Origin: Crossiella equi
GTDB taxonomy: Bacteria; Actinomycetota; Actinomycetes; Mycobacteriales; Pseudonocardiaceae
Length of the DNA: 64,000 nt
NCBI RefSeq assembly: GCF_017876755.1
Contig: NZ_JAGIOO010000001.1
Span: forward strand, 2,852,001-2,916,000
Direction of reading: 5' to 3'
In this document: one piece after another, positions 1 to 64,000 of the stretch
Position numbering within the stretch: the first letter of the stretch is position 1
Layout: each line of letters begins with the position of its first letter
The notes under the pieces: generated by a model
What the model saw: the letters and a program-made list of their open reading frames with translations, nothing else
Told to the model about the DNA's origin: nothing
Databases searched by the model: none
Program-made: the position numbers and the translations under genes

Positions 1-429
1 CACCCGCTGCTGCTGCCCGCCGGAGAGCTGCCCCGGGCGGCGTTCCAGCAGCGCGGACAGGCTCAGCCCGCCCGCGGTCTCCTCGGCCACCGCCCGCTGC
101 TCGGCCTTGCCCGCACCGCGCACGCGCAGCGGGTAGCCGATGTTCTCCGCGACGCTCATGTGCGGGAACAGCGCGTAGTCCTGGAACACCATGGCCACGC
201 CGCGCTTGCCGGGCTCGGTGGCGCCCACCTCGGTCCCGCCGATCGCCAGCGAGCCCTCGGACGCCTGCTCCAGGCCCGCGATCGTGCGCAGCAGCGTGGT
301 CTTGCCGCAGCCGGACGGTCCGAGCAGTGCGAAGAACTCACCGTCGTTGACGGTCAGGTCCAGGCCGTCCACCGCGCGCACCCCGTTTGGGTACACAGTG
401 GACAGTCCGGACACGGTGATGCCCGCCAT
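1..429 (-). CDS. Sugar ABC transporter ATP-binding protein (partial, C-terminus beyond window)
   Basis: ATPase of a carbohydrate importer of the MalK/UgpC type, which would power uptake through the two permeases encoded just upstream. Only the first 143 residues are present. They show a Walker A motif (GPSGCGKTT), the Q-loop region (VFQDYALFPHMSV) and the ABC signature LSGGQQQRV, after which the window edge cuts the gene. Walker B, the H-loop and the regulatory TOBE domain would lie outside. The ATG at 429 shares its A with the stop of the preceding permease (TGATG), so translation is probably coupled. The family is certain; the substrate is not. Confidence 0.93.
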   Translation of the reverse strand, partial: MAGITVSGLSTVYPNGVRAVDGLDLTVNDGEFFALLGPSGCGKTTLLRTIAGLEQASEGSLAIGGTEVGATEPGKRGVAMVFQDYALFPHMSVAENIGYPLRVRGAGKAEQRAVAEETAGGLSLSALLERRPGQLSGGQQQRV

Positions 430-1250
430 CAGCTCTTGATCCCTCCGTGGAAGCGGAACCCGTAGCGCTTGCTGACGACGAGGTACAGCACCACCACCGG
501 TATCGAGTACAGCAGTGAGAACACCGGGATCACGGTGAGGTTGGCGCTGCCGCCCTCGTCCTGCAGCGTGCGCAGCAGCACCGCGGCGGGCTGCGCGTCG
601 ACGTCGCGCAGCACCAGGAACGGCAGCAGGAAGTTGCCCCAGGCGTTGACGAAGGCCCACACCAGGATCGTGGCGATCCCGGGCCGCGCCACCGGCAGCA
701 CCACGTGCCGCAGCACCTGGCCCGGCGAGGCCCCGAACACCCGCGCCGACTCCTCGTAGGAGCGCGGCACCGAGTCCATGAAGTCCTTGAGGATGAAGAT
801 GGCCGCGGGCAGCATGCCGCCCGCCAGCACCAGCGCGGTGCCGTACTGGGAGTTGATCAGGCCCAGCTGGAACATCATCACGAAGATCGGCACCATCGCG
901 GCGGTGCCGGTGACCACGCTGGAGAGCAGGAGCAGGACGTACAGCAGCACGTCCCGGCCCGGAATGCGCACGCGGGAGAGGGCGTAGCTGGCCAGCGCCG
1001 CGCACACCGTGGTCACGACCGTGGCCAGGCCGCACAGCACCAGCGAGTTCAGCAGCGAGGACAGCGCGTACGGGTGGGCCAGGGTGGTGCCGACGTTGTC
1101 CAGGGTCCACTCCGGCCAGCGCAGGCCCAGGCCGGGCTTGGCGTCGAAGGGCGCGCTGGCCAGCCACAGCATCGGCACCGCGAAGAAGGCCAGCACCACC
1201 GCGATGAGCGCGTGGAAACCCAGGCGGCGCACCACGAACCGGACCGTCAT
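429..1250 (-). CDS. Carbohydrate ABC transporter permease (MalG/UgpE-like)
   Basis: Inner-membrane permease of a binding-protein-dependent sugar importer, 273 residues, with about six hydrophobic helices. The EAA loop that contacts the ATPase is visible as 'SYEESARVFGASPGQVLRHV', followed by the typical C-terminal helices. I start it at the ATG at 1250 (MTVRFVVRR), because the longer open frame upstream is out-of-frame reading of the neighbouring permease. It overlaps that neighbour by 4 bp (ATGA) and the ATPase by 1 bp, so this is a tight operon in the order binding protein, MalF-like, MalG-like, ATPase. Confidence 0.92.
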   Translation of the reverse strand: MTVRFVVRRLGFHALIAVVLAFFAVPMLWLASAPFDAKPGLGLRWPEWTLDNVGTTLAHPYALSSLLNSLVLCGLATVVTTVCAALASYALSRVRIPGRDVLLYVLLLLSSVVTGTAAMVPIFVMMFQLGLINSQYGTALVLAGGMLPAAIFILKDFMDSVPRSYEESARVFGASPGQVLRHVVLPVARPGIATILVWAFVNAWGNFLLPFLVLRDVDAQPAAVLLRTLQDEGGSANLTVIPVFSLLYSIPVVVLYLVVSKRYGFRFHGGIKS

Positions 1251-2125
1251 GAGCGCCTCCGCAGCAGTCGCAGGTACAGACCGGAGACCAGCAGGTTGGC
1301 CACGAGCAGCAGCAGCGAGATCGCCGAGGCGTAGCCGAGCTGCCCGCCCTCCAGTGCCTGCCGGTAGATGAAGACCGGCAGCGTCTCCGAGGCGTGGTTG
1401 GGCCCGCCCGAGGTGAGCAGGAACGGGGTGAAGTCGTTGGCCGTCCACAGGCTGATCAGCAGCGTGTTGGTCAGCACGTGGCCCCGGATGTGCGGGAACA
1501 CCACGTCCCGCACGGTCTGCCAGCCGCTGGCCCCGACCAGGCGCGCGGTCTCCAGCTGCGAGGGCGGCACGCCGCCCAGCGCCGAGGAGTACAGCAGCAT
1601 GGAGAAGGCGGTGCCGCGCCAGGTGTTGAACACGATGATCGCGACCAGCGGGTACTCCACCAGCCAGGCCGTGCCCGGCGAGCCCAGCAGCAGGTTCAGC
1701 GTGCCGCCGTCGCGGTCCAGCACCGCGAACCACAGGTAGGCCACCACGGTGCTGGGCAGGATCCACGCCAGCAGTACCGTGCCCTCGGTCAGTCGTCGCA
1801 GCCACGGCCGCGCCCCGCGCAGCAGCCAGGCCAGGCCGAAGCCGAGCAGGTTCTGGCCGAGGACCGCCGAGCCGAGCACGAACAGCGCGGTCAGCCACAG
1901 CGAGTTGCGGAACAGGGCGTCCTGGAGCGCGGCCAGGAAGTTGTCCGCGCCGGTGACCCGGGGGCTGGCCGCGGCCGGGCCGGTGAGCTGGTAGTCGGTG
2001 ATGCCGATGTAGAGCGTCCACAGCGCCGGGAACAGCAGGAACACCGCGATCAGCAGCAGCGCGGGCAGGACGAAGGCGCTCGCCCTGGCCCGGCCCAGTC
2101 CGGCGACGTCAGCCCGCGTCGACAT
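1247..2125 (-). CDS. Carbohydrate ABC transporter permease (MalF/UgpA-like)
   Basis: Partner permease of the sugar importer, 292 residues with six predicted membrane helices (the first is ASAFVLPALLLIAVFLLF). An EAA-type loop reads 'ETARLVGASGWQTVRDVV'. The ATG at 2125 (MSTRADVAG) gives a 17-bp overlap with the end of the binding-protein gene; an in-frame codon at 2134 is an alternative start. The heterodimer with the MalG-like protein forms the channel. No substrate can be inferred from the permease. Confidence 0.9.
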   Translation of the reverse strand: MSTRADVAGLGRARASAFVLPALLLIAVFLLFPALWTLYIGITDYQLTGPAAASPRVTGADNFLAALQDALFRNSLWLTALFVLGSAVLGQNLLGFGLAWLLRGARPWLRRLTEGTVLLAWILPSTVVAYLWFAVLDRDGGTLNLLLGSPGTAWLVEYPLVAIIVFNTWRGTAFSMLLYSSALGGVPPSQLETARLVGASGWQTVRDVVFPHIRGHVLTNTLLISLWTANDFTPFLLTSGGPNHASETLPVFIYRQALEGGQLGYASAISLLLLVANLLVSGLYLRLLRRRS

Positions 2126-3497
2126 TGGCCTCACCCACGATCTTCGCCAGTGCCGCGCGGTAGGCGGCCAGCGCCTGCGCCGCGCTCCTGCCCGCCACCA
2201 CGTCCGCGGTGGCCTGCTGCAGCGCGGCCGAGACCCGGGGGTAGCCCGCGATGCCCGGCCGGTAGTGCGTGACCGCGAGGACCCGTTTGGCCACGAAGGA
2301 CAGCAGCGGGTCCCCGGCCAGCACCTCGTTGTTGACGTCCGTGCGCTGGGTGATCTGCGCGGCCCCGCCCAGCTTCGCCTTGACCGCCTCGGCCGAGCTC
2401 ATGAACTGGAGCAGCTCCCAGGCCTGCTGCGGGTAGCGCGAGGACGGGTTCGGCACCAGCACGCCCCCGCCGGACATGCTCACGAAGTCCCGGCCGCCGA
2501 CCCCGGGCGCGCGGGCGGGGATCATCGCCCAGCCGACCGCGGTGTCCCGGTCGGCCATCCTGGCCACGCCCTTGGTCGGCTCGACCACACCGCGCCAGAG
2601 GTAATCGCTCTCCAGCAGGATGCCGAGCTTGTTCTCGGCGAACAGCGCGAAGGACTTGTCGCGGCCCTTGGCCTCCTGCTGGAGCAGCGGGTCGCCGAGG
2701 CGTTCACGGTAGACCTTGGCGTACAGGTCGAGCACCTCGCCGAGCGCGGGCCCGGCGTACCACTTGCCGTCGCGGTAGAGCGGTTCGCCCGCGCTCTCCA
2801 GCAGCGGCAGCACACCCTGCATGGTGGTCGCCTCGCCCATCGCGGTGCCCGCGTTGAGCTGCAACGGGGTCACCCCGGGCAGCGCGCGCAGGGCGGCGGC
2901 CGCGTCCAGCACGTCGGTCCAGCCGCGCGGCTGCCAGTCCTGCGGCAGCCCGGCCTGGGCGAACAGCTTCTTGTTGAAGAACAGCACGCGCCCGTCGGTG
3001 CCCTCCGGCACGCCGTAGCGCTGCCCCTGGAAGCTGCCCAGGCCCTGCACGGCCTGCGGGATCTGCGTCCAGCCGTCCCAGGCGGCCACCTTGTCCCCGC
3101 CGAACATCTCGTCCAGCGGCCGGAGCTGGCCCGCCTCGGCGAACTCGCCGACCCAGATGCCGTCCACCGAGATGAGGTCGGCACCCGCGCCGGTCTTGAG
3201 GTCCAGGGCCACCTTGGTCTTGTAGTCCTCATCGCCGGCGCCGTTGCCCTGGAACCGGACAGTGGCCTTGCGGCCCTTGGCCCGCTGGGCCTCCACGAAG
3301 CGAGGGATCACCCACTCGTCGACCCACTGGGCGCGGGCGGAGTTCTTGCCGCCGGGCACCGCGTTCATGGTGACCGTGAGGCTGAACTCCGTCGCGTCGG
3401 CGTTCCGGCTGGGCTCGGTCCGCTGCGGTACGCCGAGACAACCGGCGAGCAGACCGAGCAGAGCGACCACCACGACCGGTGTCGCCATCCGGCGCAT
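2109..3497 (-). CDS. Extracellular sugar-binding lipoprotein (family 1)
   Basis: Substrate-binding component of the importer, about 462 residues. The N-terminus is a lipoprotein signal peptide with lipobox LLAGC, so LspA (5847-6428) would process it. The body has the hallmarks of family 1 binding proteins, including 'GRVLFFNKKLFAQAGL' and a C-terminal 'YPQQAWELLQFMSS'. An AAGGAGGTG ribosome site lies 4-5 bp before the ATG at 3497, which I prefer to the GTG at 3503. It is the first gene of the operon. The ligand is probably an oligosaccharide or glycerol-phosphate-like sugar, but this is only inferred from the family. Confidence 0.9.
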   Translation of the reverse strand: MRRMATPVVVVALLGLLAGCLGVPQRTEPSRNADATEFSLTVTMNAVPGGKNSARAQWVDEWVIPRFVEAQRAKGRKATVRFQGNGAGDEDYKTKVALDLKTGAGADLISVDGIWVGEFAEAGQLRPLDEMFGGDKVAAWDGWTQIPQAVQGLGSFQGQRYGVPEGTDGRVLFFNKKLFAQAGLPQDWQPRGWTDVLDAAAALRALPGVTPLQLNAGTAMGEATTMQGVLPLLESAGEPLYRDGKWYAGPALGEVLDLYAKVYRERLGDPLLQQEAKGRDKSFALFAENKLGILLESDYLWRGVVEPTKGVARMADRDTAVGWAMIPARAPGVGGRDFVSMSGGGVLVPNPSSRYPQQAWELLQFMSSAEAVKAKLGGAAQITQRTDVNNEVLAGDPLLSFVAKRVLAVTHYRPGIAGYPRVSAALQQATADVVAGRSAAQALAAYRAALAKIVGEANVDAG

Positions 3498-3646
3498 CCG
3501 CACCTCCTTGGGCGAGCCACGCGCCGTGATCGACGCGGGGTGAAATACTGATCAGACCACCCGGGGGATGACAAGGGTCACACTTCGGGTTTTGGCCCGG
3601 AGGGTGCGCGAACACGGCACCGAGGGGGAAGGGGTAGGTTCGGTTC

Positions 3647-4735
3647 GTGGTGTCGCCGGATCCCGTGGACATGCGCCTGCTCGCCCTGCTGGCCGAGTCG
3701 GGGCGCGCGGCACCCGTGCACGAGATCGCCGCCCGGGCGGGCATCGACCCCCGGGAGGCCGCGTCCAGGCTGGTGTCGCTGTCGGCCAGCGGGCTGCCGC
3801 TGATCGTGGGCGTGGAGTTCGACGCGAACGGGCTGCGCGGGGCCCTGGCCGCCGCGGGCGCGTGGGCGGGCTTCCCGCCGCCGCAGACCGCCCCGCCCCA
3901 GCCGCCGCAACCGCAGCCCCAGCCGGGCTACGGCCCCGGCTACGGTCCACACGGCACGCCCAGCGGCCCGTACAACACGCCGTACGGCACGCCCTCCGGC
4001 GCCTACGGCACCCCGTCAGGCCCCTACGGCACGCCGTCCGGTCCGTACGGCACGCCGTCCGGGCCCTACCCGCCGCCGCCGCCGACGGGCCCGTACCCGC
4101 CGCCGCCCGGCTACCCGGCGGGCCCGCCGAGCGGCAGCTTCCCGGCCCAGGCCCCGCCCCCGATGCCACCCCAGGCCCCGGTCCAGCCGCCAGCCGCCCA
4201 GCCGTACGCGACCCCGGGCGCGGACCCGATGAGCACCTGGGGCCCGCCGCAGTCCGCGGCCTGGGTCCGGGGTGACCAGCCCACCGTGGTCAGCGCCCCG
4301 GCCGCCGCGACCGGCCGCACCGGCGTGGTCGGCGGCTCGATGGAGGCCGAGGGCCTGGAGGGCGAACGCCTGGTCATCCAGCTCGTCGAGGTCGTCGACC
4401 CGGCGGACTTCCTGTTCACCGCGGCCGGTTACCGCCTCCAGGAGGGCGAGCGGGCCGTGGTCGTGCACACCGAGCTGCACAACAAGGGCCCGGTGCCCTT
4501 CGCCTCGCTGCCCGACCTGTACCTGGTGCTGCTCACCGAGGACGGCCAGCCGGTGTCCAAGGCCCCGGTCGGCCTGTCCTCCCGGCCGCCGCACCGCATC
4601 GGCGTGGCCCCGGGCGAGACCGCGGGCGGCCACACCGTCTACGTGCTGCCGGAGTCCCAGCGCATCACCCGGGTGCGCTGGAGCCCGCACCCGGACGACG
4701 AGGCCCGCAGTCTCACGTGGACGGTCGAGGACTAG
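3647..4735 (+). CDS. HTH-like N-terminus plus Gly/Pro/Tyr-rich repeat protein, function unknown
   Basis: A 362-residue protein in three parts. Residues 1-60 resemble a small winged-helix domain of the kind seen in AsnC/MarR-like proteins (MRLLALLAESGRAAPVHEIA, then IDPREAASRLVSLSASGLPL). Residues about 80-215 are a low-complexity linker rich in Pro, Gly and Tyr, with tandem YGTPSG units. Residues about 230-362 form a globular, probably beta-rich domain (LVIQLVEVVDPADFLFTAAG) like those of stress-type actinobacterial proteins. There is no signal peptide or membrane segment. The first of two consecutive GTG codons is at 3647; an ATG at 3671 is an alternative. It faces repeat array A at its 3' end. 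No function is assigned. Confidence 0.8.
   Translation: MVSPDPVDMRLLALLAESGRAAPVHEIAARAGIDPREAASRLVSLSASGLPLIVGVEFDANGLRGALAAAGAWAGFPPPQTAPPQPPQPQPQPGYGPGYGPHGTPSGPYNTPYGTPSGAYGTPSGPYGTPSGPYGTPSGPYPPPPPTGPYPPPPGYPAGPPSGSFPAQAPPPMPPQAPVQPPAAQPYATPGADPMSTWGPPQSAAWVRGDQPTVVSAPAAATGRTGVVGGSMEAEGLEGERLVIQLVEVVDPADFLFTAAGYRLQEGERAVVVHTELHNKGPVPFASLPDLYLVLLTEDGQPVSKAPVGLSSRPPHRIGVAPGETAGGHTVYVLPESQRITRVRWSPHPDDEARSLTWTVED
3950..4070 (+). repeat. In-frame minisatellite coding YGTPSG/PYGTPSG units
   Basis: Within the previous gene, a unit of about 18-21 bp built on 'ccgtacggcacgccgtcc' is repeated five to six times and encodes successive Tyr-Gly-Thr-Pro-Ser-Gly blocks. The repeat keeps the reading frame and codon-level similarity is high. 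This suggests recent expansion by slippage rather than independent selection of each codon. Confidence 0.85.
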
Positions 4736-4746
4736 CCACCCGAACC

Positions 4747-4904
4747 GGCCAACACGACGTACGAACTCGGCCAACACGCCCGAAGGCCTCAACCCCCGTC
4801 GGCGTGTTTGCCACCCCCGTACCTCGTGTTGGCCGGTTTCGTACCTCGTGTTGGCCGAGCCCGTACCCCGTGTTGGCCAGCCTCGTACCCCGTCTTGGCT
4901 GGCC
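4747..4904. repeat. 22-bp tandem/inverted repeat array A
   Basis: Array of 22-bp units between two convergent genes. Two units read forward (GGCCAACACGACGTAC and a degenerate copy). They are followed by about five in reverse orientation (GTACCTCGTGTTGGCC plus six variable bases), with exact 22-bp spacing over at least three copies. The first reverse copy is a GCGTGTTTGCC variant that is also present in array D. The inverted halves can pair in RNA. A period of 22 is not a multiple of three, so it is not a coding repeat. The array fills the gap between the Pro-rich gene and rluD, where a bidirectional terminator would be expected. Confidence 0.85.
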
Positions 4905-4917
4905 CGGGCGGGTCAGG

Positions 4918-5850
4918 TCACCAGCTGTCGGCGCGCAGCGAGTCCAGTGCCTCCTGGAGGTCCTGCGGGTACTCGCTGGTGAACTCCACCCACTCCTCGT
5001 GCGCCGGGTGGTGGAAGCCCAGCGTGCGCGCGTGCAGCCACTGCCGGGTGAGCTTGAGCTTCTTGGCCAGCACCGGGTCCGCGCCGTAGGTCAGGTCGCC
5101 CACGCACGGGTGCTTGAGCGCGGAGAAGTGCACGCGGATCTGGTGCGTGCGGCCGGTCTCCAGCTTCACGTCCACCAGGGACGCCGCCCGGAAGGCCTCC
5201 TGCACCTCGTAGTGCGTGACGCTCGGCTTGCCCGTGGCGACCACGGCGAACTTGTAGTCCTGCCGCGGGTGCCGGTCGATCGGGGCGTCGATCGTGCCCC
5301 GGCTCGGGTCCGGGTGGCCCTGCACCAGCGCGTGGTAGCGCTTCTCCACGGTGCGCTCCTTGAACGCCCGCTTGAGCACCGAGTACGCGTGCTCGCTCTT
5401 GGCCACCACCATCACGCCGGTGGTGCCGACGTCCAGCCGGTGCACCACGCCCTGGCGCTCGGCCGCGCCGCTGGTGGCGATCTGGATGCCCGCCGCCGCC
5501 AGGCCCGCGACCACGGTCGGGCCGGTCCAGCCCGGGCTCGGGTGCACGGCCACACCCACCGGCTTGTCGATCACCACGACGTCGTTGTCCTCGTAGATCA
5601 CCTCGAGGCCGTCGACCGGGGCGGCCAGCACCGGCACCGGGCGCTCGGGCTCGGGCAGCGTGACCTCCAGCCAGGAGCCCGCGACCAGGCGGTCGGACTT
5701 GCCCGCCGGGGAGCCGTCGAGCAGCACCCCGCCGTTCTCGGCCAGCCCGGCGGCCACCGTGCGCGACAGGCCGAGCAGCTTGGACAGCCCGGCGTCCACA
5801 CGCATGCCGTCCAGGCCGTCCGGGACGGGGAGGGTTCTCTGCTCGGTCAT
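4918..5850 (-). CDS. rluD: RluA/RluD-family 23S rRNA pseudouridine synthase
   Basis: Converts uridine to pseudouridine in rRNA. The 310-residue protein has an N-terminal S4-like RNA-binding segment ([20 protein letters not shown], residues about 15-60). It is followed by the RluA catalytic domain with the [15 protein letters not shown] motif, whose Asp is the catalytic residue. Downstream motifs RYHALVQG and [10 protein letters not shown] are typical. I start at the ATG at 5850 (MTEQRTLP); it overlaps lspA by 4 bp (ATGA), a pairing conserved in actinobacteria. The exact uridines modified cannot be read from sequence. Confidence 0.93.
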
Positions 5851-6428
5851 GCGGTCTCCTCCGCCGTCGCCTCTGTTCGAGGTGCCTGTTCCGTCTGTGC
5901 CGCCCGTGCCGTCCGCTGGGTGCGCGTGCCGTCGTAGTCGATGCCCAGCAGTGCCAGCAGGACAAGCAGCACACCACCGGACACGATGGCGGCGTCGGCG
6001 ATGTTGAACACCGGCCACACGCTGCCGTCCGGGGCGAACAGGGACAGGAAGTCCACCACGTGGCCCTCGCCGAAGCCCGGCGGTCGGGTCAGCCGGTCGG
6101 TGAGGTTACCGAGCGCGCCGCCCAGCACCAAGCCGACGCCCAGTGCCCAGCCGCGTGAGCGCAGCCGGGCGGCGAAGACGAGGATGGTCAGCACGACCAC
6201 CGCGGTGATCACGGTGAGCAACCAGGTCTGCCCCGGCAGCAGCGAGAACGCCGCGCCCGGGTTGTGCAGCAGCACCAGGTAGAGGCTGCCGCCCGCCACG
6301 CGCACCGGCGCCTGCCCGGCGAGGTGGGCGACCGCGAGGTCCTTGGTCACCAGGTCGGCCGCGAACACCAGCACCGCCGCCAGGGCGAACGGCACCAGGC
6401 GCCGCGAGGGCAGGTGGGGGTCACTCAC
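5847..6428 (-). CDS. lspA: Lipoprotein signal peptidase II
   Basis: Membrane aspartyl peptidase that removes the signal peptide from prolipoproteins after lipid attachment; several lipoproteins in this window (2109, 45197, 47785, 53120) are likely clients. The 193-residue protein has four hydrophobic helices. The two catalytic aspartates lie in GNLTDR (Asp111) and FNIADAAI (Asp145), and the conserved HNPGAAFSL is also present. The C-terminal tail of about 35 residues is charged and longer than in E. coli. It overlaps rluD by 4 bp. Confidence 0.96.
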
Positions 6429-6450
6429 CTGCCCATTGTCCAGTACGGCC

Positions 6451-7809
6451 TCAGGCGTTGATGAACGGCGGCAGCGGGCGCGGGTCGTCCACCGGCGCGT
6501 ACCGCCCGTCGACGAGCTCGTAGCGCCAGCGCGGCCCCTCGGTGACCAGCGAGCGCAGCGCGGCCAGCACGCGGTCCACGTGCTCGGCGGTGCTGCCCAG
6601 GCCCAGGCTCACGCGCAGCGCGCGGGTGTCGTCGGACCCGGCCTGGCCGAGCAGGCGGCGGGTGGCGATGTGCGCGCAGAAGGCGCCATCCCGCACGCCG
6701 ATGCCGTGCTCGGCCGACAGCGCGGCGGCCAGCAGCCCGCAGTCCTGGCCGTCGACGGTGAAGCTGACCACCCCGACCCGCTCGTGCGCCTCACCGAAGA
6801 TCGACAGCTCCCGGAGCCCGGGGATCGCGGCCAGGCCCGCGCGCAGGCGGTTGAACAGCTCGGTCTCGTGCGCGATGACCGCGTCCCAGCCGTGCTGGGT
6901 GATGCTCTGGCAGGCGGTGGCGAAGGCGTGCACGCCCACCACGTTCGGCGAACCGGCCTCGTGCCGCTCCGGCGCCGGGGCCCAGCCCACGCCGAGGTGG
7001 TCGCCCCAGTCCACGACGTGCTTGGTGGCGCCGCCGCCGACCAGGTACGGGGCGGCCTGGTGCAGCCAGTCCGCGCGGCCGACGAGCGCGCCGCTGCCGA
7101 ACGGGGCGTACAGCTTGTGGCCGGAGAGCACCACGTAGTCCACGTCCAGTGCCTGGATGTCCACCGGGCGGTGCGGGGCCAGCTGCGCGGCGTCCAGCAC
7201 GACCCGCGCGCCGTGCCGGCGGGCCACGGCGGCGAGCTCCTCGACCGGCCACAGCTCGCCGGTCACGTTGGAGGCGCCGGTCAGCACGACCAGGCGGGCA
7301 CCCTCGGGGCAGCCGCGCAGGGCCTCCGCCAGCGCGCGCACGGCCAGCCGCGGGGTCTCCGGGGTGGCGATCCGGGTGACGTTCGGGCCACGCCAGGGCA
7401 GCAGCGCGGCGTGGTGGTCGGTGTCGAAGGTGACCACGCTGGTACCGCGCGGCACGCTGCGGGCCAGCAGGTTCAGCGCGTCGGTGCTGTTGCGGGTGAA
7501 CACCACGACGTCCTTGGCGTGCGCCCCGACGAAGCGCCGCAGCACCTCGCGGGCCTGCTCGTAGACCTTGGTGCAGACCTGGGAGTTGAACCCGGCGCCG
7601 CGGTGCACGCTGGCGTAGTAGGGCAGCAGCTCGTCCACGGCGTCGCGCACCGAGGCCAGACACGGCGCGGAGGCGGCGTGGTCGAGGTTGGCGTAGGTCA
7701 CGCGCTCCCCGGTGACCAGCGGCACCGTGGTGCTCGCGCCGACCACGGCGGGCACGGCGGCGGTGCTGGCGAGGTTGGCCTGGCCGGGGATGTAGGCGAG
7801 CGTGGACAT
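6451..7809 (-). CDS. Class V aminotransferase (cysteine desulfurase-like), under SAM-IV riboswitch
   Basis: PLP-dependent fold-type I enzyme, 452 residues, of the class V / NifS-like group. Visible features are 'ANLDHAASAPCL' at the substrate end, 'FTRNSTDALNLLA' for phosphate binding, 'VVLDAAQLAPH' with the PLP Asp, and the Schiff-base lysine in LSGHKLYAPFGSG. The likely chemistry is sulfur mobilisation from cysteine or a related lyase/transaminase reaction; the exact substrate is unknown. I start at the ATG at 7809, preceded by GGAGGAGTC, and not at upstream in-frame codons that lie in the RNA leader. The SAM-IV riboswitch just upstream implies a role in sulfur or methionine metabolism. Confidence 0.88.
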   Translation of the reverse strand: MSTLAYIPGQANLASTAAVPAVVGASTTVPLVTGERVTYANLDHAASAPCLASVRDAVDELLPYYASVHRGAGFNSQVCTKVYEQAREVLRRFVGAHAKDVVVFTRNSTDALNLLARSVPRGTSVVTFDTDHHAALLPWRGPNVTRIATPETPRLAVRALAEALRGCPEGARLVVLTGASNVTGELWPVEELAAVARRHGARVVLDAAQLAPHRPVDIQALDVDYVVLSGHKLYAPFGSGALVGRADWLHQAAPYLVGGGATKHVVDWGDHLGVGWAPAPERHEAGSPNVVGVHAFATACQSITQHGWDAVIAHETELFNRLRAGLAAIPGLRELSIFGEAHERVGVVSFTVDGQDCGLLAAALSAEHGIGVRDGAFCAHIATRRLLGQAGSDDTRALRVSLGLGSTAEHVDRVLAALRSLVTEGPRWRYELVDGRYAPVDDPRPLPPFINA

Positions 7810-7875
7810 GCAGACTCCTCCGGGGGTCCTGTTCGGACCTGCTGGAGGCCCGCGCTTGCCCGCCACGCTGCGTGA

Positions 7876-7966
7876 CGGACCAGGTCCTCACCCGGAGCAC
7901 CCCACCGCGGTAGGAGGGTTGCCGACCAGCGAGCCGGGGCTTGACGCTGGCACTCATGACCTTGGC
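7876..7966 (-). promoter_or_regulatory. SAM-IV riboswitch
   Basis: The minus strand reads AGGTCATGAGTGCCAGCGTC, then AAGCCCCGGC, GGCAACCCTCC, ACCGCGGTGGGGTGCTCCGG and GTGAGGACCT. This matches, as I recall it, the conserved core of the actinobacterial SAM-IV class. The closing stem pairs AGGTC (7962-7958) with GACCT (7886-7882). It ends about 70 nt before the class V aminotransferase start, so S-adenosylmethionine would be expected to repress that gene. Confidence 0.88.
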
Positions 7967-8068
7967 TTCGAGGCTAGCCGACGAGTGACGCTCTGGAGAA
8001 GACCCCGTCCAGATTCCGGGAAGCCGCAGGACGGGATGGACCTGCGGCTACGCAGCGTGACCCGGGTC

Positions 8069-8752
8069 TCACCAGGGCAGCGGCTGCCCGTGCCGGAAGA
8101 ACCCGCCCGTGGGACCGCCGTCCGGCAGGCGCACCGCCCACGCCACGCTGGCCACGCCCTCGGCGAGGGGCCCGCCGCCGGGGCCGCCCATGTCGGTGGC
8201 GATCCAGCCGGGGCAGACCGCGTTGACCAGGAACCGCGCGGAGGTCAGCTCGTGGGCGAGGGTCTTGGTGAGCATGTTCAGCGCGGCCTTGCTCACCGAG
8301 TAGCCGGGGCTGTCCACCGCGTACTCGCTGTGGAAGGACCCGGACTCGCTGGAGACGTTGACGATCCGGGGGTGCGCGCTGCGGCGCAGCAGCGGCAGCA
8401 GGGCCTGGGTGACCTGCCAGACGCCGAACAGGTTGGTGCCCAGGGTGTCCCGGACGGTGTCCAGGTCGGCGGTGACGGCCTGGACGTCCGGGTCGTAGTT
8501 GATGGCGGCGTTGTTGACCAGCACGTCCAGGTGCCCGTACTCCGCGCGCAGCTGTTCGGCGAGGGCGGCGGCCGAGGCCGGGTCGGTGACGTCGAGGGTC
8601 CGGATGTCGGCGGGCACGCCGTCCAGGGCCGCGCGGAGGGCGTCAGGGCGGCGGCCGGTGGCCACCACCCGGTCCCCGTCCTGCGCGAGCGAACGCGCGA
8701 GCCCCAGGCCGATGCCGCGGTTGGCACCGGTGATCAGCACGATGCGGGACAT
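8069..8752 (-). CDS. SDR-family NAD(P)-dependent oxidoreductase
   Basis: Short-chain dehydrogenase/reductase of 227 residues. The Rossmann fold shows TGANRGIGLG at residues 7-16, the NNAA motif (LVNNAAINYD), a Ser in NVSSESGS and the YSVSK catalytic Tyr-Lys pair. The cofactor loop (VVATGRRPDAL) with Arg residues after beta-2 favours NADPH. The family is certain; the substrate is not predictable. It stands between the antiporter and the riboswitch leader on the same strand, with a 27-bp gap to the antiporter stop. Confidence 0.9.
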   Translation of the reverse strand: MSRIVLITGANRGIGLGLARSLAQDGDRVVATGRRPDALRAALDGVPADIRTLDVTDPASAAALAEQLRAEYGHLDVLVNNAAINYDPDVQAVTADLDTVRDTLGTNLFGVWQVTQALLPLLRRSAHPRIVNVSSESGSFHSEYAVDSPGYSVSKAALNMLTKTLAHELTSARFLVNAVCPGWIATDMGGPGGGPLAEGVASVAWAVRLPDGGPTGGFFRHGQPLPW

Positions 8753-8779
8753 CGGTCCATTGTGCCGGCGGACCCCGCC

Positions 8780-10264
8780 CTAGGAGTCCAACCCGCGTTC
8801 CCCGCGCCAACGGGCATAACGGCCTGCCCGGTCGACCGCCCGGATGCGCTTCTCCGCCTCGTCGCGGGCCTGCTCGGTGGTGACCACGAGCAGCTGGTCG
8901 TCGAACTGCAACCGGGTCACCGGCTGCGGGGTGAAACCCTTGCCCCCGCGCACGACCAGGCTGACCGTGGCGCCCGCGGGCAGGCGCAGCTCGGAGACGT
9001 AGACGCCGTGCAGCTTGGAGCCGTTGGGGATGCGGATCTGGAGCAGCTCGGCGCCGAGCTCGTCCAGCGGGCCCGCGTCGACCTGGACCTCCTGCATCTC
9101 GCCGCGCCGCACCAGGCCGAGCCAGCGGGCCAGCACCGGCAGCGTGCCGCCCTGGATCAGGGTGAGCACCACGACCAGCACGAAGACCACGTCGACCAGG
9201 GTCTGCGCGCCGGGTAACCCGTTGGTCACCGGGATCATGGCCAGCACGATCGGCACCGCGCCGCGCAGCCCGGACCAGGACAGGAAGACCTGTTCGCGCC
9301 AGGGCACGCGGAAGGGCGTGGCCGACAGCAGCACCGACAGCGGGCGGGCCACGAGCACCAGCACCGCGCCGGCCACCAGGGCGGGGAAGAGCACGTGCGG
9401 CAGGCGCGAGGGCGAGGCGTACAGGCCGAGCAGGACGAACAGGCCGATCTGGGCGAGCCAGCCCAGGCCCTCGGCGAAGGAGAGGGTGTCCGAGCGGTGC
9501 GGCAGCCGGGCGTTGCCCAGCACCAGGCCCGCCACGTAGGCCGAGAGCAGCCCGGCGCCGTGCACGCCCTGCGCGGCGGCGTAGGCGAGCACGCACACGC
9601 CGACAGTGGCCAGCGGGTACAGGCCGGTGGCGGGCAGGGCCGCCCGGCGCAGCGCGGCCGCGCCCAGCCAGCCGAGCACGATGCCCACGACGGCCCCCAT
9701 GACGAGCTCGTAGAGCATCAGCGCGGGCGTGAACCAGGTGAACGGGTCACTGCTGGCGAGCAGCACCACGGCCAGGTACACGGGCGCGTCGTTGAGGCCG
9801 GACTCCAGCTCCAGCGCACCGACCAGGCGCTTGCTGACCCCGACCCCGCGCAGCACGCTGAACACGGCGGCCGCGTCGGTGGAGGAGAGCACCGCGCCCC
9901 ACAGCAACGCGGTGCGCCACTCCAGGCCGAGGATGAGGTGCAGCAGCCCACCCACGGCGAAGATGCTCACCGCGACGGCCACAGTGGACAGAAGGATGCC
10001 AGGCCCGAGTGCGGGTTTCACGGCCGACCACCGCGTGGTCAACCCGCCCTCGGCCAGGATCAGCACCAGCGCCGCGATGCCCAGCGACTGCGTGAGCCCG
10101 GCATCGGAGAACTGGATCCCGAGCCCGGACTCCCCGAGCAGGAGCCCAATACCCAGGTACAGCAAGAGAGACGGCAGACCGAGCTTGACGGACACGCGCA
10201 CGGCTAGAACCGCCACCAGGAGCACCCCGGCACCGATCCCGAGCACGGTCGTCAGGTCGGTCAT
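8780..10264 (-). CDS. Potassium/proton antiporter, CPA1 family with C-terminal TrkA-C domain
   Basis: Cation/proton antiporter of 494 residues with about twelve hydrophobic helices and the conserved 'GAVLSSTDAAAVFSVL' and 'LELESGLNDAPVY' segments, which carry the acidic transport residues. The C-terminal 110 residues (LGAELLQIRIPNGSKLHGV and onward) form a TrkA-C/RCK-C regulatory domain as in CvrA/NhaP2 proteins. The likely role is K+ or Na+ export coupled to proton entry. The ATG at 10264 follows a CCTGGAGGC ribosome site. A CACACT/AGTGTG inverted repeat lies just upstream. Confidence 0.9.
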   Translation of the reverse strand: MTDLTTVLGIGAGVLLVAVLAVRVSVKLGLPSLLLYLGIGLLLGESGLGIQFSDAGLTQSLGIAALVLILAEGGLTTRWSAVKPALGPGILLSTVAVAVSIFAVGGLLHLILGLEWRTALLWGAVLSSTDAAAVFSVLRGVGVSKRLVGALELESGLNDAPVYLAVVLLASSDPFTWFTPALMLYELVMGAVVGIVLGWLGAAALRRAALPATGLYPLATVGVCVLAYAAAQGVHGAGLLSAYVAGLVLGNARLPHRSDTLSFAEGLGWLAQIGLFVLLGLYASPSRLPHVLFPALVAGAVLVLVARPLSVLLSATPFRVPWREQVFLSWSGLRGAVPIVLAMIPVTNGLPGAQTLVDVVFVLVVVLTLIQGGTLPVLARWLGLVRRGEMQEVQVDAGPLDELGAELLQIRIPNGSKLHGVYVSELRLPAGATVSLVVRGGKGFTPQPVTRLQFDDQLLVVTTEQARDEAEKRIRAVDRAGRYARWRGERGLDS

Positions 10265-10281
10265 AGGGCGCCTCCAGGAAT

Positions 10282-10301
10282 CACACTAAGGGTCAAGTGT
10301 G
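10282..10301. promoter_or_regulatory. Inverted repeat upstream of the antiporter (possible operator)
   Basis: CACACT, eight bases, AGTGTG forms a 6-bp inverted repeat 18-37 bp upstream of the antiporter start. The TetR-family gene at 10423-11019 is transcribed toward it and could be the ligand, but this is only positional inference. The rest of the 10265-10422 gap shows nothing else. Confidence 0.35.
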
Positions 10302-10422
10302 TTCATTGTGGCTGCTCAGACGTGATTTTTCTGGAAATGCGATGAATCGTGCAAGCGTCTATGCCCAGACCTGCTCAGCATGGGAGAATCGGGGAATCGC
10401 CTCAGGTAACGCGGTGACGGGC

Positions 10423-11019
10423 TCAGCCCACCAGCTCGCGCCCGCCCAGCAGCGCCGCCACCGCCTCGTCCAGGTGCGCCCGCAGCTGTGGCCGCGACCG
10501 GGGCATCGCCGCCGGGGCCATGCGGAACAGGTGCGCGTGCCCGAGGTAGGCCGAGTAGGCCAGGACCGCCCGGCGGCGGGCCTCGCCGGCGGGGAAGCCG
10601 CACTGGCCGAAAAGTGTTGCCAGGTAAGCGATCCGGCGGTCGGTGACGCGGTCCAGGATCGGGCGGATGACCGGGTCGTCGCCCGCCGCCAGCAGGGCCA
10701 GCTCGACCGCGTCGTTCTCGGTCTGGTTGAGCACGCTCGCGAAGAGCTTGCGCAGCCTGCGTTCCGGGTCCGGTTCCTGTTCGGCGAAGGAGATCACGGT
10801 CTCGGTGTGCTCCACCGCCCAGCGTTCCAGGGTGGCCACGAGCAGCGCCTCGCGGTTGGCGAAGTGCCAGTAGGCGCTGCCCTTGGTGGCGCCCACCCGG
10901 GTGGCCAGCGGTTCGATGGCCACCGCGGCCAGGCCGCCCTCGGCCAGCGCGGTCAACGCCGCCGAGGTCCAGTCGGCCTTGGTGCGCCGCCGCCTGGCCG
11001 GCTCGCCCTTCGTGCTCAC
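10423..11019 (-). CDS. TetR-family transcriptional regulator
   Basis: A 198-residue one-component regulator. The N-terminal helix-turn-helix (residues about 12-58) reads 'AALTALAEGGLAAVAIEPLA', then VGATKGSAYWHFANREALL, which is diagnostic for TetR. The C-terminal ligand-binding half is helical and not assignable to a known effector. I choose the GTG at 11019 (VSTKGEPARRRR); a GTG at 11040 is in frame but at the edge of a strong hairpin. It probably controls itself and/or the antiporter 158 bp downstream. Confidence 0.88.
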   Translation of the reverse strand: MSTKGEPARRRRTKADWTSAALTALAEGGLAAVAIEPLATRVGATKGSAYWHFANREALLVATLERWAVEHTETVISFAEQEPDPERRLRKLFASVLNQTENDAVELALLAAGDDPVIRPILDRVTDRRIAYLATLFGQCGFPAGEARRRAVLAYSAYLGHAHLFRMAPAAMPRSRPQLRAHLDEAVAALLGGRELVG

Positions 11020-11040
11020 CCGGCACACCGTACACGGCAC

Positions 11041-11076
11041 GGGGCCCTTCCATACTCTGCCGTATGGAAGGGCCCC
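11041..11076. terminator. Perfect 15-bp hairpin after ileS, also just upstream of the TetR gene
   Basis: GGGGCCCTTCCATAC, six-base loop, GTATGGAAGGGCCCC: 15 of 15 pairs. It begins 22 bp after the ileS stop and ends 21 bp before the TetR start, on the same strand. It has no T-tract, as is common for high-GC actinobacterial terminators. The inner palindrome CCATAC...GTATGG could instead be the TetR operator. Confidence 0.7.
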
Positions 11077-11098
11077 GGTGTCCGTTTCCCCTGCCGCG

Positions 11099-14000
11099 TC
11101 AGGCCTTGCGGACCGCCACGGTCACCGCGGTGCCCTCACCGACCGAACCCGCGAAGCCCGCCTCGCCGGTCTCGCCGTGCACCAGCGACACCGCCAGGGT
11201 CTCCTCGCCGATGAAGGCGGCGAAGGCGTCGACCGCCGCGCGCGCCTCCTGCGGCACCGAGACGGTCAGCTCGATGCGGTCGGAGACCTCCAGCGCCGCC
11301 TCGCGCCGGGCCTGCTGCACCACGCGCACCAGGTCGCGGGCCAGGCCCTCGGCCGCCAGCTCCTCGGTGACCTCGGTGTCCAGCACGACCAGGCCGGACC
11401 CGCCGGGCAGCGCGGCCGCCGCCCCCGGGTCGGAGGAGACCAGGCGCTGCTCGTACTCGGTGGGCAGCAGCTCGATGCCCGCCGCGACCACGGCACCCGA
11501 CGGCGAGGTGGTCCACTCCCCCGCCTTCACCGCCTTGATCACCTTCTGCGTGTCGCCGCCCAGGCGCGGGCCGCAGGCGCGGGCGTTGACCGCCAGCTCC
11601 ACCCGGCCGTGCGCGGCCACGTCCGTGCTGAGCACGACCTGCTTGACGTTGACCTCGTCGCGGATCAGGGCCGCGAACGGCTCCAGGTCCTCGGCGTAGG
11701 GCGCGGCCACCACGAGCTTGGCCAGCGGCAGGCGCACGCGCAGCTTGTTGGCCTTGCGCAGCGACAGCGCGGTCGAGCACACCTGGCGCACCTCGTCCAT
11801 GGCCGCGACGAGCCTGTCGTCGGCGGGCAGGTCCGCGGTGGCCGGGTAGTCGGTCAGGTGCACCGAGCGCCCGCCGGTGAGCCCGCGCCAGACCGCCTCG
11901 GTGGTCAGCGGCAGCAGCGGCGCGGTCACCCGGCAGACGACCTCGAGCACGGTGTGCAGCGTGTCCACCGCGTCCTGCTCGCCCGCCCAGAACCGCTCGC
12001 GCGAGCGCCGCACGTACCAGTTGGTGAGGACCTCCAGGAACTCCCGCACCGCCTGGTGCGCGGTGGACAGGTCGTAGCCGTCCAGCCCGCCCCGCACGTC
12101 CCGGACCAGGTCGTGCGTCTTGGCCAGGATGTAGCGGTCCAGCACGTGCGCGCTGTCCACCCGCCAGGTGCCCTCCACGCCCGCCGCGTTGGCGTACAGC
12201 GACAGGAAGTACCAGGAGTTCCACAGCGGCAGCACGGCCTGGCGCACCGCGTCGCGGATGCCGCGCTCGGTGACGCTCAGGTCGCCGCCCCGGGACACCG
12301 GGCTGGCCAGCAGGAACCAGCGCATGGCGTCGGAGCCGTCGCGGTCGAAGACCTCCCGGACATCCGGGTAGTTCTTCTTCGACTTGGACATCTTCTGGCC
12401 GTCGTCGCCGAGCACGGTGCCGTGCACCAGGCAGTTGCGGAAGGCCGGGCGGTCGAACAGCGCCGTGGCCAGCACGTGCATGGTGTAGAACCAGCCGCGC
12501 GTCTGCGCGGTGTACTCCACGATGAAGTCACCCGGGTAGTGGTCCTCGAACCACTCGGCGTTCTCGAACGGGTAGTGCACCTGCGCGAAGGACATCGAGC
12601 CGGACTCGAACCAGCAGTCCAGCACCTCCGGCACGCGCCGCATCACCGACTTGCCGGTCGGGTCGTCCGGGTTCGGGCGCACCAGGTCGTCGACCACCGG
12701 GCGGTGCAGGTCGGTCGGGCGCACGCCGAAGTCGCGCTCCAGCTCGTCCAGCGAGCCGTAGACATCCACGCGCGGGTAGGCCGGGTCGTCGGAGACCCAC
12801 ACCGGGATCGGGGAGCCCCAGAACCGGTTGCGGGAGATCGACCAGTCGCGCGCGTTCTCCAGCCACTTGCCGAACTGGCCGTCCTTGATGTGGCCGGGCA
12901 CCCAGTTGATGTCCTGGTTGAGCTCGACCATGCGGTCCTTGAACTTGGTGACCGCGACGAACCAGGAGGAGACCGCGCGCTGGATCAGCGGGCTGTCACA
13001 GCGCCAGCAGTGCGGGTACGGGTGGTTGTAGGTCTCGTGGCGCAGCAGCACACCAGCGGCCTTGAGGTCGCGGATGATCGCCTTGTTCGCCTCGAAGACG
13101 TGCGTGCCCGCGTACGGCGGCACCTCGGCGGTGAACTCGCCCCGGGAGTTGACCGGGACGACCGCCTCGATGTCGGCGGCGTCGGTGACCGCCTTGTCCT
13201 CCTCACCGAAGGCGGGCGCGATGTGCACGACGCCGGTGCCGTCCTCGGTGGTGACGTAGTCCGCGGTGAGCACCTGGTGGGCGTTCTCGCGGCCGGCGAA
13301 GAACGGGAACACCGGCGTGTACCGGCGGCCCACCAGCTCCGAGCCCTTGTACCGGGCGACCACGCGCTCGGCGGCGTCCTCGCCAAGCTCGCGGGCGTAG
13401 GCGGCCAGCCGGGCCTCGGCCAGCAGGTAGCGCTCGCCCTCGTGCTCGACCACGACGTAGTCCACGTCCGGGCCGACGGCCATGGCGAGGTTGCTGGGCA
13501 GCGTCCACGGCGTGGTCGTCCAGACCAGGGCCAGCTCGCCGGACTCCAGGCGCATCCCGACGGTCACCGCCGGGTCCTGCCGGTCGCGGTAGACGTCGTC
13601 CATCTTGGTCTCGGTGTTGGACAGCGGCGTCTCGCAGCGCCAGCAGTACCAGAGCACGCGGAAGCCCTCGTAGACCAGGCCCTTGTCCCACAGCGACTTG
13701 AACGCCCACATGACCGACTCCATGTAGGGCAGGTCCAGGGTCTTGTAGTCGTTGTCGAAGTCGACCCAGCGCGCCTGGCGGGTGACGTAGTCGCGCCAGT
13801 CGCCGGTGAACTGGAGCACCGAGGCCCGGCACGCCTCGTTGAACTTCTCGATGCCGAGCGCCTCGATCTCGGACTTGTGGTTGATGCCGAGTTCCTTCTC
13901 CACCGCGATCTCGGCGGGCATGCCGTGGCAGTCCCAGCCGAAGCGGCGCTCGACGCGCTTGCCGAGCATGGTCTGGTAGCGCGGCACCACGTCCTTGACG

Positions 14001-14227
14001 TAGCCGGTGAGCAGGTGCCCGTAGTGCGGCAGGCCGTTGGCGAAGGGCGGGCCGTCGTAGAAGACGAACTCGTTGCCGCCGTTCTCACCGGCGGGCCGGG
14101 CGTCGACGCTGGCCTGGAAGGTCTGGTCGGAGGCCCAGTAGGCCAGCACGTCACGCTCCAGCACCGGGAACGAGGGCTGGGCGGGCACGCCCGCGGCGCT
14201 GTCGAGTTCGACCTTGGGGTAGGCCAT
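11099..14227 (-). CDS. ileS: Isoleucyl-tRNA synthetase
   Basis: Charges tRNA-Ile with isoleucine. The class I enzyme has 1042 residues. The HIGH-type motif PHYGH is at residues 67-71, the editing domain is in the middle ([13 protein letters not shown]), and KMSKS is at about residues 612-616. The C-terminal anticodon-binding region follows. Length and sequence fit the long, eukaryote-like IleS group common in actinobacteria, which in other species is associated with low mupirocin sensitivity; that is family knowledge, not shown here. The ATG at 14227 follows a GAGGAG site. Longer in-frame readings run into the T-box leader and are artefacts. Confidence 0.96.
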
Positions 14228-14239
14228 GGAGGGTGCTCC

Positions 14240-14450
14240 TCGCGCTGTCGTCGTCCGTCTCGTACGGGCCGGAGCCCACACGGGGACGACGGGCCTGGCG
14301 GCCTGCCGCGGTACCACCCCGCTTGCCGCCCACGCGGGACGGCCACTCGTTGGTCGGCTGTGACGGGCCGTCCCGTCCGGTTCTACTGGGGCGCCCAGGG
14401 GCGCCTGTTCTTCCGGAGGCTCCCCGGTGATGGCCGGATCGATGCCTGTG
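14240..14450 (-). promoter_or_regulatory. T-box leader for ileS (isoleucine specifier)
   Basis: The minus-strand leader of ileS contains the T-box core GGGGTGGTACCGCGG (14320-14306), which binds the uncharged tRNA 3' end. Upstream is a compact stem I segment CCATCACCGGGGAGCC whose AUC at 14431-14429 is the likely isoleucine specifier codon. The AGTAGAACCGGACGGG block follows it. The layout matches the short actinobacterial ileS T-boxes thought to act on translation. The start-proximal GGAGCACC could be sequestered by GGGCTCC in the leader, which is an inference. The remaining bases up to 14617 show only a weak promoter-like TTACTC at 14463-14458. Confidence 0.9.
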
Positions 14451-14617
14451 CTGTCAAGAGTAACCAGGTGGGCAAATCCGTTGTTCCGGGGGCCGGTTCC
14501 GCCATAGCGGTAACGCGCCGCCGTGTGCTCCCCCAAACGGCGTCACTCTGGGTGAGTTGGTACTACTTAGACAACTTGATGTTGGTGAGGCTGGGGGCCC
14601 ATGAACACGCCGTGTCG

Positions 14618-15187
14618 TCAGCGGGCTCGTCCCGCCCGGTGCTCGGCGGCGAGCCTGCGGTCCGGGGTGCAGCGGCCGCACGGCGTGAAGCCAAGCTCCC
14701 GCGCCTCCCGCACCGGCATGCGCAGCGTGGTCTCGCCGGTCAGCCCGGCACAGGTCGCCAGGTGGTACCTCGGGTGCTCGTCGACCACGCGCACCTCGGC
14801 GGTCAGCGCCGAGACGACCAACAGGTCCGCGGCGTCCGTGTCCTCCTCAGCGGCTTCGAACGCAGCCGCCGGGGACCCCACCCTCTGGGTGGCGTCCCCG
14901 GCGCTCTCGTCGTTCTCAGGGCCGTTCGGGGCCTCGTCCCGCGCGGTACCGGCCGCCCCGGCGTGTTCTCCAGCATCCGGACGGCCGACTTCCCCATCAG
15001 CAGCCGAGTCCTCCGGATCCGCGGCGTCCGCCCGACGACGGCGCTGGAACCAGTCGGCGAACAGCAGCAGCGCAGCTGCCGCGCTCGCGACGACCGATCC
15101 CCACGCCCAGGCGGTCACCCCGGAGACCAGGGCGGTGACCAGCAGCCCGAAGGCGGCCAGCACCAGCAGCAGGACCAGGAACAGCAC
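14618..15187 (-). CDS. Small membrane protein with Ada-like cysteine motif
   Basis: A 189-residue protein with two hydrophobic segments at residues about 1-20 and 22-45. A disordered acidic linker (about 55-115) follows, and then a compact C-terminal domain. That domain has YHLATCAGL and GFTPCGRCTPD; the spacing of one Cys and a CxxC recalls the zinc-binding N-terminus of Ada and related small domains. The GTG start at 15187 has a GGAG site upstream. It lies between wag31 and ileS on the same strand, a place where actinobacteria often encode conserved membrane proteins. A role in envelope growth is only suggested by position. Confidence 0.8.
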   Translation of the reverse strand: MLFLVLLLVLAAFGLLVTALVSGVTAWAWGSVVASAAAALLLFADWFQRRRRADAADPEDSAADGEVGRPDAGEHAGAAGTARDEAPNGPENDESAGDATQRVGSPAAAFEAAEEDTDAADLLVVSALTAEVRVVDEHPRYHLATCAGLTGETTLRMPVREARELGFTPCGRCTPDRRLAAEHRAGRAR

Positions 15188-15209
15188 CTGCCACGCTCCT
15201 CGCCGAAGG

Positions 15210-16037
15210 TCAGCCGGCCTCAGCCGCGCGCGTGCCGAAGGTGTAGCCGGACTGGTTGGCTCGGCTCTCCGTCGGCGCCGCCGGGGCAGCGGAGCCCTGG
15301 TCGATCAGTTCCTGCAGACGGGACTCCAGGAACGTCTTCAGCCTGGTGCGGTACTCACGCTCGAAGGTGCGGAGCGTGTCGAGCTTCTTCTCCAGCGCGT
15401 TCTTCTCCTGGGTGATGGAGCCCATCACCTCGGTGTGCTTGCGCTGCGCGTCGCGTTCCAGCGCGGAGGCCTTCTCGCGGGCCTGCCGCTCCAGCGTCTC
15501 CGCACGGGTGCGGGCGTCGTTCAGCATCGTCTCGGCGCGGGTGCGCGCCTCGTTGACCATGCTGTCCGCCTTGGCCCGGGCCTCGGAGAGCAGCTGCTCG
15601 GACTTCGTGCGGGCCTCCGACAGCATGCCGTCGGACTCCGCCTTGGCCTCACCGGTGAGCCGGTCGGCCATCTCCTGGGCCAGGCCCAGGACCTTGGCGG
15701 CCTGCACGTGGTGGTCGCCACCGGGGGAGGTCTGCTCCATCACCGAGGGCGGGGGCACGGGGGTGAGGCGACGCGGCTCGTCGACGGCGCGCACCGGGGA
15801 GTGCCCGCCCGCGACGGTCTTGGTCCGCGCGTCCTCAAGCTCAACGCGGGCGTTGCTGAGCTGGCTGTCGAGCTGCTCGACCTGCTGGCGCAGGTCGTTG
15901 TTCTCCTCGATCAGCCGGGCCAGCTCGGCCTCGATGAGGTCGAGGAAGGCATCGACCTCGTCCTCGTTGTAGCCCCGCTTGCCTATCGGCGGCTTGCTGA
16001 ACGCCACATTATGAACGTCGGCGGGGGTCAAGCCCAT
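15210..16037 (-). CDS. wag31: DivIVA/Wag31 polar growth protein
   Basis: Coiled-coil protein that marks cell poles and directs tip growth in actinobacteria. It has 275 residues. The N-terminal DivIVA membrane-binding domain reads [18 protein letters not shown], then [17 protein letters not shown] short coiled coil (about 30-65) is followed by a Pro-containing linker and a long second coiled coil (about 95-245) with heptads such as [20 protein letters not shown]. The linker around residues 75-95 is where the mycobacterial protein is phosphorylated. The 3' neighbours and the sepF-yggT order are the canonical set. Confidence 0.96.
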
Positions 16038-16083
16038 CTTCTCACCTCACGCACTCGGGGCTGCTTCTGGTCCAGTGTCCCCG

Positions 16084-16368
16084 TCACTGGACCGGGACCA
16101 ATCGCATCAGGATCAACACGACCAGCACCAGCACCATAATCGACAAGTCCAGTCCGATCCCCCCGATTCGAACCATCGGGATCACCCGACGAGCCAGTGA
16201 GACCGGGGGGTCGGTCACTGTGTAGATGGTCTCCAGCGTCACCGCAACCCCGCCCGCCGGCCGCCAGTCCCTGGCGAACGATCGGACGAGCTCGACGACC
16301 AGCCTGGCCGTCAGTAGCAGCCAGAAGGCGAACAGCAGGTAATAGGCGATGACCCAGACCGGTTGCAC
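16084..16368 (-). CDS. YggT-family membrane protein
   Basis: A small integral membrane protein of 94 residues with two YggT-type segments: PVWVIAYYLLFAFWLLLTARLVV at the N-terminus, and a second hydrophobic stretch at the C-terminus. Between them is the conserved TDPPVSLARRVIPMVRIGGIGLDL, the signature of the family. I start at the GTG at 16368, because the extended frame overlaps sepF with unlike sequence. YggT proteins lie between sepF and divIVA across Gram-positives and are linked to division or osmotic robustness; the molecular role is unknown. Confidence 0.88.
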   Translation of the reverse strand: MQPVWVIAYYLLFAFWLLLTARLVVELVRSFARDWRPAGGVAVTLETIYTVTDPPVSLARRVIPMVRIGGIGLDLSIMVLVLVVLILMRLVPVQ

Positions 16369-16387
16369 GCCCCCACTCTGCCACTTT

Positions 16388-17092
16388 CTAGCTCTGGCTG
16401 AAGTAGCCACCCTCGGCCAGGCGCCTGCGGTCCTCCGCGGTGACGCTGACATTGGGCGGTGAGAGAAGGAACACCTTGTTGGTGACCTTGTCGATGTCGC
16501 CGCGCAGCGCGAAGGCCAGACCGGCGGCGAAGTCGACCAGGCGGCGCGCGTCGGCGTCGGCCATGCCGGTCAGGTTGATGATGACCGGGGTGCCCTCGCG
16601 GTAGTGCTCGCCGATCGTGCGCGCCTCCAGGTAGCTGCGCGGCGCGAGCGTGGTGATGCGGCTGAGCGGGTGCGAGGGGTGCTCGATGACGGCCCGCTGG
16701 CGCGGGGTCGGCTCGAGCTCGGGCTGCGGGCTGACCGCCAGCGCGCCGCGCGTGGGCGGCGCCGGGGAGGTGGTCGGCGCGGTGCCGCTCTGGGCCCAGG
16801 GCCTGCGGGAACGCGCGGGCTCGGGCTCCGGCTCGTAGTCGTCGACGTCCTCGACCAGCTCCGGGCGGTAGGTGCCGAAGCGCCGCCGCCGCGACCCGCG
16901 CTCGCCGTAGGAGTCGTAGCCGTCGTCACCGCCGTAGCGGCGGTCGCGGTCGCCGTAGTCCCGGTCCGCGTAGTCGTCACCGTACTCACGGCTGCGGCCG
17001 TGGTAGCGGTCGTCCTCTTCGGTGGCGTACCGGTCGACTTCGTCGGCGGGGACCATTCCGAAGTAGGCCTTCAGCTTCTGGAGCGCGCTCAT
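16388..17092 (-). CDS. sepF: Cell division protein SepF
   Basis: Membrane anchor for the FtsZ ring in bacteria that lack FtsA/ZipA. The 234-residue protein starts with an amphipathic helix (MSALQKLKAYFGMV). It has an Asp/Tyr/Arg-rich linker to about residue 140 and ends in the SepF fold 'APRSYLEARTIGEHYREG', VIINLTGM and FLLSPPNVSVTAED. The linker is acidic and tyrosine-rich (YATEEDDRYHGRSREYGDD). The FtsZ C-terminal peptide it should bind is encoded at 18775. The gene is 54 bp downstream of yggS. Confidence 0.95.
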   Translation of the reverse strand: MSALQKLKAYFGMVPADEVDRYATEEDDRYHGRSREYGDDYADRDYGDRDRRYGGDDGYDSYGERGSRRRRFGTYRPELVEDVDDYEPEPEPARSRRPWAQSGTAPTTSPAPPTRGALAVSPQPELEPTPRQRAVIEHPSHPLSRITTLAPRSYLEARTIGEHYREGTPVIINLTGMADADARRLVDFAAGLAFALRGDIDKVTNKVFLLSPPNVSVTAEDRRRLAEGGYFSQS

Positions 17093-17146
17093 CGCCAGCC
17101 CTTCCTACTTCTGGACGACCCACCGCCGTGGCCTCCGTCCCACGAC

Positions 17147-17881
17147 TTAGGGCGAGGTTAGCCGCCGTTCGCCGAGCAACGAGGTTCCGACACGCACACA
17201 GGTCGAACCGTGGTCAATCGCCGCTTCCAAGTCCCCGCTCATGCCCGCGGACACCATGTCGGCACCGGAATACTCGCTTCTAAGACGCCTGGACACCTCA
17301 GCGAGTTCCCCGAAAGCGGCATGAGGATTACTACCTAGGGGTGCGATCGCCATCACACCCTTCAAGGTCAGTTCACCCGATTGAGTGATCTTCCCCACAA
17401 GGTCAGCGAATTGATCTTGCGGAACCCCGCCCCGGTGTGGGTCACCGTCGAGGCTCACCTGTGCCAGGACCGCCAAGGGGTGGTCGCGCTCCCCCGCCAG
17501 GCGTGCCCTGGCCACCGCCCCGGCGAGGGCTTCGGCGAGCCGGACGCTGTCCACCGTCTGGACGACGTCCGCCCACTTGATCACGTGGCGTGCCTTGTTG
17601 CGCTGCAGTCGCCCGATCAGGTGCCAACGGGGCCGGATACCCAGAGCGGCGAGCTCCTCGGCCTTCGCGGCGGCCTCCTGCTCCCGCGACTCGCCGAACT
17701 CGGTGAGCCCGAGCTCGTGCAGCAGGGCCACGTCGGAGGCGGGATGGTTCTTGGTGATGGCCAGCAGCTGGACCTCGTCCCGGTCCCGCCCGGCGGCCCG
17801 GCAGGCGGCGGCGATGCGCTCCTCGATCCCGGCCAGGTTCTCGGCCAGCTCGGCGCGGCGCGCCTCGGTGCCCGCGCTCAT
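17147..17881 (-). CDS. YggS/PROSC-family PLP homeostasis protein
   Basis: Single-domain PLP-binding protein of 244 residues with a TIM-barrel fold of the alanine racemase N-terminal type. The PLP lysine is Lys44 in LLAITKNHPASD. Other motifs are FGESREQEA, WHLIGRLQRNKA and 'VSAGMSGDLEAAIDHGSTCVRVGTSLLG' split over the C-terminus. The family buffers pyridoxal phosphate and has no known catalytic turnover. The ATG at 17881 overlaps pgeF by 4 bp. Its place between pgeF and sepF is conserved in Gram-positive division clusters. Confidence 0.94.
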   Translation of the reverse strand: MSAGTEARRAELAENLAGIEERIAAACRAAGRDRDEVQLLAITKNHPASDVALLHELGLTEFGESREQEAAAKAEELAALGIRPRWHLIGRLQRNKARHVIKWADVVQTVDSVRLAEALAGAVARARLAGERDHPLAVLAQVSLDGDPHRGGVPQDQFADLVGKITQSGELTLKGVMAIAPLGSNPHAAFGELAEVSRRLRSEYSGADMVSAGMSGDLEAAIDHGSTCVRVGTSLLGERRLTSP

Positions 17882-18582
17882 GCCTCGACCCACACCACGG
17901 AGGCCAGCCGCCCGGTCTTGCCGTCGCGCCGGTGGCTGAACAGGCTCTTGTCCTCGACGGTGCAGCGCGGGTCGAGCCCGATCTTGGCCACCCCGGAGTC
18001 GGCGAGCTGCTGCCAGAGCCCGGCCCGCAGGTCCAGCCCGGGCGTGCCCTTGCGGGTGCGGCAGGCCGACCCGGGCAGGTGCGCCTCCACGTCGTCCTGC
18101 ATGGCCTGGGGCACCTCGTAGCACTCCCCGCACACGGACGGCCCGAGCAGCACCTCCACCCGGTCCACGCGCGCCCCGGCGGCGTCCATGGCCCGGAGGG
18201 CGGCGGGCACCACGCCCACGCGCGCCCCGACCCGCCCGGCGTGCACGGCGGCCACCACACCGGCCTCGGGGTCGCCGAGCAGCACGGGCACGCAGTCGGC
18301 GGTGAGCACGGCCAGGGCCAGCCCGGCCTGCGCGGTCACCAGGGCGTCGGTGGCCTCGGCGGGCCCGTCCAGGGGCCCGGCCACGGTGGTCACGGTGCGC
18401 CCGTGCACCTGCTCCATCCACACCAGGCGCTCCCCGCCCAGCCCGACCCCCCCGGCCAGCCGCTCCCGGTTGGCCCGCACGGCCCCAGGGTCGTCGCCGA
18501 CGTGGTCACCGAGGTTGAACGACTCGTAGGGCGCGGCCGAACCGCCCCCGGCCCGGGTGGTGATGACACGACGAATGCGCAC
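17878..18582 (-). CDS. pgeF: Peptidoglycan editing factor PgeF (YfiH/laccase-domain)
   Basis: Cytosolic enzyme of 234 residues. In E. coli, PgeF hydrolyses UDP-MurNAc-L-Ser so that only correct precursors enter the wall. Metal-binding residues are recognisable in TADCVPVLLGD, AAVHAGRVGA and GPSVCGECYEVP. The second motif reads HAGRVG rather than the usual HAGWRG, a mild change next to the conserved His. The start is the GTG at 18582. It follows ftsZ and is translationally coupled to yggS. Confidence 0.92.
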   Translation of the reverse strand: MRIRRVITTRAGGGSAAPYESFNLGDHVGDDPGAVRANRERLAGGVGLGGERLVWMEQVHGRTVTTVAGPLDGPAEATDALVTAQAGLALAVLTADCVPVLLGDPEAGVVAAVHAGRVGARVGVVPAALRAMDAAGARVDRVEVLLGPSVCGECYEVPQAMQDDVEAHLPGSACRTRKGTPGLDLRAGLWQQLADSGVAKIGLDPRCTVEDKSLFSHRRDGKTGRLASVVWVEA

Positions 18583-18626
18583 GGGGAGAACTTAGCGCGA
18601 GGGGCTCAGGCACCCCGCCCCGGAAC

Positions 18627-18682
18627 GCCCAACACGAGGTACGGGAACGGCCAACACGAGGTACCGAAGTGGCCAACACGGC
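18627..18682. repeat. 22-bp tandem repeat array B (single orientation)
   Basis: Three head-to-tail 22-bp units in the 192-bp gap between ftsZ and pgeF: GCCCAACACGAGGTAC, GGCCAACACGAGGTAC and a degenerate GGCCAACACGGCGG, each with its variable tail. Unlike arrays A, C and D there are no inverted copies, so no long stem can form within this array alone. On the sense (minus) strand it lies downstream of the ftsZ stop. Confidence 0.8.
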
Positions 18683-18774
18683 GGGCGGGGGACGGTCGAC
18701 GGGGGTCGGAGACCTGCTGGGACGACAGCGGCCCGGCTCCGCGTGGGCGGGGCCGGGCCGTTGTGGCTTGTGCG

Positions 18775-20112
18775 TCAGCGGCGCATGAAGGGCGGGACGT
18801 CGACCTCGTCGTCGTCCGGCTCGTCGGTGACCGGGACCGAGCGCGGCGGCAGGCCGCCGTTGAGGCCCGAGCTGACCGGCGGCAGGCCGTGCATGCCCGT
18901 GCGCGGCGGCAGCGGGTTCATCGGGTTCGGTGCCGGGGCCGGGGGCTGCGGGGCCACCGGCTGCTGCACGACCGGCTGCGGGGCCGGTGCGGGCGCCGGT
19001 GCGGGCTGCTGCTGGTAGGTGACCGGCGGCTGCGGCGGGGCGGCCTGCGGCTGCTCCTCCGCCACCGGGGCCGGTGCCGGGGGTGGCTGGACCTGGCCCG
19101 CGGTGGCCGGGGCCACCGGGGTGCGCGAGGTGACCGGTGCCGGTTCCAGCTTCTTGTGCGTCGGCGTTCCGCCGTCGAAGCCCGCCGCGATCACCGTGAC
19201 CCGGACCTCGTCGCCGAGCGAGTCGTCGATGACCGTACCGAAGATGATGTTGGCCTCGGGGTGGGCCGCCTCCTGGACCAGGCTGGCGGCCTCGTTGATC
19301 TCGAACAGGCCCAGGTCGGAGCCGCCCGCGATCGAGAGCAACACGCCGTGCGCGCCCTCCATGGAGGCCTCCAGCAGCGGCGAGTTGATCGCCTTGCCCG
19401 CCGCCTGGACCGCCCGGCCCTCGCCCCTGGCCGAGCCGATGCCCATGAGGGCACTGCCCGCGCCGGACATCACGCTCTTGACGTCGGCGAAGTCCAGGTT
19501 GATCAGACCGGGGGTCGTGATCAGGTCGGTGATGCCCTGGACACCGGAGAGCAGGACCTCGTCGGCCGAGCGGAACGCGTCCATCAGGCTGACCCCGATG
19601 TCGCCCAGCTGCAGCAGCCGGTCGTTCGGGATGACGATGAGCGTGTCGCACTCGTTGCGCAGCGCCTGGATGCCGTCCTCGGCCTGCTTGGCCCGGCGCT
19701 TGCCCTCGAAGGAGAACGGTCGCGTGACCACACCGATGGTCAGCGCGCCCAGCTTGCGGGCGATCGAGGCCACCACGGGCGCGCCACCGGTACCCGTGCC
19801 GCCGCCTTCACCGGCGGTCACGAACACCATGTCGGCGCCCTTGATGACCTCCTCGATCTCCTCGCGGTGGTCTTCCGCGGCCTTCTGGCCGACCTCGGGG
19901 TTGGCGCCCGCGCCGAGACCCCTGGTCAGCTCGCGGCCGATGTCGAGCTTCACGTCGGCGTCGGACATCAGCAGCGCCTGGGCGTCGGTGTTCACCGCGA
20001 TGAACTCCACGCCCTTGAGGCCAACCTCGATCATGCGGTTGACCGCGTTGACGCCGCCGCCGCCAATACCGACGACCTTGATCACCGCGAGATAGTTGTG
20101 CGGGGGCGTCAT
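18775..20112 (-). CDS. ftsZ: Cell division GTPase FtsZ
   Basis: Tubulin-like GTPase that polymerises into the Z-ring. The 445-residue protein has [15 protein letters not shown] at its N-terminus, the tubulin signature [10 protein letters not shown] at about residue 105, and the T7 loop [18 protein letters not shown]. Beyond residue 320 there is an unusually long Pro/Gln-rich linker (about 100 residues, many PQPP and PAPAP blocks). It ends in the C-terminal peptide [11 protein letters not shown], which binds SepF and FtsW. The ATG at 20112 has a GGAAGG ribosome site. It has its own leader of about 245 bp. Confidence 0.97.
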
Positions 20113-20209
20113 CGGATCCGCCTTCCTGATCGTGGCTGTGTGTTCAATGCTGTGGCTCGCGGGTCTGGACCGTCGCCACCCGGCTCCAGCCCCGTCTCGA
20201 AACCCTCAG

Positions 20210-20238
20210 CCTCATCTGTCGGTTGAGAGTTATGTCAA
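20210..20238 (-). promoter_or_regulatory. ftsZ: Candidate ftsZ promoter
   Basis: On the minus strand TTGACA at 20238-20233 is followed, after 17 bases, by ATGAGG at 20215-20210. This lies about 100 bp upstream of the ftsZ ATG in the 245-bp gap after the DinB-like gene. The -35 is perfect and the -10 is poor. A promoter here is expected because ftsZ is usually transcribed separately from the upstream dcw genes. The rest of the gap shows nothing I can name. Confidence 0.45.
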
Positions 20239-20356
20239 CCCCTGACCATCGAACGGGACGTTATGCACCCGCCCTGTTCCCCGTCCAGCAGCCACGCCGA
20301 GTGAACCCGCACACGTAACCCGCGCCTCACGGCCTCAGGCACGCCCCCATTCTTGA

Positions 20357-20863
20357 TCACTCTCCGGTGACACCGTCGAGCAGCTCGCGGATGAGGTCGA
20401 GGTGACCGGCATGGCGTCCGGTCTCCTCGATCATGTGGGTCAGCACCCAGCGCACCGATACGGTACCGAGTCGGTCGTGGGTGAATGTCGCCGACAGGTC
20501 GTTGCGAGCCAGAATCCCGCGGCTGGTAAGGCACTGCCGCTCGTACTCGGCGAGCACCTCCGCCAGGGGTGTCTCCGGCGGCACCTCGAACTCCGGGTCG
20601 CCGTCCCGCAGGCGCCACGGCGGCAGCCCGGGAGCACCGCCGATCGCGTGGGCGAACCAGTTCCACTCCACCCAGCGCAGGTGGTTGACCAGGCCGATCA
20701 CCGTCATCGCGGGTGAGCTGGGGATGACCGCGCGGCGCGCCAGCTCCTCGGTCAGACCCGAGGCCTTGAGCACGACGGTGGCCCGCAGGAAGTCCAGGAA
20801 ACCGGTCAGCGTGTCGCGCTCGTCGGCCACCAGTGGCGGCTCCGGGCGGTCCTGTCCCGACAT
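20357..20863 (-). CDS. DinB-family (DUF664) protein coupled to ftsQ
   Basis: A 168-residue protein of the DinB/YfiT four-helix-bundle superfamily: an N-terminal helix with LTGFLDFLRATVVLKASGL, then 'SPAMTVIGLVNHLRWVEW' with the first metal His, and 'LTHMIEETGRHAGHLDLIRELLDG' with the two distal His residues. Members in actinobacteria include mycothiol-dependent transferases. The ATG at 20863 shares a base with the ftsQ stop (TGATG); a GTG at 20866 is an alternative start. A gene of this type between ftsQ and ftsZ is unusual. No role in division can be assigned. Confidence 0.88.
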   Translation of the reverse strand: MSGQDRPEPPLVADERDTLTGFLDFLRATVVLKASGLTEELARRAVIPSSPAMTVIGLVNHLRWVEWNWFAHAIGGAPGLPPWRLRDGDPEFEVPPETPLAEVLAEYERQCLTSRGILARNDLSATFTHDRLGTVSVRWVLTHMIEETGRHAGHLDLIRELLDGVTGE

Positions 20864-21642
20864 CACACGACCGTGGGGAGATCGGGGCTGGAAATGTTGA
20901 AGATCCTGCCCTGGCGGCCCAGCAGGGGTTCCAGGACGAGCGCCTTGCGGGCGGAGTCGGCCGGGCTGCCCCAGCGCACCTCGCGCCCGCCGGTGAGCTG
21001 CAGCCGGATGTCCCCGGGCACCTCGGCGGTGATCTCGACCAGCTCCGGCCGCAGCTTCTCGGGCAGGAAGGCCAGCACGTCGACCGCGGCCTTGGCGGCC
21101 GGGTCGTCGGGGGCGGCGCTGCGTGCCTTGAGCAGCGGCAGGCCTTCAGGGGCCTTCGGTACCGTGGCGTAGGCGCGGCCGGTGCGATCGACCAGCTGCG
21201 GCCCTTCCGCGCCCTGGAACACCGCCACGGCGGTGCGTTCGTCCACGGTGATGTCCAGGGTGCTGGGGAAGGAGCGCGCCACCGACACGCGGAACACGCG
21301 GGGCACGCCCGCGATGCGCTGCTCGACCTCGGCGGTGTCCACCTGGAGCAGCGGGGTGCCCTCCGGCACGGCGGCCGCGGTGCGGATGTCCTCGGCGCTG
21401 AGCACGTCCAAACCGCGGATCTGGATGTCCCGGACGGCGAAGGTGCCGGTGTAGTACAGGACGTAGCCGATGCCCACGAGCACGGTCACGAACGACATCA
21501 GCACCCACGGGCGCAGCAGCTTGCGCAGCTTGGCCACACGCCGCCGGCCCGCGGGCCGCCTGCCCCGCACGGACGCCGGGCGCGGCCGGGCGGCCCTGCG
21601 CGGGTCGCTGAACCTCCGGCCGCGCTGCGGCGTCGCGTTCAT
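20863..21642 (-). CDS. ftsQ: Cell division protein FtsQ
   Basis: Bitopic divisome scaffold of 259 residues. A basic cytoplasmic tail (residues 1-40, very Arg-rich) precedes one membrane helix ([19 protein letters not shown]). A POTRA domain follows ([20 protein letters not shown], about 68-140), then the beta domain. The extracytoplasmic motif [18 protein letters not shown] is typical. The ATG at 21642 overlaps the murC stop by 4 bp. Confidence 0.94.
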
Positions 21643-23072
21643 CCCCGGCTGTCCCCGCGCTCGGCGAGCTCGGCCAGGATCTCCGGACCGAGGCTGGTGA
21701 CATCGCCCGCGCCCATGGTGATGACCAGGTCGTCCGCGCGCACCAGGCCCGCGACCAGCTTGGGCACCTGGCTGAAGGAGGACTCGTAGCGCACCCGGCC
21801 CTCGGGCAGCGGCACGTGCTCGGCCACCAGTGCGCCGGTCACGCCGGGCACCGGCTCCTCGCGGGCGCCGTAGACGTCGAGCACCACGACCTCGTCGGCC
21901 AGGGCGAGTGCCTGGGCGAACTCCGCGCAGAAGTTCTGGGTGCGGGAGTACAGGTGCGGCTGGAAGACCACGACCAGGCGGCCGGTGCCACCGACCACCG
22001 GGCGGGCGGCGCGCAGCTGCGCGTCGACCTCGGTGGGGTGGTGGGCGTAGTCGTCGTAGACCCGCACCCCGGCTTCCTGGCCCTTGAACTCGAAGCGCCG
22101 CCGGACCCCGCCGAAGGCCGCCAGGCCCTCGCGCAGGCCGTCCAGGGGCGCGCCCAGCTCGAGCCCGGCCAGCAGTGCGGCGACCGCGTTGCCCGCCATG
22201 TGCTCGCCCGGCACGGCCACGTTCAGGGTGACCTTCTCGCCACGCAGGTCCAGGTCGACCTCGCCACCGGCCGCGGTGGGCCGGTGCGCCAGGATGCGCG
22301 CGTGGGCGCCCTCGGCGCGGCCGTAGCGGAGCACCCGCGTGCCGGTGGCCTCGGCGCGGTCGGCCAGCGCGGCCGAGCCGAGGTCGTCGGCGCAGGCGAT
22401 GAGCACGCCGCCGGGCGCGATGCGGCCGACGAACAGGTCGAAGACCGCGACGTAGGCCTCGACCGTGCCGTGGTGGTCAAGGTGGTCGGCCTCGACGTTG
22501 GTGACCACCGCGACGGACGGGTCGAAGACCAGGAACGAGCCGTCGGACTCGTCGGCCTCGGCCACGAAGCTGCCGCCGCTGCCGTGGTGGGCGTTGGCGC
22601 CGGACTCGTTGAGGTCGCCGCCGATGGCGAAGGACGGGTCGAGGCGGCAGTGCTGCAGGGCCACGGTGAGCATCGACGTGGTCGAGGTCTTGCCGTGGGT
22701 GCCCGCGATGCACGCGACGCGGTGCCCGGCCATCAGCGCGCCCAGCGCCTCGGCGCGGCGCAGCACGGTGATGCCGCGCTCCTGGGCCGCGACCAGCTCC
22801 GGGTTGTCCTTCTTGATCGCGGTGGACACCACGACCGCGGTCGGGCCGCCGTCGAGGGCGTCCAGGGCCTCGGCGCTGTGCCCCAGGGTGATCTTGGCGC
22901 CCTGGGCGCGCAGCGCGAGCACGGTCGGCGAGTCCTTGGCGTCCGTGCCGGAGACCTGGGCGCCGCGGGCGAGCAGGATGCGGGCGATGCCGCTCATGCC
23001 CGCGCCGCCGATGCCCACCAGGTGGGTGCGGGCAAGGCGCGGGTCCAGCGGGGTGACCTCGGGGGCGCTCAT
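21639..23072 (-). CDS. murC: UDP-N-acetylmuramate--L-alanine ligase MurC
   Basis: Adds L-Ala to UDP-MurNAc in the first step of stem-peptide synthesis. 477 residues with the N-terminal UDP-binding [18 protein letters not shown], the ATP loop [11 protein letters not shown], the central motif [12 protein letters not shown] and the C-terminal [11 protein letters not shown]. All Mur ligase residues appear intact. It overlaps both murG (4 bp) and ftsQ (4 bp), which points to coupled translation. Confidence 0.97.
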
Positions 23073-24175
23073 CGGCGGACCTGGTCCAGGACCATGCGGG
23101 CCAGCACCATGTCGGCCTCGCGGTGGCCACCGGCGGTCTGCGCGGCGGCGCCCATCTTGGCCAGGCGCTCGCCGTCGCGCAGGATCGGCAGGACCTGGTC
23201 GACGATGCGGTGCGCGGACAGCTCGGCGTCCGGGATGATCAGGCCGCCGCCCGCGTCCACGACGGGGTTGGCGTTGAGGGCCTGCTCGCCGTTGCCGTGC
23301 GGCAGCGGCACGTACATCGCGGGCAGCCCGAGCGCGGAGACCTCGGCCACGGTCATCGCGCCGGAGCGGCAGAGCACCGCGTCGGCGGCGGCGTAGGCCA
23401 GGTCCATGCGCTCCAGGTAGGGCACCGGCACGTAGGCGGGCGCACCGGGCACCTGCTGGACGGCGACGGTGTTCTTGGGGCCGTGGGCGTGCAGCACGCC
23501 GATCCCGGCCTGGCCCAGCTGCGGGGCCGCGGCGGACACGGCGTCGTTGATCGAGCGCGCGCCCTGGGAGCCGCCGACCACGAGCAGGACGGGGGCGGTG
23601 GGGTGCAGGCCGAAGAACTGGCGGGCCTGCGCGCGCAGGGCGGCGCGGTCCAGGGTGGTGATGGAGTGCCGCAGCGGGATGCCGATGACCTTGGCCCCGG
23701 ACAGGCCGGACCCGGGCACGGCGGCGGCGACGGCGGCGGCGAACTTGGCGCCGACCTTGTTGGCCAGGCCGGCGCGGGCGTTGGCCTCGTGCACCACGAT
23801 CGGCACGCGCCCGCGCGCGGCCAGGTAGGCGGGCAGGGCCACGTAGCCGCCGAAGCCGACCACCACGTCGGCACCGTGCTTGGCGAAGACCTCGCGGGTG
23901 CGGCGCACCGAGTCGCGCACCTTCAGGGGCAGGCGCAGCAGCTCCGGGGTGGGCTTGCGGGGCATGGGCACCGGCGGGATGAGCTCCAGCGGGTAACCGC
24001 GGGCGGGCACGATCTTGTTCTCCAGGCCGCGCTCGGTGCCGAGTGCCACGACGCGGACGTCGGGCCGGATCCGGCGCACCGCGTCGGCCAGGGCCAGCGC
24101 GGGCTCGATGTGCCCGGCGGTGCCGCCTCCGGCGACGACGACACAGGGTCCACTTCGGACGGTTTCACCAGACAC
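23069..24175 (-). CDS. murG: Lipid II synthase MurG
   Basis: Membrane-associated GT28 glycosyltransferase that adds GlcNAc to lipid I. The 368-residue form has the G-loops [19 protein letters not shown] and [14 protein letters not shown]. The C-terminal UDP-GlcNAc site reads [12 protein letters not shown], then [24 protein letters not shown] and '[17 protein letters not shown]'. I start at the GTG at 24175 because a GGAGGA ribosome site lies 9 bp upstream; ATG codons further upstream lack one. Unlike most dcw clusters it is separated from ftsW by 576 bp. Confidence 0.95.
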
Positions 24176-24317
24176 TGCGGAAGTCCTCCAGCCCGGGAGC
24201 CCAGGCATCGTCATGGGGAACACGGATGGCCGCGAGGGTAACAAAATCGCGACGTGACACTGCGTGCGCCCGGAAGGCTACGGAGCGCTGTGTTGGATTG
24301 GCGCGCTCCGCGCGCGG

Positions 24318-24412
24318 GTGTTTTTCGCTCCTGAGTGACCTCGCCACGTCCTCGCCACGCGCGACGCGAGCGTCGGCGTGGCGAGGCCGCGGCAAGGTCA
24401 CGCGAAAAACAC
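24318..24412. other. Long stem-loop upstream of murG
   Basis: Nested inverted repeats: GTGTTTTTCGC (24318) with GCGAAAAACAC (24412), GTGACCT (24335-24341) with AGGTCAC (24395-24401), CCTCGCCACGC (24350-24360) with GCGTGGCGAGG (24376-24386) and CGACG with CGTCG around a CGAG tetraloop. The structure covers 95 bp and is close to fully paired apart from one bulge. It is 143 bp upstream of murG and could be a terminator for ftsW, a processing signal or a small mobile element relic. The 24413-24545 stretch holds further short GC-rich hairpins only. Confidence 0.75.
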
Positions 24413-24545
24413 AACGGCCAGGTGGTGGCGGGGGTGTCGCCTTCGGCGCCACACCACGCCCGCACCCCGGCCCGCATCGCCGCCCGGGGTGCCCCTCGTG
24501 GAACCGCCCGGTCCCCCGGACCAGGCCACCGCGGCCCACCGGGCC

Positions 24546-24744
24546 GGCCAACACGGGATACGGGATCAGCCAACACGAGGTACGAAACCGGCCAACACGA
24601 AGTGCGGGACGGGCCAACACGACGTACGGAACCGGCCAACACGGCTCGTGTCGGCCGGTCCCGTCGGCCGTGTTGGCCGGTTCGGTACCTCATGTTGGCC
24701 CGTTTCGTACCTCGTGTTGGCCGTCTGTGTACCTCGTGTTGGCC
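24546..24744. repeat. 22-bp tandem/inverted repeat array C
   Basis: Five forward units (GGCCAACACG + GGATAC, GAGGTAC, GAAGTGC, GACGTAC and a short last copy) are followed by four reverse units (GCCGTGTTGGCC, GTACCTCATGTTGGCC, GTACCTCGTGTTGGCC twice), all on a 22-bp grid. The arms are complementary, so a transcript of either strand could form a stem of about 85 bp around a short GC-rich loop. Several differences between paired units give G-U pairs. The array ends 8 bp from the ftsW stop codon. Confidence 0.88.
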
Positions 24745-24751
24745 GGGGTGG

Positions 24752-26173
24752 TCAGCGGATGCGGCCTTCTCGGGTGCCCGGGTTGCCCGCTCGGCGTCTC
24801 GGGTCGGCGCCGCCCGCGCCCCGGCGGGTGCGGCGGCGGTCCTCCTGGAGGGCGGCGGGCTGGTGCGTGGTCTGCCTCGCCGGGCGGCCGCCCTGGCGGG
24901 GCGGGGTGGACGGGCGGACCGGCTTGCGCCGTGCCGGGGGGCGGTAGGGCTCCGGGGCGGGCAGGCGCAGCAGTTTGCCGACGCGGCCCGGGCCCAGGGT
25001 GCGCAGGGCGGCCACGGCCTCGGGTTCGTGGCGGGCGTTGTTGGCCAGGATGCCGAAGACCAACATGGTGACCGCGATGCTCGTACCGCCCGAGGAGATC
25101 ATCGGCAGGGTCAGGCCGGTGACCGGGAGCAGGCCCACCACGTAGCCGATGTTGATCGCCGCCTGGGCGACCAGCCAGACCGTCATGGTGGAGGAGACCA
25201 GGCGGATCCACGGGTCGGTGTTGCGCTGGGAGATGCGCAGGCCGACGTAGGCGAGCAGGCCGAACAGGGTCAGCACCAGCAGGGCGCCGACCAGGCCCAG
25301 CTCCTCGCCGACCACGGCGAAGATGAAGTCGTTGTGCACGTTGGGCAGGTAGCTCCACTTGGAGGAGCCCTGGCCCAGGCCCACGCCGAACAGGCCGCCG
25401 TCGGCCAGGGCCAGCTCGGCCTGCCGCGCCTGGTAGGAGGCCGCCTGGTCGGCGTCGGGGTTGAAGAAGGAGGTCAGCCGCTGGAGGCGGTAGCTGGCCA
25501 TCATGGCCAGGGCGATCGCGCCGGTCACCGCGCCCAGCGCGATCACGCCGAACAGGCGCATCGGGGCTCCGGCGAACCACAGCATGGCCAGCACGATGAT
25601 CGCCAGGGTGATCGTCGAGCCCAGGTCCGGCTGGAGCATGAGCAGCGCGAACATCATCAGCGCCGCCGGGACCAGCGGGACCAGCAGGTGGCGCCACTGG
25701 TGCAGCAGCGCGCGTTTGGTGGCCAGCACGTGCGAGCCCCACAGCACCAGCGCGACCTTGGCCGGTTCGACCGGCTGGAAGGACAGCGGGCCGACCTTGA
25801 ACCAGCTGCGCGCCTTGTTGATCTCCGCGCCCAGGCCCGGCACCAGCACCAGGATGAGCAGCACCAGGCTGACCACCATGGCCGGGATGCTCAGCCGCCG
25901 GATGGTGCGGGCGGGCAGGCGCAGTGCGATCCAGAACAGCGCCACGCCGCCGAGCACGTAGATGAGCTGCTTGCCGAAGATCACGTAGGAGGAGTCGAAC
26001 TTGTTCAGGCTGTCCGGGATGGACGCGGACAGCACCATGACCAGCCCGAAGATGGTCAACAGGCCGAAGACCGCCAGGATCAGGTGGAAGTCGGCGAGCG
26101 GCCTGCTGAGCCACGCGGTGAGCGCGGTGCGGACCGAGGTGCGCGAGGTTCGGCGGGCCGTGCGACGCGGCAT
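24752..26173 (-). CDS. ftsW: Septal peptidoglycan polymerase FtsW (SEDS family)
   Basis: Lipid II glycosyltransferase of the divisome. It has 473 residues and about ten membrane helices. SEDS signatures include PVEPAKVALVLWGSH, MLQPDLGSTITL, a large extracytoplasmic loop with SSKWSYLPNVHNDFIFAVVGEE (split over the loop) and LPMISSGGTSI. The C-terminal 80 residues are basic and Pro/Arg-rich. I start at the ATG at 26173 (MPRRTARRTS). It is 7 bp downstream of murD. The expected partner FtsI is not encoded in the window. Confidence 0.94.
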   Translation of the reverse strand: MPRRTARRTSRTSVRTALTAWLSRPLADFHLILAVFGLLTIFGLVMVLSASIPDSLNKFDSSYVIFGKQLIYVLGGVALFWIALRLPARTIRRLSIPAMVVSLVLLILVLVPGLGAEINKARSWFKVGPLSFQPVEPAKVALVLWGSHVLATKRALLHQWRHLLVPLVPAALMMFALLMLQPDLGSTITLAIIVLAMLWFAGAPMRLFGVIALGAVTGAIALAMMASYRLQRLTSFFNPDADQAASYQARQAELALADGGLFGVGLGQGSSKWSYLPNVHNDFIFAVVGEELGLVGALLVLTLFGLLAYVGLRISQRNTDPWIRLVSSTMTVWLVAQAAINIGYVVGLLPVTGLTLPMISSGGTSIAVTMLVFGILANNARHEPEAVAALRTLGPGRVGKLLRLPAPEPYRPPARRKPVRPSTPPRQGGRPARQTTHQPAALQEDRRRTRRGAGGADPRRRAGNPGTREGRIR

Positions 26174-26180
26174 CCGGGCC

Positions 26181-27554
26181 TCACCGGTCCCCGGCGCGGT
26201 CCTGGAGCACCTCTCGTACCGCTTGGGCGAAGGCCCGGCCACGGTGGGTGTAGTCGGTGAACATGTCCATCGACGCGGCCGCGGGGGCCAGCAGGACAAC
26301 ATCACCCGGTCGTGCCATTGCGCTCGCCGCTCTCACCACCGACACCATGGCTCCATCGTCCCCCTCCGTCACGGTGCGCACGGGGACCTCGGGCGCGTGT
26401 CGCGCGAGCGCGGCCGCGATCACGTCCCGGTCGGCGCCGAGCAGCACCACCCCGGCGAGCCTCGGCGCGGCCTCCGCGACGAGCCGCTCGACCGAGGCGC
26501 CCTTGAGCAGGCCGCCCGCCACCCAGATCACCCGGTCGTGGGCGTGCAGGGAGGCCGCGGCGGCGTGCGGGTTGGTGGCCTTGGAGTCGTCGACGTACCG
26601 CACGCCGTCGACCTCGGCGACCGGCGCGGCGCGGTGCGCGCTGGGCTGGAAGCCGCGCAGCCCCTCGCGGACGGCCTCGGGCGGTACGCCGTGCGCGCGG
26701 GCCAGCGCGGCCGCGACCAGCGCGTCGGCCAGCCCGGGCGGGCCGCCGGGGCGGACCTCGGCGGCGGGCATGAGCACGGCCTCGTGCACGCGGTCGACCA
26801 GGTGGCCGTCGGCGAGGCCGAACTGGCCGGGCTCCGGTTCGCCGAGGGTGACGCCGATCTTCAGCGGGGCGGGCGCGGCCGCGAGCAGCCGCGCCACCAG
26901 CGGGTCGTCGACGCCGCCGATGGCGACCTTGCCGGTCAGCACCGCGGCCTTGGCACCGGCGTAGGCCTCGAGGGAGCCGTGCCAGTCCAGGTGGTCCTCG
27001 GCGATGTTGAGCAGCGCGCCCGCGCTGGGCCGCACCGAGGGCGACCAGTGCAGCTGGAAGCTGGACAGCTCCACCGCGAGCACCCGGTGCCCGGCGCGGA
27101 CCGCCTCCACCACCGGCAGGCCGATGTTGCCGCAGGCCACGACGTCGACCCCGGCCGCGCGCAGGATGTGCTCCAGCATGCCGACCGTGGTGGTCTTGCC
27201 GTTGGTGCCGGTGACCACGAGCCACTCGCGCGGCCCGTCCTCGGACTCCTGGTCCAGCCGCCAGGCGAGCTCGACCTCGCCGATGACCTCGATGCCGCGC
27301 GCGGCGGCCGCGGCCAGCAGCGGGGTGTCCGGCCGCCAGCCGGGGCTGGTGACCACGAGGTCGGTGCCGGGCGGCGGCTCGGTGAGCCCGAGCGCGGTGC
27401 CGACGCCGGTGATCGTGGCCAGCCGGGCCTCGTTGCCGTCGGTGACGGTGACCTTGGCGCCCGCCTCGGCGAGCGCGGTGGCGGCGGAAACACCGGACAC
27501 CCCGGCCCCCGCGACGAGGACCGAGGTGCCGGTGAACTGGGAGGGGCCGCTCAT
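26181..27554 (-). CDS. murD: UDP-MurNAc-L-alanine--D-glutamate ligase MurD
   Basis: Adds D-Glu to UDP-MurNAc-L-Ala. 457 residues with the N-terminal dinucleotide-like [19 protein letters not shown], the ATP loop [13 protein letters not shown], the motif [23 protein letters not shown] and the C-terminal [11 protein letters not shown], then [11 protein letters not shown]. The ATG at 27554 overlaps mraY by 4 bp. Confidence 0.96.
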
Positions 27555-28645
27555 CCGCCCGCACTCAGCCATTCGCTGTAGAACAGACCCAGACCGATGA
27601 GGCAGCAGATGCCGCCCATCAGCCAGAATCTGATGATCACCGTGGTTTCCGCCCACCCGGCCAGCTCGAAGTGGTGGTGGAACGGCGCCATTCTGAACAG
27701 TCTTCGTTTGGTCGTGCGGAAGACCAGGATCTGGAGGCTCACCGACAGGGTCTCCACCACGAACAGACCGGCCACCACGATCATCAGCAGCTCGGTGCGG
27801 GTGGTGATGGACAGACCGGCGACCAGGCCACCGAGGGCCAGCGAGCCGGTGTCGCCCATGAAGATCTTGGCCGGGGCCGCGTTCCACCAGAGGAAGCCGA
27901 CGCAGCCCGCCATCGCCGCCGCCGCCAGGACCGCGAGGTCGAGGGGGTCGCGCACGTAGTAGCAGGCGGGGTTGAGGCGCTCGGAGCAGTCGAGGCGGAA
28001 CTGCCAGAAGGAGATGACGACGTAGGTGCCGAGCACCATCGCCGAGGTGCCCGCCGCGAGGCCGTCCAGGCCGTCGGTGAGGTTCACCGCGTTGGACCAG
28101 GCCGCGACCAGCAGGTTGCAGAAGATGATGAAGCCGATGGTGCCGAAGGAGACGATCGAGATGTCCCGCACGAACGACAGGTTCACCGAGGCCGGGGTCA
28201 GCTTGTAGTCGCTGGCGTCCGGGAACTGGAGTGCCAGGTAGGCGAACACGGTCGCGGTGAGCACCTGGCCGACGATCTTCGCGGTACCGGACAGGCCCAG
28301 GTTGCGGGCCTTGCGGATCTTGATGAAGTCGTCGAGGAAGCCGACCAGGCCCAGGGCCGTGGTCAGGAACAGCACCAGCATGCCGGAGGCGGTCGGACCG
28401 GTCTGCTCGTTCGGGCCGCGCGTCAGGTAGACGAACAGGTGGCTGGTGCCGTAACCGGCCCAGATGGCCAGCAGGATGGCGATACCGCCCATGGTGGGGG
28501 TGCCGCGCTTGGCCTTGTGGGCCTGGGGGCCCTCCTCGCGGATCTCCTGCCCGAAGCCCTGCCGGGAGAAGATCTTGATGAGGTAGGGGGTGAGCAGGAT
28601 GGAGACCATCAACGCGACGGCCGCCGAGATGAGGATGCCCTTCAC
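27551..28645 (-). CDS. mraY: Phospho-MurNAc-pentapeptide translocase MraY
   Basis: Transfers phospho-MurNAc-pentapeptide to undecaprenyl phosphate, giving lipid I. It is a 364-residue, ten-helix membrane enzyme. Catalytic motifs are [40 protein letters not shown] and the FHHHFE loop near the C-terminus. The GTG start at 28645 overlaps the murF stop by 4 bp. Confidence 0.97.
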
Positions 28646-30117
28646 TGGGCGTCACCCCCGGCGAGCAAGGCGTCGGCGACCCGCCACAGGGCGGCCGCCT
28701 TGGAGGCCTTCACCAGCACGACGTCCCCTGGCCGCACCTGTTCGCGCAGCAGCGCGATGGCGGCGTCGACGTCCGGCACGAGAACGGACTCCTCTCCCCA
28801 AGACCCTTCGAGGTACGCGCCCTGGTGCATCGCCGCGGCCTGGTCGCCGACGACGACGAGCCTGCTGACGTCCAGGCGGACGGCGTAGCGGCCGATCGCG
28901 TCGTGGGCGGCGATGCTGTCCTCGCCCAGCTCGGCCATCACGCCGAGCACGGCCCAGCTGCGGCGGCGCGGTTCCGTGCGGCTCATGGCGGCCAGGGTCT
29001 TCAGCGCGGCGCGCACCGACTCCGGGTTGGCGTTGTACGAATCGTTGACCACCGTGACGCCGTCGTCGCGGGTGGTGACCTCCATGCGGCGGGCGGAGAC
29101 CCGTCGCGCCGAGGACAGCCGCTGGGCGACCTCCTCGGGTGTCGCGCCCAGCTCCACGGCGACCGCCGCGGCGGCCAGCGCGTTGGACACGTGGTGCGCC
29201 CCGTGCAGGGCGAGCCTGACCTCCGCGTCCCCGGCAGGGGTGACGAGGCGGAAGGTGGCCCGTGCCTGGTCGTCGAGCTCGACGTCCTCGGCCCGCACCG
29301 ATGCCTTCGGGTCCTGCCCGAAGAAGACGATCTTGGCCTTGCTGCGCGCGGCCATCGCCGAGACCAGCGGGTCGTCGGCGTTGAGGACCGCGACCCCGCC
29401 CTCCTCCGCGCTGGGCAGGGACTCCGGCAGCTCGCCCTTGGTCTGGGCGACCGCCTCCTGCGAGCCGAACTCGCCGAGGTGCGCGGTGCCCACGTTGATC
29501 ACCACGCCGATGCGCGGCGGGGCGGTGCGGCAGAGCTGGCCGATGTGGCCGACCCCCCGGGCGGACAGCTCCAGCACCAGGAACCTGGTGGCCTCCTCGG
29601 CGCGGAGCACGGTCCACGGGTGGCCGAGCTCGTTGTTGAACGAGCCGGGCGGCGCGATCGTGGGGCCCATCGGCTCCAGCACCTGGGCGATGAGGTCCTT
29701 GGTGGAGGTCTTGCCGGAGGAGCCGGTGATGCCGACGACCGCGAGCCCGGCCGGGGCCAGGGTGTCCACGGTGAGCCGGGCGAGCTTGCCCAGGGCGGCC
29801 AGCACGGCGGCGCCGGAGCCGTCGGTGTCGCCGGTGAGGGCGACCGAGCGGCGGTTGGCCTCGCTGACCGGCGGCACGATCACCGCGGGCGCGTCGACCT
29901 CGCGGGCGGCCAGCACACCGGCGGCACCCGCCTCGATCGCGGCGGCGGCGAAGTCGTGCCCGTCCACGCGCTCCCCGGGCAGGGCCAGGAACAGCCCGCC
30001 CGGGGTCAGCTCGCGCGAGTCGAACTCGACGGTGCCGGTGACCACGGGCGAGCCGTCGGTGTTGTGCAGGCGCCCGCCGACCGCCTCGGCGATCTCGGCG
30101 AGGCTGAGGTGGATCAT
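28642..30117 (-). CDS. murF: UDP-MurNAc-tripeptide--D-alanyl-D-alanine ligase MurF
   Basis: Completes the pentapeptide precursor by adding D-Ala-D-Ala. 491 residues with the N-terminal substrate domain ([20 protein letters not shown]), the ATP loop [41 protein letters not shown] and [17 protein letters not shown]. The ATG at 30117 overlaps murE by 4 bp. All key Mur ligase motifs are present. Confidence 0.96.
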
Positions 30118-31661
30118 CGTGCCTCCAGGCTTGCGTCGATGGCCTCGGCGAGCACCTGGCGGTCGTCGAAGGGGTGGACCACCCCGTTGACCTCCTGGCC
30201 CGTCTCGTGGCCCTTGCCCGCCACGACCACCACGTCGCCGGGGCGGGCGCGGCGCACGGCCTCGCGGATGGCCTCGCCCCGGTCACCGACCTCGATGACC
30301 TCGCCGCGTTCGCCCTCTGGCACGGCGAGCGCACCGGCGAGCATGGCGGCGCGGATGGCGGCCGGGTCCTCGCTGCGGGGGTTGTCGTCGGTGACGACGG
30401 TGAGCTCGGCGCGCCGGGTGGCGGCCTCGCCCATGAGCGGGCGCTTGGCGCTGTCGCGGTCGCCGCCGCAGCCCAGGACCACCAGGACACGGCCCCGGCC
30501 CGCCTGCTCGCGCACGGAGTCCAGGACGGCGGCCACCGCGCCCGGCTTGTGCGAGTAGTCGACGACGGCGGTGAAGTCCTGGCCGCGGACCACGCGCTCC
30601 ATGCGGCCGGGCACGTCCACGGCGGACAGACCCTCGATGATCGCGGAGTCCTCGACGCCCGCGGCGTGCAGGCAGGCGGCGGCGAGCAGGGCGTTGGCGA
30701 CGTTGAAGTCACCGGGCAGCCGGATGGCCAGCCTCAGCTCGATGCCCTCGGGCCCGAGCGCGCGGAAGCGCTGGATGCCGGTGGGCTCGGCGGTGATGTC
30801 CACCGCGCGCCAGGTGGCGTCCCCGGTGAGCGAGACGGTGGCGGTGCCCTCGCCGACGAGGCGGCGGCCCCACTCGTTGTCGACCACGACCACGTGCCTG
30901 TCCGCGCGACCGTCGAACAGCTTGGCCTTGGCGGCGAAGTAGTCCTCCATGTCGGCGTGGAAGTCCAGGTGGTCCTGGGACAGGTTGGTGAAGGCGCCGA
31001 CGGCGAAGTACGACCCGGCGACCCGGCCGAGGGAGAGCGCGTGGCTGGAGACCTCCATGGCCACGTCGGTGACGCCGCGCTCGAGCATGAGCGCGAACAG
31101 GGCCTGCAGGTCGGGCGCCTCGGGCGTGGTGAACGAGCTGTCCAGCCGCTCCCCGGCGATCACGGTGGCCACCGTGCCGATGAGCCCGGTGGTGCGGCCC
31201 GCGGCGCGCAGCCCGGACTCGACCAGCGTGCTGACGGTGGTCTTCCCGGAGGTCCCGGTGATCCCGATGATCGACAGCCGGTCGGAGGGGTTGCCGTAGA
31301 TCCGGGCGGCCAGGGTGCCGAGCACCCCGCGCGGGTCCGCGTGCACCAGGACGGGCAGCCCGGTCCCGCGGACCTCGGCCAGCTCGGCCCCGGCGGGGTC
31401 GGTGAGGATGGCGGCGGCCCCGTTGGCGACGGCCTGTGCGGAGAACTTCGCGCCGTGCACCCGGGCACCGGGCAGCCCGGCGAACAGGTCTCCGGGCCGG
31501 ACCTGCTGGGCACGCAGCGTGGCACCGGTGACGGCGGCCGCGGCATGCTCACGACCGTTGTCACCAGCCAGGACGGCACCCACGAGACCGGCGAGGACAT
31601 CCAGTCGGACCGGCTCGGTCACGGACGGGCGAGGCGGGGCAGTTGCGACCACTGATGGCAC
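30114..31661 (-). CDS. murE: UDP-MurNAc-tripeptide synthetase MurE (meso-DAP adding)
   Basis: Adds the third stem-peptide residue. The ATP loop is GITGTSGKTTVSTLVE; the C-terminal TDDNPRSEDP carries the DNPR signature of enzymes that add meso-diaminopimelate, in agreement with dapF at 39917. I choose the GTG at 31661 (VPSVVATAPP; 515 residues), because the longer frame runs into repeat array D with no protein-like sequence. No clear ribosome site is visible, so the start is less certain. It is the first dcw gene here: ftsI, which normally precedes it, is absent. Confidence 0.93.
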   Translation of the reverse strand: MPSVVATAPPRPSVTEPVRLDVLAGLVGAVLAGDNGREHAAAAVTGATLRAQQVRPGDLFAGLPGARVHGAKFSAQAVANGAAAILTDPAGAELAEVRGTGLPVLVHADPRGVLGTLAARIYGNPSDRLSIIGITGTSGKTTVSTLVESGLRAAGRTTGLIGTVATVIAGERLDSSFTTPEAPDLQALFALMLERGVTDVAMEVSSHALSLGRVAGSYFAVGAFTNLSQDHLDFHADMEDYFAAKAKLFDGRADRHVVVVDNEWGRRLVGEGTATVSLTGDATWRAVDITAEPTGIQRFRALGPEGIELRLAIRLPGDFNVANALLAAACLHAAGVEDSAIIEGLSAVDVPGRMERVVRGQDFTAVVDYSHKPGAVAAVLDSVREQAGRGRVLVVLGCGGDRDSAKRPLMGEAATRRAELTVVTDDNPRSEDPAAIRAAMLAGALAVPEGERGEVIEVGDRGEAIREAVRRARPGDVVVVAGKGHETGQEVNGVVHPFDDRQVLAEAIDASLEAR

Positions 31662-31765
31662 AGCGCCGAAGGCTACCGGCGGGCGCTGGCTGGTCTTGCA
31701 CTGCCTCGTTGTGCTAGAGGCAGATCCGGGAGTTGACGACGCTCGGGACCACCGAGACCACCCCG

Positions 31766-31954
31766 GCGTGTTTGCCCACTTCGCACCTCGTGTTGGCCGA
31801 CTTCGTACATCGTGTTGGCCGGTCCCGCAGCCCGAGTGACCACTCCTGACGGCTTGGCCCGCCTGACCGCTCCGTTCCGGCCAACACGGCCCGCCAAGTC
31901 GGCCAACACGACGTGCGAAACCGGCCAACACGGCGTGCGGGGTCGGCCAACACG
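31766..31954. repeat. 22-bp tandem/inverted repeat array D
   Basis: Here the order is reversed. Three reverse units (GCGTGTTTGCCC variant, GCACCTCGTGTTGGCC, GTACATCGTGTTGGCC) come first. A unique stretch of about 57 bp follows, and then four forward units (GGCCAACACG followed by GCCCGC, ACGTGC, GCGTGC, CTTGAA). It lies between the divergent murE and ceramidase genes, about 105-290 bp upstream of murE. A terminator role is therefore less obvious than for array A. The remaining bases of the 31662-32083 gap show no gene. Confidence 0.86.
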
Positions 31955-32083
31955 CTTGAAGCTGCACTTTCGCGCGCTTCCCCATACATGAGTCGGGTTC
32001 ACATTTGGCTGCTGAATCGCTACCGTCAGCTCACCGCACGCCGTGTCCCAGGTCACAGCCGACCTTCTCGGAGGGCTATCGCC

Positions 32084-34120
32084 ATGCGACTCCACCGCAT
32101 CAGACCCGCCCTGACCCTCGCCCTGGCGACACTGCTCGGCGCCGGGGTGCTCGCCCAGGTCGGGCCGCCCGCGCCGGTGGCCCAGGCCTCGCCGCAGGGG
32201 GATACCTACCTGGTCGGGCGGGGGATCGCCGATGTCACCGGGGAGCCCGCCGAGCGCGGCATGATGGGGTACGCGCGCCTGGACCAGAAGACCACCGGGC
32301 TGCACCAGCGGCAGCGCTCGCGCGCGTTCGTGGTGGCCGACGCGGCCGGGAAGCAGCGGGTCGCGCTGGTCACCGTGGACGTCGGGCAGCTGTTCTCCAG
32401 CATCCGGCAGGCCGTGCTGGCCAAGCTCAAGCAGCAGTACGGCGGCCTCTACAACGACGCCAACCTCGCCCTGTCGGCCACGCACACGCACTCCGGGCCC
32501 GGCGGCTACTCGCACTTCTCGCTCTACAACATCACCACCTTCGGCTACCACGACGACACGTTCCAGGCGATCGTGCGCGGCATCGTGGACTCCGTCCGGC
32601 AGGCGCACGAGGACCTCGCGCCCGGCACCGTCACCCTGGCCAAGGGACAGCTGACCAACGCCAGCGTCAACCGGTCCAAACGGGCCTTCGACCGCAACCC
32701 GGCCGCCGACAAGGCGCACTTCCCCGAGGGCATCGACCCGCAGTCCACGCTGCTGCGCTTCGACCGGGGCGGGCAGCCCATCGGCGCGCTGAACTGGTTC
32801 GCCACCCACGGCACCAGCCTGCGCGGCGACCACACCCTGGTCTCCGGGGACAACAAGGGCTACGCGGCCTACCACTGGGAACGCGACGTGCGTGGCCAGG
32901 ACTACCTGGACGGGCGCAAGGGCTTCGTCTCCGCCTTCGCGCAGACCAGCGCCGGAGACATGAGCCCGAACCTGGCCCTCAAGCCCGGCACCGGGCCCAC
33001 CGACGACCACTACCAGAACACCAAGATCATCGGTGAGCGCCAGTTCGACGCGGCGAACCGGCTGATGAGTGGCGGCACCGGGCTGTCCGGGTCCATCGAC
33101 TCGCGGCTGTCGTTCGTGGACTTCAGCGACGTCGAGGTCCGCCCGGAGTTCACCGGCGACGGCCAGACCCACCGCACCTGCGGCGCCGCCATGGGCGCGA
33201 GCTTCGCGGCGGGCAGCACCGAGGACGGTCCCGGCCCGGACATCTTCAAGGAGGGCGTGGGCAACAACCCGCTCATCGAGCTGGTGACCAAGGCCCGCTA
33301 CCAGGCCTCGGCCGAGCTGCGGAACTGCCAGGCGCCCAAGGACATCCTGCTGGACACCGGCTCGCTCGGCCTGGTGCCGAAGATCCTGCCGGTGCAGGTC
33401 ATCAAGCTGGGCCAGTACTACCTGGCCACGCACGGCATGGAGGCCACCGTGGTCACCGGCCTGCGCCTGCGCCAGGCCGTCGCGAAGGCCGCCGGTGCCC
33501 CGCTGGAGAACGTGCTGGCCGCCGGGTACACCAACGACTACGCGGGTTACCTGACCACGCCGGAGGAGTACGACCAGCAGGACTACGAGGGCGGCCACAC
33601 CATGTTCGGCCGCTGGGCGGTGCCCGCCTTCCAGCAGGAGCTGGCGCGCCTGGCCGGTGACCTCAAGGCGGGCCGCGCCAGCACGACCGGCAGCCAGCCC
33701 GACATGTCCGGCTCGAAGTGGACGCTCCAGCCGGGCGTGGTCATGGACGCCCCGCCGATCGGCCACAACTTCGGTGACACCGTGACCCCGCCGAACGCGA
33801 GCTACACCAAGGGCCAGCAGGTGAAGGTGGAGTTCGCGGGCGCGCACCCCAACAACAACCTGCACCACGGCGACAGCTACCTGGAGGTCCAGCGCCAGGA
33901 GGGCTCGGCCTGGAAGCGCGCGCATGACGACGGCGACTGGTCCACCAAGTTCCAGTGGGCACGGTGGGGTGTCGCCGCCTCGCGCGTCACGATCACCTGG
34001 GACATCCCGGCCAACGCGGCGCCGGGTCGCTACCGGATCCTCTACCGGGGCGACGCGAAGGCGCTGACCACGCAGATCACCGCGTTCTCCGGGACGTCCC
34101 CGGAGTTCACGGTCAGCTGA
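32084..34120 (+). CDS. Secreted neutral/alkaline ceramidase
   Basis: Hydrolyses ceramide-type N-acyl sphingosines. The 678-residue protein has a Sec signal peptide (residues about 1-35, ending near AQA-S). The zinc-site SATHTHSGPGGYS and NWFATHGTSL follow, and then the nucleophile serine region TSAGDMSPNL. The C-terminal immunoglobulin-like domain (from about residue 545) matches neutral ceramidases. GGAGGG precedes the ATG at 32084. In a bacterium that probably makes no ceramide, it would act on external or host/plant/fungal lipids. The gene ends with an 8-bp convergent overlap with the next gene. Confidence 0.93.
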   Translation: MRLHRIRPALTLALATLLGAGVLAQVGPPAPVAQASPQGDTYLVGRGIADVTGEPAERGMMGYARLDQKTTGLHQRQRSRAFVVADAAGKQRVALVTVDVGQLFSSIRQAVLAKLKQQYGGLYNDANLALSATHTHSGPGGYSHFSLYNITTFGYHDDTFQAIVRGIVDSVRQAHEDLAPGTVTLAKGQLTNASVNRSKRAFDRNPAADKAHFPEGIDPQSTLLRFDRGGQPIGALNWFATHGTSLRGDHTLVSGDNKGYAAYHWERDVRGQDYLDGRKGFVSAFAQTSAGDMSPNLALKPGTGPTDDHYQNTKIIGERQFDAANRLMSGGTGLSGSIDSRLSFVDFSDVEVRPEFTGDGQTHRTCGAAMGASFAAGSTEDGPGPDIFKEGVGNNPLIELVTKARYQASAELRNCQAPKDILLDTGSLGLVPKILPVQVIKLGQYYLATHGMEATVVTGLRLRQAVAKAAGAPLENVLAAGYTNDYAGYLTTPEEYDQQDYEGGHTMFGRWAVPAFQQELARLAGDLKAGRASTTGSQPDMSGSKWTLQPGVVMDAPPIGHNFGDTVTPPNASYTKGQQVKVEFAGAHPNNNLHHGDSYLEVQRQEGSAWKRAHDDGDWSTKFQWARWGVAASRVTITWDIPANAAPGRYRILYRGDAKALTTQITAFSGTSPEFTVS

Positions 34121-34820
34121 CGGGAAGCACCCGGCCGAGGAACTCCTCGGTCAGCCGCCAGGCCCTCGCCGCAGCCTCGGGCTGGTGGAAGGCGGGGGCC
34201 TGGTGGTTGTGGAAGGCGTGCCCGGCGTCCTCCTGGACGTGGAGCTCCAGCAGCTCCCGGCCCGCCACCGCGGCCTCGACCCGGGCGATGTCGGCGCGCT
34301 GGATGTAGGGGTCGCTGCCGCCGAAGTGCAGCAGCGTGGGCACGGTGATGGCCTCGGCCAGGCCGCTCGCGTCCGGCACACCCGAACCGTAGAAGGACAC
34401 CACCGCGTCCGGACCGCCCTGGGCGGCCTGCACCCAGGTGATCGAGCCGCCCAGGCAGAAGCCCAGCGCGCCCACTCCCCCGCGCACGCCGTCCAGCCCG
34501 CGCAGCACCTCGGTCGCGGCCTGCGCGTCGGCCACCCCGGTCTCGAAGTCGAACCGGCCCGCCAGCTCCATCGAGGCGGTCAGCCCGGCCTCGTCGTGGT
34601 CGGCCGCCCAGTTGCGGGTCAGGCGCCAGAACAGGTCCGGCGCCCCGACCACGTAGCCCAGCGCGGCCAGCTCGCGTGCCACCGCCTGGATGTAGGGGCC
34701 GACGCCGAAGATCTCCTGCACCAGCAGGATCGCCGGGCCTTGGCCGGACTCCGGCCGCCACACGGTCAGGTCGAACTCACCGTCGGCGACGCGGACGGGA
34801 ACGATCACGGGTTCGGTCAC
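34113..34820 (-). CDS. Dienelactone hydrolase-family protein
   Basis: Alpha/beta hydrolase of 235 residues. The catalytic triad is Cys122 in GALGFCLGGS, Asp170 in GGSDPYI and His201 in DAGHAFHN, as in dienelactone hydrolases. A conserved EIFGVGPYI segment also supports this family. It is cytosolic, with no signal peptide. Whether it acts on dienelactones or on other esters or lactones cannot be told. It is 10 bp downstream of the secreted protein at 34831 on the same strand. Confidence 0.9.
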   Translation of the reverse strand: MTEPVIVPVRVADGEFDLTVWRPESGQGPAILLVQEIFGVGPYIQAVARELAALGYVVGAPDLFWRLTRNWAADHDEAGLTASMELAGRFDFETGVADAQAATEVLRGLDGVRGGVGALGFCLGGSITWVQAAQGGPDAVVSFYGSGVPDASGLAEAITVPTLLHFGGSDPYIQRADIARVEAAVAGRELLELHVQEDAGHAFHNHQAPAFHQPEAAARAWRLTEEFLGRVLPVS

Positions 34821-34830
34821 GCGGCAAAGC

Positions 34831-35874
34831 CTAGGCGGACTTCTTCTTCCGCCTGCCTACCAGGTACAGCGCCCCGAGCCCGCCCACGAGCGCCAGCACC
34901 ACCACGACCCCGGTGTTCGAGCCGCCGCCCTCGGCGGGCTGCCCGGAGGCCTGGCCGCCACCACCGGCCGAGGTCGCGCTGGACGGCGGGGCGGGCGGCG
35001 GGGCCACCAGCTGGGCCGCGCCCGGGACCGCCCGGATCGGCTCCATCTTCCCGGCGCCGGACGCTGTCTCCGAACCGGACAGCAGCGTGCCGTCGGGCTC
35101 GAAGGCGATCGCCTCGCCCTGCGCCTCGTTCGGCAGCGGCACCTGCACCGGGTCGCGCTTGAGGGCCGCGACGACGTCACCGTCCGGGGCCGGGTAGAGC
35201 CAGGCGTCGGTGTAGGTGCGCAGGGCGACCACGGTGCCGTCGTGGCTGACCGCGCCGCCGGTGACCAGCACCGACCCGATGCCGCCCACCGGGCCGCCGG
35301 GTGTGCTGGTGGTCTTGAGCCGCACCGTGCCGACCTTCTCCAGCGGGGTCGGGCCGGGCGAGGCCAGCCCCTTGGCCGGCCGGTAGATCCCGGCGGCCAG
35401 GAACGGCTCCTTGGTGACGATGTGCGGCACGCCCTCGCGGTCGAACAGGACCGCCTCGGCGTCGTGCGCGCCGTCCGGGTAGGTCAGCCGGTACAGCGTG
35501 GCCTTGCCGTTGGGCTGCAGGGCGTGCAGCGCCACGTTCGCGCGCTTGTGCCCGTTGTCGCCGGTGTCGGCCAGCCACAGCACGCCGTCGGGCGTGCGGG
35601 CCAGGTCCTCCACGTCGAAGGGGTCGGTGGCGTTGGTGAGGACGCGCTCGACCTTGCAGTCGGGCTTGAGCACCACGACCTGCAGGCGGGAGCCGCCGTC
35701 GGCCATGCCGTACCAGCGGTTGCCGTCACTGGCCAGGCCGCTCAGCTCGGCGAGCCGCTTGTCGGTGGGGCGGCACTTCTCCACCGGCGCGGGCGGTGCG
35801 GCCAGCGCCGGTGCGGAAACGCCGAAGAGCAGTGCCACCGTCAGCGGCACTGCTCCCCAGGTCGTTCGTCTCAC
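34831..35874 (-). CDS. Secreted, C-terminally anchored beta-propeller-like protein
   Basis: A 347-residue protein with a signal peptide (MRRTTWGAVPLTVALLFGVS, cleavage near ALA-A). The central region (about 35-270) has repeated WLADTGDNG and ELSGLASDGNRWYG segments typical of propeller folds. A Gly/Ser-rich linker, one helix (TGVVVVLALVGGLGALYLVG) and a basic RRKKK end anchor it to the membrane with the propeller outside. Cys residues near the N-terminus could pair. The GTG start at 35874 overlaps hflX by 4 bp. Function is unknown; there is no sortase motif. Confidence 0.82.
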   Translation of the reverse strand: MRRTTWGAVPLTVALLFGVSAPALAAPPAPVEKCRPTDKRLAELSGLASDGNRWYGMADGGSRLQVVVLKPDCKVERVLTNATDPFDVEDLARTPDGVLWLADTGDNGHKRANVALHALQPNGKATLYRLTYPDGAHDAEAVLFDREGVPHIVTKEPFLAAGIYRPAKGLASPGPTPLEKVGTVRLKTTSTPGGPVGGIGSVLVTGGAVSHDGTVVALRTYTDAWLYPAPDGDVVAALKRDPVQVPLPNEAQGEAIAFEPDGTLLSGSETASGAGKMEPIRAVPGAAQLVAPPPAPPSSATSAGGGGQASGQPAEGGGSNTGVVVVLALVGGLGALYLVGRRKKKSA

Positions 35875-37292
35875 CCTCGGTCCGCGAACTCGCCCAGCTG
35901 CCCGGCGAGCTCGGGGTTGACCCGGGCCCGCAGCTCGGTGCCGTCCTCGGTGTGCTTCTCGGCCAGCACCTCGCCCTGGCTGTGCACGCGGGCCACCATC
36001 TCACCCCGGCTGTACGGGATGAGCAGGTCGAGCACCACGTCCGGGCGTGGGATGGCCTCGGCCACCGCGGCCCGCAGCTCCTCAACGCCCGCCCCGCTGT
36101 GCGCGGAGACGAACACCGCGCCCGGGAACAGGTGGCGGAGCCGGGTCTGGGACAGCTCGTCGGCCTGGTCCATCTTGTTGACCACGAGGATCTCGGGCGG
36201 CATCGGGGTCTCCCGGTCCGCGATGATCTCGCGGAAGACCTCGTGCACCGCCGAGACCTGCCGCTCGGGCATCGGGTCGGACCCGTCCACCACGTGCAGC
36301 ACCAGGTCGGCGTCGGCCACCTCCTCCAGCGTGGAGCGGAAGGCCTCGACCAGCTGGTGGGGCAGGTGGCGCACGAAGCCCACCGTGTCGGTGAGCGTGA
36401 ACGCCCGCTTGTCCGGCGTGACCGCCCGGCGCGTGGTCGGGTCGAGCGTGGCGAACAGCGCGTCCTCCACCAGCACCCCCGCGCCGGTCAGCGCGTTGAG
36501 CAGGCTGGACTTGCCCGCGTTGGTGTAGCCCGCGATGGCCACGTTCGGCACCTGGTTGGCCACGCGCATGCCGCGCTTGGTCTCGCGGACCGTGCCCATG
36601 GCGCGGATCTCGCGGCGCAGCTTGGCCATGCGCTTGGTGATGCGCCTGCGGTCGGTCTCCAGCTTGGTCTCACCGGGACCGCGCAGACCCACACCGGCGT
36701 TGCCGCCCGCGCGGCCACCGGCCTGCCGGGACAGCGACTCGCCCCAGCCGCGGAGGCGGGGCACCAGGTACTGGAGCTGTGCCAGCTCGACCTGCGCCTT
36801 GCCCTCCTTGGAGCTGGCGTGCTGGGCGAAGATGTCCAGGATCAGGGCGGTCCGGTCGACCACCTTGACCTTGAGCTTCTCCTCCAGCTGGCGCAGCTGG
36901 CCGGGCGAGAGCTCACCGTCGCAGATGACCGTGTCCGCGCCGGTGGCCACCACGGCCTCGCGCAGCTCGAGCACCTTGCCGGAGCCGACGTAGGTGGCCG
37001 GGTCGGGTTTCTGGCGTCGTTGGATGAGGCCTTCCAGGACCTCGGCGCCCGCGGTCTCGGCCAGCCGGGCCAGCTCCGCGAGCGAGGCCTCGGCCGACTC
37101 GGCGTCGCCCTCGGTCCACACGCCGACCAGTACGACCCGCTCGAGGCGGAGCTGCCGGTACTCGACCTCGCTGATGTCCGCGAGTTCGGTCGAGAGCCCG
37201 GCGACCCTGCGAAGCGCGGCACGGTCGGCCAGTTCCATCTCGCCGGTCGAGAGGATGTCCGTCTCGTCGGCCTGTGTCATGAATTCCGTCAT
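35871..37292 (-). CDS. hflX: GTPase HflX
   Basis: Ribosome-associated GTPase that rescues or splits stalled ribosomes. The 473-residue protein has the N-terminal HflX domain (LERVVLVGVWTEGDAESAEA, then PATYVGSGKVLEL). A glycine-rich linker RAGGNAGVGLRGPGETKLE follows, and then the G domain with GYTNAGKSSLLN (P-loop), DTVGFVRHLP and NKMDQ. The ATG at 37292 is used; an ATG at 37280 is also in frame. In mycobacteria hflX is near dapF and miaA, as it is here. Confidence 0.94.
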   Translation of the reverse strand: MTEFMTQADETDILSTGEMELADRAALRRVAGLSTELADISEVEYRQLRLERVVLVGVWTEGDAESAEASLAELARLAETAGAEVLEGLIQRRQKPDPATYVGSGKVLELREAVVATGADTVICDGELSPGQLRQLEEKLKVKVVDRTALILDIFAQHASSKEGKAQVELAQLQYLVPRLRGWGESLSRQAGGRAGGNAGVGLRGPGETKLETDRRRITKRMAKLRREIRAMGTVRETKRGMRVANQVPNVAIAGYTNAGKSSLLNALTGAGVLVEDALFATLDPTTRRAVTPDKRAFTLTDTVGFVRHLPHQLVEAFRSTLEEVADADLVLHVVDGSDPMPERQVSAVHEVFREIIADRETPMPPEILVVNKMDQADELSQTRLRHLFPGAVFVSAHSGAGVEELRAAVAEAIPRPDVVLDLLIPYSRGEMVARVHSQGEVLAEKHTEDGTELRARVNPELAGQLGEFADRG

Positions 37293-37419
37293 ACGCCACC
37301 CAGTGTCCCACGTCCGGCCAGCGATTTCCGCTCCTGGCGCCACCGGCCGCGCGCCCTCCGCCAGCCGGGTGACGTAGGCAGGTGTACGACCAGATGAGTA
37401 GGAGGGCCGCTACCAGTCG

Positions 37420-37468
37420 TAGATACCCGGTATCTAGTCCGCCCCGGGTCATCCTCTGGATGGGCGGA
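37420..37468. promoter_or_regulatory. Two palindromes upstream of the R2lox-like gene
   Basis: TAGATACC-C-GGTATCTA (37420-37436) is a perfect 8+1+8 palindrome and is immediately followed by TCCGCCC...GGGCGGA (37438-37468) with an inner ATCC/GGAT. They lie about 105-150 bp before the GTG at 37573 and look like regulator sites or a stem in the leader. The rest of the 37293-37572 gap shows nothing else. Confidence 0.5.
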
Positions 37469-37572
37469 GCAACTACGGCCGACGACCGATGGAAACGCAG
37501 AAAAGTCACGGTTTGATAGAGGCCAAGCACCTGGGGGAAGACAGCGAATAGCGAACGGTTGGAGTCCACACA

Positions 37573-38517
37573 GTGAGCCGCTGGAGCACCCTCCTACTCG
37601 ACAACGTCTCCCTTGCCGAAATGCCCAAGCTGCCGGTCAGGGAAATCCTGACCCACGCCGTGGACCTCGCCGACCAGCGTCCGGGGCCGTACCAGCTCTA
37701 CCAGCGCTGGGAGGCGCAGAACTGGAACGCCGAGGACATCTCCTTCGACGAGGACGTGCACCACTGGCACAACGTCCTGCCCCAGCAGGGCCGCGACGCG
37801 CTGAGCGAGATGCTCTACAGCTTCGTGCTCGGTGAGTACACCGCGGTCGACCTGCTGGCCCCGATCCTGACCGCCTCCCCGGACGAGCACTCCTCGCTCT
37901 ACCTGGGCACCCAGCTGGTGGACGAGGTCCGGCACAGCTACGTGATGTTCCGTCTGGGCCGCGACCTGCTCGGCCTGCCGGAGGACCCGCGCAGCATCCT
38001 GGCCGCCGCGTGGCAGAACACCACGCCGGACCAGCACAAGGTGCACGACCTGGAGGGCGAGCTGGTCAAGGAGATCGTCGCCCACCCGACCGACTACGCC
38101 CGCTGGCTGCGCGGCGTGGCCATGTTCCACCTCATCCAGGAGGGCGTGCTCGCGGTCGCGGGACAGCGCGCGATCGTCACGATGCTGGGCGAAATGTCGG
38201 TCATGCCCGGCACGAAGACCGCATTCACCGCATTCACCCGCGACGAATCGCGTCACATCACCTACGGGCTCCACGCACTGCGGCAGGGCGTGCTCGAGGG
38301 TTATTCCAACGAAATCTGCGAGGTCGTGGAAAAGGCCGCCCCGCTGGGAATGCGAGCAATGTTCGGATACCCGGACAACCAGGGCTACGACCAGCTCGCA
38401 CTCCGCAACCTGCAGCGCTGCCTGCGCAACATCGGCATCGAGGAGAAGTTCATCGACCACGTCCTGAAGCTCTCCACCGCCGCGATCGGCCCGCAGATCC
38501 CGGCCCAGGTCGGCTGA
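37573..38517 (+). CDS. R2lox-like di-iron/Mn-Fe ferritin-fold protein
   Basis: A 314-residue member of the ribonucleotide reductase R2 superfamily, closest by motif to R2-like ligand-binding oxidases such as Rv0233. Six metal ligands can be placed: Glu88 (LGEYTAVD), Glu118 and His121 (DEVRHSY), Glu190 (HLIQEG), Glu225 and His228 (DESRH). The residues that form the Val-Tyr ether link in R2lox appear as Ala91 and Phe185. There is no Tyr four residues after His121, so it is not a tyrosyl-radical R2. GTG start with GGAG upstream. Substrate unknown. Confidence 0.82.
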   Translation: MSRWSTLLLDNVSLAEMPKLPVREILTHAVDLADQRPGPYQLYQRWEAQNWNAEDISFDEDVHHWHNVLPQQGRDALSEMLYSFVLGEYTAVDLLAPILTASPDEHSSLYLGTQLVDEVRHSYVMFRLGRDLLGLPEDPRSILAAAWQNTTPDQHKVHDLEGELVKEIVAHPTDYARWLRGVAMFHLIQEGVLAVAGQRAIVTMLGEMSVMPGTKTAFTAFTRDESRHITYGLHALRQGVLEGYSNEICEVVEKAAPLGMRAMFGYPDNQGYDQLALRNLQRCLRNIGIEEKFIDHVLKLSTAAIGPQIPAQVG

Positions 38518-38523
38518 CCACAG

Positions 38524-38542
38524 GCCGGGACCGCTCCCCGGC
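38524..38542. terminator. Small hairpin between convergent genes
   Basis: GCCGGG, seven bases, CCCGGC lies in the 25-bp gap between the R2lox-like gene stop and the quinone oxidoreductase stop. A short GC-only stem at this convergent junction is a plausible bidirectional terminator, but it is weak. Confidence 0.4.
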
Positions 38543-39460
38543 TCACGGCACCAGTACGACCCGGCCTCGGTACCCGCCCGCCGCGAGCCGCTCGTAGGCC
38601 GCGGTGACCTGGTCGAACGAGAACACCTCGGCCACGCGGACGCTGAGCTCGCCCTTCGCCACGAGGGCGGCCAGCTCCGCCAGCCGGGGGCCGTTCGCCG
38701 TGACCTGCACGAAGTGCGTGTGGATGCCCCGCTCCGCCGTCGGCACCACGTTGCCGTTGACCGCGACGAACGCCCCGCCGTCGCGGGTGGCGGCCAGGGC
38801 CTCCGCCCCGACCATCGCCGCGTCCAGCACCCCGTCCACCTGACCGTACGTGGTGAGGGACTGCCCGCGCGGGATGAACTCCGCCGCCCCGAAGCCTCGG
38901 ACGACGCCCTCGTCCGCGGCACCCGCGGTGGCCACCACCCGCAGGCCGCGGGCCTTGCCCAGCTCCACCGCGTACCCGCCGACACCGCCTGCCGCGCCGG
39001 TGACCAGCAACGACGCCCCCTCCGGCAGGGCCATCAGGTCCAGGGCCTGGTCGGCGGTCGAGGCGTTGAGCGGCAGGCTGGCCGCCTCCGGCGCGGTCAC
39101 CCCGGCCGGGAACGGCGCGAGGTGGGCCTCGGGCAGCACCGCGTACTCGGCCTGCACACCCGGGGCCCGGCCCAGCTGGTCGGACATGGCGATCACCCGG
39201 TCGCCGGGCGCGTGGCCGGTGACGCCCTCGCCCACCGCGTCGACCACGCCCGCCACGTCCCAGCCGACGCCGTAGACGGGTGCCTGGGGCAGGCGGCCCA
39301 GCTCGACGAAGAACCCGGACGCGGTCAGCAGGTCGACCGGGTTGAGCGCGACCGCCTCCACCCTGATCCGCACCTCGCCCGGCCCGGCCTCGGGCACCGG
39401 CACCTCCGCGACCTCGAGAGCTTCCGGGCCGCCGAACTCCTTGATCACAATCGCTCGCAT
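38543..39460 (-). CDS. NADP-dependent quinone oxidoreductase (MDR family)
   Basis: Zinc-free medium-chain reductase of 305 residues. The N-terminal GroES-like half has GPGEVRIRVEAVALNPVD and 'VYGVGWDVAGVVDAVGEGV'. The Rossmann half has LVTGAAGGVGGYAVELGKA. The absence of zinc ligands and the AAGGVGG motif point to a quinone-oxidoreductase-like enzyme using NADPH. It is divergently transcribed from an HxlR regulator, with a palindrome between them. The usual reading is that the regulator senses a quinone or aldehyde and controls this enzyme. Confidence 0.88.
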   Translation of the reverse strand: MRAIVIKEFGGPEALEVAEVPVPEAGPGEVRIRVEAVALNPVDLLTASGFFVELGRLPQAPVYGVGWDVAGVVDAVGEGVTGHAPGDRVIAMSDQLGRAPGVQAEYAVLPEAHLAPFPAGVTAPEAASLPLNASTADQALDLMALPEGASLLVTGAAGGVGGYAVELGKARGLRVVATAGAADEGVVRGFGAAEFIPRGQSLTTYGQVDGVLDAAMVGAEALAATRDGGAFVAVNGNVVPTAERGIHTHFVQVTANGPRLAELAALVAKGELSVRVAEVFSFDQVTAAYERLAAGGYRGRVVLVP

Positions 39461-39496
39461 ACGACGAACCTAAGGTGAGTTACTCTCTCCGAGGAA

Positions 39497-39518
39497 GTAC
39501 GCACTTCAGGGTGCGTAC
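39497..39518. promoter_or_regulatory. Operator-like palindrome between oxidoreductase and HxlR regulator
   Basis: GTACGCAC, six bases, GTGCGTAC is a perfect 8-bp inverted repeat in the 76-bp divergent intergenic region. Its position and symmetry fit a binding site for the dimeric HxlR protein that would control both genes. Confidence 0.7.
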
Positions 39519-39536
39519 CGCACGCGGAGGAGAGCC

Positions 39537-39950
39537 ATGGCCACGCAGACGGTGCGGCAGCAGCGGCTGGCGGCCCGGGCGGCCTACGACGCCTTCCTGG
39601 CGGCCTGCCCGGCCCGGAACCTGCTGGACCGGATCGCCGACAAGTGGGTGACGCTGCTGATGGGCGCGCTGGCCACCGGGCCGATGCGGTACAGCGAGCT
39701 GTCCCGGCGGCTGGCCGGGATCAGCCAGAAGATGCTCACCCAGACCCTGCGCGCGATGGAGCGCGACGGCCTGGTGACGCGCGAGGTCACGCCGTCGGTG
39801 CCGGTGCGGGTGGACTACGCGCTGACCCCGCTGGGGGTGAGCCTGCACCAGGTCGTGCGGCAGCTGAAGCTGTGGGCCGAGGCCAACATGGACGAGGTGT
39901 ACTCGGCGAACGAGGACTACGACCGGCGCGCCGCGTCCCACCAGGACTGA
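39537..39950 (+). CDS. HxlR-family transcriptional regulator
   Basis: Winged-helix regulator of 137 residues. Family hallmarks are an N-terminal Cys in FLAACPARNLLDRI, then DKWVTLLMGALATGPMRYSEL, ISQKMLTQTLRAMERDGLVTR and VRVDYALTPLG. In some members this Cys is a redox or aldehyde sensor. The ATG at 39537 follows GGAGGAGAG. The 3' end overlaps dapF by 34 bp in convergent orientation, which is a fairly long overlap. Confidence 0.92.
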   Translation: MATQTVRQQRLAARAAYDAFLAACPARNLLDRIADKWVTLLMGALATGPMRYSELSRRLAGISQKMLTQTLRAMERDGLVTREVTPSVPVRVDYALTPLGVSLHQVVRQLKLWAEANMDEVYSANEDYDRRAASHQD

Positions 39951-40759
39951 GCCAGCTCGCCGGTGGCCACCAGCTCGGCCGGGCCGGTCAGGGTGGCGCG
40001 CTGGTCCTCGACGGTGACGCGCACCTGGCCGCCGGGGATGTCCACGGTGACCTCGCCGGTGTGCTGGCCGGTCAGGTGCAGCACGGCCGCGGCGGTGGCC
40101 ACGGTGCCGGTGCCGCAGGAGCGGGTCTCGCCGACCCCGCGCTCGTGCACGCGCATGCGCAGCGCGCCGGGGGCCAGGGTCTGCACGAACTCGACGTTGA
40201 CCCCGCGTGGGAAGACCGCGGGGTCGTGGCCGGGCGCCTGGGTGAGGTCGAGGTCGGCCAGTCCGCCGTCCAGCGGGCAGACCAGGTGCGGGTTGCCGAC
40301 GTCCACGGCCACGCCCTGGTAGGTGCGGTCGCCGAGGGTGGCGCTGGAGCGGCCGAACACGGTGGCCTTGCCCATGGCCACGGTGACCGTGCCGTCGGCG
40401 TGCGCGGTCAGCGGGCGCAGCCCGGCGCGGGTGCCGATGGTGAACTCGCCGATGGCCGCCCAGCCGCGCTCGACCAGGTAGCGGGCGAACACGCGCACGC
40501 CGTTGCCGCACATCTCGGCGATGGAGCCGTCGGCGTTGCGGTAGTCCATGAACCACTCGGCGCCCTCGGTGCCGGGCGGGGCGTCGGGCAGGGCGGCGGT
40601 GCGCACCACGCGGAGCACCCCGTCGGCGCCGAGCCCGCGCTGGCGGTCGCACAGGGCCCGGACCACGGTGTCGGTCAGGTCCAGCGCGCCGTCGGGGTCG
40701 GGCAGCACCACGAAGTCGTTCTGGGTGCCGTGCGCCTTGGTGAACTCCACTCCAACCAC
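39917..40759 (-). CDS. dapF: Diaminopimelate epimerase
   Basis: Interconverts LL- and meso-diaminopimelate, supplying MurE and lysine synthesis. 280 residues. The two catalytic cysteines lie in AEMCGNGVRVFARY and SCGTGTVATAAAVLH. Other markers are HGTQNDFVVLPDPD at the N-terminus and VDVGNPHLV. The GTG start is at 40759. It follows miaA by 4 bp and belongs to the miaA-dapF-hflX neighbourhood known from mycobacteria. Confidence 0.95.
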   Translation of the reverse strand: MVGVEFTKAHGTQNDFVVLPDPDGALDLTDTVVRALCDRQRGLGADGVLRVVRTAALPDAPPGTEGAEWFMDYRNADGSIAEMCGNGVRVFARYLVERGWAAIGEFTIGTRAGLRPLTAHADGTVTVAMGKATVFGRSSATLGDRTYQGVAVDVGNPHLVCPLDGGLADLDLTQAPGHDPAVFPRGVNVEFVQTLAPGALRMRVHERGVGETRSCGTGTVATAAAVLHLTGQHTGEVTVDIPGGQVRVTVEDQRATLTGPAELVATGELAQSWWDAARRS

Positions 40760-40763
40760 CCGT

Positions 40764-41696
<933 letters not shown>

Positions 41697-41717
41697 GTCA
41701 CCAGCCTAGATCCCGGG

Positions 41718-42416
41718 TCAGACCCAGGTGGCCACGTGGTAGCCCACGCCGTAGGGACAGGCCGAGTGCAGCAGCTCCGCCGTCCACGCCCGCCCGGCGG
41801 TGGCCGCGGCCGCCGCCTGGTAGGCCGCCCGGCCGTGCGCCCACAGCTCCCGTGCCAGCTCCGGGTCCAGCTCCGCCAGCGGGGCCGGGTCGCCCGCGGC
41901 GAGGGCTCCGGCGACCACCGCGTCGAAGTCCGGGGCGCGCGGGTCCGGCGGGACCGGGGAGCGGAGCGTGAGGCGGGCGGAGGAGTCGGCCAGCACGAGC
42001 AGGCCGTGATCCCCCGGCTTGGCGGCGAGGGCTGTCCCCAGTTCGAGGCACTGCTCGGGGGTGGCGTCCGGGGCGAGCAGGTGCGCGGTCACCGAACGTG
42101 CGCCCGCGTGCGCCCTCAGCCAGCCCGCGACCAGCGCCGGAAGTGGGAGCCGGGGGTCCGGTTCGCCCTCCGGGGCGCCCAGGTCGGCGCGCACGTCGAC
42201 GCCGAAACCCAGGAAGGTGCCGTGGGAGTCGGGACCGAGCGTGGCCGGTCCGGCCTGGTCAGTGGCCAGGACGAGCCAATCGGGGGTCGCCTGGGCGAGG
42301 GTGGTCGCTGCCTGTAACGCGGCTTGGCGCAGCGGGTCGGTCTCGGCGGCGGCGCCCGTCACCAGTTCGGGCACCAGCAGGGGCGGATGGGGCGCGAACG
42401 CGACTCGGACGATCAC
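41718..42416 (-). CDS. Class III extradiol dioxygenase subunit B-like protein
   Basis: A 232-residue protein with the LigB-type fold: 'VAFAPHPPLLVPELV' carries the first metal-type His, and LLVLADSSARLTL is the inner strand. It is a conserved companion of miaA in actinobacteria. The usual second iron ligands cannot be placed with confidence, so enzyme activity is not certain. I start at the GTG at 42416; codons upstream extend into the next leader without conserved sequence. No operon partner other than miaA 21 bp downstream. Confidence 0.82.
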   Translation of the reverse strand: MIVRVAFAPHPPLLVPELVTGAAAETDPLRQAALQAATTLAQATPDWLVLATDQAGPATLGPDSHGTFLGFGVDVRADLGAPEGEPDPRLPLPALVAGWLRAHAGARSVTAHLLAPDATPEQCLELGTALAAKPGDHGLLVLADSSARLTLRSPVPPDPRAPDFDAVVAGALAAGDPAPLAELDPELARELWAHGRAAYQAAAAATAGRAWTAELLHSACPYGVGYHVATWV

Positions 42417-42631
42417 GAGCACCAAGGCTAGTGGGCCTTCCCCACGGCCGACCGAAGGCAAAGGCAAGGTCACAACCTGGCCCAGGAGTACCACCGGCCG
42501 CGCTGACCTGTTTGAATGCGGCGTCGAGGACCACAGGTGGTCCTCGTGGACGTGCACTGGCCCCGCTTGCTGCGGGGCGCCCGCGGTCAGGTACGCGGGC
42601 GAGCGAGGCGGGCAGTCGAGGAGGACCGGCG

Positions 42632-44056
42632 ATGACGGACCAGGACACGAACCTGGCGGCAGCTGCGACACCGGCGCAGCACCCTGACACGAGCGCTGCG
42701 TCGACGGACAGCGCCACGCCAGCGGAGACCGGCGCGACACCGGAGGCCACCGGCGCCACACCCGGTGACACCGGCGCGGCACCGGCCCCGACCCCGGCTG
42801 CGGTATCGGCCTCGGCGGCACCCTCGGTGCCGGTCGCGTCCGACAACCCGGGCCGCTGGGGCCGGGTGGACGCCGACGGCACCGTGTACGTGCGCACCGC
42901 CGACGGCGAGCGCTCGGTCGGGTCGTGGCAGGCGGGCGAGCCGGAGGAGGGCCTGGCGCACTTCGCCCGGCGCTTCGACGACGTGCGCACCGAGGTCGAG
43001 CTGCTGGACACCCGGCTCGGTTCCGGCGCGGGCGACCCCAAGCAGGCCCTGGCCAGCGTGCGCACGATCAAGGACAGCCTCGCCGAGGCGCACGTGGTCG
43101 GCGACCTGGTGAGCCTGGCGGCCAAGCTGGACGCCCTGCTGGCCAAGGCCGAGGTCGCGGTCGAGGCGGGCAAGGCCGCCAAGGAGGCCGCGCGGGTCGA
43201 GGCCGTCGCCAAGAAGCAGGCGCTCGTGGACGAGGCGGAGGGCATCGCCAACGACTCCACCCAGTGGAAGGTGGCCGGTGACCGGCTGCGCCAGATGCTG
43301 GACGAGTGGAAGGCCGTGCGCGGCGTCGACCGCAAGACCGACGAGCAGCTGTGGCGCCGCTTCGCCAAGGCCCGCGACGCGTTCAACCGCCGCCGCGGCT
43401 CGCACTTCGCCGACCTCGACCGCCAGCGCGCCACCGCGAAGCAGCGCAAGCAGGAGATCGTCGAGGAAGCCGAGCAGATCGCCGAGTCCTCGGACTGGGG
43501 TGACACCGCCGCCCGCTACAAGGACCTGATGACCGAGTGGAAGGCCGCGGGCCGCGCGCCCAAGGACGCCGACGACGCCCTGTGGCAGCGCTTCCGCGGT
43601 GCGCAGGACAAGTTCTTCGCCCGGCGCTCCGAGGCCTTCTCCGAGCGGGACGCCGAGTTCGGTGAGAACGCGCGCCTGAAGGAGGCCCTGCTGGCCGAGG
43701 CCGAGCAGATCGACCCCAGCACCGGCCTGGAGGGCGCCCGCGCCCAGCTGTACAAGATCCAGGAGCGCTGGGACGAGATCGGCAAGGTCCCGCGCGAGCG
43801 GGTGCGCGAGCTCGAGGGCCGCCTGCGGTCCATCGAGGAGCGGGTGCGCGGCGCGGTGGACGCGCAGTGGCGCCGTTCCGACCCCGAGGCCGAGGCGCGC
43901 GTGGCTCAGTTCCGCGAGCGGGTCGAGCAGTTCGAGGCCCAGGCCGCCAAGGCACGTTCGGCGGGCAACGACCGCAAGGCCAAGGAGGCCGAGGCCCAGG
44001 CCGCGCAGTGGCGCGAGTGGCTGGCCGCGGCCCAGGAGTCCCTCGCCAGCCGCTGA
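42632..44056 (+). CDS. DUF349 coiled-coil protein with Ala/Thr-rich N-terminus
   Basis: A 474-residue cytosolic protein. Residues 1-70 are an Ala/Thr/Pro-rich disordered region with degenerate repeats (ATPAETGATPEATGATPGDT). From about residue 130 come several DUF349 modules, each a short helical hairpin with W-K/R and LWxRF signatures: STQWKVAGDRLRQMLDEWKA, DEQLWRRFAKARDAFNRRR, 'AARYKDLMTEWKAAGR', DALWQRFRGAQDKFF. Actinobacterial homologues lie near miaA/miaB; the role is unknown. The ATG at 42632 follows GAGGAGGACC. A strong terminator follows the gene. Confidence 0.88.
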   Translation: MTDQDTNLAAAATPAQHPDTSAASTDSATPAETGATPEATGATPGDTGAAPAPTPAAVSASAAPSVPVASDNPGRWGRVDADGTVYVRTADGERSVGSWQAGEPEEGLAHFARRFDDVRTEVELLDTRLGSGAGDPKQALASVRTIKDSLAEAHVVGDLVSLAAKLDALLAKAEVAVEAGKAAKEAARVEAVAKKQALVDEAEGIANDSTQWKVAGDRLRQMLDEWKAVRGVDRKTDEQLWRRFAKARDAFNRRRGSHFADLDRQRATAKQRKQEIVEEAEQIAESSDWGDTAARYKDLMTEWKAAGRAPKDADDALWQRFRGAQDKFFARRSEAFSERDAEFGENARLKEALLAEAEQIDPSTGLEGARAQLYKIQERWDEIGKVPRERVRELEGRLRSIEERVRGAVDAQWRRSDPEAEARVAQFRERVEQFEAQAAKARSAGNDRKAKEAEAQAAQWREWLAAAQESLASR

Positions 44057-44065
44057 CCAGCTGGC

Positions 44066-44104
44066 GACAGCACCCCCGGTCCGTCTCGGGCCGGGGGTGC
44101 TGTC
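44066..44104 (+). terminator. Intrinsic-type terminator after DUF349 gene
   Basis: GACAGCACCCCCGG, eleven-base loop, CCGGGGGTGCTGTC: a perfect 14-bp GC-rich stem starting 9 bp after the stop codon. Confidence 0.85.
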
Positions 44105-44215
44105 CGTCCGGGCGGCTTGCCCCGAACGCCGCACGCACGTCACTCGGATGACCCACATCGGAAGTAGGGTCCCAGGCCGACGATTGCACTCTCTCCCGGA
44201 CCCCGGAGGTGTGCG

Positions 44216-44512
44216 ATGCCCGAGCCGGTCACCCTGACCGTCCTGGCGCTGGTGAAGGTGCTGGGCGGCAAGGCGATCCTGGCCAAGGCGGCCCTGCTGG
44301 CGGTCAAGTCCCAGGGCTTCGCCCAGGGTGCCCTGCTGGTGGCCCAGATGCTGGTCATCCTGGGCTCCGCGGCGGCCGGTCTGACCGCCGGTGAGCACGC
44401 GCGAAAAGCGTTGCGGGCAGCCGGGGAAGGCGGTTTCCCGAAGGCCGTCTCGCCGGGCCGGAAAGCGCTGCACGCCGCCGGACCGGTGTGGAAGGTCTGG
44501 CACCCGGTCTAG
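44216..44512 (+). CDS. Small membrane protein, unknown function
   Basis: A 98-residue ORF starting MPEPVTLTVLALVKVLGG with two hydrophobic stretches (residues about 5-32 and 38-60, SQGFAQGALLVAQMLVILGSA) and a basic, Pro-containing tail. Codon use fits the genome and GGAGGTGTGCG precedes the ATG. It stands alone between two strong hairpins, so it is its own transcription unit. I recognise no domain. Confidence 0.6.
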   Translation: MPEPVTLTVLALVKVLGGKAILAKAALLAVKSQGFAQGALLVAQMLVILGSAAAGLTAGEHARKALRAAGEGGFPKAVSPGRKALHAAGPVWKVWHPV

Positions 44513-44539
44513 GCGAGACCCCCTGACCAACCGGCGAGT

Positions 44540-44576
44540 CTGGCCGCGCACCTGAGCCCGTCAGGAGCGCGGCCAG
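44540..44576. terminator. Bidirectional terminator between convergent genes
   Basis: CTGGCCGCGC-A-CCTGA, loop GCCCG, TCAGG-A-GCGCGGCCAG: 15 pairs with one A-A mismatch, located between the small + strand ORF and the minus strand gene at 44713. The remaining bases to 44712 contain nothing recognisable. Confidence 0.8.
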
Positions 44577-44712
44577 GCGGCTTTCCCGGCCCGTGGCGGC
44601 CGTTGACACCCCGATTCCGCGCGTCCTGGCGTCAATGCCATGGCACAGCAGGCTTTTCCCGCCGCGTGCGGCACCGGCGTGGACGGTCCACCGATGCCGG
44701 AGCCGGAGCGGG

Positions 44713-45117
44713 TTACCGGCGGCTCCGCGCCTGCGGGTGCGCGCCGATCACCGTGATCGTGGCCTCCCCGTCCCCGGCGGCCGCCTTGGTCCCGGCCAGG
44801 GCGGTCAGCTCGGCCATGCTGATGCGCACACCGGTGAGGCCGACCGCCACGCAGGCGTGCAGCGCGTCGCGCAGGGACTCGTCCGTGACCGCCTCGATCG
44901 CGGCCAGGCCCGCCCGCAGGCGCTCGCGACGGTCCTTGCCCGCCCAGCGCAGGAACAGCAGCCCGGTGCCGAGCGGTACGAGCGCGGCCACGGCCAGGAA
45001 GAGGGCCGAGGACAGCCCCAGCAGGCCGCCCAGGTGCAGCGCCACGGCGGGCGCCAGAGTGAGGAAACCGGCGAACACGCAGGCCAAGCCGGTTGCGGTG
45101 TACCTGTCGAGGCGCAT
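44713..45117 (-). CDS. Two-helix membrane protein with cytosolic domain, unknown
   Basis: A 134-residue protein with two membrane helices in its first half (TGLACVFAGFLTLAPAVALH and SSALFLAVAALVPLGTGLLF). A soluble C-terminal half contains RRERLRAGLAAIEAVTDESL. I use the ATG at 45117 (MRLDRYTAT); an ATG at 45138 is also in frame. It lies downstream of the glutamate operon's last gene with a 79-bp gap. I do not recognise a family. Confidence 0.62.
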   Translation of the reverse strand: MRLDRYTATGLACVFAGFLTLAPAVALHLGGLLGLSSALFLAVAALVPLGTGLLFLRWAGKDRRERLRAGLAAIEAVTDESLRDALHACVAVGLTGVRISMAELTALAGTKAAAGDGEATITVIGAHPQARSRR

Positions 45118-45196
45118 GCTCCCAGGGTCGCGCGGCACTGGGCCGTTGTTAACCCGGACGGCCGTTGGTGATGCTTTCGAACCCGGCTCGTACTGC

Positions 45197-46036
45197 TTAC
45201 TTCACCGTGGGCGGGTTCGGCACCGGCGAACCGAAGCTGTCGCGGTAGAGCCCGGCCCAGCTGCCGTCCTTCATGGCGGCGGTGAGCAGCTCGACGATCC
45301 GGGCGCGCAGCACACGGTCCCGGGCGGGGATGCCCACGTGGTACCCGGGCGTGGCACCGAGGTCCACGCCGAGCACCTGGAAGCCGCCCTTCTCCGCGAC
45401 CTGGTAGCCGCGCAGGACCACGTCGTCCCCGGCGAAGGCGTCCACCGACTTCCCGCGCAGCGCCTCGGCGCAGGCGTCGCCGTTGTTCTCCTCGCGCACC
45501 CGGCCGTACCGGGTGACCCGTTCGGCCGCCCCGGAGGAGGCCACCACGCACACCGACCGCACGCCCCCGGCCCCGGTCCCGGCCCGGGTGAGCAGGGTCT
45601 GGGACACCGGCAGGTACGGCCCGACCAGCCCGACCTGCCCCTGGGCACCGGTCTTGATGCCCCCGAAGGCCAGGTCGATGTCCCCGCTCTCCACAGTGGA
45701 CAGCCGGGTGGCCGCGGTGGTGCTCCGGAACCGCACCGAGTCCTTGGGCAGCCCGAACCCGGTGGCCAGCAGCTCGGCCACCTTCATGTCGAACCCGCTG
45801 TGCCTGCCCGCGTCCTGGTCGTAGCGGCTGACCCCGGCCAGGTTGTCCGCCACGCCGACCACCATGCGGCCGCGCGCCTTGATCTTGTCGATCGTGGGCG
45901 ACCCGCTGGCCTGCTCGGACGTGCTGACCGGGGCCGAGGAGCTGGTCTCCCCGCCGGGCCCTGGCTCGGGCGCCGGGTCGTCGCCGCAGGCGGTCAGGAC
46001 GAGGAGACAGGCCAGGCCCGCGATGGCGATCCGCAC
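45197..46036 (-). CDS. Amino-acid-binding lipoprotein, second binding protein of the glutamate locus
   Basis: Family 3 solute-binding protein of 279 residues: lipobox LLVLTAC, a Ser/Thr/Pro linker, then 'IDKIKARGRMVVGVADN', SGFDMKVAELLATGFGL and GDIDLAFGGI. The ligand is probably a polar amino acid. It follows gluD after a hairpin, in the same direction, and differs clearly from GluB (47785). It may widen the ligand range of the same permease pair. Confidence 0.88.
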   Translation of the reverse strand: MRIAIAGLACLLVLTACGDDPAPEPGPGGETSSSAPVSTSEQASGSPTIDKIKARGRMVVGVADNLAGVSRYDQDAGRHSGFDMKVAELLATGFGLPKDSVRFRSTTAATRLSTVESGDIDLAFGGIKTGAQGQVGLVGPYLPVSQTLLTRAGTGAGGVRSVCVVASSGAAERVTRYGRVREENNGDACAEALRGKSVDAFAGDDVVLRGYQVAEKGGFQVLGVDLGATPGYHVGIPARDRVLRARIVELLTAAMKDGSWAGLYRDSFGSPVPNPPTVK

Positions 46037-46051
46037 CCGGCCAGCCTAACG

Positions 46052-46090
46052 CCAGCGGGCCCGCCTCCAGGTGGAGACGGGCCCGGCTGG
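46052..46090 (-). terminator. Hairpin after gluD
   Basis: CCAGCGGGCCCGCCTCC pairs with GGAGACGGGCCCGGCTGG around a short loop with one or two mismatches, 13 bp after the gluD stop on the minus strand. It probably ends or attenuates gluABCD before the extra binding-protein gene. Confidence 0.7.
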
Positions 46091-46102
46091 GGGTCGAGAC
46101 GA

Positions 46103-47020
46103 TCAGCCGACGCCGCCGCCAGCCTCACCGGTGCGCATACCGGTGGCGGCCATCGGGTCGGGCTTGTCGATGTGATCTTCCTTGGCACCGCGCGGGGGAC
46201 GGCTGCGGCGGGAGGCCCGCTTGTCCAGCGCGGTGGCGCCCAGGCCGAGCAGACTGTTGACGATCACGTAGATGATGCCGATGACCAGCATCGTCTGGAT
46301 GACGTTGTTGTCGTACTCGTTCGGCAGGATGCGGAACTGGCGCATCAGGTCCGGGAAGGCCAGCACGGCTCCGCCGAGCGCGGTGTCCTTCACGATGACC
46401 GCGATCTGGCTGACGATCGCGGGCAGCATGAGGGTGACGGCCTGCGGCAGCAGGATCATCCGCATGGTCTGGCCCTTGCGCATGCCCAGCGCCACCGAGG
46501 CCTCGCTCTGGCCCTTCGGCAGGGCCAGGATGCCCGCGCGCACCACCTCGGCCAGCACCGAGGCGTTGTACAGCACCAGGCCGGTGACCACGGCGAACAG
46601 CGGGCGGTCGTCCCGGCTGACGTCGGTGAAGTAGGCGTAGAACTCGTTCGCGAACACCATCAGGATCAGCACCGGGATGGCGCGGAAGAACTCGACGACG
46701 GTCGCGGCGGGCCAGCGGATCCACACGTGGTCGGACAGGCGCGCGATGCCGAAGATGGCACCGATGGGCAGTGCGATGAGCACCGCGAAGAACGCCGCCT
46801 TGAGCGTGTTGAGCAGACCGGGCAGCAGGAACTCGGTCCAGATCGTGCTCTCGGTGAAGAACGGGGTCCACAGCTCGGGGCGCAGCTGGTCCTTCTCGGC
46901 CAGCTTGGTGAACACCCAGTACCCCGCCGCGACGAGCACAAGGGCGAAGACGATGGTGTAGACGACGTTGCGGGCCTTGGCCTTCGGACCGGGCGCGTCG
47001 TACAGGACGGAGGTGCTCAT
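46103..47020 (-). CDS. gluD: Glutamate ABC transporter permease GluD
   Basis: Membrane subunit of the polar amino acid importer, 305 residues. It has an N-terminal cytosolic part, then five helices. The EAA-type loop reads 'SVALGMRKGQTMRMILLPQA'. It carries an extra basic C-terminal tail ([13 protein letters not shown]...). The ATG at 47020 overlaps gluC by 4 bp. Order and sizes match the gluABCD operon of corynebacteria. Confidence 0.92.
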   Translation of the reverse strand: MSTSVLYDAPGPKAKARNVVYTIVFALVLVAAGYWVFTKLAEKDQLRPELWTPFFTESTIWTEFLLPGLLNTLKAAFFAVLIALPIGAIFGIARLSDHVWIRWPAATVVEFFRAIPVLILMVFANEFYAYFTDVSRDDRPLFAVVTGLVLYNASVLAEVVRAGILALPKGQSEASVALGMRKGQTMRMILLPQAVTLMLPAIVSQIAVIVKDTALGGAVLAFPDLMRQFRILPNEYDNNVIQTMLVIGIIYVIVNSLLGLGATALDKRASRRSRPPRGAKEDHIDKPDPMAATGMRTGEAGGGVG

Positions 47021-47703
47021 CGCTTCACCGCCACCTTCTTGCTGACCCAGCCCAGGAACAGGCCGGTCGGCAGTGTGAGCACCACGAAGCCGAGTGCGAC
47101 GGTCGTGAAGACCAGGATGATGTTGTCACTTTCCTTCTCGATCATGCCCGACATCAGGGTCGCGGCCTCTACCACGCCGATCGCACTGGCCACCGTGGTG
47201 TTCTTCGTCAGCGCGATCAACACACTGGCCAGCGGCGCCACCACGGCCCGGAAGGCCTGGGGCAGCACGATCCGGCCGAGCGTCTGCCCGAACCCGAGGC
47301 CCAGCGCGCGAGCAGCCTCCGCCTGGCCGACCGGCACGGTGTTGATGCCCGCGCGGATCGACTCGCACACGAAGGTCGAGGTGTAGATGACGAAGCCGAG
47401 CACGGCCAAGCGGAAGTTGTTGGTGTCGGTGAAGGTCAGGTCACCGGGCACCTCCGCGTACAGCTTCACGCCGAGCACGTTGTACAGCGCCAGCGACATG
47501 GCCAGGATGACCAGCGTCAGCGGGGTGTTCCGGACGACGTTCACGTAGAACGTGCCGAACGCGCGCATGATCGGCACGGGGCTGACACGCATGCCCGCGA
47601 GCACCGTGCCCCAGATCAAGGAGCCGATCGCGGAGAACACCGTGAGCTGCACGGTGATCCAGAAGGCACCGAGCACGTCGTACTCGCTCAGGAAGTCAAG
47701 CAT
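47017..47703 (-). CDS. gluC: Glutamate ABC transporter permease GluC
   Basis: Partner permease of 228 residues with the HisMQ-type fold: 'MLDFLSEYDVLGAFWITVQLT' at the start and RALGLGFGQTLGRIVLPQAF as the ATPase-contact loop. Together with GluD it forms the channel for GluA/GluB. A hairpin separates it from gluB. Confidence 0.92.
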   Translation of the reverse strand: MLDFLSEYDVLGAFWITVQLTVFSAIGSLIWGTVLAGMRVSPVPIMRAFGTFYVNVVRNTPLTLVILAMSLALYNVLGVKLYAEVPGDLTFTDTNNFRLAVLGFVIYTSTFVCESIRAGINTVPVGQAEAARALGLGFGQTLGRIVLPQAFRAVVAPLASVLIALTKNTTVASAIGVVEAATLMSGMIEKESDNIILVFTTVALGFVVLTLPTGLFLGWVSKKVAVKR

Positions 47704-47729
47704 GGTCTCCTCGACCTGTAGGTGAACGA

Positions 47730-47763
47730 AGTGCCGGGCACGGTCACCACCGCACCCGGCACT
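47730..47763 (-). other. Intercistronic hairpin between gluB and gluC
   Basis: AGTGCCGGG, 16-base interval, CCCGGCACT lies between the gluB stop and the gluC start. A structure here could protect or partly terminate the message, giving more binding protein than permease, a common pattern in such operons. This is an inference. Confidence 0.6.
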
Positions 47764-47784
47764 CCGGGCTCAACTGGGTTCAGC

Positions 47785-48597
47785 TCACTTCTCGGTCAGC
47801 GCCGGGGGCTCGCCCGCCTTGAAGTCGGCGCCGAGGTTCTTCTCGATGGCCTTCTTCCACTCACCCGAGCTGTAGAACTTCTCGACCGCCTTGGCGATGT
47901 CGGCCTTGCGGGCGTCGCCCTTCTTGAGGCCGATGCCGTACTTCTCCTCGGAGAAGATCTTGCCGACCAGCTTGTACTTGCCGGGCTGCCCGGCGGCCAG
48001 GCCCGCGAGGATGGTCGCGTCCGTGGTGAGCACGTCGAGGGTGCCGGAGTCCAGGCCCGCCAGGCACTGGGAGTACCCGTCGACCTGCTGCAGCTGCGCC
48101 TGGTTGGCGAACTTGTTCTTCACGTTGTCGGCGGAGGTCGAGCCCTTCACCGAGCACAGCTTCTTGCCGTTGACCGACTCCGGGCCGGTGATGGCGGTGT
48201 TGTCCGCGCGGACGAGCAGGTCCTGGCCGGTGACCAGGTACGGGCCGACGAAGTCCACCTCGGCCTTGCGCTTGTCGGTGATGGAGTAGGTGGCGGCGAT
48301 GAAGTCGACGTCACCCTTCTTCAGCAGGCTCTCGCGGTCGGCCGACTTGGCCTCGGTCCAGGTGATGTTCTTGGCGTCGACACCCAGCTCCTTGGCCACG
48401 AAGGTGGCGATGTCCACGTCGAAGCCGGAGTAACCGGAGCCGGTCTTCTGGCCCAGGCCGGGCTGGTCGAACTTGATGCCGATCGTCAGCTTCTTGTCGG
48501 AGCCGCCGGACCCGCTGTTGCCACCACCGCAGGCGCCGAGGAGCGCGACCGCGGCAGCCACGGCCACACCCGCCTGGAGGACTCGGGTAACGCGCAT
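47785..48597 (-). CDS. gluB: Glutamate-binding lipoprotein GluB
   Basis: Periplasmic-type binding protein anchored to the membrane, 270 residues. The signal peptide ends in lipobox LLGAC. The mature part shows LTIGIKFDQPGLG, GYSGFDVDIATFVAKELG, GDVDFIAATYSITDKRK and DFVGPYLVTGQDLLV, all typical of family 3 glutamate/aspartate binders. I start at the ATG at 48597 because AAAGGGACAG precedes it. Confidence 0.93.
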   Translation of the reverse strand: MRVTRVLQAGVAVAAAVALLGACGGGNSGSGGSDKKLTIGIKFDQPGLGQKTGSGYSGFDVDIATFVAKELGVDAKNITWTEAKSADRESLLKKGDVDFIAATYSITDKRKAEVDFVGPYLVTGQDLLVRADNTAITGPESVNGKKLCSVKGSTSADNVKNKFANQAQLQQVDGYSQCLAGLDSGTLDVLTTDATILAGLAAGQPGKYKLVGKIFSEEKYGIGLKKGDARKADIAKAVEKFYSSGEWKKAIEKNLGADFKAGEPPALTEK

Positions 48598-48676
48598 CTG
48601 CTGTCCCTTTCGGATCATCTCAACAACTACGGGACGGGGGTCCCGACTGTTCATCTCGCTGCGTGGCCGCGGCGTT

Positions 48677-49432
<756 letters not shown>

Positions 49433-49473
49433 CAAACCTCCAGAGTCGGCACAACGCGGGGTGGTGGAACGAT

Positions 49474-49498
49474 GGCGGAAACCTAGGGGGCGGAAACC
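49474..49498. repeat. Direct repeat GGCGGAAACC in the glu/two-component intergenic region
   Basis: Two perfect copies of GGCGGAAACC start at 49474 and 49489, 15 bp apart, upstream of gluA. Spacing of about 1.5 helical turns might allow a dimer to bind; this is only suggestive. Confidence 0.4.
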
Positions 49499-49513
49499 AC
49501 ACCAGTCCAGGCC

Positions 49514-49542
49514 ACTTGAGTAAGACTTAGGGTCTCAAGTCT
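49514..49542. promoter_or_regulatory. Overlapping inverted repeats upstream of the response regulator
   Basis: ACTTGAG (49514-49520) pairs with CTCAAGT (49534-49540), and AGACTT (49523) pairs with AAGTCT (49537). Overlapping palindromes 40-65 bp before the response regulator start fit an autoregulatory operator, with the gluA promoter on the other side. Confidence 0.55.
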
Positions 49543-49579
49543 GTCACGGATGAGCCACGCGAGTCGGGAGGCACCACAC

Positions 49580-50248
49580 GTGCGGGTACTGCTGGTCGAG
49601 GACGACGACCGCGTTGCCGAGGCCTTGGAGCCCGCGCTGACCAGGCGTGGGATGGCTGTGACCCGCCTGCCCTCCGGCAAGGGCGTGCTTGAGGCCGCCG
49701 CCGCCGTGGACGTGGTGCTGCTCGACCTGGGCCTGCCCGATGTGGACGGTTTCGTCCTGTGCCGGGCCATCCGCGCGGCCAGCGACGTGGCCGTCATCGT
49801 GGTCTCCGCCCGCGGCGAGGTCGACGACCGCATCCTGGGCCTGCACTCCGGTGCGGACGACTACCTGGTGAAGCCGTACGACATCGGTGAGCTGGTCGCA
49901 CGCGTGCACGCCGTGCGCCGGCGGCGCGAGGGCGGCAGCCCGCCCGGGCCCGCGCTGACCTTCGGCGACGTCGAGGTCCACATGGGACGGCACGAGGTGA
50001 CCGTGGCGGGCGCGCCCGTCGCGCTCTCCCGCAAGGAGTTCCAGATGCTGGCCATGCTCGCCCAGGCCCGGGGCGCGGTCTGCACGCGGGAACGCATCAT
50101 CGCCGAGGTGTGGGGCCGCAGCTGGTCCGGGGCCAACCGCACGCTCGACGTGCACATCGCCACGCTGCGCACCAAGCTGGGCAGGCCGGACCTGGTGGCC
50201 ACCGTGCGCGGGGTCGGCTACCGCCTCGCCCTGCCCACCGAGGGCTGA
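49580..50248 (+). CDS. OmpR/PhoB-type response regulator
   Basis: A 222-residue regulator. The receiver domain has the acidic pair in LLVEDDD, the phospho-acceptor Asp49 in VVLLDLGLPD and the Lys in DYLVKPYD. A winged-helix DNA-binding domain follows: LSRKEFQMLAMLAQARGAVC, then LDVHIATLRTKLG and VRGVGYRL. I start at the GTG at 49580, which has GGGAGG eight bases upstream; an ATG at 49550 is in frame but lacks a site. It forms an operon with the kinase 4 bp downstream. Confidence 0.93.
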   Translation: MRVLLVEDDDRVAEALEPALTRRGMAVTRLPSGKGVLEAAAAVDVVLLDLGLPDVDGFVLCRAIRAASDVAVIVVSARGEVDDRILGLHSGADDYLVKPYDIGELVARVHAVRRRREGGSPPGPALTFGDVEVHMGRHEVTVAGAPVALSRKEFQMLAMLAQARGAVCTRERIIAEVWGRSWSGANRTLDVHIATLRTKLGRPDLVATVRGVGYRLALPTEG

Positions 50249-50252
50249 CCGC

Positions 50253-51644
50253 GTGCGCTCCCGGCTGCTCGTCATCGTGTTGTCGCTGGTCATCATCGTG
50301 CTGCTCGGCCTGGGCATCCCGCTCGCGCTGAACCTGGCCGGCATGGAGCAGCAGCGGCTGTTCCTGGACCGGGTCGGCGACACCAGCCGCTTCGCCTCGC
50401 TGGCCCAGAGCCCCCTGCTGGTGGACCGGCCGGACCTGATCCGCCCGGAGCTGGAGCGCTACCGGCAGGTGTACGGCATCTCCGTGCTGGTCACCGACCG
50501 GGACAAGAACGTGCTCGCCGCCTCGGACGGCGAGTTCAACCGCAACCACCCGGACGTGGAGCAGCGGCTGGCGCTGGCCCTGGCCGGGCGGGTGCCCGAG
50601 CCGGAGTCCATGGTGCTGCCGTGGACGACCGCGCCGCTGGTCATCGCCGAGCCGGTGCGCGTGGGCGGCGAGGTGCGCGGCGCGGTGGTCACCAGCTCGC
50701 CCACCGGCGGCACCCGGCTGCGCGTGCTGCTGTGGTGGAGCCTGCTCGCGGTGGCCGCGGTGGCCGTGCTGTTCCTCGGCGTGGCGCTCGCGCTGCCGGT
50801 GGTGCGGTGGACGCTGCGGCCGGTGCGCAGGCTGGACGAGGCCACCGGGCGCATGGTCGCCTCGGTGGTCAGCGGGCGGCCGGTGGAACCGGTCGGCGGG
50901 GACACCGGGCCGCCGGAGCTGCGGCACCTGACGCGGTCCTTCGACCAGATGGCGGCCAGCGTGAGCGACGTGCTGGCCGCGCAGCGCTCGTTCGTGGCCG
51001 ACGCCTCGCACCAGCTGCGCAACCCGCTGACCGCGCTGCGCCTGCGGCTGGGCAACCTGGACGGGCACGTGCACGCCGACTCGGTCGACCAGTACACCGC
51101 GGCCATGGAGGAGACGGTCCGGCTCAACCAGATCCTCGACGAGCTGCTCGCCATGGCCCGCGCGGAGGCCAGCTCCGTGGAGCCGGTGCCCGCCGAGGTG
51201 GACGAGGCGATCGCCGAGCGCGTGGACGCCTGGCGGGTGGTCGCGGCCGCGCGGGAGATCTCGCTGACCACGTGCACCGAGCCGGAGCTGTGGGCACTGG
51301 CGCCGCCGCGCGGGGTGGAGACCATCCTGGACGCGCTGCTGGACAACGCGCTGAAGTTCAGCCCGGACGGCTCGGCGGTGCAGGTGCGGGCCGAGGAGGT
51401 CGGCGGGCACGTGGTGCTGACCGTGCGCGACCACGGGCCCGGCCTGACCCCGGAGGAGCTGGAGCGGGCCACCGACCGGTTCTGGCGCTCGCCCAGCCAC
51501 CAGAACATCACCGGCTCCGGGCTCGGGCTGGCCATCGTCCGGCGCGTGGTGGAGCGCTCCGACGGCGCGGTCCGGCTGGAGCTGCCCGAGGGTGGCGGGC
51601 TGGCCGTGGTCGTCGAGCTGCCGGTGGTGGAGTTCCTGGACTGA
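50253..51644 (+). CDS. Membrane sensor histidine kinase
   Basis: A 463-residue kinase. Two helices (VIVLSLVIIVLLGLGIPLAL and VLLWWSLLAVAAVAVLFLGV) flank a short extracytoplasmic sensor region of about 115 residues. The HAMP-like segment is followed by the H-box ASHQLRNPLTALRLRLGNL, then N-box LLDNALKFSPDG, G1 VRDHGPGLTPEE and G2 GSGLGLAIVRR. The small sensor region has no recognised ligand fold. Likely partner: the response regulator just upstream. Confidence 0.92.
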   Translation: MRSRLLVIVLSLVIIVLLGLGIPLALNLAGMEQQRLFLDRVGDTSRFASLAQSPLLVDRPDLIRPELERYRQVYGISVLVTDRDKNVLAASDGEFNRNHPDVEQRLALALAGRVPEPESMVLPWTTAPLVIAEPVRVGGEVRGAVVTSSPTGGTRLRVLLWWSLLAVAAVAVLFLGVALALPVVRWTLRPVRRLDEATGRMVASVVSGRPVEPVGGDTGPPELRHLTRSFDQMAASVSDVLAAQRSFVADASHQLRNPLTALRLRLGNLDGHVHADSVDQYTAAMEETVRLNQILDELLAMARAEASSVEPVPAEVDEAIAERVDAWRVVAAAREISLTTCTEPELWALAPPRGVETILDALLDNALKFSPDGSAVQVRAEEVGGHVVLTVRDHGPGLTPEELERATDRFWRSPSHQNITGSGLGLAIVRRVVERSDGAVRLELPEGGGLAVVVELPVVEFLD

Positions 51645-51717
51645 CTTGACCTGGATCACGGTCGAGTTCTTTGATGCGAACGGGCTCTTTTACGATTCAG
51701 AACCTAGTTTGGTCTGG

Positions 51718-53118
51718 GTGAAGATCGCACTGGTTTCCGGCGACGGCCTCCCGGTCAGCGGCCTGCTGACCGTGTTCCGCAACGTGGTCGATCTGCTGGG
51801 CGAGGAGGCCGAGCTCCCCGTGCCCGCGGAGCTCGGCTACTCCTGGCGCCCGGACAAACCCGCGTTCTTCCCGCAGGGCCCGGCCAACGAGCGCGCCCCG
51901 GAGTGGCTGGACATCTCCACCGAGGTCCCGGTCGAGGGACCGGAGTTCGCCGAGGAACTGGTGGCCATCCGCAAGGCCATCGTGCACGCGGACTCGCTGA
52001 CCAAGGCCGAGCGCGCCTCGCTGCACGAGCGGATCGAGGCGCTGACCGGTCCGTACACCGAGTACTTCGGCAAGTGGCTGGCCAAGCACCGCCCGGACTG
52101 GGTGGTCGCGATCAACATGACGCTCTCCGACGCGGTGCCCGCGACGCTGGGCCTGCACCGGGCGGCGGCCTGGCACTACGACGCGCACGCGGGCGGCCTG
52201 CTGTTCTGGGACCACGACCTGTACGGCACCTACGCGGTGCACGAGGGCGACGAGCGGGTCTACCCGCACGCGCCGAACGAGTTCGTCCCGCTGCCGGGCA
52301 CGCACCCCAGCCACCGCTGGGCCGTGGTCTCCCCCGCGCTCCAGGTGGACGCGCGCTCCTACGGCACCGGCCTGGACCCGGTGTACGTGCCGAACGTGCT
52401 GCCCCGGGTGCCCGAGGGCGGCCTGACCGACGTGCACCGCGAGTTCCTCGCCCAGCAGGACCTGACTCCGGACCGTCCGGTCGTGCTGGTCCCGGTGCGG
52501 GTGTTCCGGGTCAAGGGCGTGGAGATCTCGGTGCGCCTGCTGGCGGCACTGCGCGAGGCGGCCCACCGCCGCGGCGAACCGGCCCCGGCGCTGCTGGTCT
52601 TCGGCGACCTGGGCGAGGACCCGGAGTACTCGGAGGAGGTGCTGGCCGCGGTCGCCGAGACCGGCACGGCCGCCGACATCCGCTTCCTCAACGGCGTCCC
52701 GCTGGGCACCCACCGCGACGCCACGGGCACCCTCCGCCTGGACGAGGTCGACCTGCTGCGCCTGGCCCGCGAGACCGGCGGCGCGGTGCTGTTCACCCCG
52801 AACCGCCCGGACGTGGAGAGCGTGGGCCTGGGCCCGGCGCTGGCCGCGGTGGCGGGCATCCCGAGCGCGGTCACCGCCTTCGACGCCTTCACCGACGTCT
52901 ACGGCCAGGACTTCCACTCCGTCCGGATCGGCCCGGACCTGGCCGCGGCCGCCGAGGAGCTGCTGTCCTGGAGCCAGGGGCGCCGCGAGGGCGCGTGCTG
53001 GGCCACCGGGGCGCTGGACGCCAACCGCGAGCGGGTGGCGGAGCTGTTCCCGGAGGGGCCGTGGCTCGCGCTGCTCGAGGAGCTGCGGCAGGCGGTGCCC
53101 GTGCGGAAGCAGTCCTGA
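51718..53118 (+). CDS. GT-B glycosyltransferase-like protein
   Basis: A 466-residue protein with two Rossmann halves, similar in layout to GT4 enzymes: N-terminal VKIALVSGDGLPVSG. The C-terminal half has VPVRVFRVKGVEISVRLLAAL, LLVFGDLG and TPNRPDVESVGLGPALAAVAGIPSAVT, where Glu in the last motif would bind the sugar-nucleotide. WHYDAHAGGLLFWDHD in the middle is distinctive. I start at the GTG at 51718. No clear ribosome site is present, and TAGTTT 8 bp before it might give a leaderless transcript. The donor and acceptor are unknown. Confidence 0.78.
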   Translation: MKIALVSGDGLPVSGLLTVFRNVVDLLGEEAELPVPAELGYSWRPDKPAFFPQGPANERAPEWLDISTEVPVEGPEFAEELVAIRKAIVHADSLTKAERASLHERIEALTGPYTEYFGKWLAKHRPDWVVAINMTLSDAVPATLGLHRAAAWHYDAHAGGLLFWDHDLYGTYAVHEGDERVYPHAPNEFVPLPGTHPSHRWAVVSPALQVDARSYGTGLDPVYVPNVLPRVPEGGLTDVHREFLAQQDLTPDRPVVLVPVRVFRVKGVEISVRLLAALREAAHRRGEPAPALLVFGDLGEDPEYSEEVLAAVAETGTAADIRFLNGVPLGTHRDATGTLRLDEVDLLRLARETGGAVLFTPNRPDVESVGLGPALAAVAGIPSAVTAFDAFTDVYGQDFHSVRIGPDLAAAAEELLSWSQGRREGACWATGALDANRERVAELFPEGPWLALLEELRQAVPVRKQS

Positions 53119-53119
53119 C

Positions 53120-54082
53120 CTACACCTTGCTGTCCCGGTAGTACCGGAGCGCGCCCTCGTGCAACGCGATCGGCGAGGTCTCGATCGCGCTGCGGGGGTC
53201 CAGCGACCGGGCCACCTCGTTCTCCGCCACGAGCCGGTCCCGCCCCTGGAACAGGGCGCTGACCAGGGCTTCGGCCACGTCGGCGGACAGCGCCTCGGTG
53301 GCCAGCAGGAAGTTGCGGACCAGCAGGGTGGTGACCGGACCGGAGGGCGGGCCCTGCGCCGGGCCCGGGCGGTAGGTGGAGGTGGGGACGGTGGCCGAGC
53401 CGTAGACCTCGGAGTAGCGGGTGAGCAGACCGGGCAGGACGTCGCCCAGGTCGAGCATGCGGACCGGGACCTTCTTGGTGAACTCCACGACGGTCTTGGT
53501 GGGCAGGCCGCCCGACCAGAAGAAGCCGTCCAGGCCGCCGTTCTGGAGCTGGGCCATCGAGTCGCCCAGGTCGGTGGGGACCTGGGTCATGTCGGCGGCG
53601 GTGAGCCGGACCTCGGCCAGCAGGCGGTCGCCGATCAGGCGGGTGCCCGAGGTCTCCGAGCCCACGCCGATGCGCAGGCCCCGCAGGTCGGCCAGGCGGC
53701 GGGCCCGGGAGTCCTCGCGCACGAAGACGTGGAAGTAGTCGTCGTGGATGCGGGCCAGGGCCCGCAGCGCCCGGCCCGGCTGCTGGCCGTCCAGGGCCCG
53801 GACCGCCGCGTCGGCGGCGGCGAAGGCCAGGTCGACCTGGCCGCCCTCCAGGCGGTTGAGCGCGTCCACCGAGCCCGCGGTGTCCTTGACCTGCGGGTTC
53901 GCCCCGTAGTCCTGTTCCAGTGAGCCCGCCAGGGTCGTGCCCAGCTGGTAGTACACGCCCGCCTTGCCGCCGGCGGCGAAGGTCAGGCTCACTCCCGACA
54001 GCGGGCTCGAGCAGCCGCCCACCGTCAGCACGGCGGCCAGGACGAGCAGGAGAGCGAGGACTCGGCGGGCTGCACTGGGCAC
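53120..54082 (-). CDS. TAXI-family (TRAP-associated) solute-binding lipoprotein, orphan
   Basis: A 320-residue lipoprotein with lipobox LTVGGC and a TAXI-type fold: [17 protein letters not shown], '[20 protein letters not shown]', [20 protein letters not shown] and [18 protein letters not shown] proteins usually work with a TRAP permease, but none is encoded in this window. Its ligand is not predictable. The gene starts with a GTG at 54082; codons upstream at 54121 run into the miaB leader. It ends 1 bp after the GT-B gene's stop (convergent). Confidence 0.86.
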
Positions 54083-54152
54083 CGGTTCATCCTGCCAGGC
54101 GCGGGGTTCTACCCTGGACATCCGAACCGGGAAACCGGGAAAGGACGAGCAG

Positions 54153-55631
54153 GTGACACGCAGTTACGAGATCCGCACGTACGGCTGCCAGATGAACGTG
54201 CACGACTCCGAGCGGCTCGCGGGCCTGATGGAGGACGCGGGCTACGTTCGGGCCGGTACCGGCGACGGCGCCGACGTCGTCGTCTTCAACACCTGCGCGG
54301 TGCGGGAGAACGCCGACAACCGGCTCTACGGCAACCTCGGTCACCTGCGCCCGGTCAAGGACGCGCACCCGGGCATGCAGATCGCGGTCGGCGGCTGCCT
54401 CGCGCAGAAGGACCGCGGCGAGATCGTCAAGCGCGCGCCATGGGTGGACGTGGTGTTCGGCACGCACAACATCGGCTCGCTGCCGGTGCTGCTGGAGCGC
54501 GCCCGGCACAACGCCGAGGCCCAGGTCGAGATCCTGGAGTCGCTGGAGACCTTCCCGTCCACGCTGCCCGCGCGCCGCGACTCGGCGCACTCGGCGTGGG
54601 TGTCGATCTCGGTGGGCTGCAACAACACCTGCACCTTCTGCATCGTGCCCTCGCTGCGCGGCAAGGAGAAGGACCGCCGTCCCGGCGAGATCCTGGCCGA
54701 GGTGCAGGCGCTGGTGGCCGAGGGCGTGCTGGAGGTGACGCTGCTCGGGCAGAACGTCAACTCCTACGGCGTGGAGTTCGGCCAGCGCACCGCCTTCTCC
54801 GAGCTGCTGCGCGCCTGCGGCCAGGTCGAGGGCCTGGAGCGCGTGCGCTTCACCTCCCCGCACCCCAAGGACTTCACCGACGACGTCATCGCCGCGATGG
54901 CCGAGACGCCGAACGTGTGCCCGCAGCTGCACATGCCGTTGCAGTCCGGTTCGGACCGCGTGCTCAAGGCCATGCGCCGCTCGTACCGCAGCGACCGGTT
55001 CCTGTCCATTGTGGACAAGGTGCGCGCGGCCATGCCGGACGCGGCCATCACCACCGACATCATCGTCGGCTTCCCCGGGGAGACCGAGGAGGACTTCCAG
55101 GGCACGCTCGACGTGGTCGCCGCCTCCCGCTTCTCCTCGGCGTTCACCTTCCAGTACTCCAAGCGCCCCGGCACCCCGGCGGCGACCATGGCGGACCAGC
55201 TGCCCAAGCAGGTCGTGCAGGAGCGCTACGACCGCCTGATCGCGTTGCAGGAGCAGATCTCCTGGGAGCTCAACCGCGAGCAGGAGGGCAGGGTCGTCGA
55301 GGTCGTGGTGTCGGAGGGCGAGGGCCGCAAGGACACCGAGACCCGCCGCCTGTCCGGCCGGGCCCGCGACGGCCGCCTGGTGCACTTCAGGACCGACCGC
55401 ACCGACATCCGGCCCGGGGACGTGGTCACCACCACGGTCACCTACGGTGCGCCGCACAACCTGATCGCGGACAGCGACCTGCTCTCCCACCGCCGCACCC
55501 GTGCGGGCGACAACTGGGAAGCCGGGCGCAGGCCGAAGACCTCCGGCGTCACGCTGGGCCTGCCGTCCTTCGGCGCGCCAGCGGTGGCGCCGGCACCAGC
55601 GGGAGTGGGCGGATGCAGCGTCAGCCGGTGA
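54153..55631 (+). CDS. miaB: tRNA-2-methylthio-N6-dimethylallyladenosine synthase
   Basis: Radical SAM enzyme that methylthiolates i6A37 made by MiaA. The 492-residue protein has the N-terminal UPF0004 domain with cysteines in [25 protein letters not shown] and VGGCLAQ. The radical [14 protein letters not shown] cluster follows, and then the C-terminal TRAM domain with [12 protein letters not shown]. The GTG at 54153 follows AAAGGACGAG. It overlaps the next gene by 19 bp. In mycobacteria the same pair lies near miaA and dapF. Confidence 0.95.
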
Positions 55632-56107
55632 AGGACGAGGGGTTCGACGACATGGCCGAGTTCGCCGAGGAGCTCAAGGAAGCCGAACGCGCCGCGCAGC
55701 GCCGCATCGACCCGCCGGGCCGCAACGCCATGGTCATCGCGGGCGCGGTGTTCGTGCTGCTGTGCTCGGCGCTGCTGCCCTGGGTGGGCGACGCGGCGGG
55801 CTGGCAGGTCGTGCTCGGCCAGACCGACCCGGCGCTGAAGATCGGTGTGCTGCCCCGCGTGTTCGGCGGGTTCGCCATCGTCTTCGGCGTGCTGCTCACC
55901 GCGCTCACCCTCAGCGTGCGGTTGTGGGCGATGAGCTGGGCGGCCACCCTGGGCTGCTGGCTGGGCGTGATGTTCGGCCTGCTGTCGGTGTGGACGCGGC
56001 AGACCGTGATCGACGCGCCCGGCCCGAACTTCGGGCTGTTCGTGGCGATCCTGCCGCTGGCGGTCCTGGGCACGCAGTGGTTCCGGCTGTCCTGGAACCG
56101 GCAGTGA
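55613..56107 (+). CDS. Conserved four-helix membrane protein next to miaB
   Basis: A 164-residue protein, cytoplasmic up to residue 36 (acidic, [16 protein letters not shown]), then four membrane helices beginning [21 protein letters not shown]. It corresponds in position and size to the conserved transmembrane protein beside miaB in mycobacteria (Rv2732c, from memory). Its start overlaps miaB by 19 bp, so they are co-translated. Function is unknown. Confidence 0.85.
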
Positions 56108-56230
56108 AAGAACTCCTGAGCGTTGACGGCGAATGCCGTAGAAGGTAAAGCCCACTGCCCGCGCGTCCTGAGCGCCGCGCTGGCCACCACGGGGCTGGCC
56201 GCCCTGCCCGCGACCGCCGCCGAACAGACC

Positions 56231-56261
56231 GAAGGCCCCGGCTCTCGCTGCCGGGGCCTTC
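56231..56261. terminator. Bidirectional terminator between membrane protein and sdhB
   Basis: GAAGGCCCCGGC, seven-base loop, GCCGGGGCCTTC forms a perfect 12-bp stem between convergent transcription units. The remaining 56108-56270 sequence holds no supported gene; a short Ala-rich ORF there lacks a ribosome site. Confidence 0.88.
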
Positions 56262-56270
56262 GTGGCGTGC

Positions 56271-57014
56271 TCAGTCCTTCTTCTTGCGGAACAGCTTCAG
56301 CAGCGGGTCGTACCGCCGGTCCACCACGCGCTCCTTCAACGGGATCAGCGCGTTGTCGGTGATCTTGATGTGCTCCGGGCACACCTCGGTGCAGCACTTG
56401 GTGATGTTGCACAGCCCGAGCCCGTGCTGGGACTGCGCGTCGCCGTGTCGGTCCGCGGTGTCCAGCGGGTGCATCTCCAGCTCGGCGATGCGCATGAGGA
56501 AGCGTGGCCCGGAGAAGGACTCCTTGTTCTCCTCGTGGTCACGCACGACATGGCAGGTGTTCTGGCAAAGAAAACACTCGATGCACTTGCGGAACTCCTG
56601 CGAGCGCTCGACGTCCACCTGCTTCATCCGGTAGTCCCCCGGCGCCACGTCCTTGGGCGGCGCGAACGCCGGGACCTCCCTGGCCTTGACGTAGTTGAAG
56701 GACACGTCGGTGACCAGGTCGCGGATGACCGGGAAGGTGCGCATGGGCGTGACCGTGATGGTCTCGTCCTGACCGAAGGTGGACATGCGGGTCATGCACA
56801 GCAGGCGCGGCCTGCCGTTGATCTCCGCCGAGCACGAGCCGCACTTGCCCGCCTTGCAGTTCCACCGCACCGCCAGGTCCGGCGCCTGGGTGGCCTGCAG
56901 CCGGTGGATGATGTCCAGCACCACCTCGCCCTCGTTGACCTCCACGGTGAAGTCGGTGAGGTCGCCGCCGACGCTGTCGCCGCGCCACACCCGGAACTTC
57001 GCCTGGTAGCCCAT
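56271..57014 (-). CDS. sdhB: Succinate dehydrogenase iron-sulfur subunit (Sdh1 type)
   Basis: Carries electrons from the flavin to the membrane. 247 residues. The [2Fe-2S] site is WNCKAGKCGSCSAEING with its distal cysteine in RLLCMTRMS. The second half has CIECFLCQNTCHVV and CNITKCCTEVCPEHIK for the [4Fe-4S]/[3Fe-4S] clusters. 'FRVWRGDSVGGDLTDFTVEV' fits the mycobacterial Sdh1 iron-sulfur protein (Rv0247c) rather than the E. coli type. The gene is 1 bp downstream of sdhA. Confidence 0.95.
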   Translation of the reverse strand: MGYQAKFRVWRGDSVGGDLTDFTVEVNEGEVVLDIIHRLQATQAPDLAVRWNCKAGKCGSCSAEINGRPRLLCMTRMSTFGQDETITVTPMRTFPVIRDLVTDVSFNYVKAREVPAFAPPKDVAPGDYRMKQVDVERSQEFRKCIECFLCQNTCHVVRDHEENKESFSGPRFLMRIAELEMHPLDTADRHGDAQSQHGLGLCNITKCCTEVCPEHIKITDNALIPLKERVVDRRYDPLLKLFRKKKD

Positions 57015-57015
57015 G

Positions 57016-58929
57016 TCAGCCCGCCTCTCCGCGGTTGGCCGGATGGCCGCTCAGCTCGTCCTCGGTGTAGTACTTGCGCAGCTCCGCCAGCTCGAACAGC
57101 GACAGCAGGTCCTCGCGCATCGGCGCGGGCACCTCCCGGGTGACCTCGACGCCCTCGCCCGCCGCGGCGCACACCAGCAGGCTGTTGCGCCAGTCCGCGG
57201 CCATCACCGGGTGGTCGTCGCGGGTGTGCCCGCCCCGGCTCTCGGTGCGGATGAGCGCGGCCCGGGCCACGCACTCGCTGACCACCAGCATGTTCGCCAG
57301 GTCCAGGGCCAGGTGCCAGCCGGGGTTGAACTGGCGGTGGCCCTCCACGCCCGCGTGCGCGGCGCGGCGGCGCAGGTCGTCGAGCTTCTTGAGCGCCAGC
57401 TCCATCTCCTCGCCCTTGCGGATGATGCCGACCAGGTCGTTCATCACCTGCTGGAGCTCGGTGTGCAGCGTGTACGGGTTCTCCACCGGCCCGTCCACCA
57501 CGGCGGCGTTGAACGGCGCGAGCGCGGCGGTCGCGGCACTGTCCACATCGGACTGGTGCACCACCGGCCGGGCCTGGCCGAGCCCGGCCACGTACTCCGC
57601 CGCGCCCGCACCGGCCCGCCGTCCGAAGACCAGCAGGTCCGACAGCGAGTTGCCACCCAGGCGGTTGGAGCCGTGCATGCCGCCGGAGACCTCACCCGCG
57701 GCGAACAGGCCGGGCACGCGGGACTGCCCGGTGTCCGGGTCGACCTGCACCCCGCCCATCACGTAGTGGCAGGTCGGGCCGACCTCCATCGGCTCGGCGG
57801 TGATGTCGACGTCGGCCAGCTCCTTGAACTGGTGGTGCATCGACGGCAGCCGCCGGGTGATCTCCTCGGCGGGCAGGCGGCTGGAGACGTCCAGGAAGAC
57901 CCCGCCGTGCGGCGAGCCCCTACCGGCCTTGACCTCGGAGTTGATCGCGCGGGCCACCTCGTCGCGGGGCAGCAGCTCCGGCGGGCGGAGGTTGTTGTCC
58001 GGGTCGGTGTACCAGCGGTCGCCCTCCTCCTCGGTCTTGGCGTACTTGTCCTTGAACACCTCCGGGATGTAGTCGAACATGAACCGGCGGCCCTCGGAGT
58101 TGCGCAGCACACCGCCGTCGCCGCGCACCGACTCGGTGACCAGGATGCCCTTCACACTGGGCGGCCAGACCATGCCGGTCGGGTGGAACTGCACGAACTC
58201 CATGTTGATCAGCGTGGCGCCCGCGCGCAGGGCAAGGGCGTGCCCGTCGCCGGTGTACTCCCAGGAGTTCGAGGTGACCTTGAACGACTTGCCGATGCCG
58301 CCGGTGGCCAGCACCACGGCCGGGGTGTCGAACAGGATGAACCGGCCGGACTCGCGCCAGTAGCCGAACGCGCCGGAGACCCGGTCGCCGTCCTTGAGCA
58401 GCTCGGTGACCGTGCACTCGGCGAAGACCTTCAGGCGGGCCTCGTAGTCGCCGTACTCGGCCTTGTCCTCCTGTTGCAGGGAGACGATCTTCTGCTGGAG
58501 CGTGCGGATGAGCTCCAGGCCGGTGCGGTCGCCGACGTGCGCCAGGCGCGGGTACTCGTGCCCGCCGAAGTTGCGCTGGCTGATGCGGCCGTCCTTGGTG
58601 CGGTCGAACAGGGCGCCGTAGGTCTCCAGCTCCCACACCCGCTGCGGCGCCTCCTGCGCGTGCAGCTCGGCCATCCGCCAGTTGTTCAGGAACTTGCCGC
58701 CCCGCATGGTGTCGCGGAAGTGCACCTTCCAGTTGTCACCGGAGTTCACATTGCCCATGGCCGCGGCGATACCGCCCTCGGCCATCACCGTGTGCGCCTT
58801 GCCGAACAGGGACTTGCACACGATGGCCACGCGCAGGCCGTGCTCCCTGGCCTCGATGGCCGCACGCAAACCGGCGCCTCCGGCACCGATCACCACGACG
58901 TCGTAGCTGTGCCGTTCGACTTCACTCAT
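57016..58929 (-). CDS. sdhA: Succinate dehydrogenase flavoprotein subunit (Sdh1 type)
   Basis: Oxidises succinate to fumarate with FAD. 637 residues: the N-terminal nucleotide-binding VVVIGAGGAGLRAAIEAREHG, and AHTVMAEGGIAAAMGNVN around the FAD-linking His. It then has the typical FAD_binding_2 core and the C-terminal succinate dehydrogenase fold (RTESRGGHTRDDHP). The ATG at 58929 is used. The operon order is membrane subunit, sdhA, sdhB, as in the Rv0249c-Rv0247c set. Confidence 0.96.
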   Translation of the reverse strand: MSEVERHSYDVVVIGAGGAGLRAAIEAREHGLRVAIVCKSLFGKAHTVMAEGGIAAAMGNVNSGDNWKVHFRDTMRGGKFLNNWRMAELHAQEAPQRVWELETYGALFDRTKDGRISQRNFGGHEYPRLAHVGDRTGLELIRTLQQKIVSLQQEDKAEYGDYEARLKVFAECTVTELLKDGDRVSGAFGYWRESGRFILFDTPAVVLATGGIGKSFKVTSNSWEYTGDGHALALRAGATLINMEFVQFHPTGMVWPPSVKGILVTESVRGDGGVLRNSEGRRFMFDYIPEVFKDKYAKTEEEGDRWYTDPDNNLRPPELLPRDEVARAINSEVKAGRGSPHGGVFLDVSSRLPAEEITRRLPSMHHQFKELADVDITAEPMEVGPTCHYVMGGVQVDPDTGQSRVPGLFAAGEVSGGMHGSNRLGGNSLSDLLVFGRRAGAGAAEYVAGLGQARPVVHQSDVDSAATAALAPFNAAVVDGPVENPYTLHTELQQVMNDLVGIIRKGEEMELALKKLDDLRRRAAHAGVEGHRQFNPGWHLALDLANMLVVSECVARAALIRTESRGGHTRDDHPVMAADWRNSLLVCAAAGEGVEVTREVPAPMREDLLSLFELAELRKYYTEDELSGHPANRGEAG

Positions 58930-58950
58930 GCGTTGTCAGATCCCCTGAGG

Positions 58951-59751
58951 TCAGTTGAAGAGGCGCAGGTCGGTGAGCGCACCGCTCGCGACGAGCGCGA
59001 CGTACAGGTCCGTCAGCCCGACCGAGGCCAGTGAGGCCCAGGCCAGCTGCATGTGCCTGCCGTTGAGCTTGGACACCTTGGTCCACAGCCAGTAGCGCAC
59101 CGGGTGCTTGGAGAAGTGGGTGAGCTTGCCGCCGATGATGTGGCGGCACGAGTGGCAGGACACCGTGTACGCCCAGATCAGCGCGACGTTGACCACCATG
59201 ATCACCGAGCCGAGGCCGATGCCGAAGCCGCCGTCCTGGCCGTGGAAGGAGATCACCGCGTCCCAGGTGAGCACGCCGGCCACCGGGATCGCCGCGTAGA
59301 AGAAGTACCGGTGGATGTTCTGCACGATCAGCGGGAACCGCGTCTCACCGGTGTACTTCGCGTGCGGCTCGGCCACCGCGCAGGCCGGGGGCGAGAACCA
59401 GAACGCCCGGTAGTAGGCCTTGCGGTAGTAGTAGCAGGTCAGCCGGAAGCCCAGCACGAACGGCAGGACGAACAGCGGGGGCGTGACCAGGAAGCCGAGG
59501 TCCGGGAACCACTGGCCGAAGTGCGACGATCCGGCGACGCAAGCCTCGGACAGGCAGGGCGAGTAGAACGGCGCCAGGTACTGGTACTCGGGCACCCAGT
59601 ACGCGGTGTTCATGAAGGTGCGGACCAGGCCGTACACGATGAAGACGGTCAGCCCGGTGAAGGTGAGCAGCGGCGAGAGCCACCACCGGTCGGTGCGCAG
59701 CGTCCGTGCGTCGATGCGCGCCCGACCGGCGGTGTTGTCGGAAACCGTCAT
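58951..59751 (-). CDS. Succinate dehydrogenase membrane subunit (Sdh1 type, single polypeptide)
   Basis: A 266-residue membrane anchor with about five helices in one chain, replacing separate SdhC and SdhD. Histidines in NIHRYFF, CHSCRHIIGG and elsewhere could bind heme b. The N-terminal WWLSPLLTFTGLTVFIVYGL, then AYWVPEYQYLAPFYSPC, and the Cys-rich ACVAGSSHFGQW match the Rv0249c type. AAGGGACTCC precedes the ATG at 59751. Quinone reduction partner of SdhAB. Confidence 0.93.
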   Translation of the reverse strand: MTVSDNTAGRARIDARTLRTDRWWLSPLLTFTGLTVFIVYGLVRTFMNTAYWVPEYQYLAPFYSPCLSEACVAGSSHFGQWFPDLGFLVTPPLFVLPFVLGFRLTCYYYRKAYYRAFWFSPPACAVAEPHAKYTGETRFPLIVQNIHRYFFYAAIPVAGVLTWDAVISFHGQDGGFGIGLGSVIMVVNVALIWAYTVSCHSCRHIIGGKLTHFSKHPVRYWLWTKVSKLNGRHMQLAWASLASVGLTDLYVALVASGALTDLRLFN

Positions 59752-59826
59752 GGAGTCCCTTGGTCGCTGGTGTCCGCGTCGTTGCGAGTCAGCGTTCGTC
59801 TGGCTCTCCGTGCAGCAGGCGTGCCG

Positions 59827-60105
59827 CTACCGGTGCGCCCGGTAGCCGCCCACCCCCTCGTCATCGGCCCCGCGCCACAGGTCGGGGTCGTACGGGGTGT
59901 CGGAGACGACGACCATCTCTCGTTCTGCGGCCGACCTGGGGGTCGGCAGCCCGGAGAGTTCGGCGGCATCGATGTCGAGCCGGTCGACGTCGTTGGCGAT
60001 CCGGCGGACCGCCGTGGTGTCGCCGTAACGCAGCCGCAGCTGGGTCAGGCTCTGGCGCAGTTCACCGATCGCCTTCTGCAAAGCCGCCAGTTCCGTGTCC
60101 GGCAT
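59827..60105 (-). CDS. Small conserved protein upstream of the Sdh1 operon
   Basis: A 92-residue soluble protein: 'LAALQKAIGELRQSLTQLR' helix, then RRIANDVDRLDIDAAEL, and a DDEGVGGYRAH end. The ATG at 60105 has GGGAGGTG 7-9 bp upstream. A similarly placed small protein (Rv0250c, from memory) accompanies Sdh1 in mycobacteria, so it may belong to the operon. Its function is unknown. A longer upstream frame from 60243 has no ribosome site. Confidence 0.78.
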   Translation of the reverse strand: MPDTELAALQKAIGELRQSLTQLRLRYGDTTAVRRIANDVDRLDIDAAELSGLPTPRSAAEREMVVVSDTPYDPDLWRGADDEGVGGYRAHR

Positions 60106-60258
60106 ACCGAACACCTCCCTCGACGCGTCGTGGTGGTGTGGCAGATGCTGCCCCCACCGAGGGTCGTGTGACAAGGCCCACACGCCAGGATTCATCCCTT
60201 GATCGCACGCCACGCGCATCCGGGCGCCATCCGGGCGGTTCACGCTTCTGTATCGGTT

Positions 60259-60288
60259 TTGTTGTTACCGGGGAGTTACGCCTATCGT
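60259..60288 (+). promoter_or_regulatory. Candidate edd-eda promoter
   Basis: TTGTTG (60259-60264), an 18-base spacer and TATCGT (60283-60288), about 92 bp before the edd ATG. The pair is close to the housekeeping consensus. An AACTG...CAGTT inverted repeat at 60300-60314 lies at the expected transcript start and could be an operator. Confidence 0.4.
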
Positions 60289-60379
60289 GTGACGCGTACA
60301 ACTGACTGCCAGTTACGCGGCGCCAAAGTCGTCTCCGCGGGGTCCCACCAGACCCAGTGAACCGACGAGGAGCCACGGC

Positions 60380-62239
60380 ATGAGCCAGCTTCATCCGGTG
60401 ATCGCGGACGTCACCGCCCGGATCACCGAGCGCAGTGCGCGTTCCCGCGCCGCCTACCTGCGCCGCGTCACCGCCGCGGCGGGCGAGGGCCCCGCCCGCG
60501 GCAGCCTCGGGTGCAGCAACCTCGCGCACGGTTTCGCGGGCATCACGGGCCCGGACAAGGCGCTGCTGCGGGCCAACCGGGCACCGGGCGTGGCCATCGT
60601 GTCCAGCTACAACGACATGCTCTCCGCGCACAAGCCGTTCGCCGACTACCCCGAGCAGATCAAGGCCGCGGTGCGCGCGGCGGGCGGGGTCGCCCAGTTC
60701 GCCGGGGGTGTGCCCGCCATGTGCGACGGCATCACCCAGGGCCGGGGCGGCATGGAGCTGTCGCTGTTCAGCCGCGAGGTCATCGCCATGGCCACCGGTG
60801 TCGCGCTCTCGCACGAGATGTTCGACGGCGCCCTGCTGCTCGGCGTGTGCGACAAGATCGTGCCCGGCCTGCTGATCGGCGCGCTCGCCTTCGGGCACCT
60901 GCCCACGATCCTCATCCCGGCCGGTCCGATGGCCTCCGGCCTGGCCAATGGCGAGAAGGCCCGCGTGCGGCAGCTCTTCGCCGAGGGCAAGGCCACCCGC
61001 GAGGACCTCCTGGAGGCCGAGGCCGCCTCCTACCACTCGCCCGGGACCTGCACCTTCTACGGCACGGCCAACTCCAACCAGCTCGTGGTCGAGGTGATGG
61101 GCCTGCACCTGCCCGGCGCCTCGTTCGTCCCGCCGGACACCGCGCTGCGCACCGCGCTCACCGAGCACGCCGCCCGGCGTGTGGTGGAGCTGGCGCACGG
61201 GCGTGGCGAGTTCACGCCGATCGGCGAGGTGGTGGACGAGAGGTCCGTGGTCAACGGCGTGGTCGCGCTGCTGGCCACCGGCGGGTCGACCAACCACACC
61301 CTGCACCTGCCCGCGATCGCCGCGGCCGCGGGCATCCAGCTGACCTGGGACGATTTCAGCGACCTGTCGCGAGTGGTGCCCTTGCTCGCGCGGATCTACC
61401 CGAACGGCGCCGCCGACATCAACCACTTCCACGCCGCGGGCGGGGTGCCGTACCTGGTGGGCGAGCTGCTCGACGCCGGGCTGCTGCACCGCGACGTGCG
61501 CACCGTGGCCGGCCCCGGCCTGCACCGGTACCGGCAGGAGCCCTACCTGGACGGCGACGGGCTGGCCTGGCGGGACGCGCCGCGGACGAGCCAGGCGCCC
61601 GAGGTGCTGACCGGCGTGCGCGAGCCGTTCTCCGCCGACGGCGGGCTGCGCGTGCTGCACGGCAACCTCGGCCAGTCGGTGATCAAGGTGTCCGCGGTCA
61701 AGCCCGAGCACCGGGTGGTCATGGCGCCCGCGCGCGTGTTCACCGACCAGCACTCCTTCGCCGAGGCCTTCGCCCGGGGCGAGGTCGACGGGGACGTCGT
61801 GGTGGTCGTGCGCAACCAGGGGCCGCGCGCCAACGGCATGCCGGAGCTGCACGGGCTGACCCCGGCGCTGGGCGTGCTGCAGGACCGGGGGCACCGGGTC
61901 GCGCTGGTCACCGACGGCCGGATGTCCGGCGCCTCGGGCAAGATCCCGGCCGCCATCCAGGTCACGCCCGAGGCCGCGGTCGGCGGTCTGCTGAACCGGG
62001 TCCGCGACGGTGACATGATCCGCCTGGACGCCGAGGCCGGGATCCTGGAGGTCCTCGTGCCCGACGCCGAGCTGGCCGCCCGCGCGGTCGTGGACGGTCC
62101 GCCCGCCGACGAGGAGTGGGTGGGCGTGGGCCGCGAGCTGTTCGGCGCGCTGCGCGGCGCGGTCGGCCCGGCCAGCCAGGGCGCCAGCGTGTTCCCCCTG
62201 CCGTCCCCGGCAGGCACACCCATGGAGGTAGTTCAGTGA
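60380..62239 (+). CDS. edd: Phosphogluconate dehydratase
   Basis: Dehydrates 6-phosphogluconate to KDPG, the first dedicated Entner-Doudoroff step. The 619-residue protein belongs to the IlvD/Edd family: [4Fe-4S] cysteines are in [19 protein letters not shown] and [13 protein letters not shown]. Downstream conserved blocks are '[17 protein letters not shown]' and [16 protein letters not shown]. The length fits Edd better than IlvD, and the adjacent aldolase confirms the assignment. The ATG at 60380 follows GAGGAG. Confidence 0.96.
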
Positions 62240-62859
62240 CCACCGCACGGGAGCTCCTGTCCGTCTCCCCCGTCATCCCGGTCGTCGTCATCGATGACAT
62301 CGCGCACGCGGTGCCTCTCGCGCGAGCCCTGGTGCGCGGTGGGATCCGGGTCATCGAGGTGACGCTGCGCACCGAGGCGGGGCTGCCCGCGATCGAGCGC
62401 ATCGCGGCCGAGGTGCCGGACATCCTGGTGGGCGCGGGCACGGTGATCACGCCGGAGCAGGCCGAGGCGTCGGTGAAGGCGGGCAGCTCGTTCCTGGTCA
62501 CCCCGGGCACCACCGACCGGCTGCTGGACGCCCTGGAGGGTTCGGGGGTGCCGTTCCTGCCGGGTGCGGCGACGATCTCGGAGGCGTTGAAGCTGTCCGA
62601 GCGGGGGCACGAGACGCTGAAGTTCTTCCCGGCCGAGCAGAGCGGTGGCACGCCGTTCCTCAAGGCGCTCAGCGGTCCGCTGCCCGGGCTGCGGTTCTGC
62701 CCGACCGGGGGCATCACGCCCACCAGCGCGCGCGGTTACCTGGCGCTGCCCAACGTCGGCTGCGTCGGCGGATCGTGGCTGACGCCCAAGGACGCGCTGG
62801 CCGCCGGGGACTGGGCGACGGTGGAACGCCTTGCGGCGGAAGCGCTTTCGCTGGGCTGA
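62236..62859 (+). CDS. eda: KDPG aldolase
   Basis: Cleaves 2-keto-3-deoxy-6-phosphogluconate to pyruvate and glyceraldehyde 3-phosphate. A 207-residue TIM barrel with catalytic Glu41 in [10 protein letters not shown] and Schiff-base Lys129 in ETLKFFPAE; the phosphate loop is PTGGITP. The GTG start at 62236 overlaps the edd stop by 4 bp (GTGA), so the two enzymes are translated together. Confidence 0.96.
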
Positions 62860-62868
62860 GCTCCGCGG

Positions 62869-62907
62869 ATGCCCTGTACCCGTTGTGCGGCAACGGGTAC
62901 AGGGCAT
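62869..62907 (+). terminator. Strong terminator after eda
   Basis: ATGCCCTGTACCCGTTG, five-base loop TGCGG, CAACGGGTACAGGGCAT: 17 perfect pairs, starting 10 bp after the eda stop codon and followed by TCCTTTG. Confidence 0.92.
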
Positions 62908-62970
62908 TCCTTTGAACACCAACGGAACCGGGTGAGCGACCGCCACCCGTCAGGGGGCGCCCACCCCACC

Positions 62971-63034
62971 GGAGTCACTCCGGGTGCCGGGAACCCCTTC
63001 CCCCTATGGGGATTTCCCGTGCCCAACGGGCACA
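62971..63034. promoter_or_regulatory. Palindromes upstream of the XRE regulator
   Basis: CCGGAGTCACTCCGG (around 62971-62985) and GTGCCC-AAC-GGGCAC (around 63020-63034) are short perfect palindromes 70-135 bp before the regulator start. Either may be an operator for the regulator itself. Confidence 0.35.
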
Positions 63035-63092
63035 CCACCACACCTTCCGCTGAATCCCGTGCCTCCGGCCATTCCTCCCCACCCCTCCCCAA

Positions 63093-63105
63093 TACATTTG
63101 CCCCA
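63093..63105 (+). promoter_or_regulatory. Probable leaderless start for the XRE gene
   Basis: TACATT at 63093-63098 is a good -10 element only six bases before the ATG at 63105. No ribosome-binding site is visible. Transcription would begin at or next to the start codon, giving a leaderless message, which is common in actinobacteria. Confidence 0.55.
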
Positions 63106-63893
63106 TGTCCTCCCATCCCCCCTCCATCCGCGCCCGGGCCTTGGGCGCCGAACTGCGCCGCAAGCGCGAACAGGCCGGGTACTCCGGCATGGACCTGGCC
63201 CGCCGCACCGGGTGGTCGCACAGCAAGATCTCCCGTCTGGAGAGCGGCGACCGGGGCACCACGGTCGCCGACATCGCCTACCTGCTGGGCTTCTTCGGCT
63301 GCTCCGACGCCGAGACCGCCCGCCTGCTCGACCTGTTGCGCGACGCGCCGGAGGGGGTGTGGGCGTGCCCGCGCCCGCGCACCCCACCGGCCCACGAGGC
63401 CTCCGCGATCCAGGCCTACGCCCCGCTGCTGGTCCCGCCGCTGCTGCGCACCGAGGCCTATACCGAGGCCCTGGGCCACCCACCGGCCGCGTCCTCCCCG
63501 CTGCACCGGGCCTACCCGCCCACGGCGCACTTCCACCTCGACGAAGCGGCGCTGCACCGCCGGGTGGGCACCCCGGAGACCATGCACGACCAGCTGCTGC
63601 ACCTGGTCTTCGCCAGCAACTGGCCCCACGTCGCCATCCGGGTCATCCCCCTGTCCGCGGGCGCCCACGCGGGCCTGTCGGGCGAGTTCAGCCTGCTCCG
63701 CTACGGCCAGGACCGCCCGGTGGTCCACCTCCCCCAGGAAACCCAGGACCTGTACCTGGAATCCGCCCCGGACATCGCCACCTACCGCAACATCCTGGCC
63801 GAGCTCGACCACATCGCCCTCTCCCCCACCGACACCCGCACCCTGCTCACCACCCTGGCCGCCACCACCGCCACCACCGCCACCGCCGCCTGA
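63105..63893 (+). CDS. XRE-family regulator with DUF5753 domain
   Basis: A 262-residue regulator. The helix-turn-helix (residues about 12-65) reads 'ALGAELRRKREQAGYSGMDL', then WSHSKISRLESGDRGTTVADI. The DUF5753 domain (from about residue 90) follows, with IQAYAPLLVPPLLRTEAYTE and VIPLSAGAHAGLSGEF. Such proteins are abundant in actinomycetes and often pair with a small DUF397 protein, which is not seen in the last 107 bp. The C-terminus ends in a Thr/Ala run encoded by ACC/GCC repeats. Confidence 0.9.
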   Translation: MSSHPPSIRARALGAELRRKREQAGYSGMDLARRTGWSHSKISRLESGDRGTTVADIAYLLGFFGCSDAETARLLDLLRDAPEGVWACPRPRTPPAHEASAIQAYAPLLVPPLLRTEAYTEALGHPPAASSPLHRAYPPTAHFHLDEAALHRRVGTPETMHDQLLHLVFASNWPHVAIRVIPLSAGAHAGLSGEFSLLRYGQDRPVVHLPQETQDLYLESAPDIATYRNILAELDHIALSPTDTRTLLTTLAATTATTATAA

Positions 63894-64000
63894 CCCCCGG
63901 AGGCCCGGACGACCGGGCGGCGGGGGCCAGGCGACGGTGGCGGCCGAACACCCCGGGCAGCGACGGCCCGGGCAGCGGGGCTCGGGCGAACCTTCGCCCG
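63894..64000. other. Window-end sequence without supported gene
   Basis: 107 bp of GC-rich sequence with no convincing start. It ends in the palindrome CGGGCGAA-CC-TTCGCCCG (63983-64000), which may be part of a hairpin that continues past the edge. Confidence 0.5.

Follow-up and report, generated by a model that had tools for sequence, protein, structure and literature searches.

The window, a 64-kb stretch of the Crossiella equi genome, contains four arrays of short repeats that belong to a family built on a conserved 9-bp core, GGCCAACAC, spaced two turns of the DNA helix apart. The family occurs in four genera of the Pseudonocardiaceae, lies at the 3' ends of genes, shows helically phased distances between its opposite arms and is accompanied by a shortage of hairpins beside the arrays. 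We interpret the arrays, with a probability of about 0.4, as rows of binding sites for a putative DNA-binding protein that probably halts RNA polymerase and replaces hairpin terminators. Such a protein would bind cooperatively, and the bound arrays would stop transcription.

Four arrays in the window

All four arrays were found where the initial annotation had placed them, and it was right about their 22-bp spacing, which holds within every arm without exception. With core sites scored as matches to the 9-bp core at no more than 2 mismatches, the features are as follows:

Array 1, 4747..4900, both strands: 2 cores on + (4747, 4769) and 5 on - (4804, 4826, 4848, 4870, 4892), the outermost - core with 2 mismatches, inner +/- distance 35; convergent, flanked by a + gene that lacks a Pfam match (3665-4735) and by a pseudouridine synthase gene (4918-5850, -), beginning 11 bp past the stop at 4735
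Array 2, 18627..18679, + strand: a single arm of 3 cores (18627, 18649, 18671), following ftsZ (18775-20112, -) and preceding a laccase-domain gene (17878-18582, -)
ftsZ hairpin, 18725..18764, - strand: classical GC-rich hairpin that separates the ftsZ stop from array 2
Array 3, 24524..24744, both strands: 6 cores on + (24524, degenerate with 2 mismatches, then 24546, 24568, 24590, 24612, 24634) and 5 on - (24648, 24670, 24692, 24714, 24736), inner core distance 14; beginning 7 bp past the ftsW stop (24752, -) and ahead of murG (23069-24175, -)
Array 4, 31768..31953, both strands: 3 cores on - (31768, 31790, 31812) and 4 on + (31879, 31901, 31923, 31945), inner -/+ distance 67; a divergent exception, flanked by genes for a Mur ligase (30114-31460, -) and a ceramidase (32084-34120, +)

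Arrays 1, 3 and 4 have the inverted halves previously ascribed to three of the arrays, and array 2 is one-armed. Array 4 lies between two gene starts (Mur ligase, 31460, -; ceramidase, 32084, +) and counts as divergent if a weak 66-aa ORF at 31455-31655, without Pfam match, is spurious; two extra 2-mismatch matches beside it (31851 and 31940, both -) are off the grid. As proposed, the window arrays are intergenic, with no overlap with called genes, and this, together with the 22-bp period, makes coding unlikely. The family is likewise mostly intergenic, a few pairs elsewhere falling inside called genes (six entries); in one cluster count, 10 of 21 clusters of the Crossiella genome G003 and 2 of 24 of G002 consisted of pairs inside genes.

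A conserved core on a two-turn grid

The repeat unit had been described as a 16-mer followed by six variable bases. Matches to the 16-mer are indeed present (19 in the window at no more than 3 mismatches, against 0.89 expected and a maximum of 4 in 100 shuffles; one of the 19, at 6562, falls outside the arrays), but only its first nine bases, the core, are truly conserved. The C. equi genome (G000, 9.44 Mb) holds 298 sites within 2 mismatches of the 16-mer, against 25 for the reversed control. Its core period is 22 bp, as initially reported for the window, but the period is 21 bp in other genera; across the four genera it is 21 or 22 bp, and the linkers differ. What defines the family is a 9-bp core set on a two-turn grid, rather than a 22-bp repeat peculiar to a single genus. 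Successive same-strand cores were 21 or 22 bp apart in 161 of 169 cases in G000, 18 of 21 in G001, 145 of 148 in G002, 51 of 54 in G003 and 143 of 172 in the genus g26, counts in which the array definition itself demands one 21/22 pair. A motif-free de novo test on 400 kb of G000 returned CCAACACG 36 times at lag 21/22 but never at any of four control lags.

The distribution of the family is patchy. Arrays are abundant in 8 of the 19 g26 genomes, and G004, also a Crossiella, has almost no matches to the core (3 and 2 pairs), so that the element has either disappeared there or changed. A survey of 396 genomes of the phylum gave only chance-level results, with 1-2 matches of the 21-bp pair in 15 genomes (that of C. 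equi included) and similar numbers for reversed controls. A viral origin was rejected, since the 22-bp pair had 0 exact matches in viral contigs. Rfam, run over window positions 1-36000 and hence all four arrays, returned no family at gathering score except SAM-IV at 7847-7961. In open-licence papers, the 16-mer was absent among the matches listed, the papers matching most strings holding only 10-mers, and nothing in titles and abstract beginnings was recognised as this repeat family. As far as tested, the repeat is thus neither confined to four loci nor a member of a known family, in agreement with the initial annotation, which had recognised no named repeat.

The array downstream of ftsZ has counterparts in the corresponding gap of G001, G002 and G003, which makes four of five Crossiella genomes, and a collapsed remnant in G004; the gap holding array 3 has no array in G001-G004. 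Eight sites, one of them unreadable, were compared between species by eye. One has an array in G003, an array of another dialect in G001 and a classical terminator in G002; a terminator hairpin kept in three species precedes the array at a site in G003; and one site carries an array in G001 and none in G002 and G003. Several G001 entries scored as absent turned out to be arrays in another dialect.

Arrays behind genes and the shortage of hairpins

With genes called by a home-made hexamer caller, whose training shifts the class counts, arrays were found in 25 of 260 convergent gaps, 14 of 865 tandem gaps and 2 of 261 divergent gaps (Fisher test for convergent enrichment, 1.7e-6 against divergent and 3e-8 against tandem). 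Tandem and divergent gaps did not differ significantly in the 400-kb stretches (p 0.39). Convergent or unidirectional gaps, therefore, account for 39 of the 41 array-bearing gaps, window array 4 being an exception. The G000 loci were those around exact 16-mer matches among the matches listed (51 regions plus the window), and the four 400-kb stretches were picked for their synteny to the window and without regard to their arrays. The median distance from the stop codon to the first core was 11 bp across the 92 gene ends at which it did not exceed 60 bp (longer distances excluded; 6 of the 92 negative).

Among convergent gaps, a separate strong terminator-like hairpin was detected in 8 of the 26 that have an array and in 81 of the 112 that lack one (p 1.6e-4), a count in which one of the 26 array gaps is of type B, a form in the C. 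equi genome that carries 22-bp modules between terminal inverted repeats. The position at gene 3' ends and the shortage of hairpins beside arrays lend support to a role in termination, which had been listed among the possible functions. A polar barrier was rejected, as the orientation of the first unit is inconsistent (11 sense-first and 4 antisense-first in convergent gaps of G002; 5 and 16 in G003).

Arm spacing and the RNA hairpin alternative

In both arrangements, the distances that separate oppositely oriented arms fall on a comb of ~10.5 bp. After removal of similar centres, the +- distances (n=30 of 69) gave R 0.61 at 10.7 bp with a best period of 11.1, and the -+ distances (n=27 of 33) gave R 0.59 at 10.3 bp with a best period of 10.2; the jitter null reached the best value in 0 of 2000 and 1 of 2000 runs, respectively. 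From two further genera, five -+ distances (17, 17, 26, 38, 68) and one +- distance (23) fit the same comb, although the data are few. Phasing was absent from the controls, with R 0.11 for stop-to-core distances (n=86) and, for core pairs outside arrays, R 0.11 (n=33) and 0.18 (n=24). Against the comb, one of four decoy sets, in which equal distances recurred, reached R 0.52 (p 0.02, n=14). The arrays thus have the whole-turn spacing of helically phased arrays, also between arms, with +- and -+ phases matching one common face only to within 1-2.4 bp. Sites and arms that follow the DNA helix point to a protein, and the binding of a putative protein, another of the roles first suggested, gains support accordingly.

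The main rival dispenses with the protein: the transcribed inverted arms would fold into a long stem, serving two-sided termination or mRNA 3' protection, as proposed for REP/BIME. The location at gene 3' ends and the replacement of classical hairpins in convergent gaps are also consistent with this explanation. Most arrays (61 of 86) are bi-armed, and those of the window have strong predicted RNA folds (-78, -150 and -110 kcal/mol, against -13 for the one-armed array 2), so a hairpin could serve equally. An adjacent classical hairpin accompanies 8 of 25 arrays with one arm or a degenerate second arm and 9 of 61 bi-armed arrays (p 0.08), a hint that the inverted pair itself matters.

Nevertheless, compensatory pairing between arms, as would be looked for in an intrinsic terminator, showed no excess in G000 and G002. 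Cross-arm linker identity in type A arrays equalled that of shuffled partners in G000 (0.668 vs 0.666, 22 arrays, 894/2000) and G002 (0.721 vs 0.715, 27 arrays, 711/2000); it was slightly raised in G003 (0.731 vs 0.668, n=8, 104/2000 shuffles), where covariation had first been suspected by eye, and in g26 (0.571 vs 0.525, n=21, 244/2000 shuffles). An earlier count had included type B (about 14 of 43 by gap length), and the verdict was the same after a rerun without it. Arm lengths in G000 are uncorrelated (r -0.03, n=26), and a hairpin would require neither the ~10.5-bp comb of loop distances nor a core that is constant across four genera. The halves may well fold, as initially noted, but the hairpin as a selected feature is weakened by the unmatched linkers of G000 and G002, the uncorrelated arm lengths and the helix-following distances, which together favour protein-binding rows on one DNA face. 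We consider the hairpin explanation rather improbable.

Mobile DNA and passive expansion

Alternatively, the cores could be transposase or recombinase sites. The arrays would then be the ends, the remnants or the passengers of short non-autonomous elements whose survival is restricted to places behind genes. In G000, 22-bp modules do occur within an element that bears terminal inverted repeats (50 terminal repeats), some G002 and G221 arrays lie inside repeated blocks, and both the G001 array at a site empty in G002 and G003 and the patchy occurrence in g26 fit such an origin. Against it, Y1 (RAYT) transposase matches number 0 in G000, G003 and G004 (3 in G001, 1 in G002), no target duplication was seen by eye at the compared sites, and the ftsZ site is retained across the genus. 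Near-copies, counted as array pairs at least 90% alike over at least 90 bp, are scarce in G000 (4 of 561 pairs, 34 arrays) and G002 (17 of 1275 pairs, 51 arrays), and 4 such pairs were found among 10 arrays of G221. Type B resembles MITEs in its 22-bp modules between terminal inverted repeats, whereas the window arrays, which are type A, lack these terminal repeats, and the compared type A sites are those without visible duplication; type B was removed by motif strings, and the class labels mis-sort L088 (B) and L052 (A). Taken as a whole, an origin in mobile elements seems unlikely.

Passive expansion, also raised initially and taken here as tandem slippage at sites that tolerate it, is very improbable, since linkers within an array are little or no closer than those between arrays (mismatch 0.288 vs 0.323 in G000, 1/1000 permutations; 0.358 vs 0.410 in G210, 0/1000; a within-array excess at 34/1000 in G003 and 55/1000 in G221; none in G002, 0.281 vs 0.275, 751/1000), the core is constant while linkers vary, and the comb between arms disfavours slippage.

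Relation to known systems

REP/BIME elements are present in many extragenic copies between convergent and unidirectional genes, often as pairs of opposite orientation (PMC3733652). The Crossiella arrays resemble them in being multi-copy, extragenic, placed between convergent or unidirectional genes and often paired in inverted orientation. The GTAG or CGTC end tag given in PMC3733652 is absent from the array unit consensus. REP/BIME units are palindromes of 20-40 bp, whereas the core and the 22-mer consensus are non-palindromic and the units are direct tandem repeats on a two-turn grid. Membership in REP/BIME was, therefore, rejected: the arrays share the location in gene gaps and lack the palindrome, tag and RAYT features.

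In iterons and in tandem regulator boxes of the PhoB/PhoP type, with an 11- or 22-bp geometry, a protein reads direct repeats on one face of the DNA. The present arrays are likewise direct repeats on a helical grid, with a protein that is putative here, but they are dispersed behind genes (9 type A arrays in a 400-kb stretch) and not placed at an origin or at promoters. Intrinsic terminators of convergent genes are similar in location and folding ability; the arrays differ from them in their fixed core, strict 21/22-bp grid, helical phasing and one-armed versions.

Proposed mechanism and significance

Under the protein-binding interpretation, each protomer or dimer of a putative sequence-specific protein would read one core, with its neighbours two helical turns apart on one DNA face and the inverted arms joined so as to keep the shared face. 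The resulting nucleoprotein row, just past the stop codons, would most likely block RNA polymerase from both sides, as a roadblock or bidirectional terminator, and the arrays would thereby do the job of classical hairpin terminators. A more far-reaching version, which we regard as doubtful, is that a dedicated putative protein in phased rows forms a genome-wide bidirectional terminator or insulator replacing hairpins, with a binding code that drifts between species.

The usual interpretation of repeats scattered behind genes is that they are RNA hairpins or junk. Should RNA polymerase indeed be stopped by bound arrays, this family would represent protein-based transcription termination at genome scale in bacteria.

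The array family and its distribution

The initial annotation had described four arrays of a 22-bp unit in the window, and all four are present as described. The conserved 16-mer of that unit (≤3 mismatches) has 19 matches there against 0.89 expected, a number reached by none of 100 shuffles.

4747..4900: array 1
7847-7961, minus strand: SAM-IV riboswitch (Rfam)
18627..18679: array 2, behind ftsZ
24297-24469: another palindromic repeat, with GTGTTTTTCGC ends, adjoining array 3; it recurs in two further examined places of the genome (87% and 91% identity)
24524..24744: array 3
31768..31953: array 4

All four are of type A, in which an arm of units is followed by a spacer and an arm in the opposite orientation, in either order and at times with one arm only. 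Type B, an element of ~0.25–0.85 kb with terminal repeats near TTTTCGCCGTGGGTGTT, is left out of array counts except where stated.

In the whole Crossiella equi genome (G000, one contig of 9,440,186 bases), the 16-mer has 298 matches with ≤2 mismatches (reversed pattern, 25) and 235 with ≤1 (control, 1). In 400-kb stretches of G000 and two other Crossiella genomes (G002, G003), de novo counting returned the array core as the top 8-mer at lag 21 or 22; in a fourth, G001, the variant CGGCCAAC came first. Control lags gave 0 or 1 recurrences. The unit consensus is GGCCAACACGagGTaCGggnnC in G000, GGCCAACACgCCGTaCgAgAaC in G002 and GGCCAACACgccGTaCgAgttC in G003. Letters 1–9, the core, are nearly invariant among these, and letters 13, 14 and 16 (G, T, C) of Crossiella linkers are well conserved too.

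Core pairs (≤1 mismatch) were scanned in 297 genomes of the family. At 22 bp, they number 583 in G002, 274 in G000, 164 in G001 and, against 278 in G003, only 3 in G004, a draft assembly; 12 further genomes have 1–3 each. At 21 bp, at least one match occurs in 75 of the 297 (reversed control, 0–2): 8 of 19 genomes of genus g26 have 415, 224, 177, 57, 29, 25, 18 and 14, one genome each of genera g10 and g63 has 38 and 11 (controls 2 and 2), Crossiella has 139 (G002), 107 (G001), 44 (G003), 2 (G000) and 2 (G004), and the rest have 0–3. Across the phylum, 15 of 396 genomes, C. equi included, have 1–2 matches at 21 bp. The core and its two-turn spacing are therefore conserved, and the linker is strongly variable, as GGCGACACCGGC in g63 (L277) versus GAGGTACGGGATC in G000 illustrates. 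G001 and G002 share 97% protein identity and differ in core dialect at several sites, G001 using GGCCAACTC and TTGGCCCAA at sites common to both (L201-L220). No paper naming this family was found among the open-licence papers searched, or in passages of PMC12306157 and PMC3733652.

Position at gene ends

Based on our own gene calls for every neighbouring gene pair in four syntenic 400-kb stretches (58 arrays), arrays occupy 25 of 260 convergent, 14 of 865 tandem and 2 of 261 divergent gaps (convergent vs divergent, p=1.7e-6; convergent vs tandem, p=3e-8; tandem vs divergent, p=0.39). At chosen G000 loci, 34 arrays labelled type A comprise 13 convergent, 21 tandem and 0 divergent cases, counting window array 4, which would be divergent but for a weak ORF; of the array-less gaps of at least 30 bp at these loci, 116 lie between tandem, 77 between divergent and 23 between convergent genes. 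The 24 arrays of g10 and g63 are 15 tandem, 5 convergent, 2 inside called genes, 2 unclassified and 0 divergent. From stop codon to first core, the median is 11 bp (92 distances of ≤60 bp, six negative).

Strong short hairpins occur in 81 of 112 array-less convergent gaps (25–1500 bp), against 8 of 26 array-bearing ones (one of them type B) when sought outside the array (p=1.6e-4). With ≤60 bp outside the array the figure is 0/8, versus 18/27 array-less gaps of ≤60 bp; the background is 23 of 300 random 100-bp windows. Eight sites, one of them unreadable, were compared closely. In one case, G002 has a classical terminator where, at the orthologous site, G003 carries an array and G001 an array of another dialect; in another, three species share a terminator hairpin, with an array behind it in G003 only. 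Downstream of ftsZ, four Crossiella carry an array, preceded by a classical terminator in G001, G002 and the window, and G004 has a collapsed remnant. Arrays thus often, though not always, replace hairpins; another reading is that they were gained at places without a prior terminator. Gene-end position and the scarcity of other hairpins speak for a role in ending transcription.

Spacing between arms

If the sites are read on one DNA face, inter-arm distances should step by whole turns, not whole units. Filtering out arrays with similar centres retained 30 of 69 +- and 27 of 33 -+ cases. Among these, start-to-start distances are 13-14, 22-24, 30-35, 40-48, 55-58 and 70 for +-, and 17-18, 25-28, 36-38, 46-50, 56-58, 67-68, 73, 77, 79 and 83 for -+. 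Rayleigh R was 0.61 at 10.7 bp (best period 11.1) and 0.59 at 10.3 bp (best period 10.2), respectively, and a jitter null equalled the best value in 0 and 1 of 2000 trials. Window arrays 1, 3 and 4 lie on this comb (35, 14 and 67). The g10 and g63 loci, independent of the data that revealed it, gave -+ distances of 17, 17, 26, 38 and 68 (R 0.91 at 10.5, phase 5.9 vs 5.3) and a +- distance of 23. Controls gave R 0.11 (stop-to-core distances) and 0.11 and 0.18 (core pairs outside arrays). Among four decoy sets (n=6, 7, 8 and 14), the largest, with repeated equal distances, gave p=0.02 and the others 0.18–0.27. This geometry speaks for a putative DNA-binding protein. We tentatively propose, with a probability of about 0.4, that the arrays are bound by such a protein and end transcription.

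Alternative explanations

That RNA hairpins account for the arrays seems rather unlikely. Bi-armed arrays are the majority (61/86), and an extra hairpin stands beside 8 of 25 one-armed or loosely two-armed arrays versus 9 of 61 bi-armed ones (p=0.08). However, when opposite-arm linkers of type A arrays were compared in symmetric register with shuffled partners (2000 shuffles), they were no more alike in G000 (identity 0.668 vs 0.666; 22 arrays; 894 shuffles equal it) or G002 (0.721 vs 0.715; 27; 711); G003 (0.731 vs 0.668; 7; 104) and g26 (0.571 vs 0.525; 13; 244) show a weak excess. Nor do arm lengths of bi-armed arrays correlate in G000 (r=-0.03; 26/33 bi-armed); r is -0.24 in G001 (7/12), -0.26 in G002 (18/25) and 0.34 in G003 (10/17).

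An origin as mobile-element remnants is less probable still. Array pairs at least 90% alike over at least 90 bp number 17 among 51 G002 arrays, 4 among 34 in G000 and 4 among 10 in G221, another array-bearing genome; the G002 near-copies examined are parts of larger palindromic blocks. One compared site has an array in G001 and none in G002 or G003. Linker mismatch within and between arrays is 0.288/0.323 (G000), 0.281/0.275 (G002) and 0.316/0.354 (G003); linkers are little or no more similar within arrays than between them. The arrays therefore did not arise mainly by recent slippage.

Type B looks MITE-like and is palindromic, with 22-bp modules nested at its centre and inverted 30-bp tandem repeats inside its terminal repeats. 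Its terminal repeats occur at 50 sites in G000 (control, 3) and 1–2 in each of G001–G004 (controls, 0–3); 22 G000 loci carry label B, among them L045, L046, L056, L058 and L090. No transposase-bearing copy was noticed among G000 terminal-repeat pairs. IS-like sequence starting at CTAG is present in L065 and L085, and large non-coding multi-hairpin repeats lie between two arrays in convergent gaps (L174 4774-5679; G002:C1:3129774-3130679). REP membership of the arrays failed on three of the features tested, namely palindromic unit, GTAG/CGTC tag (PMC3733652) and own-genome RAYT.

Implications for Crossiella

The scarcity of core pairs in G004 points either to loss of the core or to use of another dialect. 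G004 offers a natural contrast for tracking down the putative binding protein.
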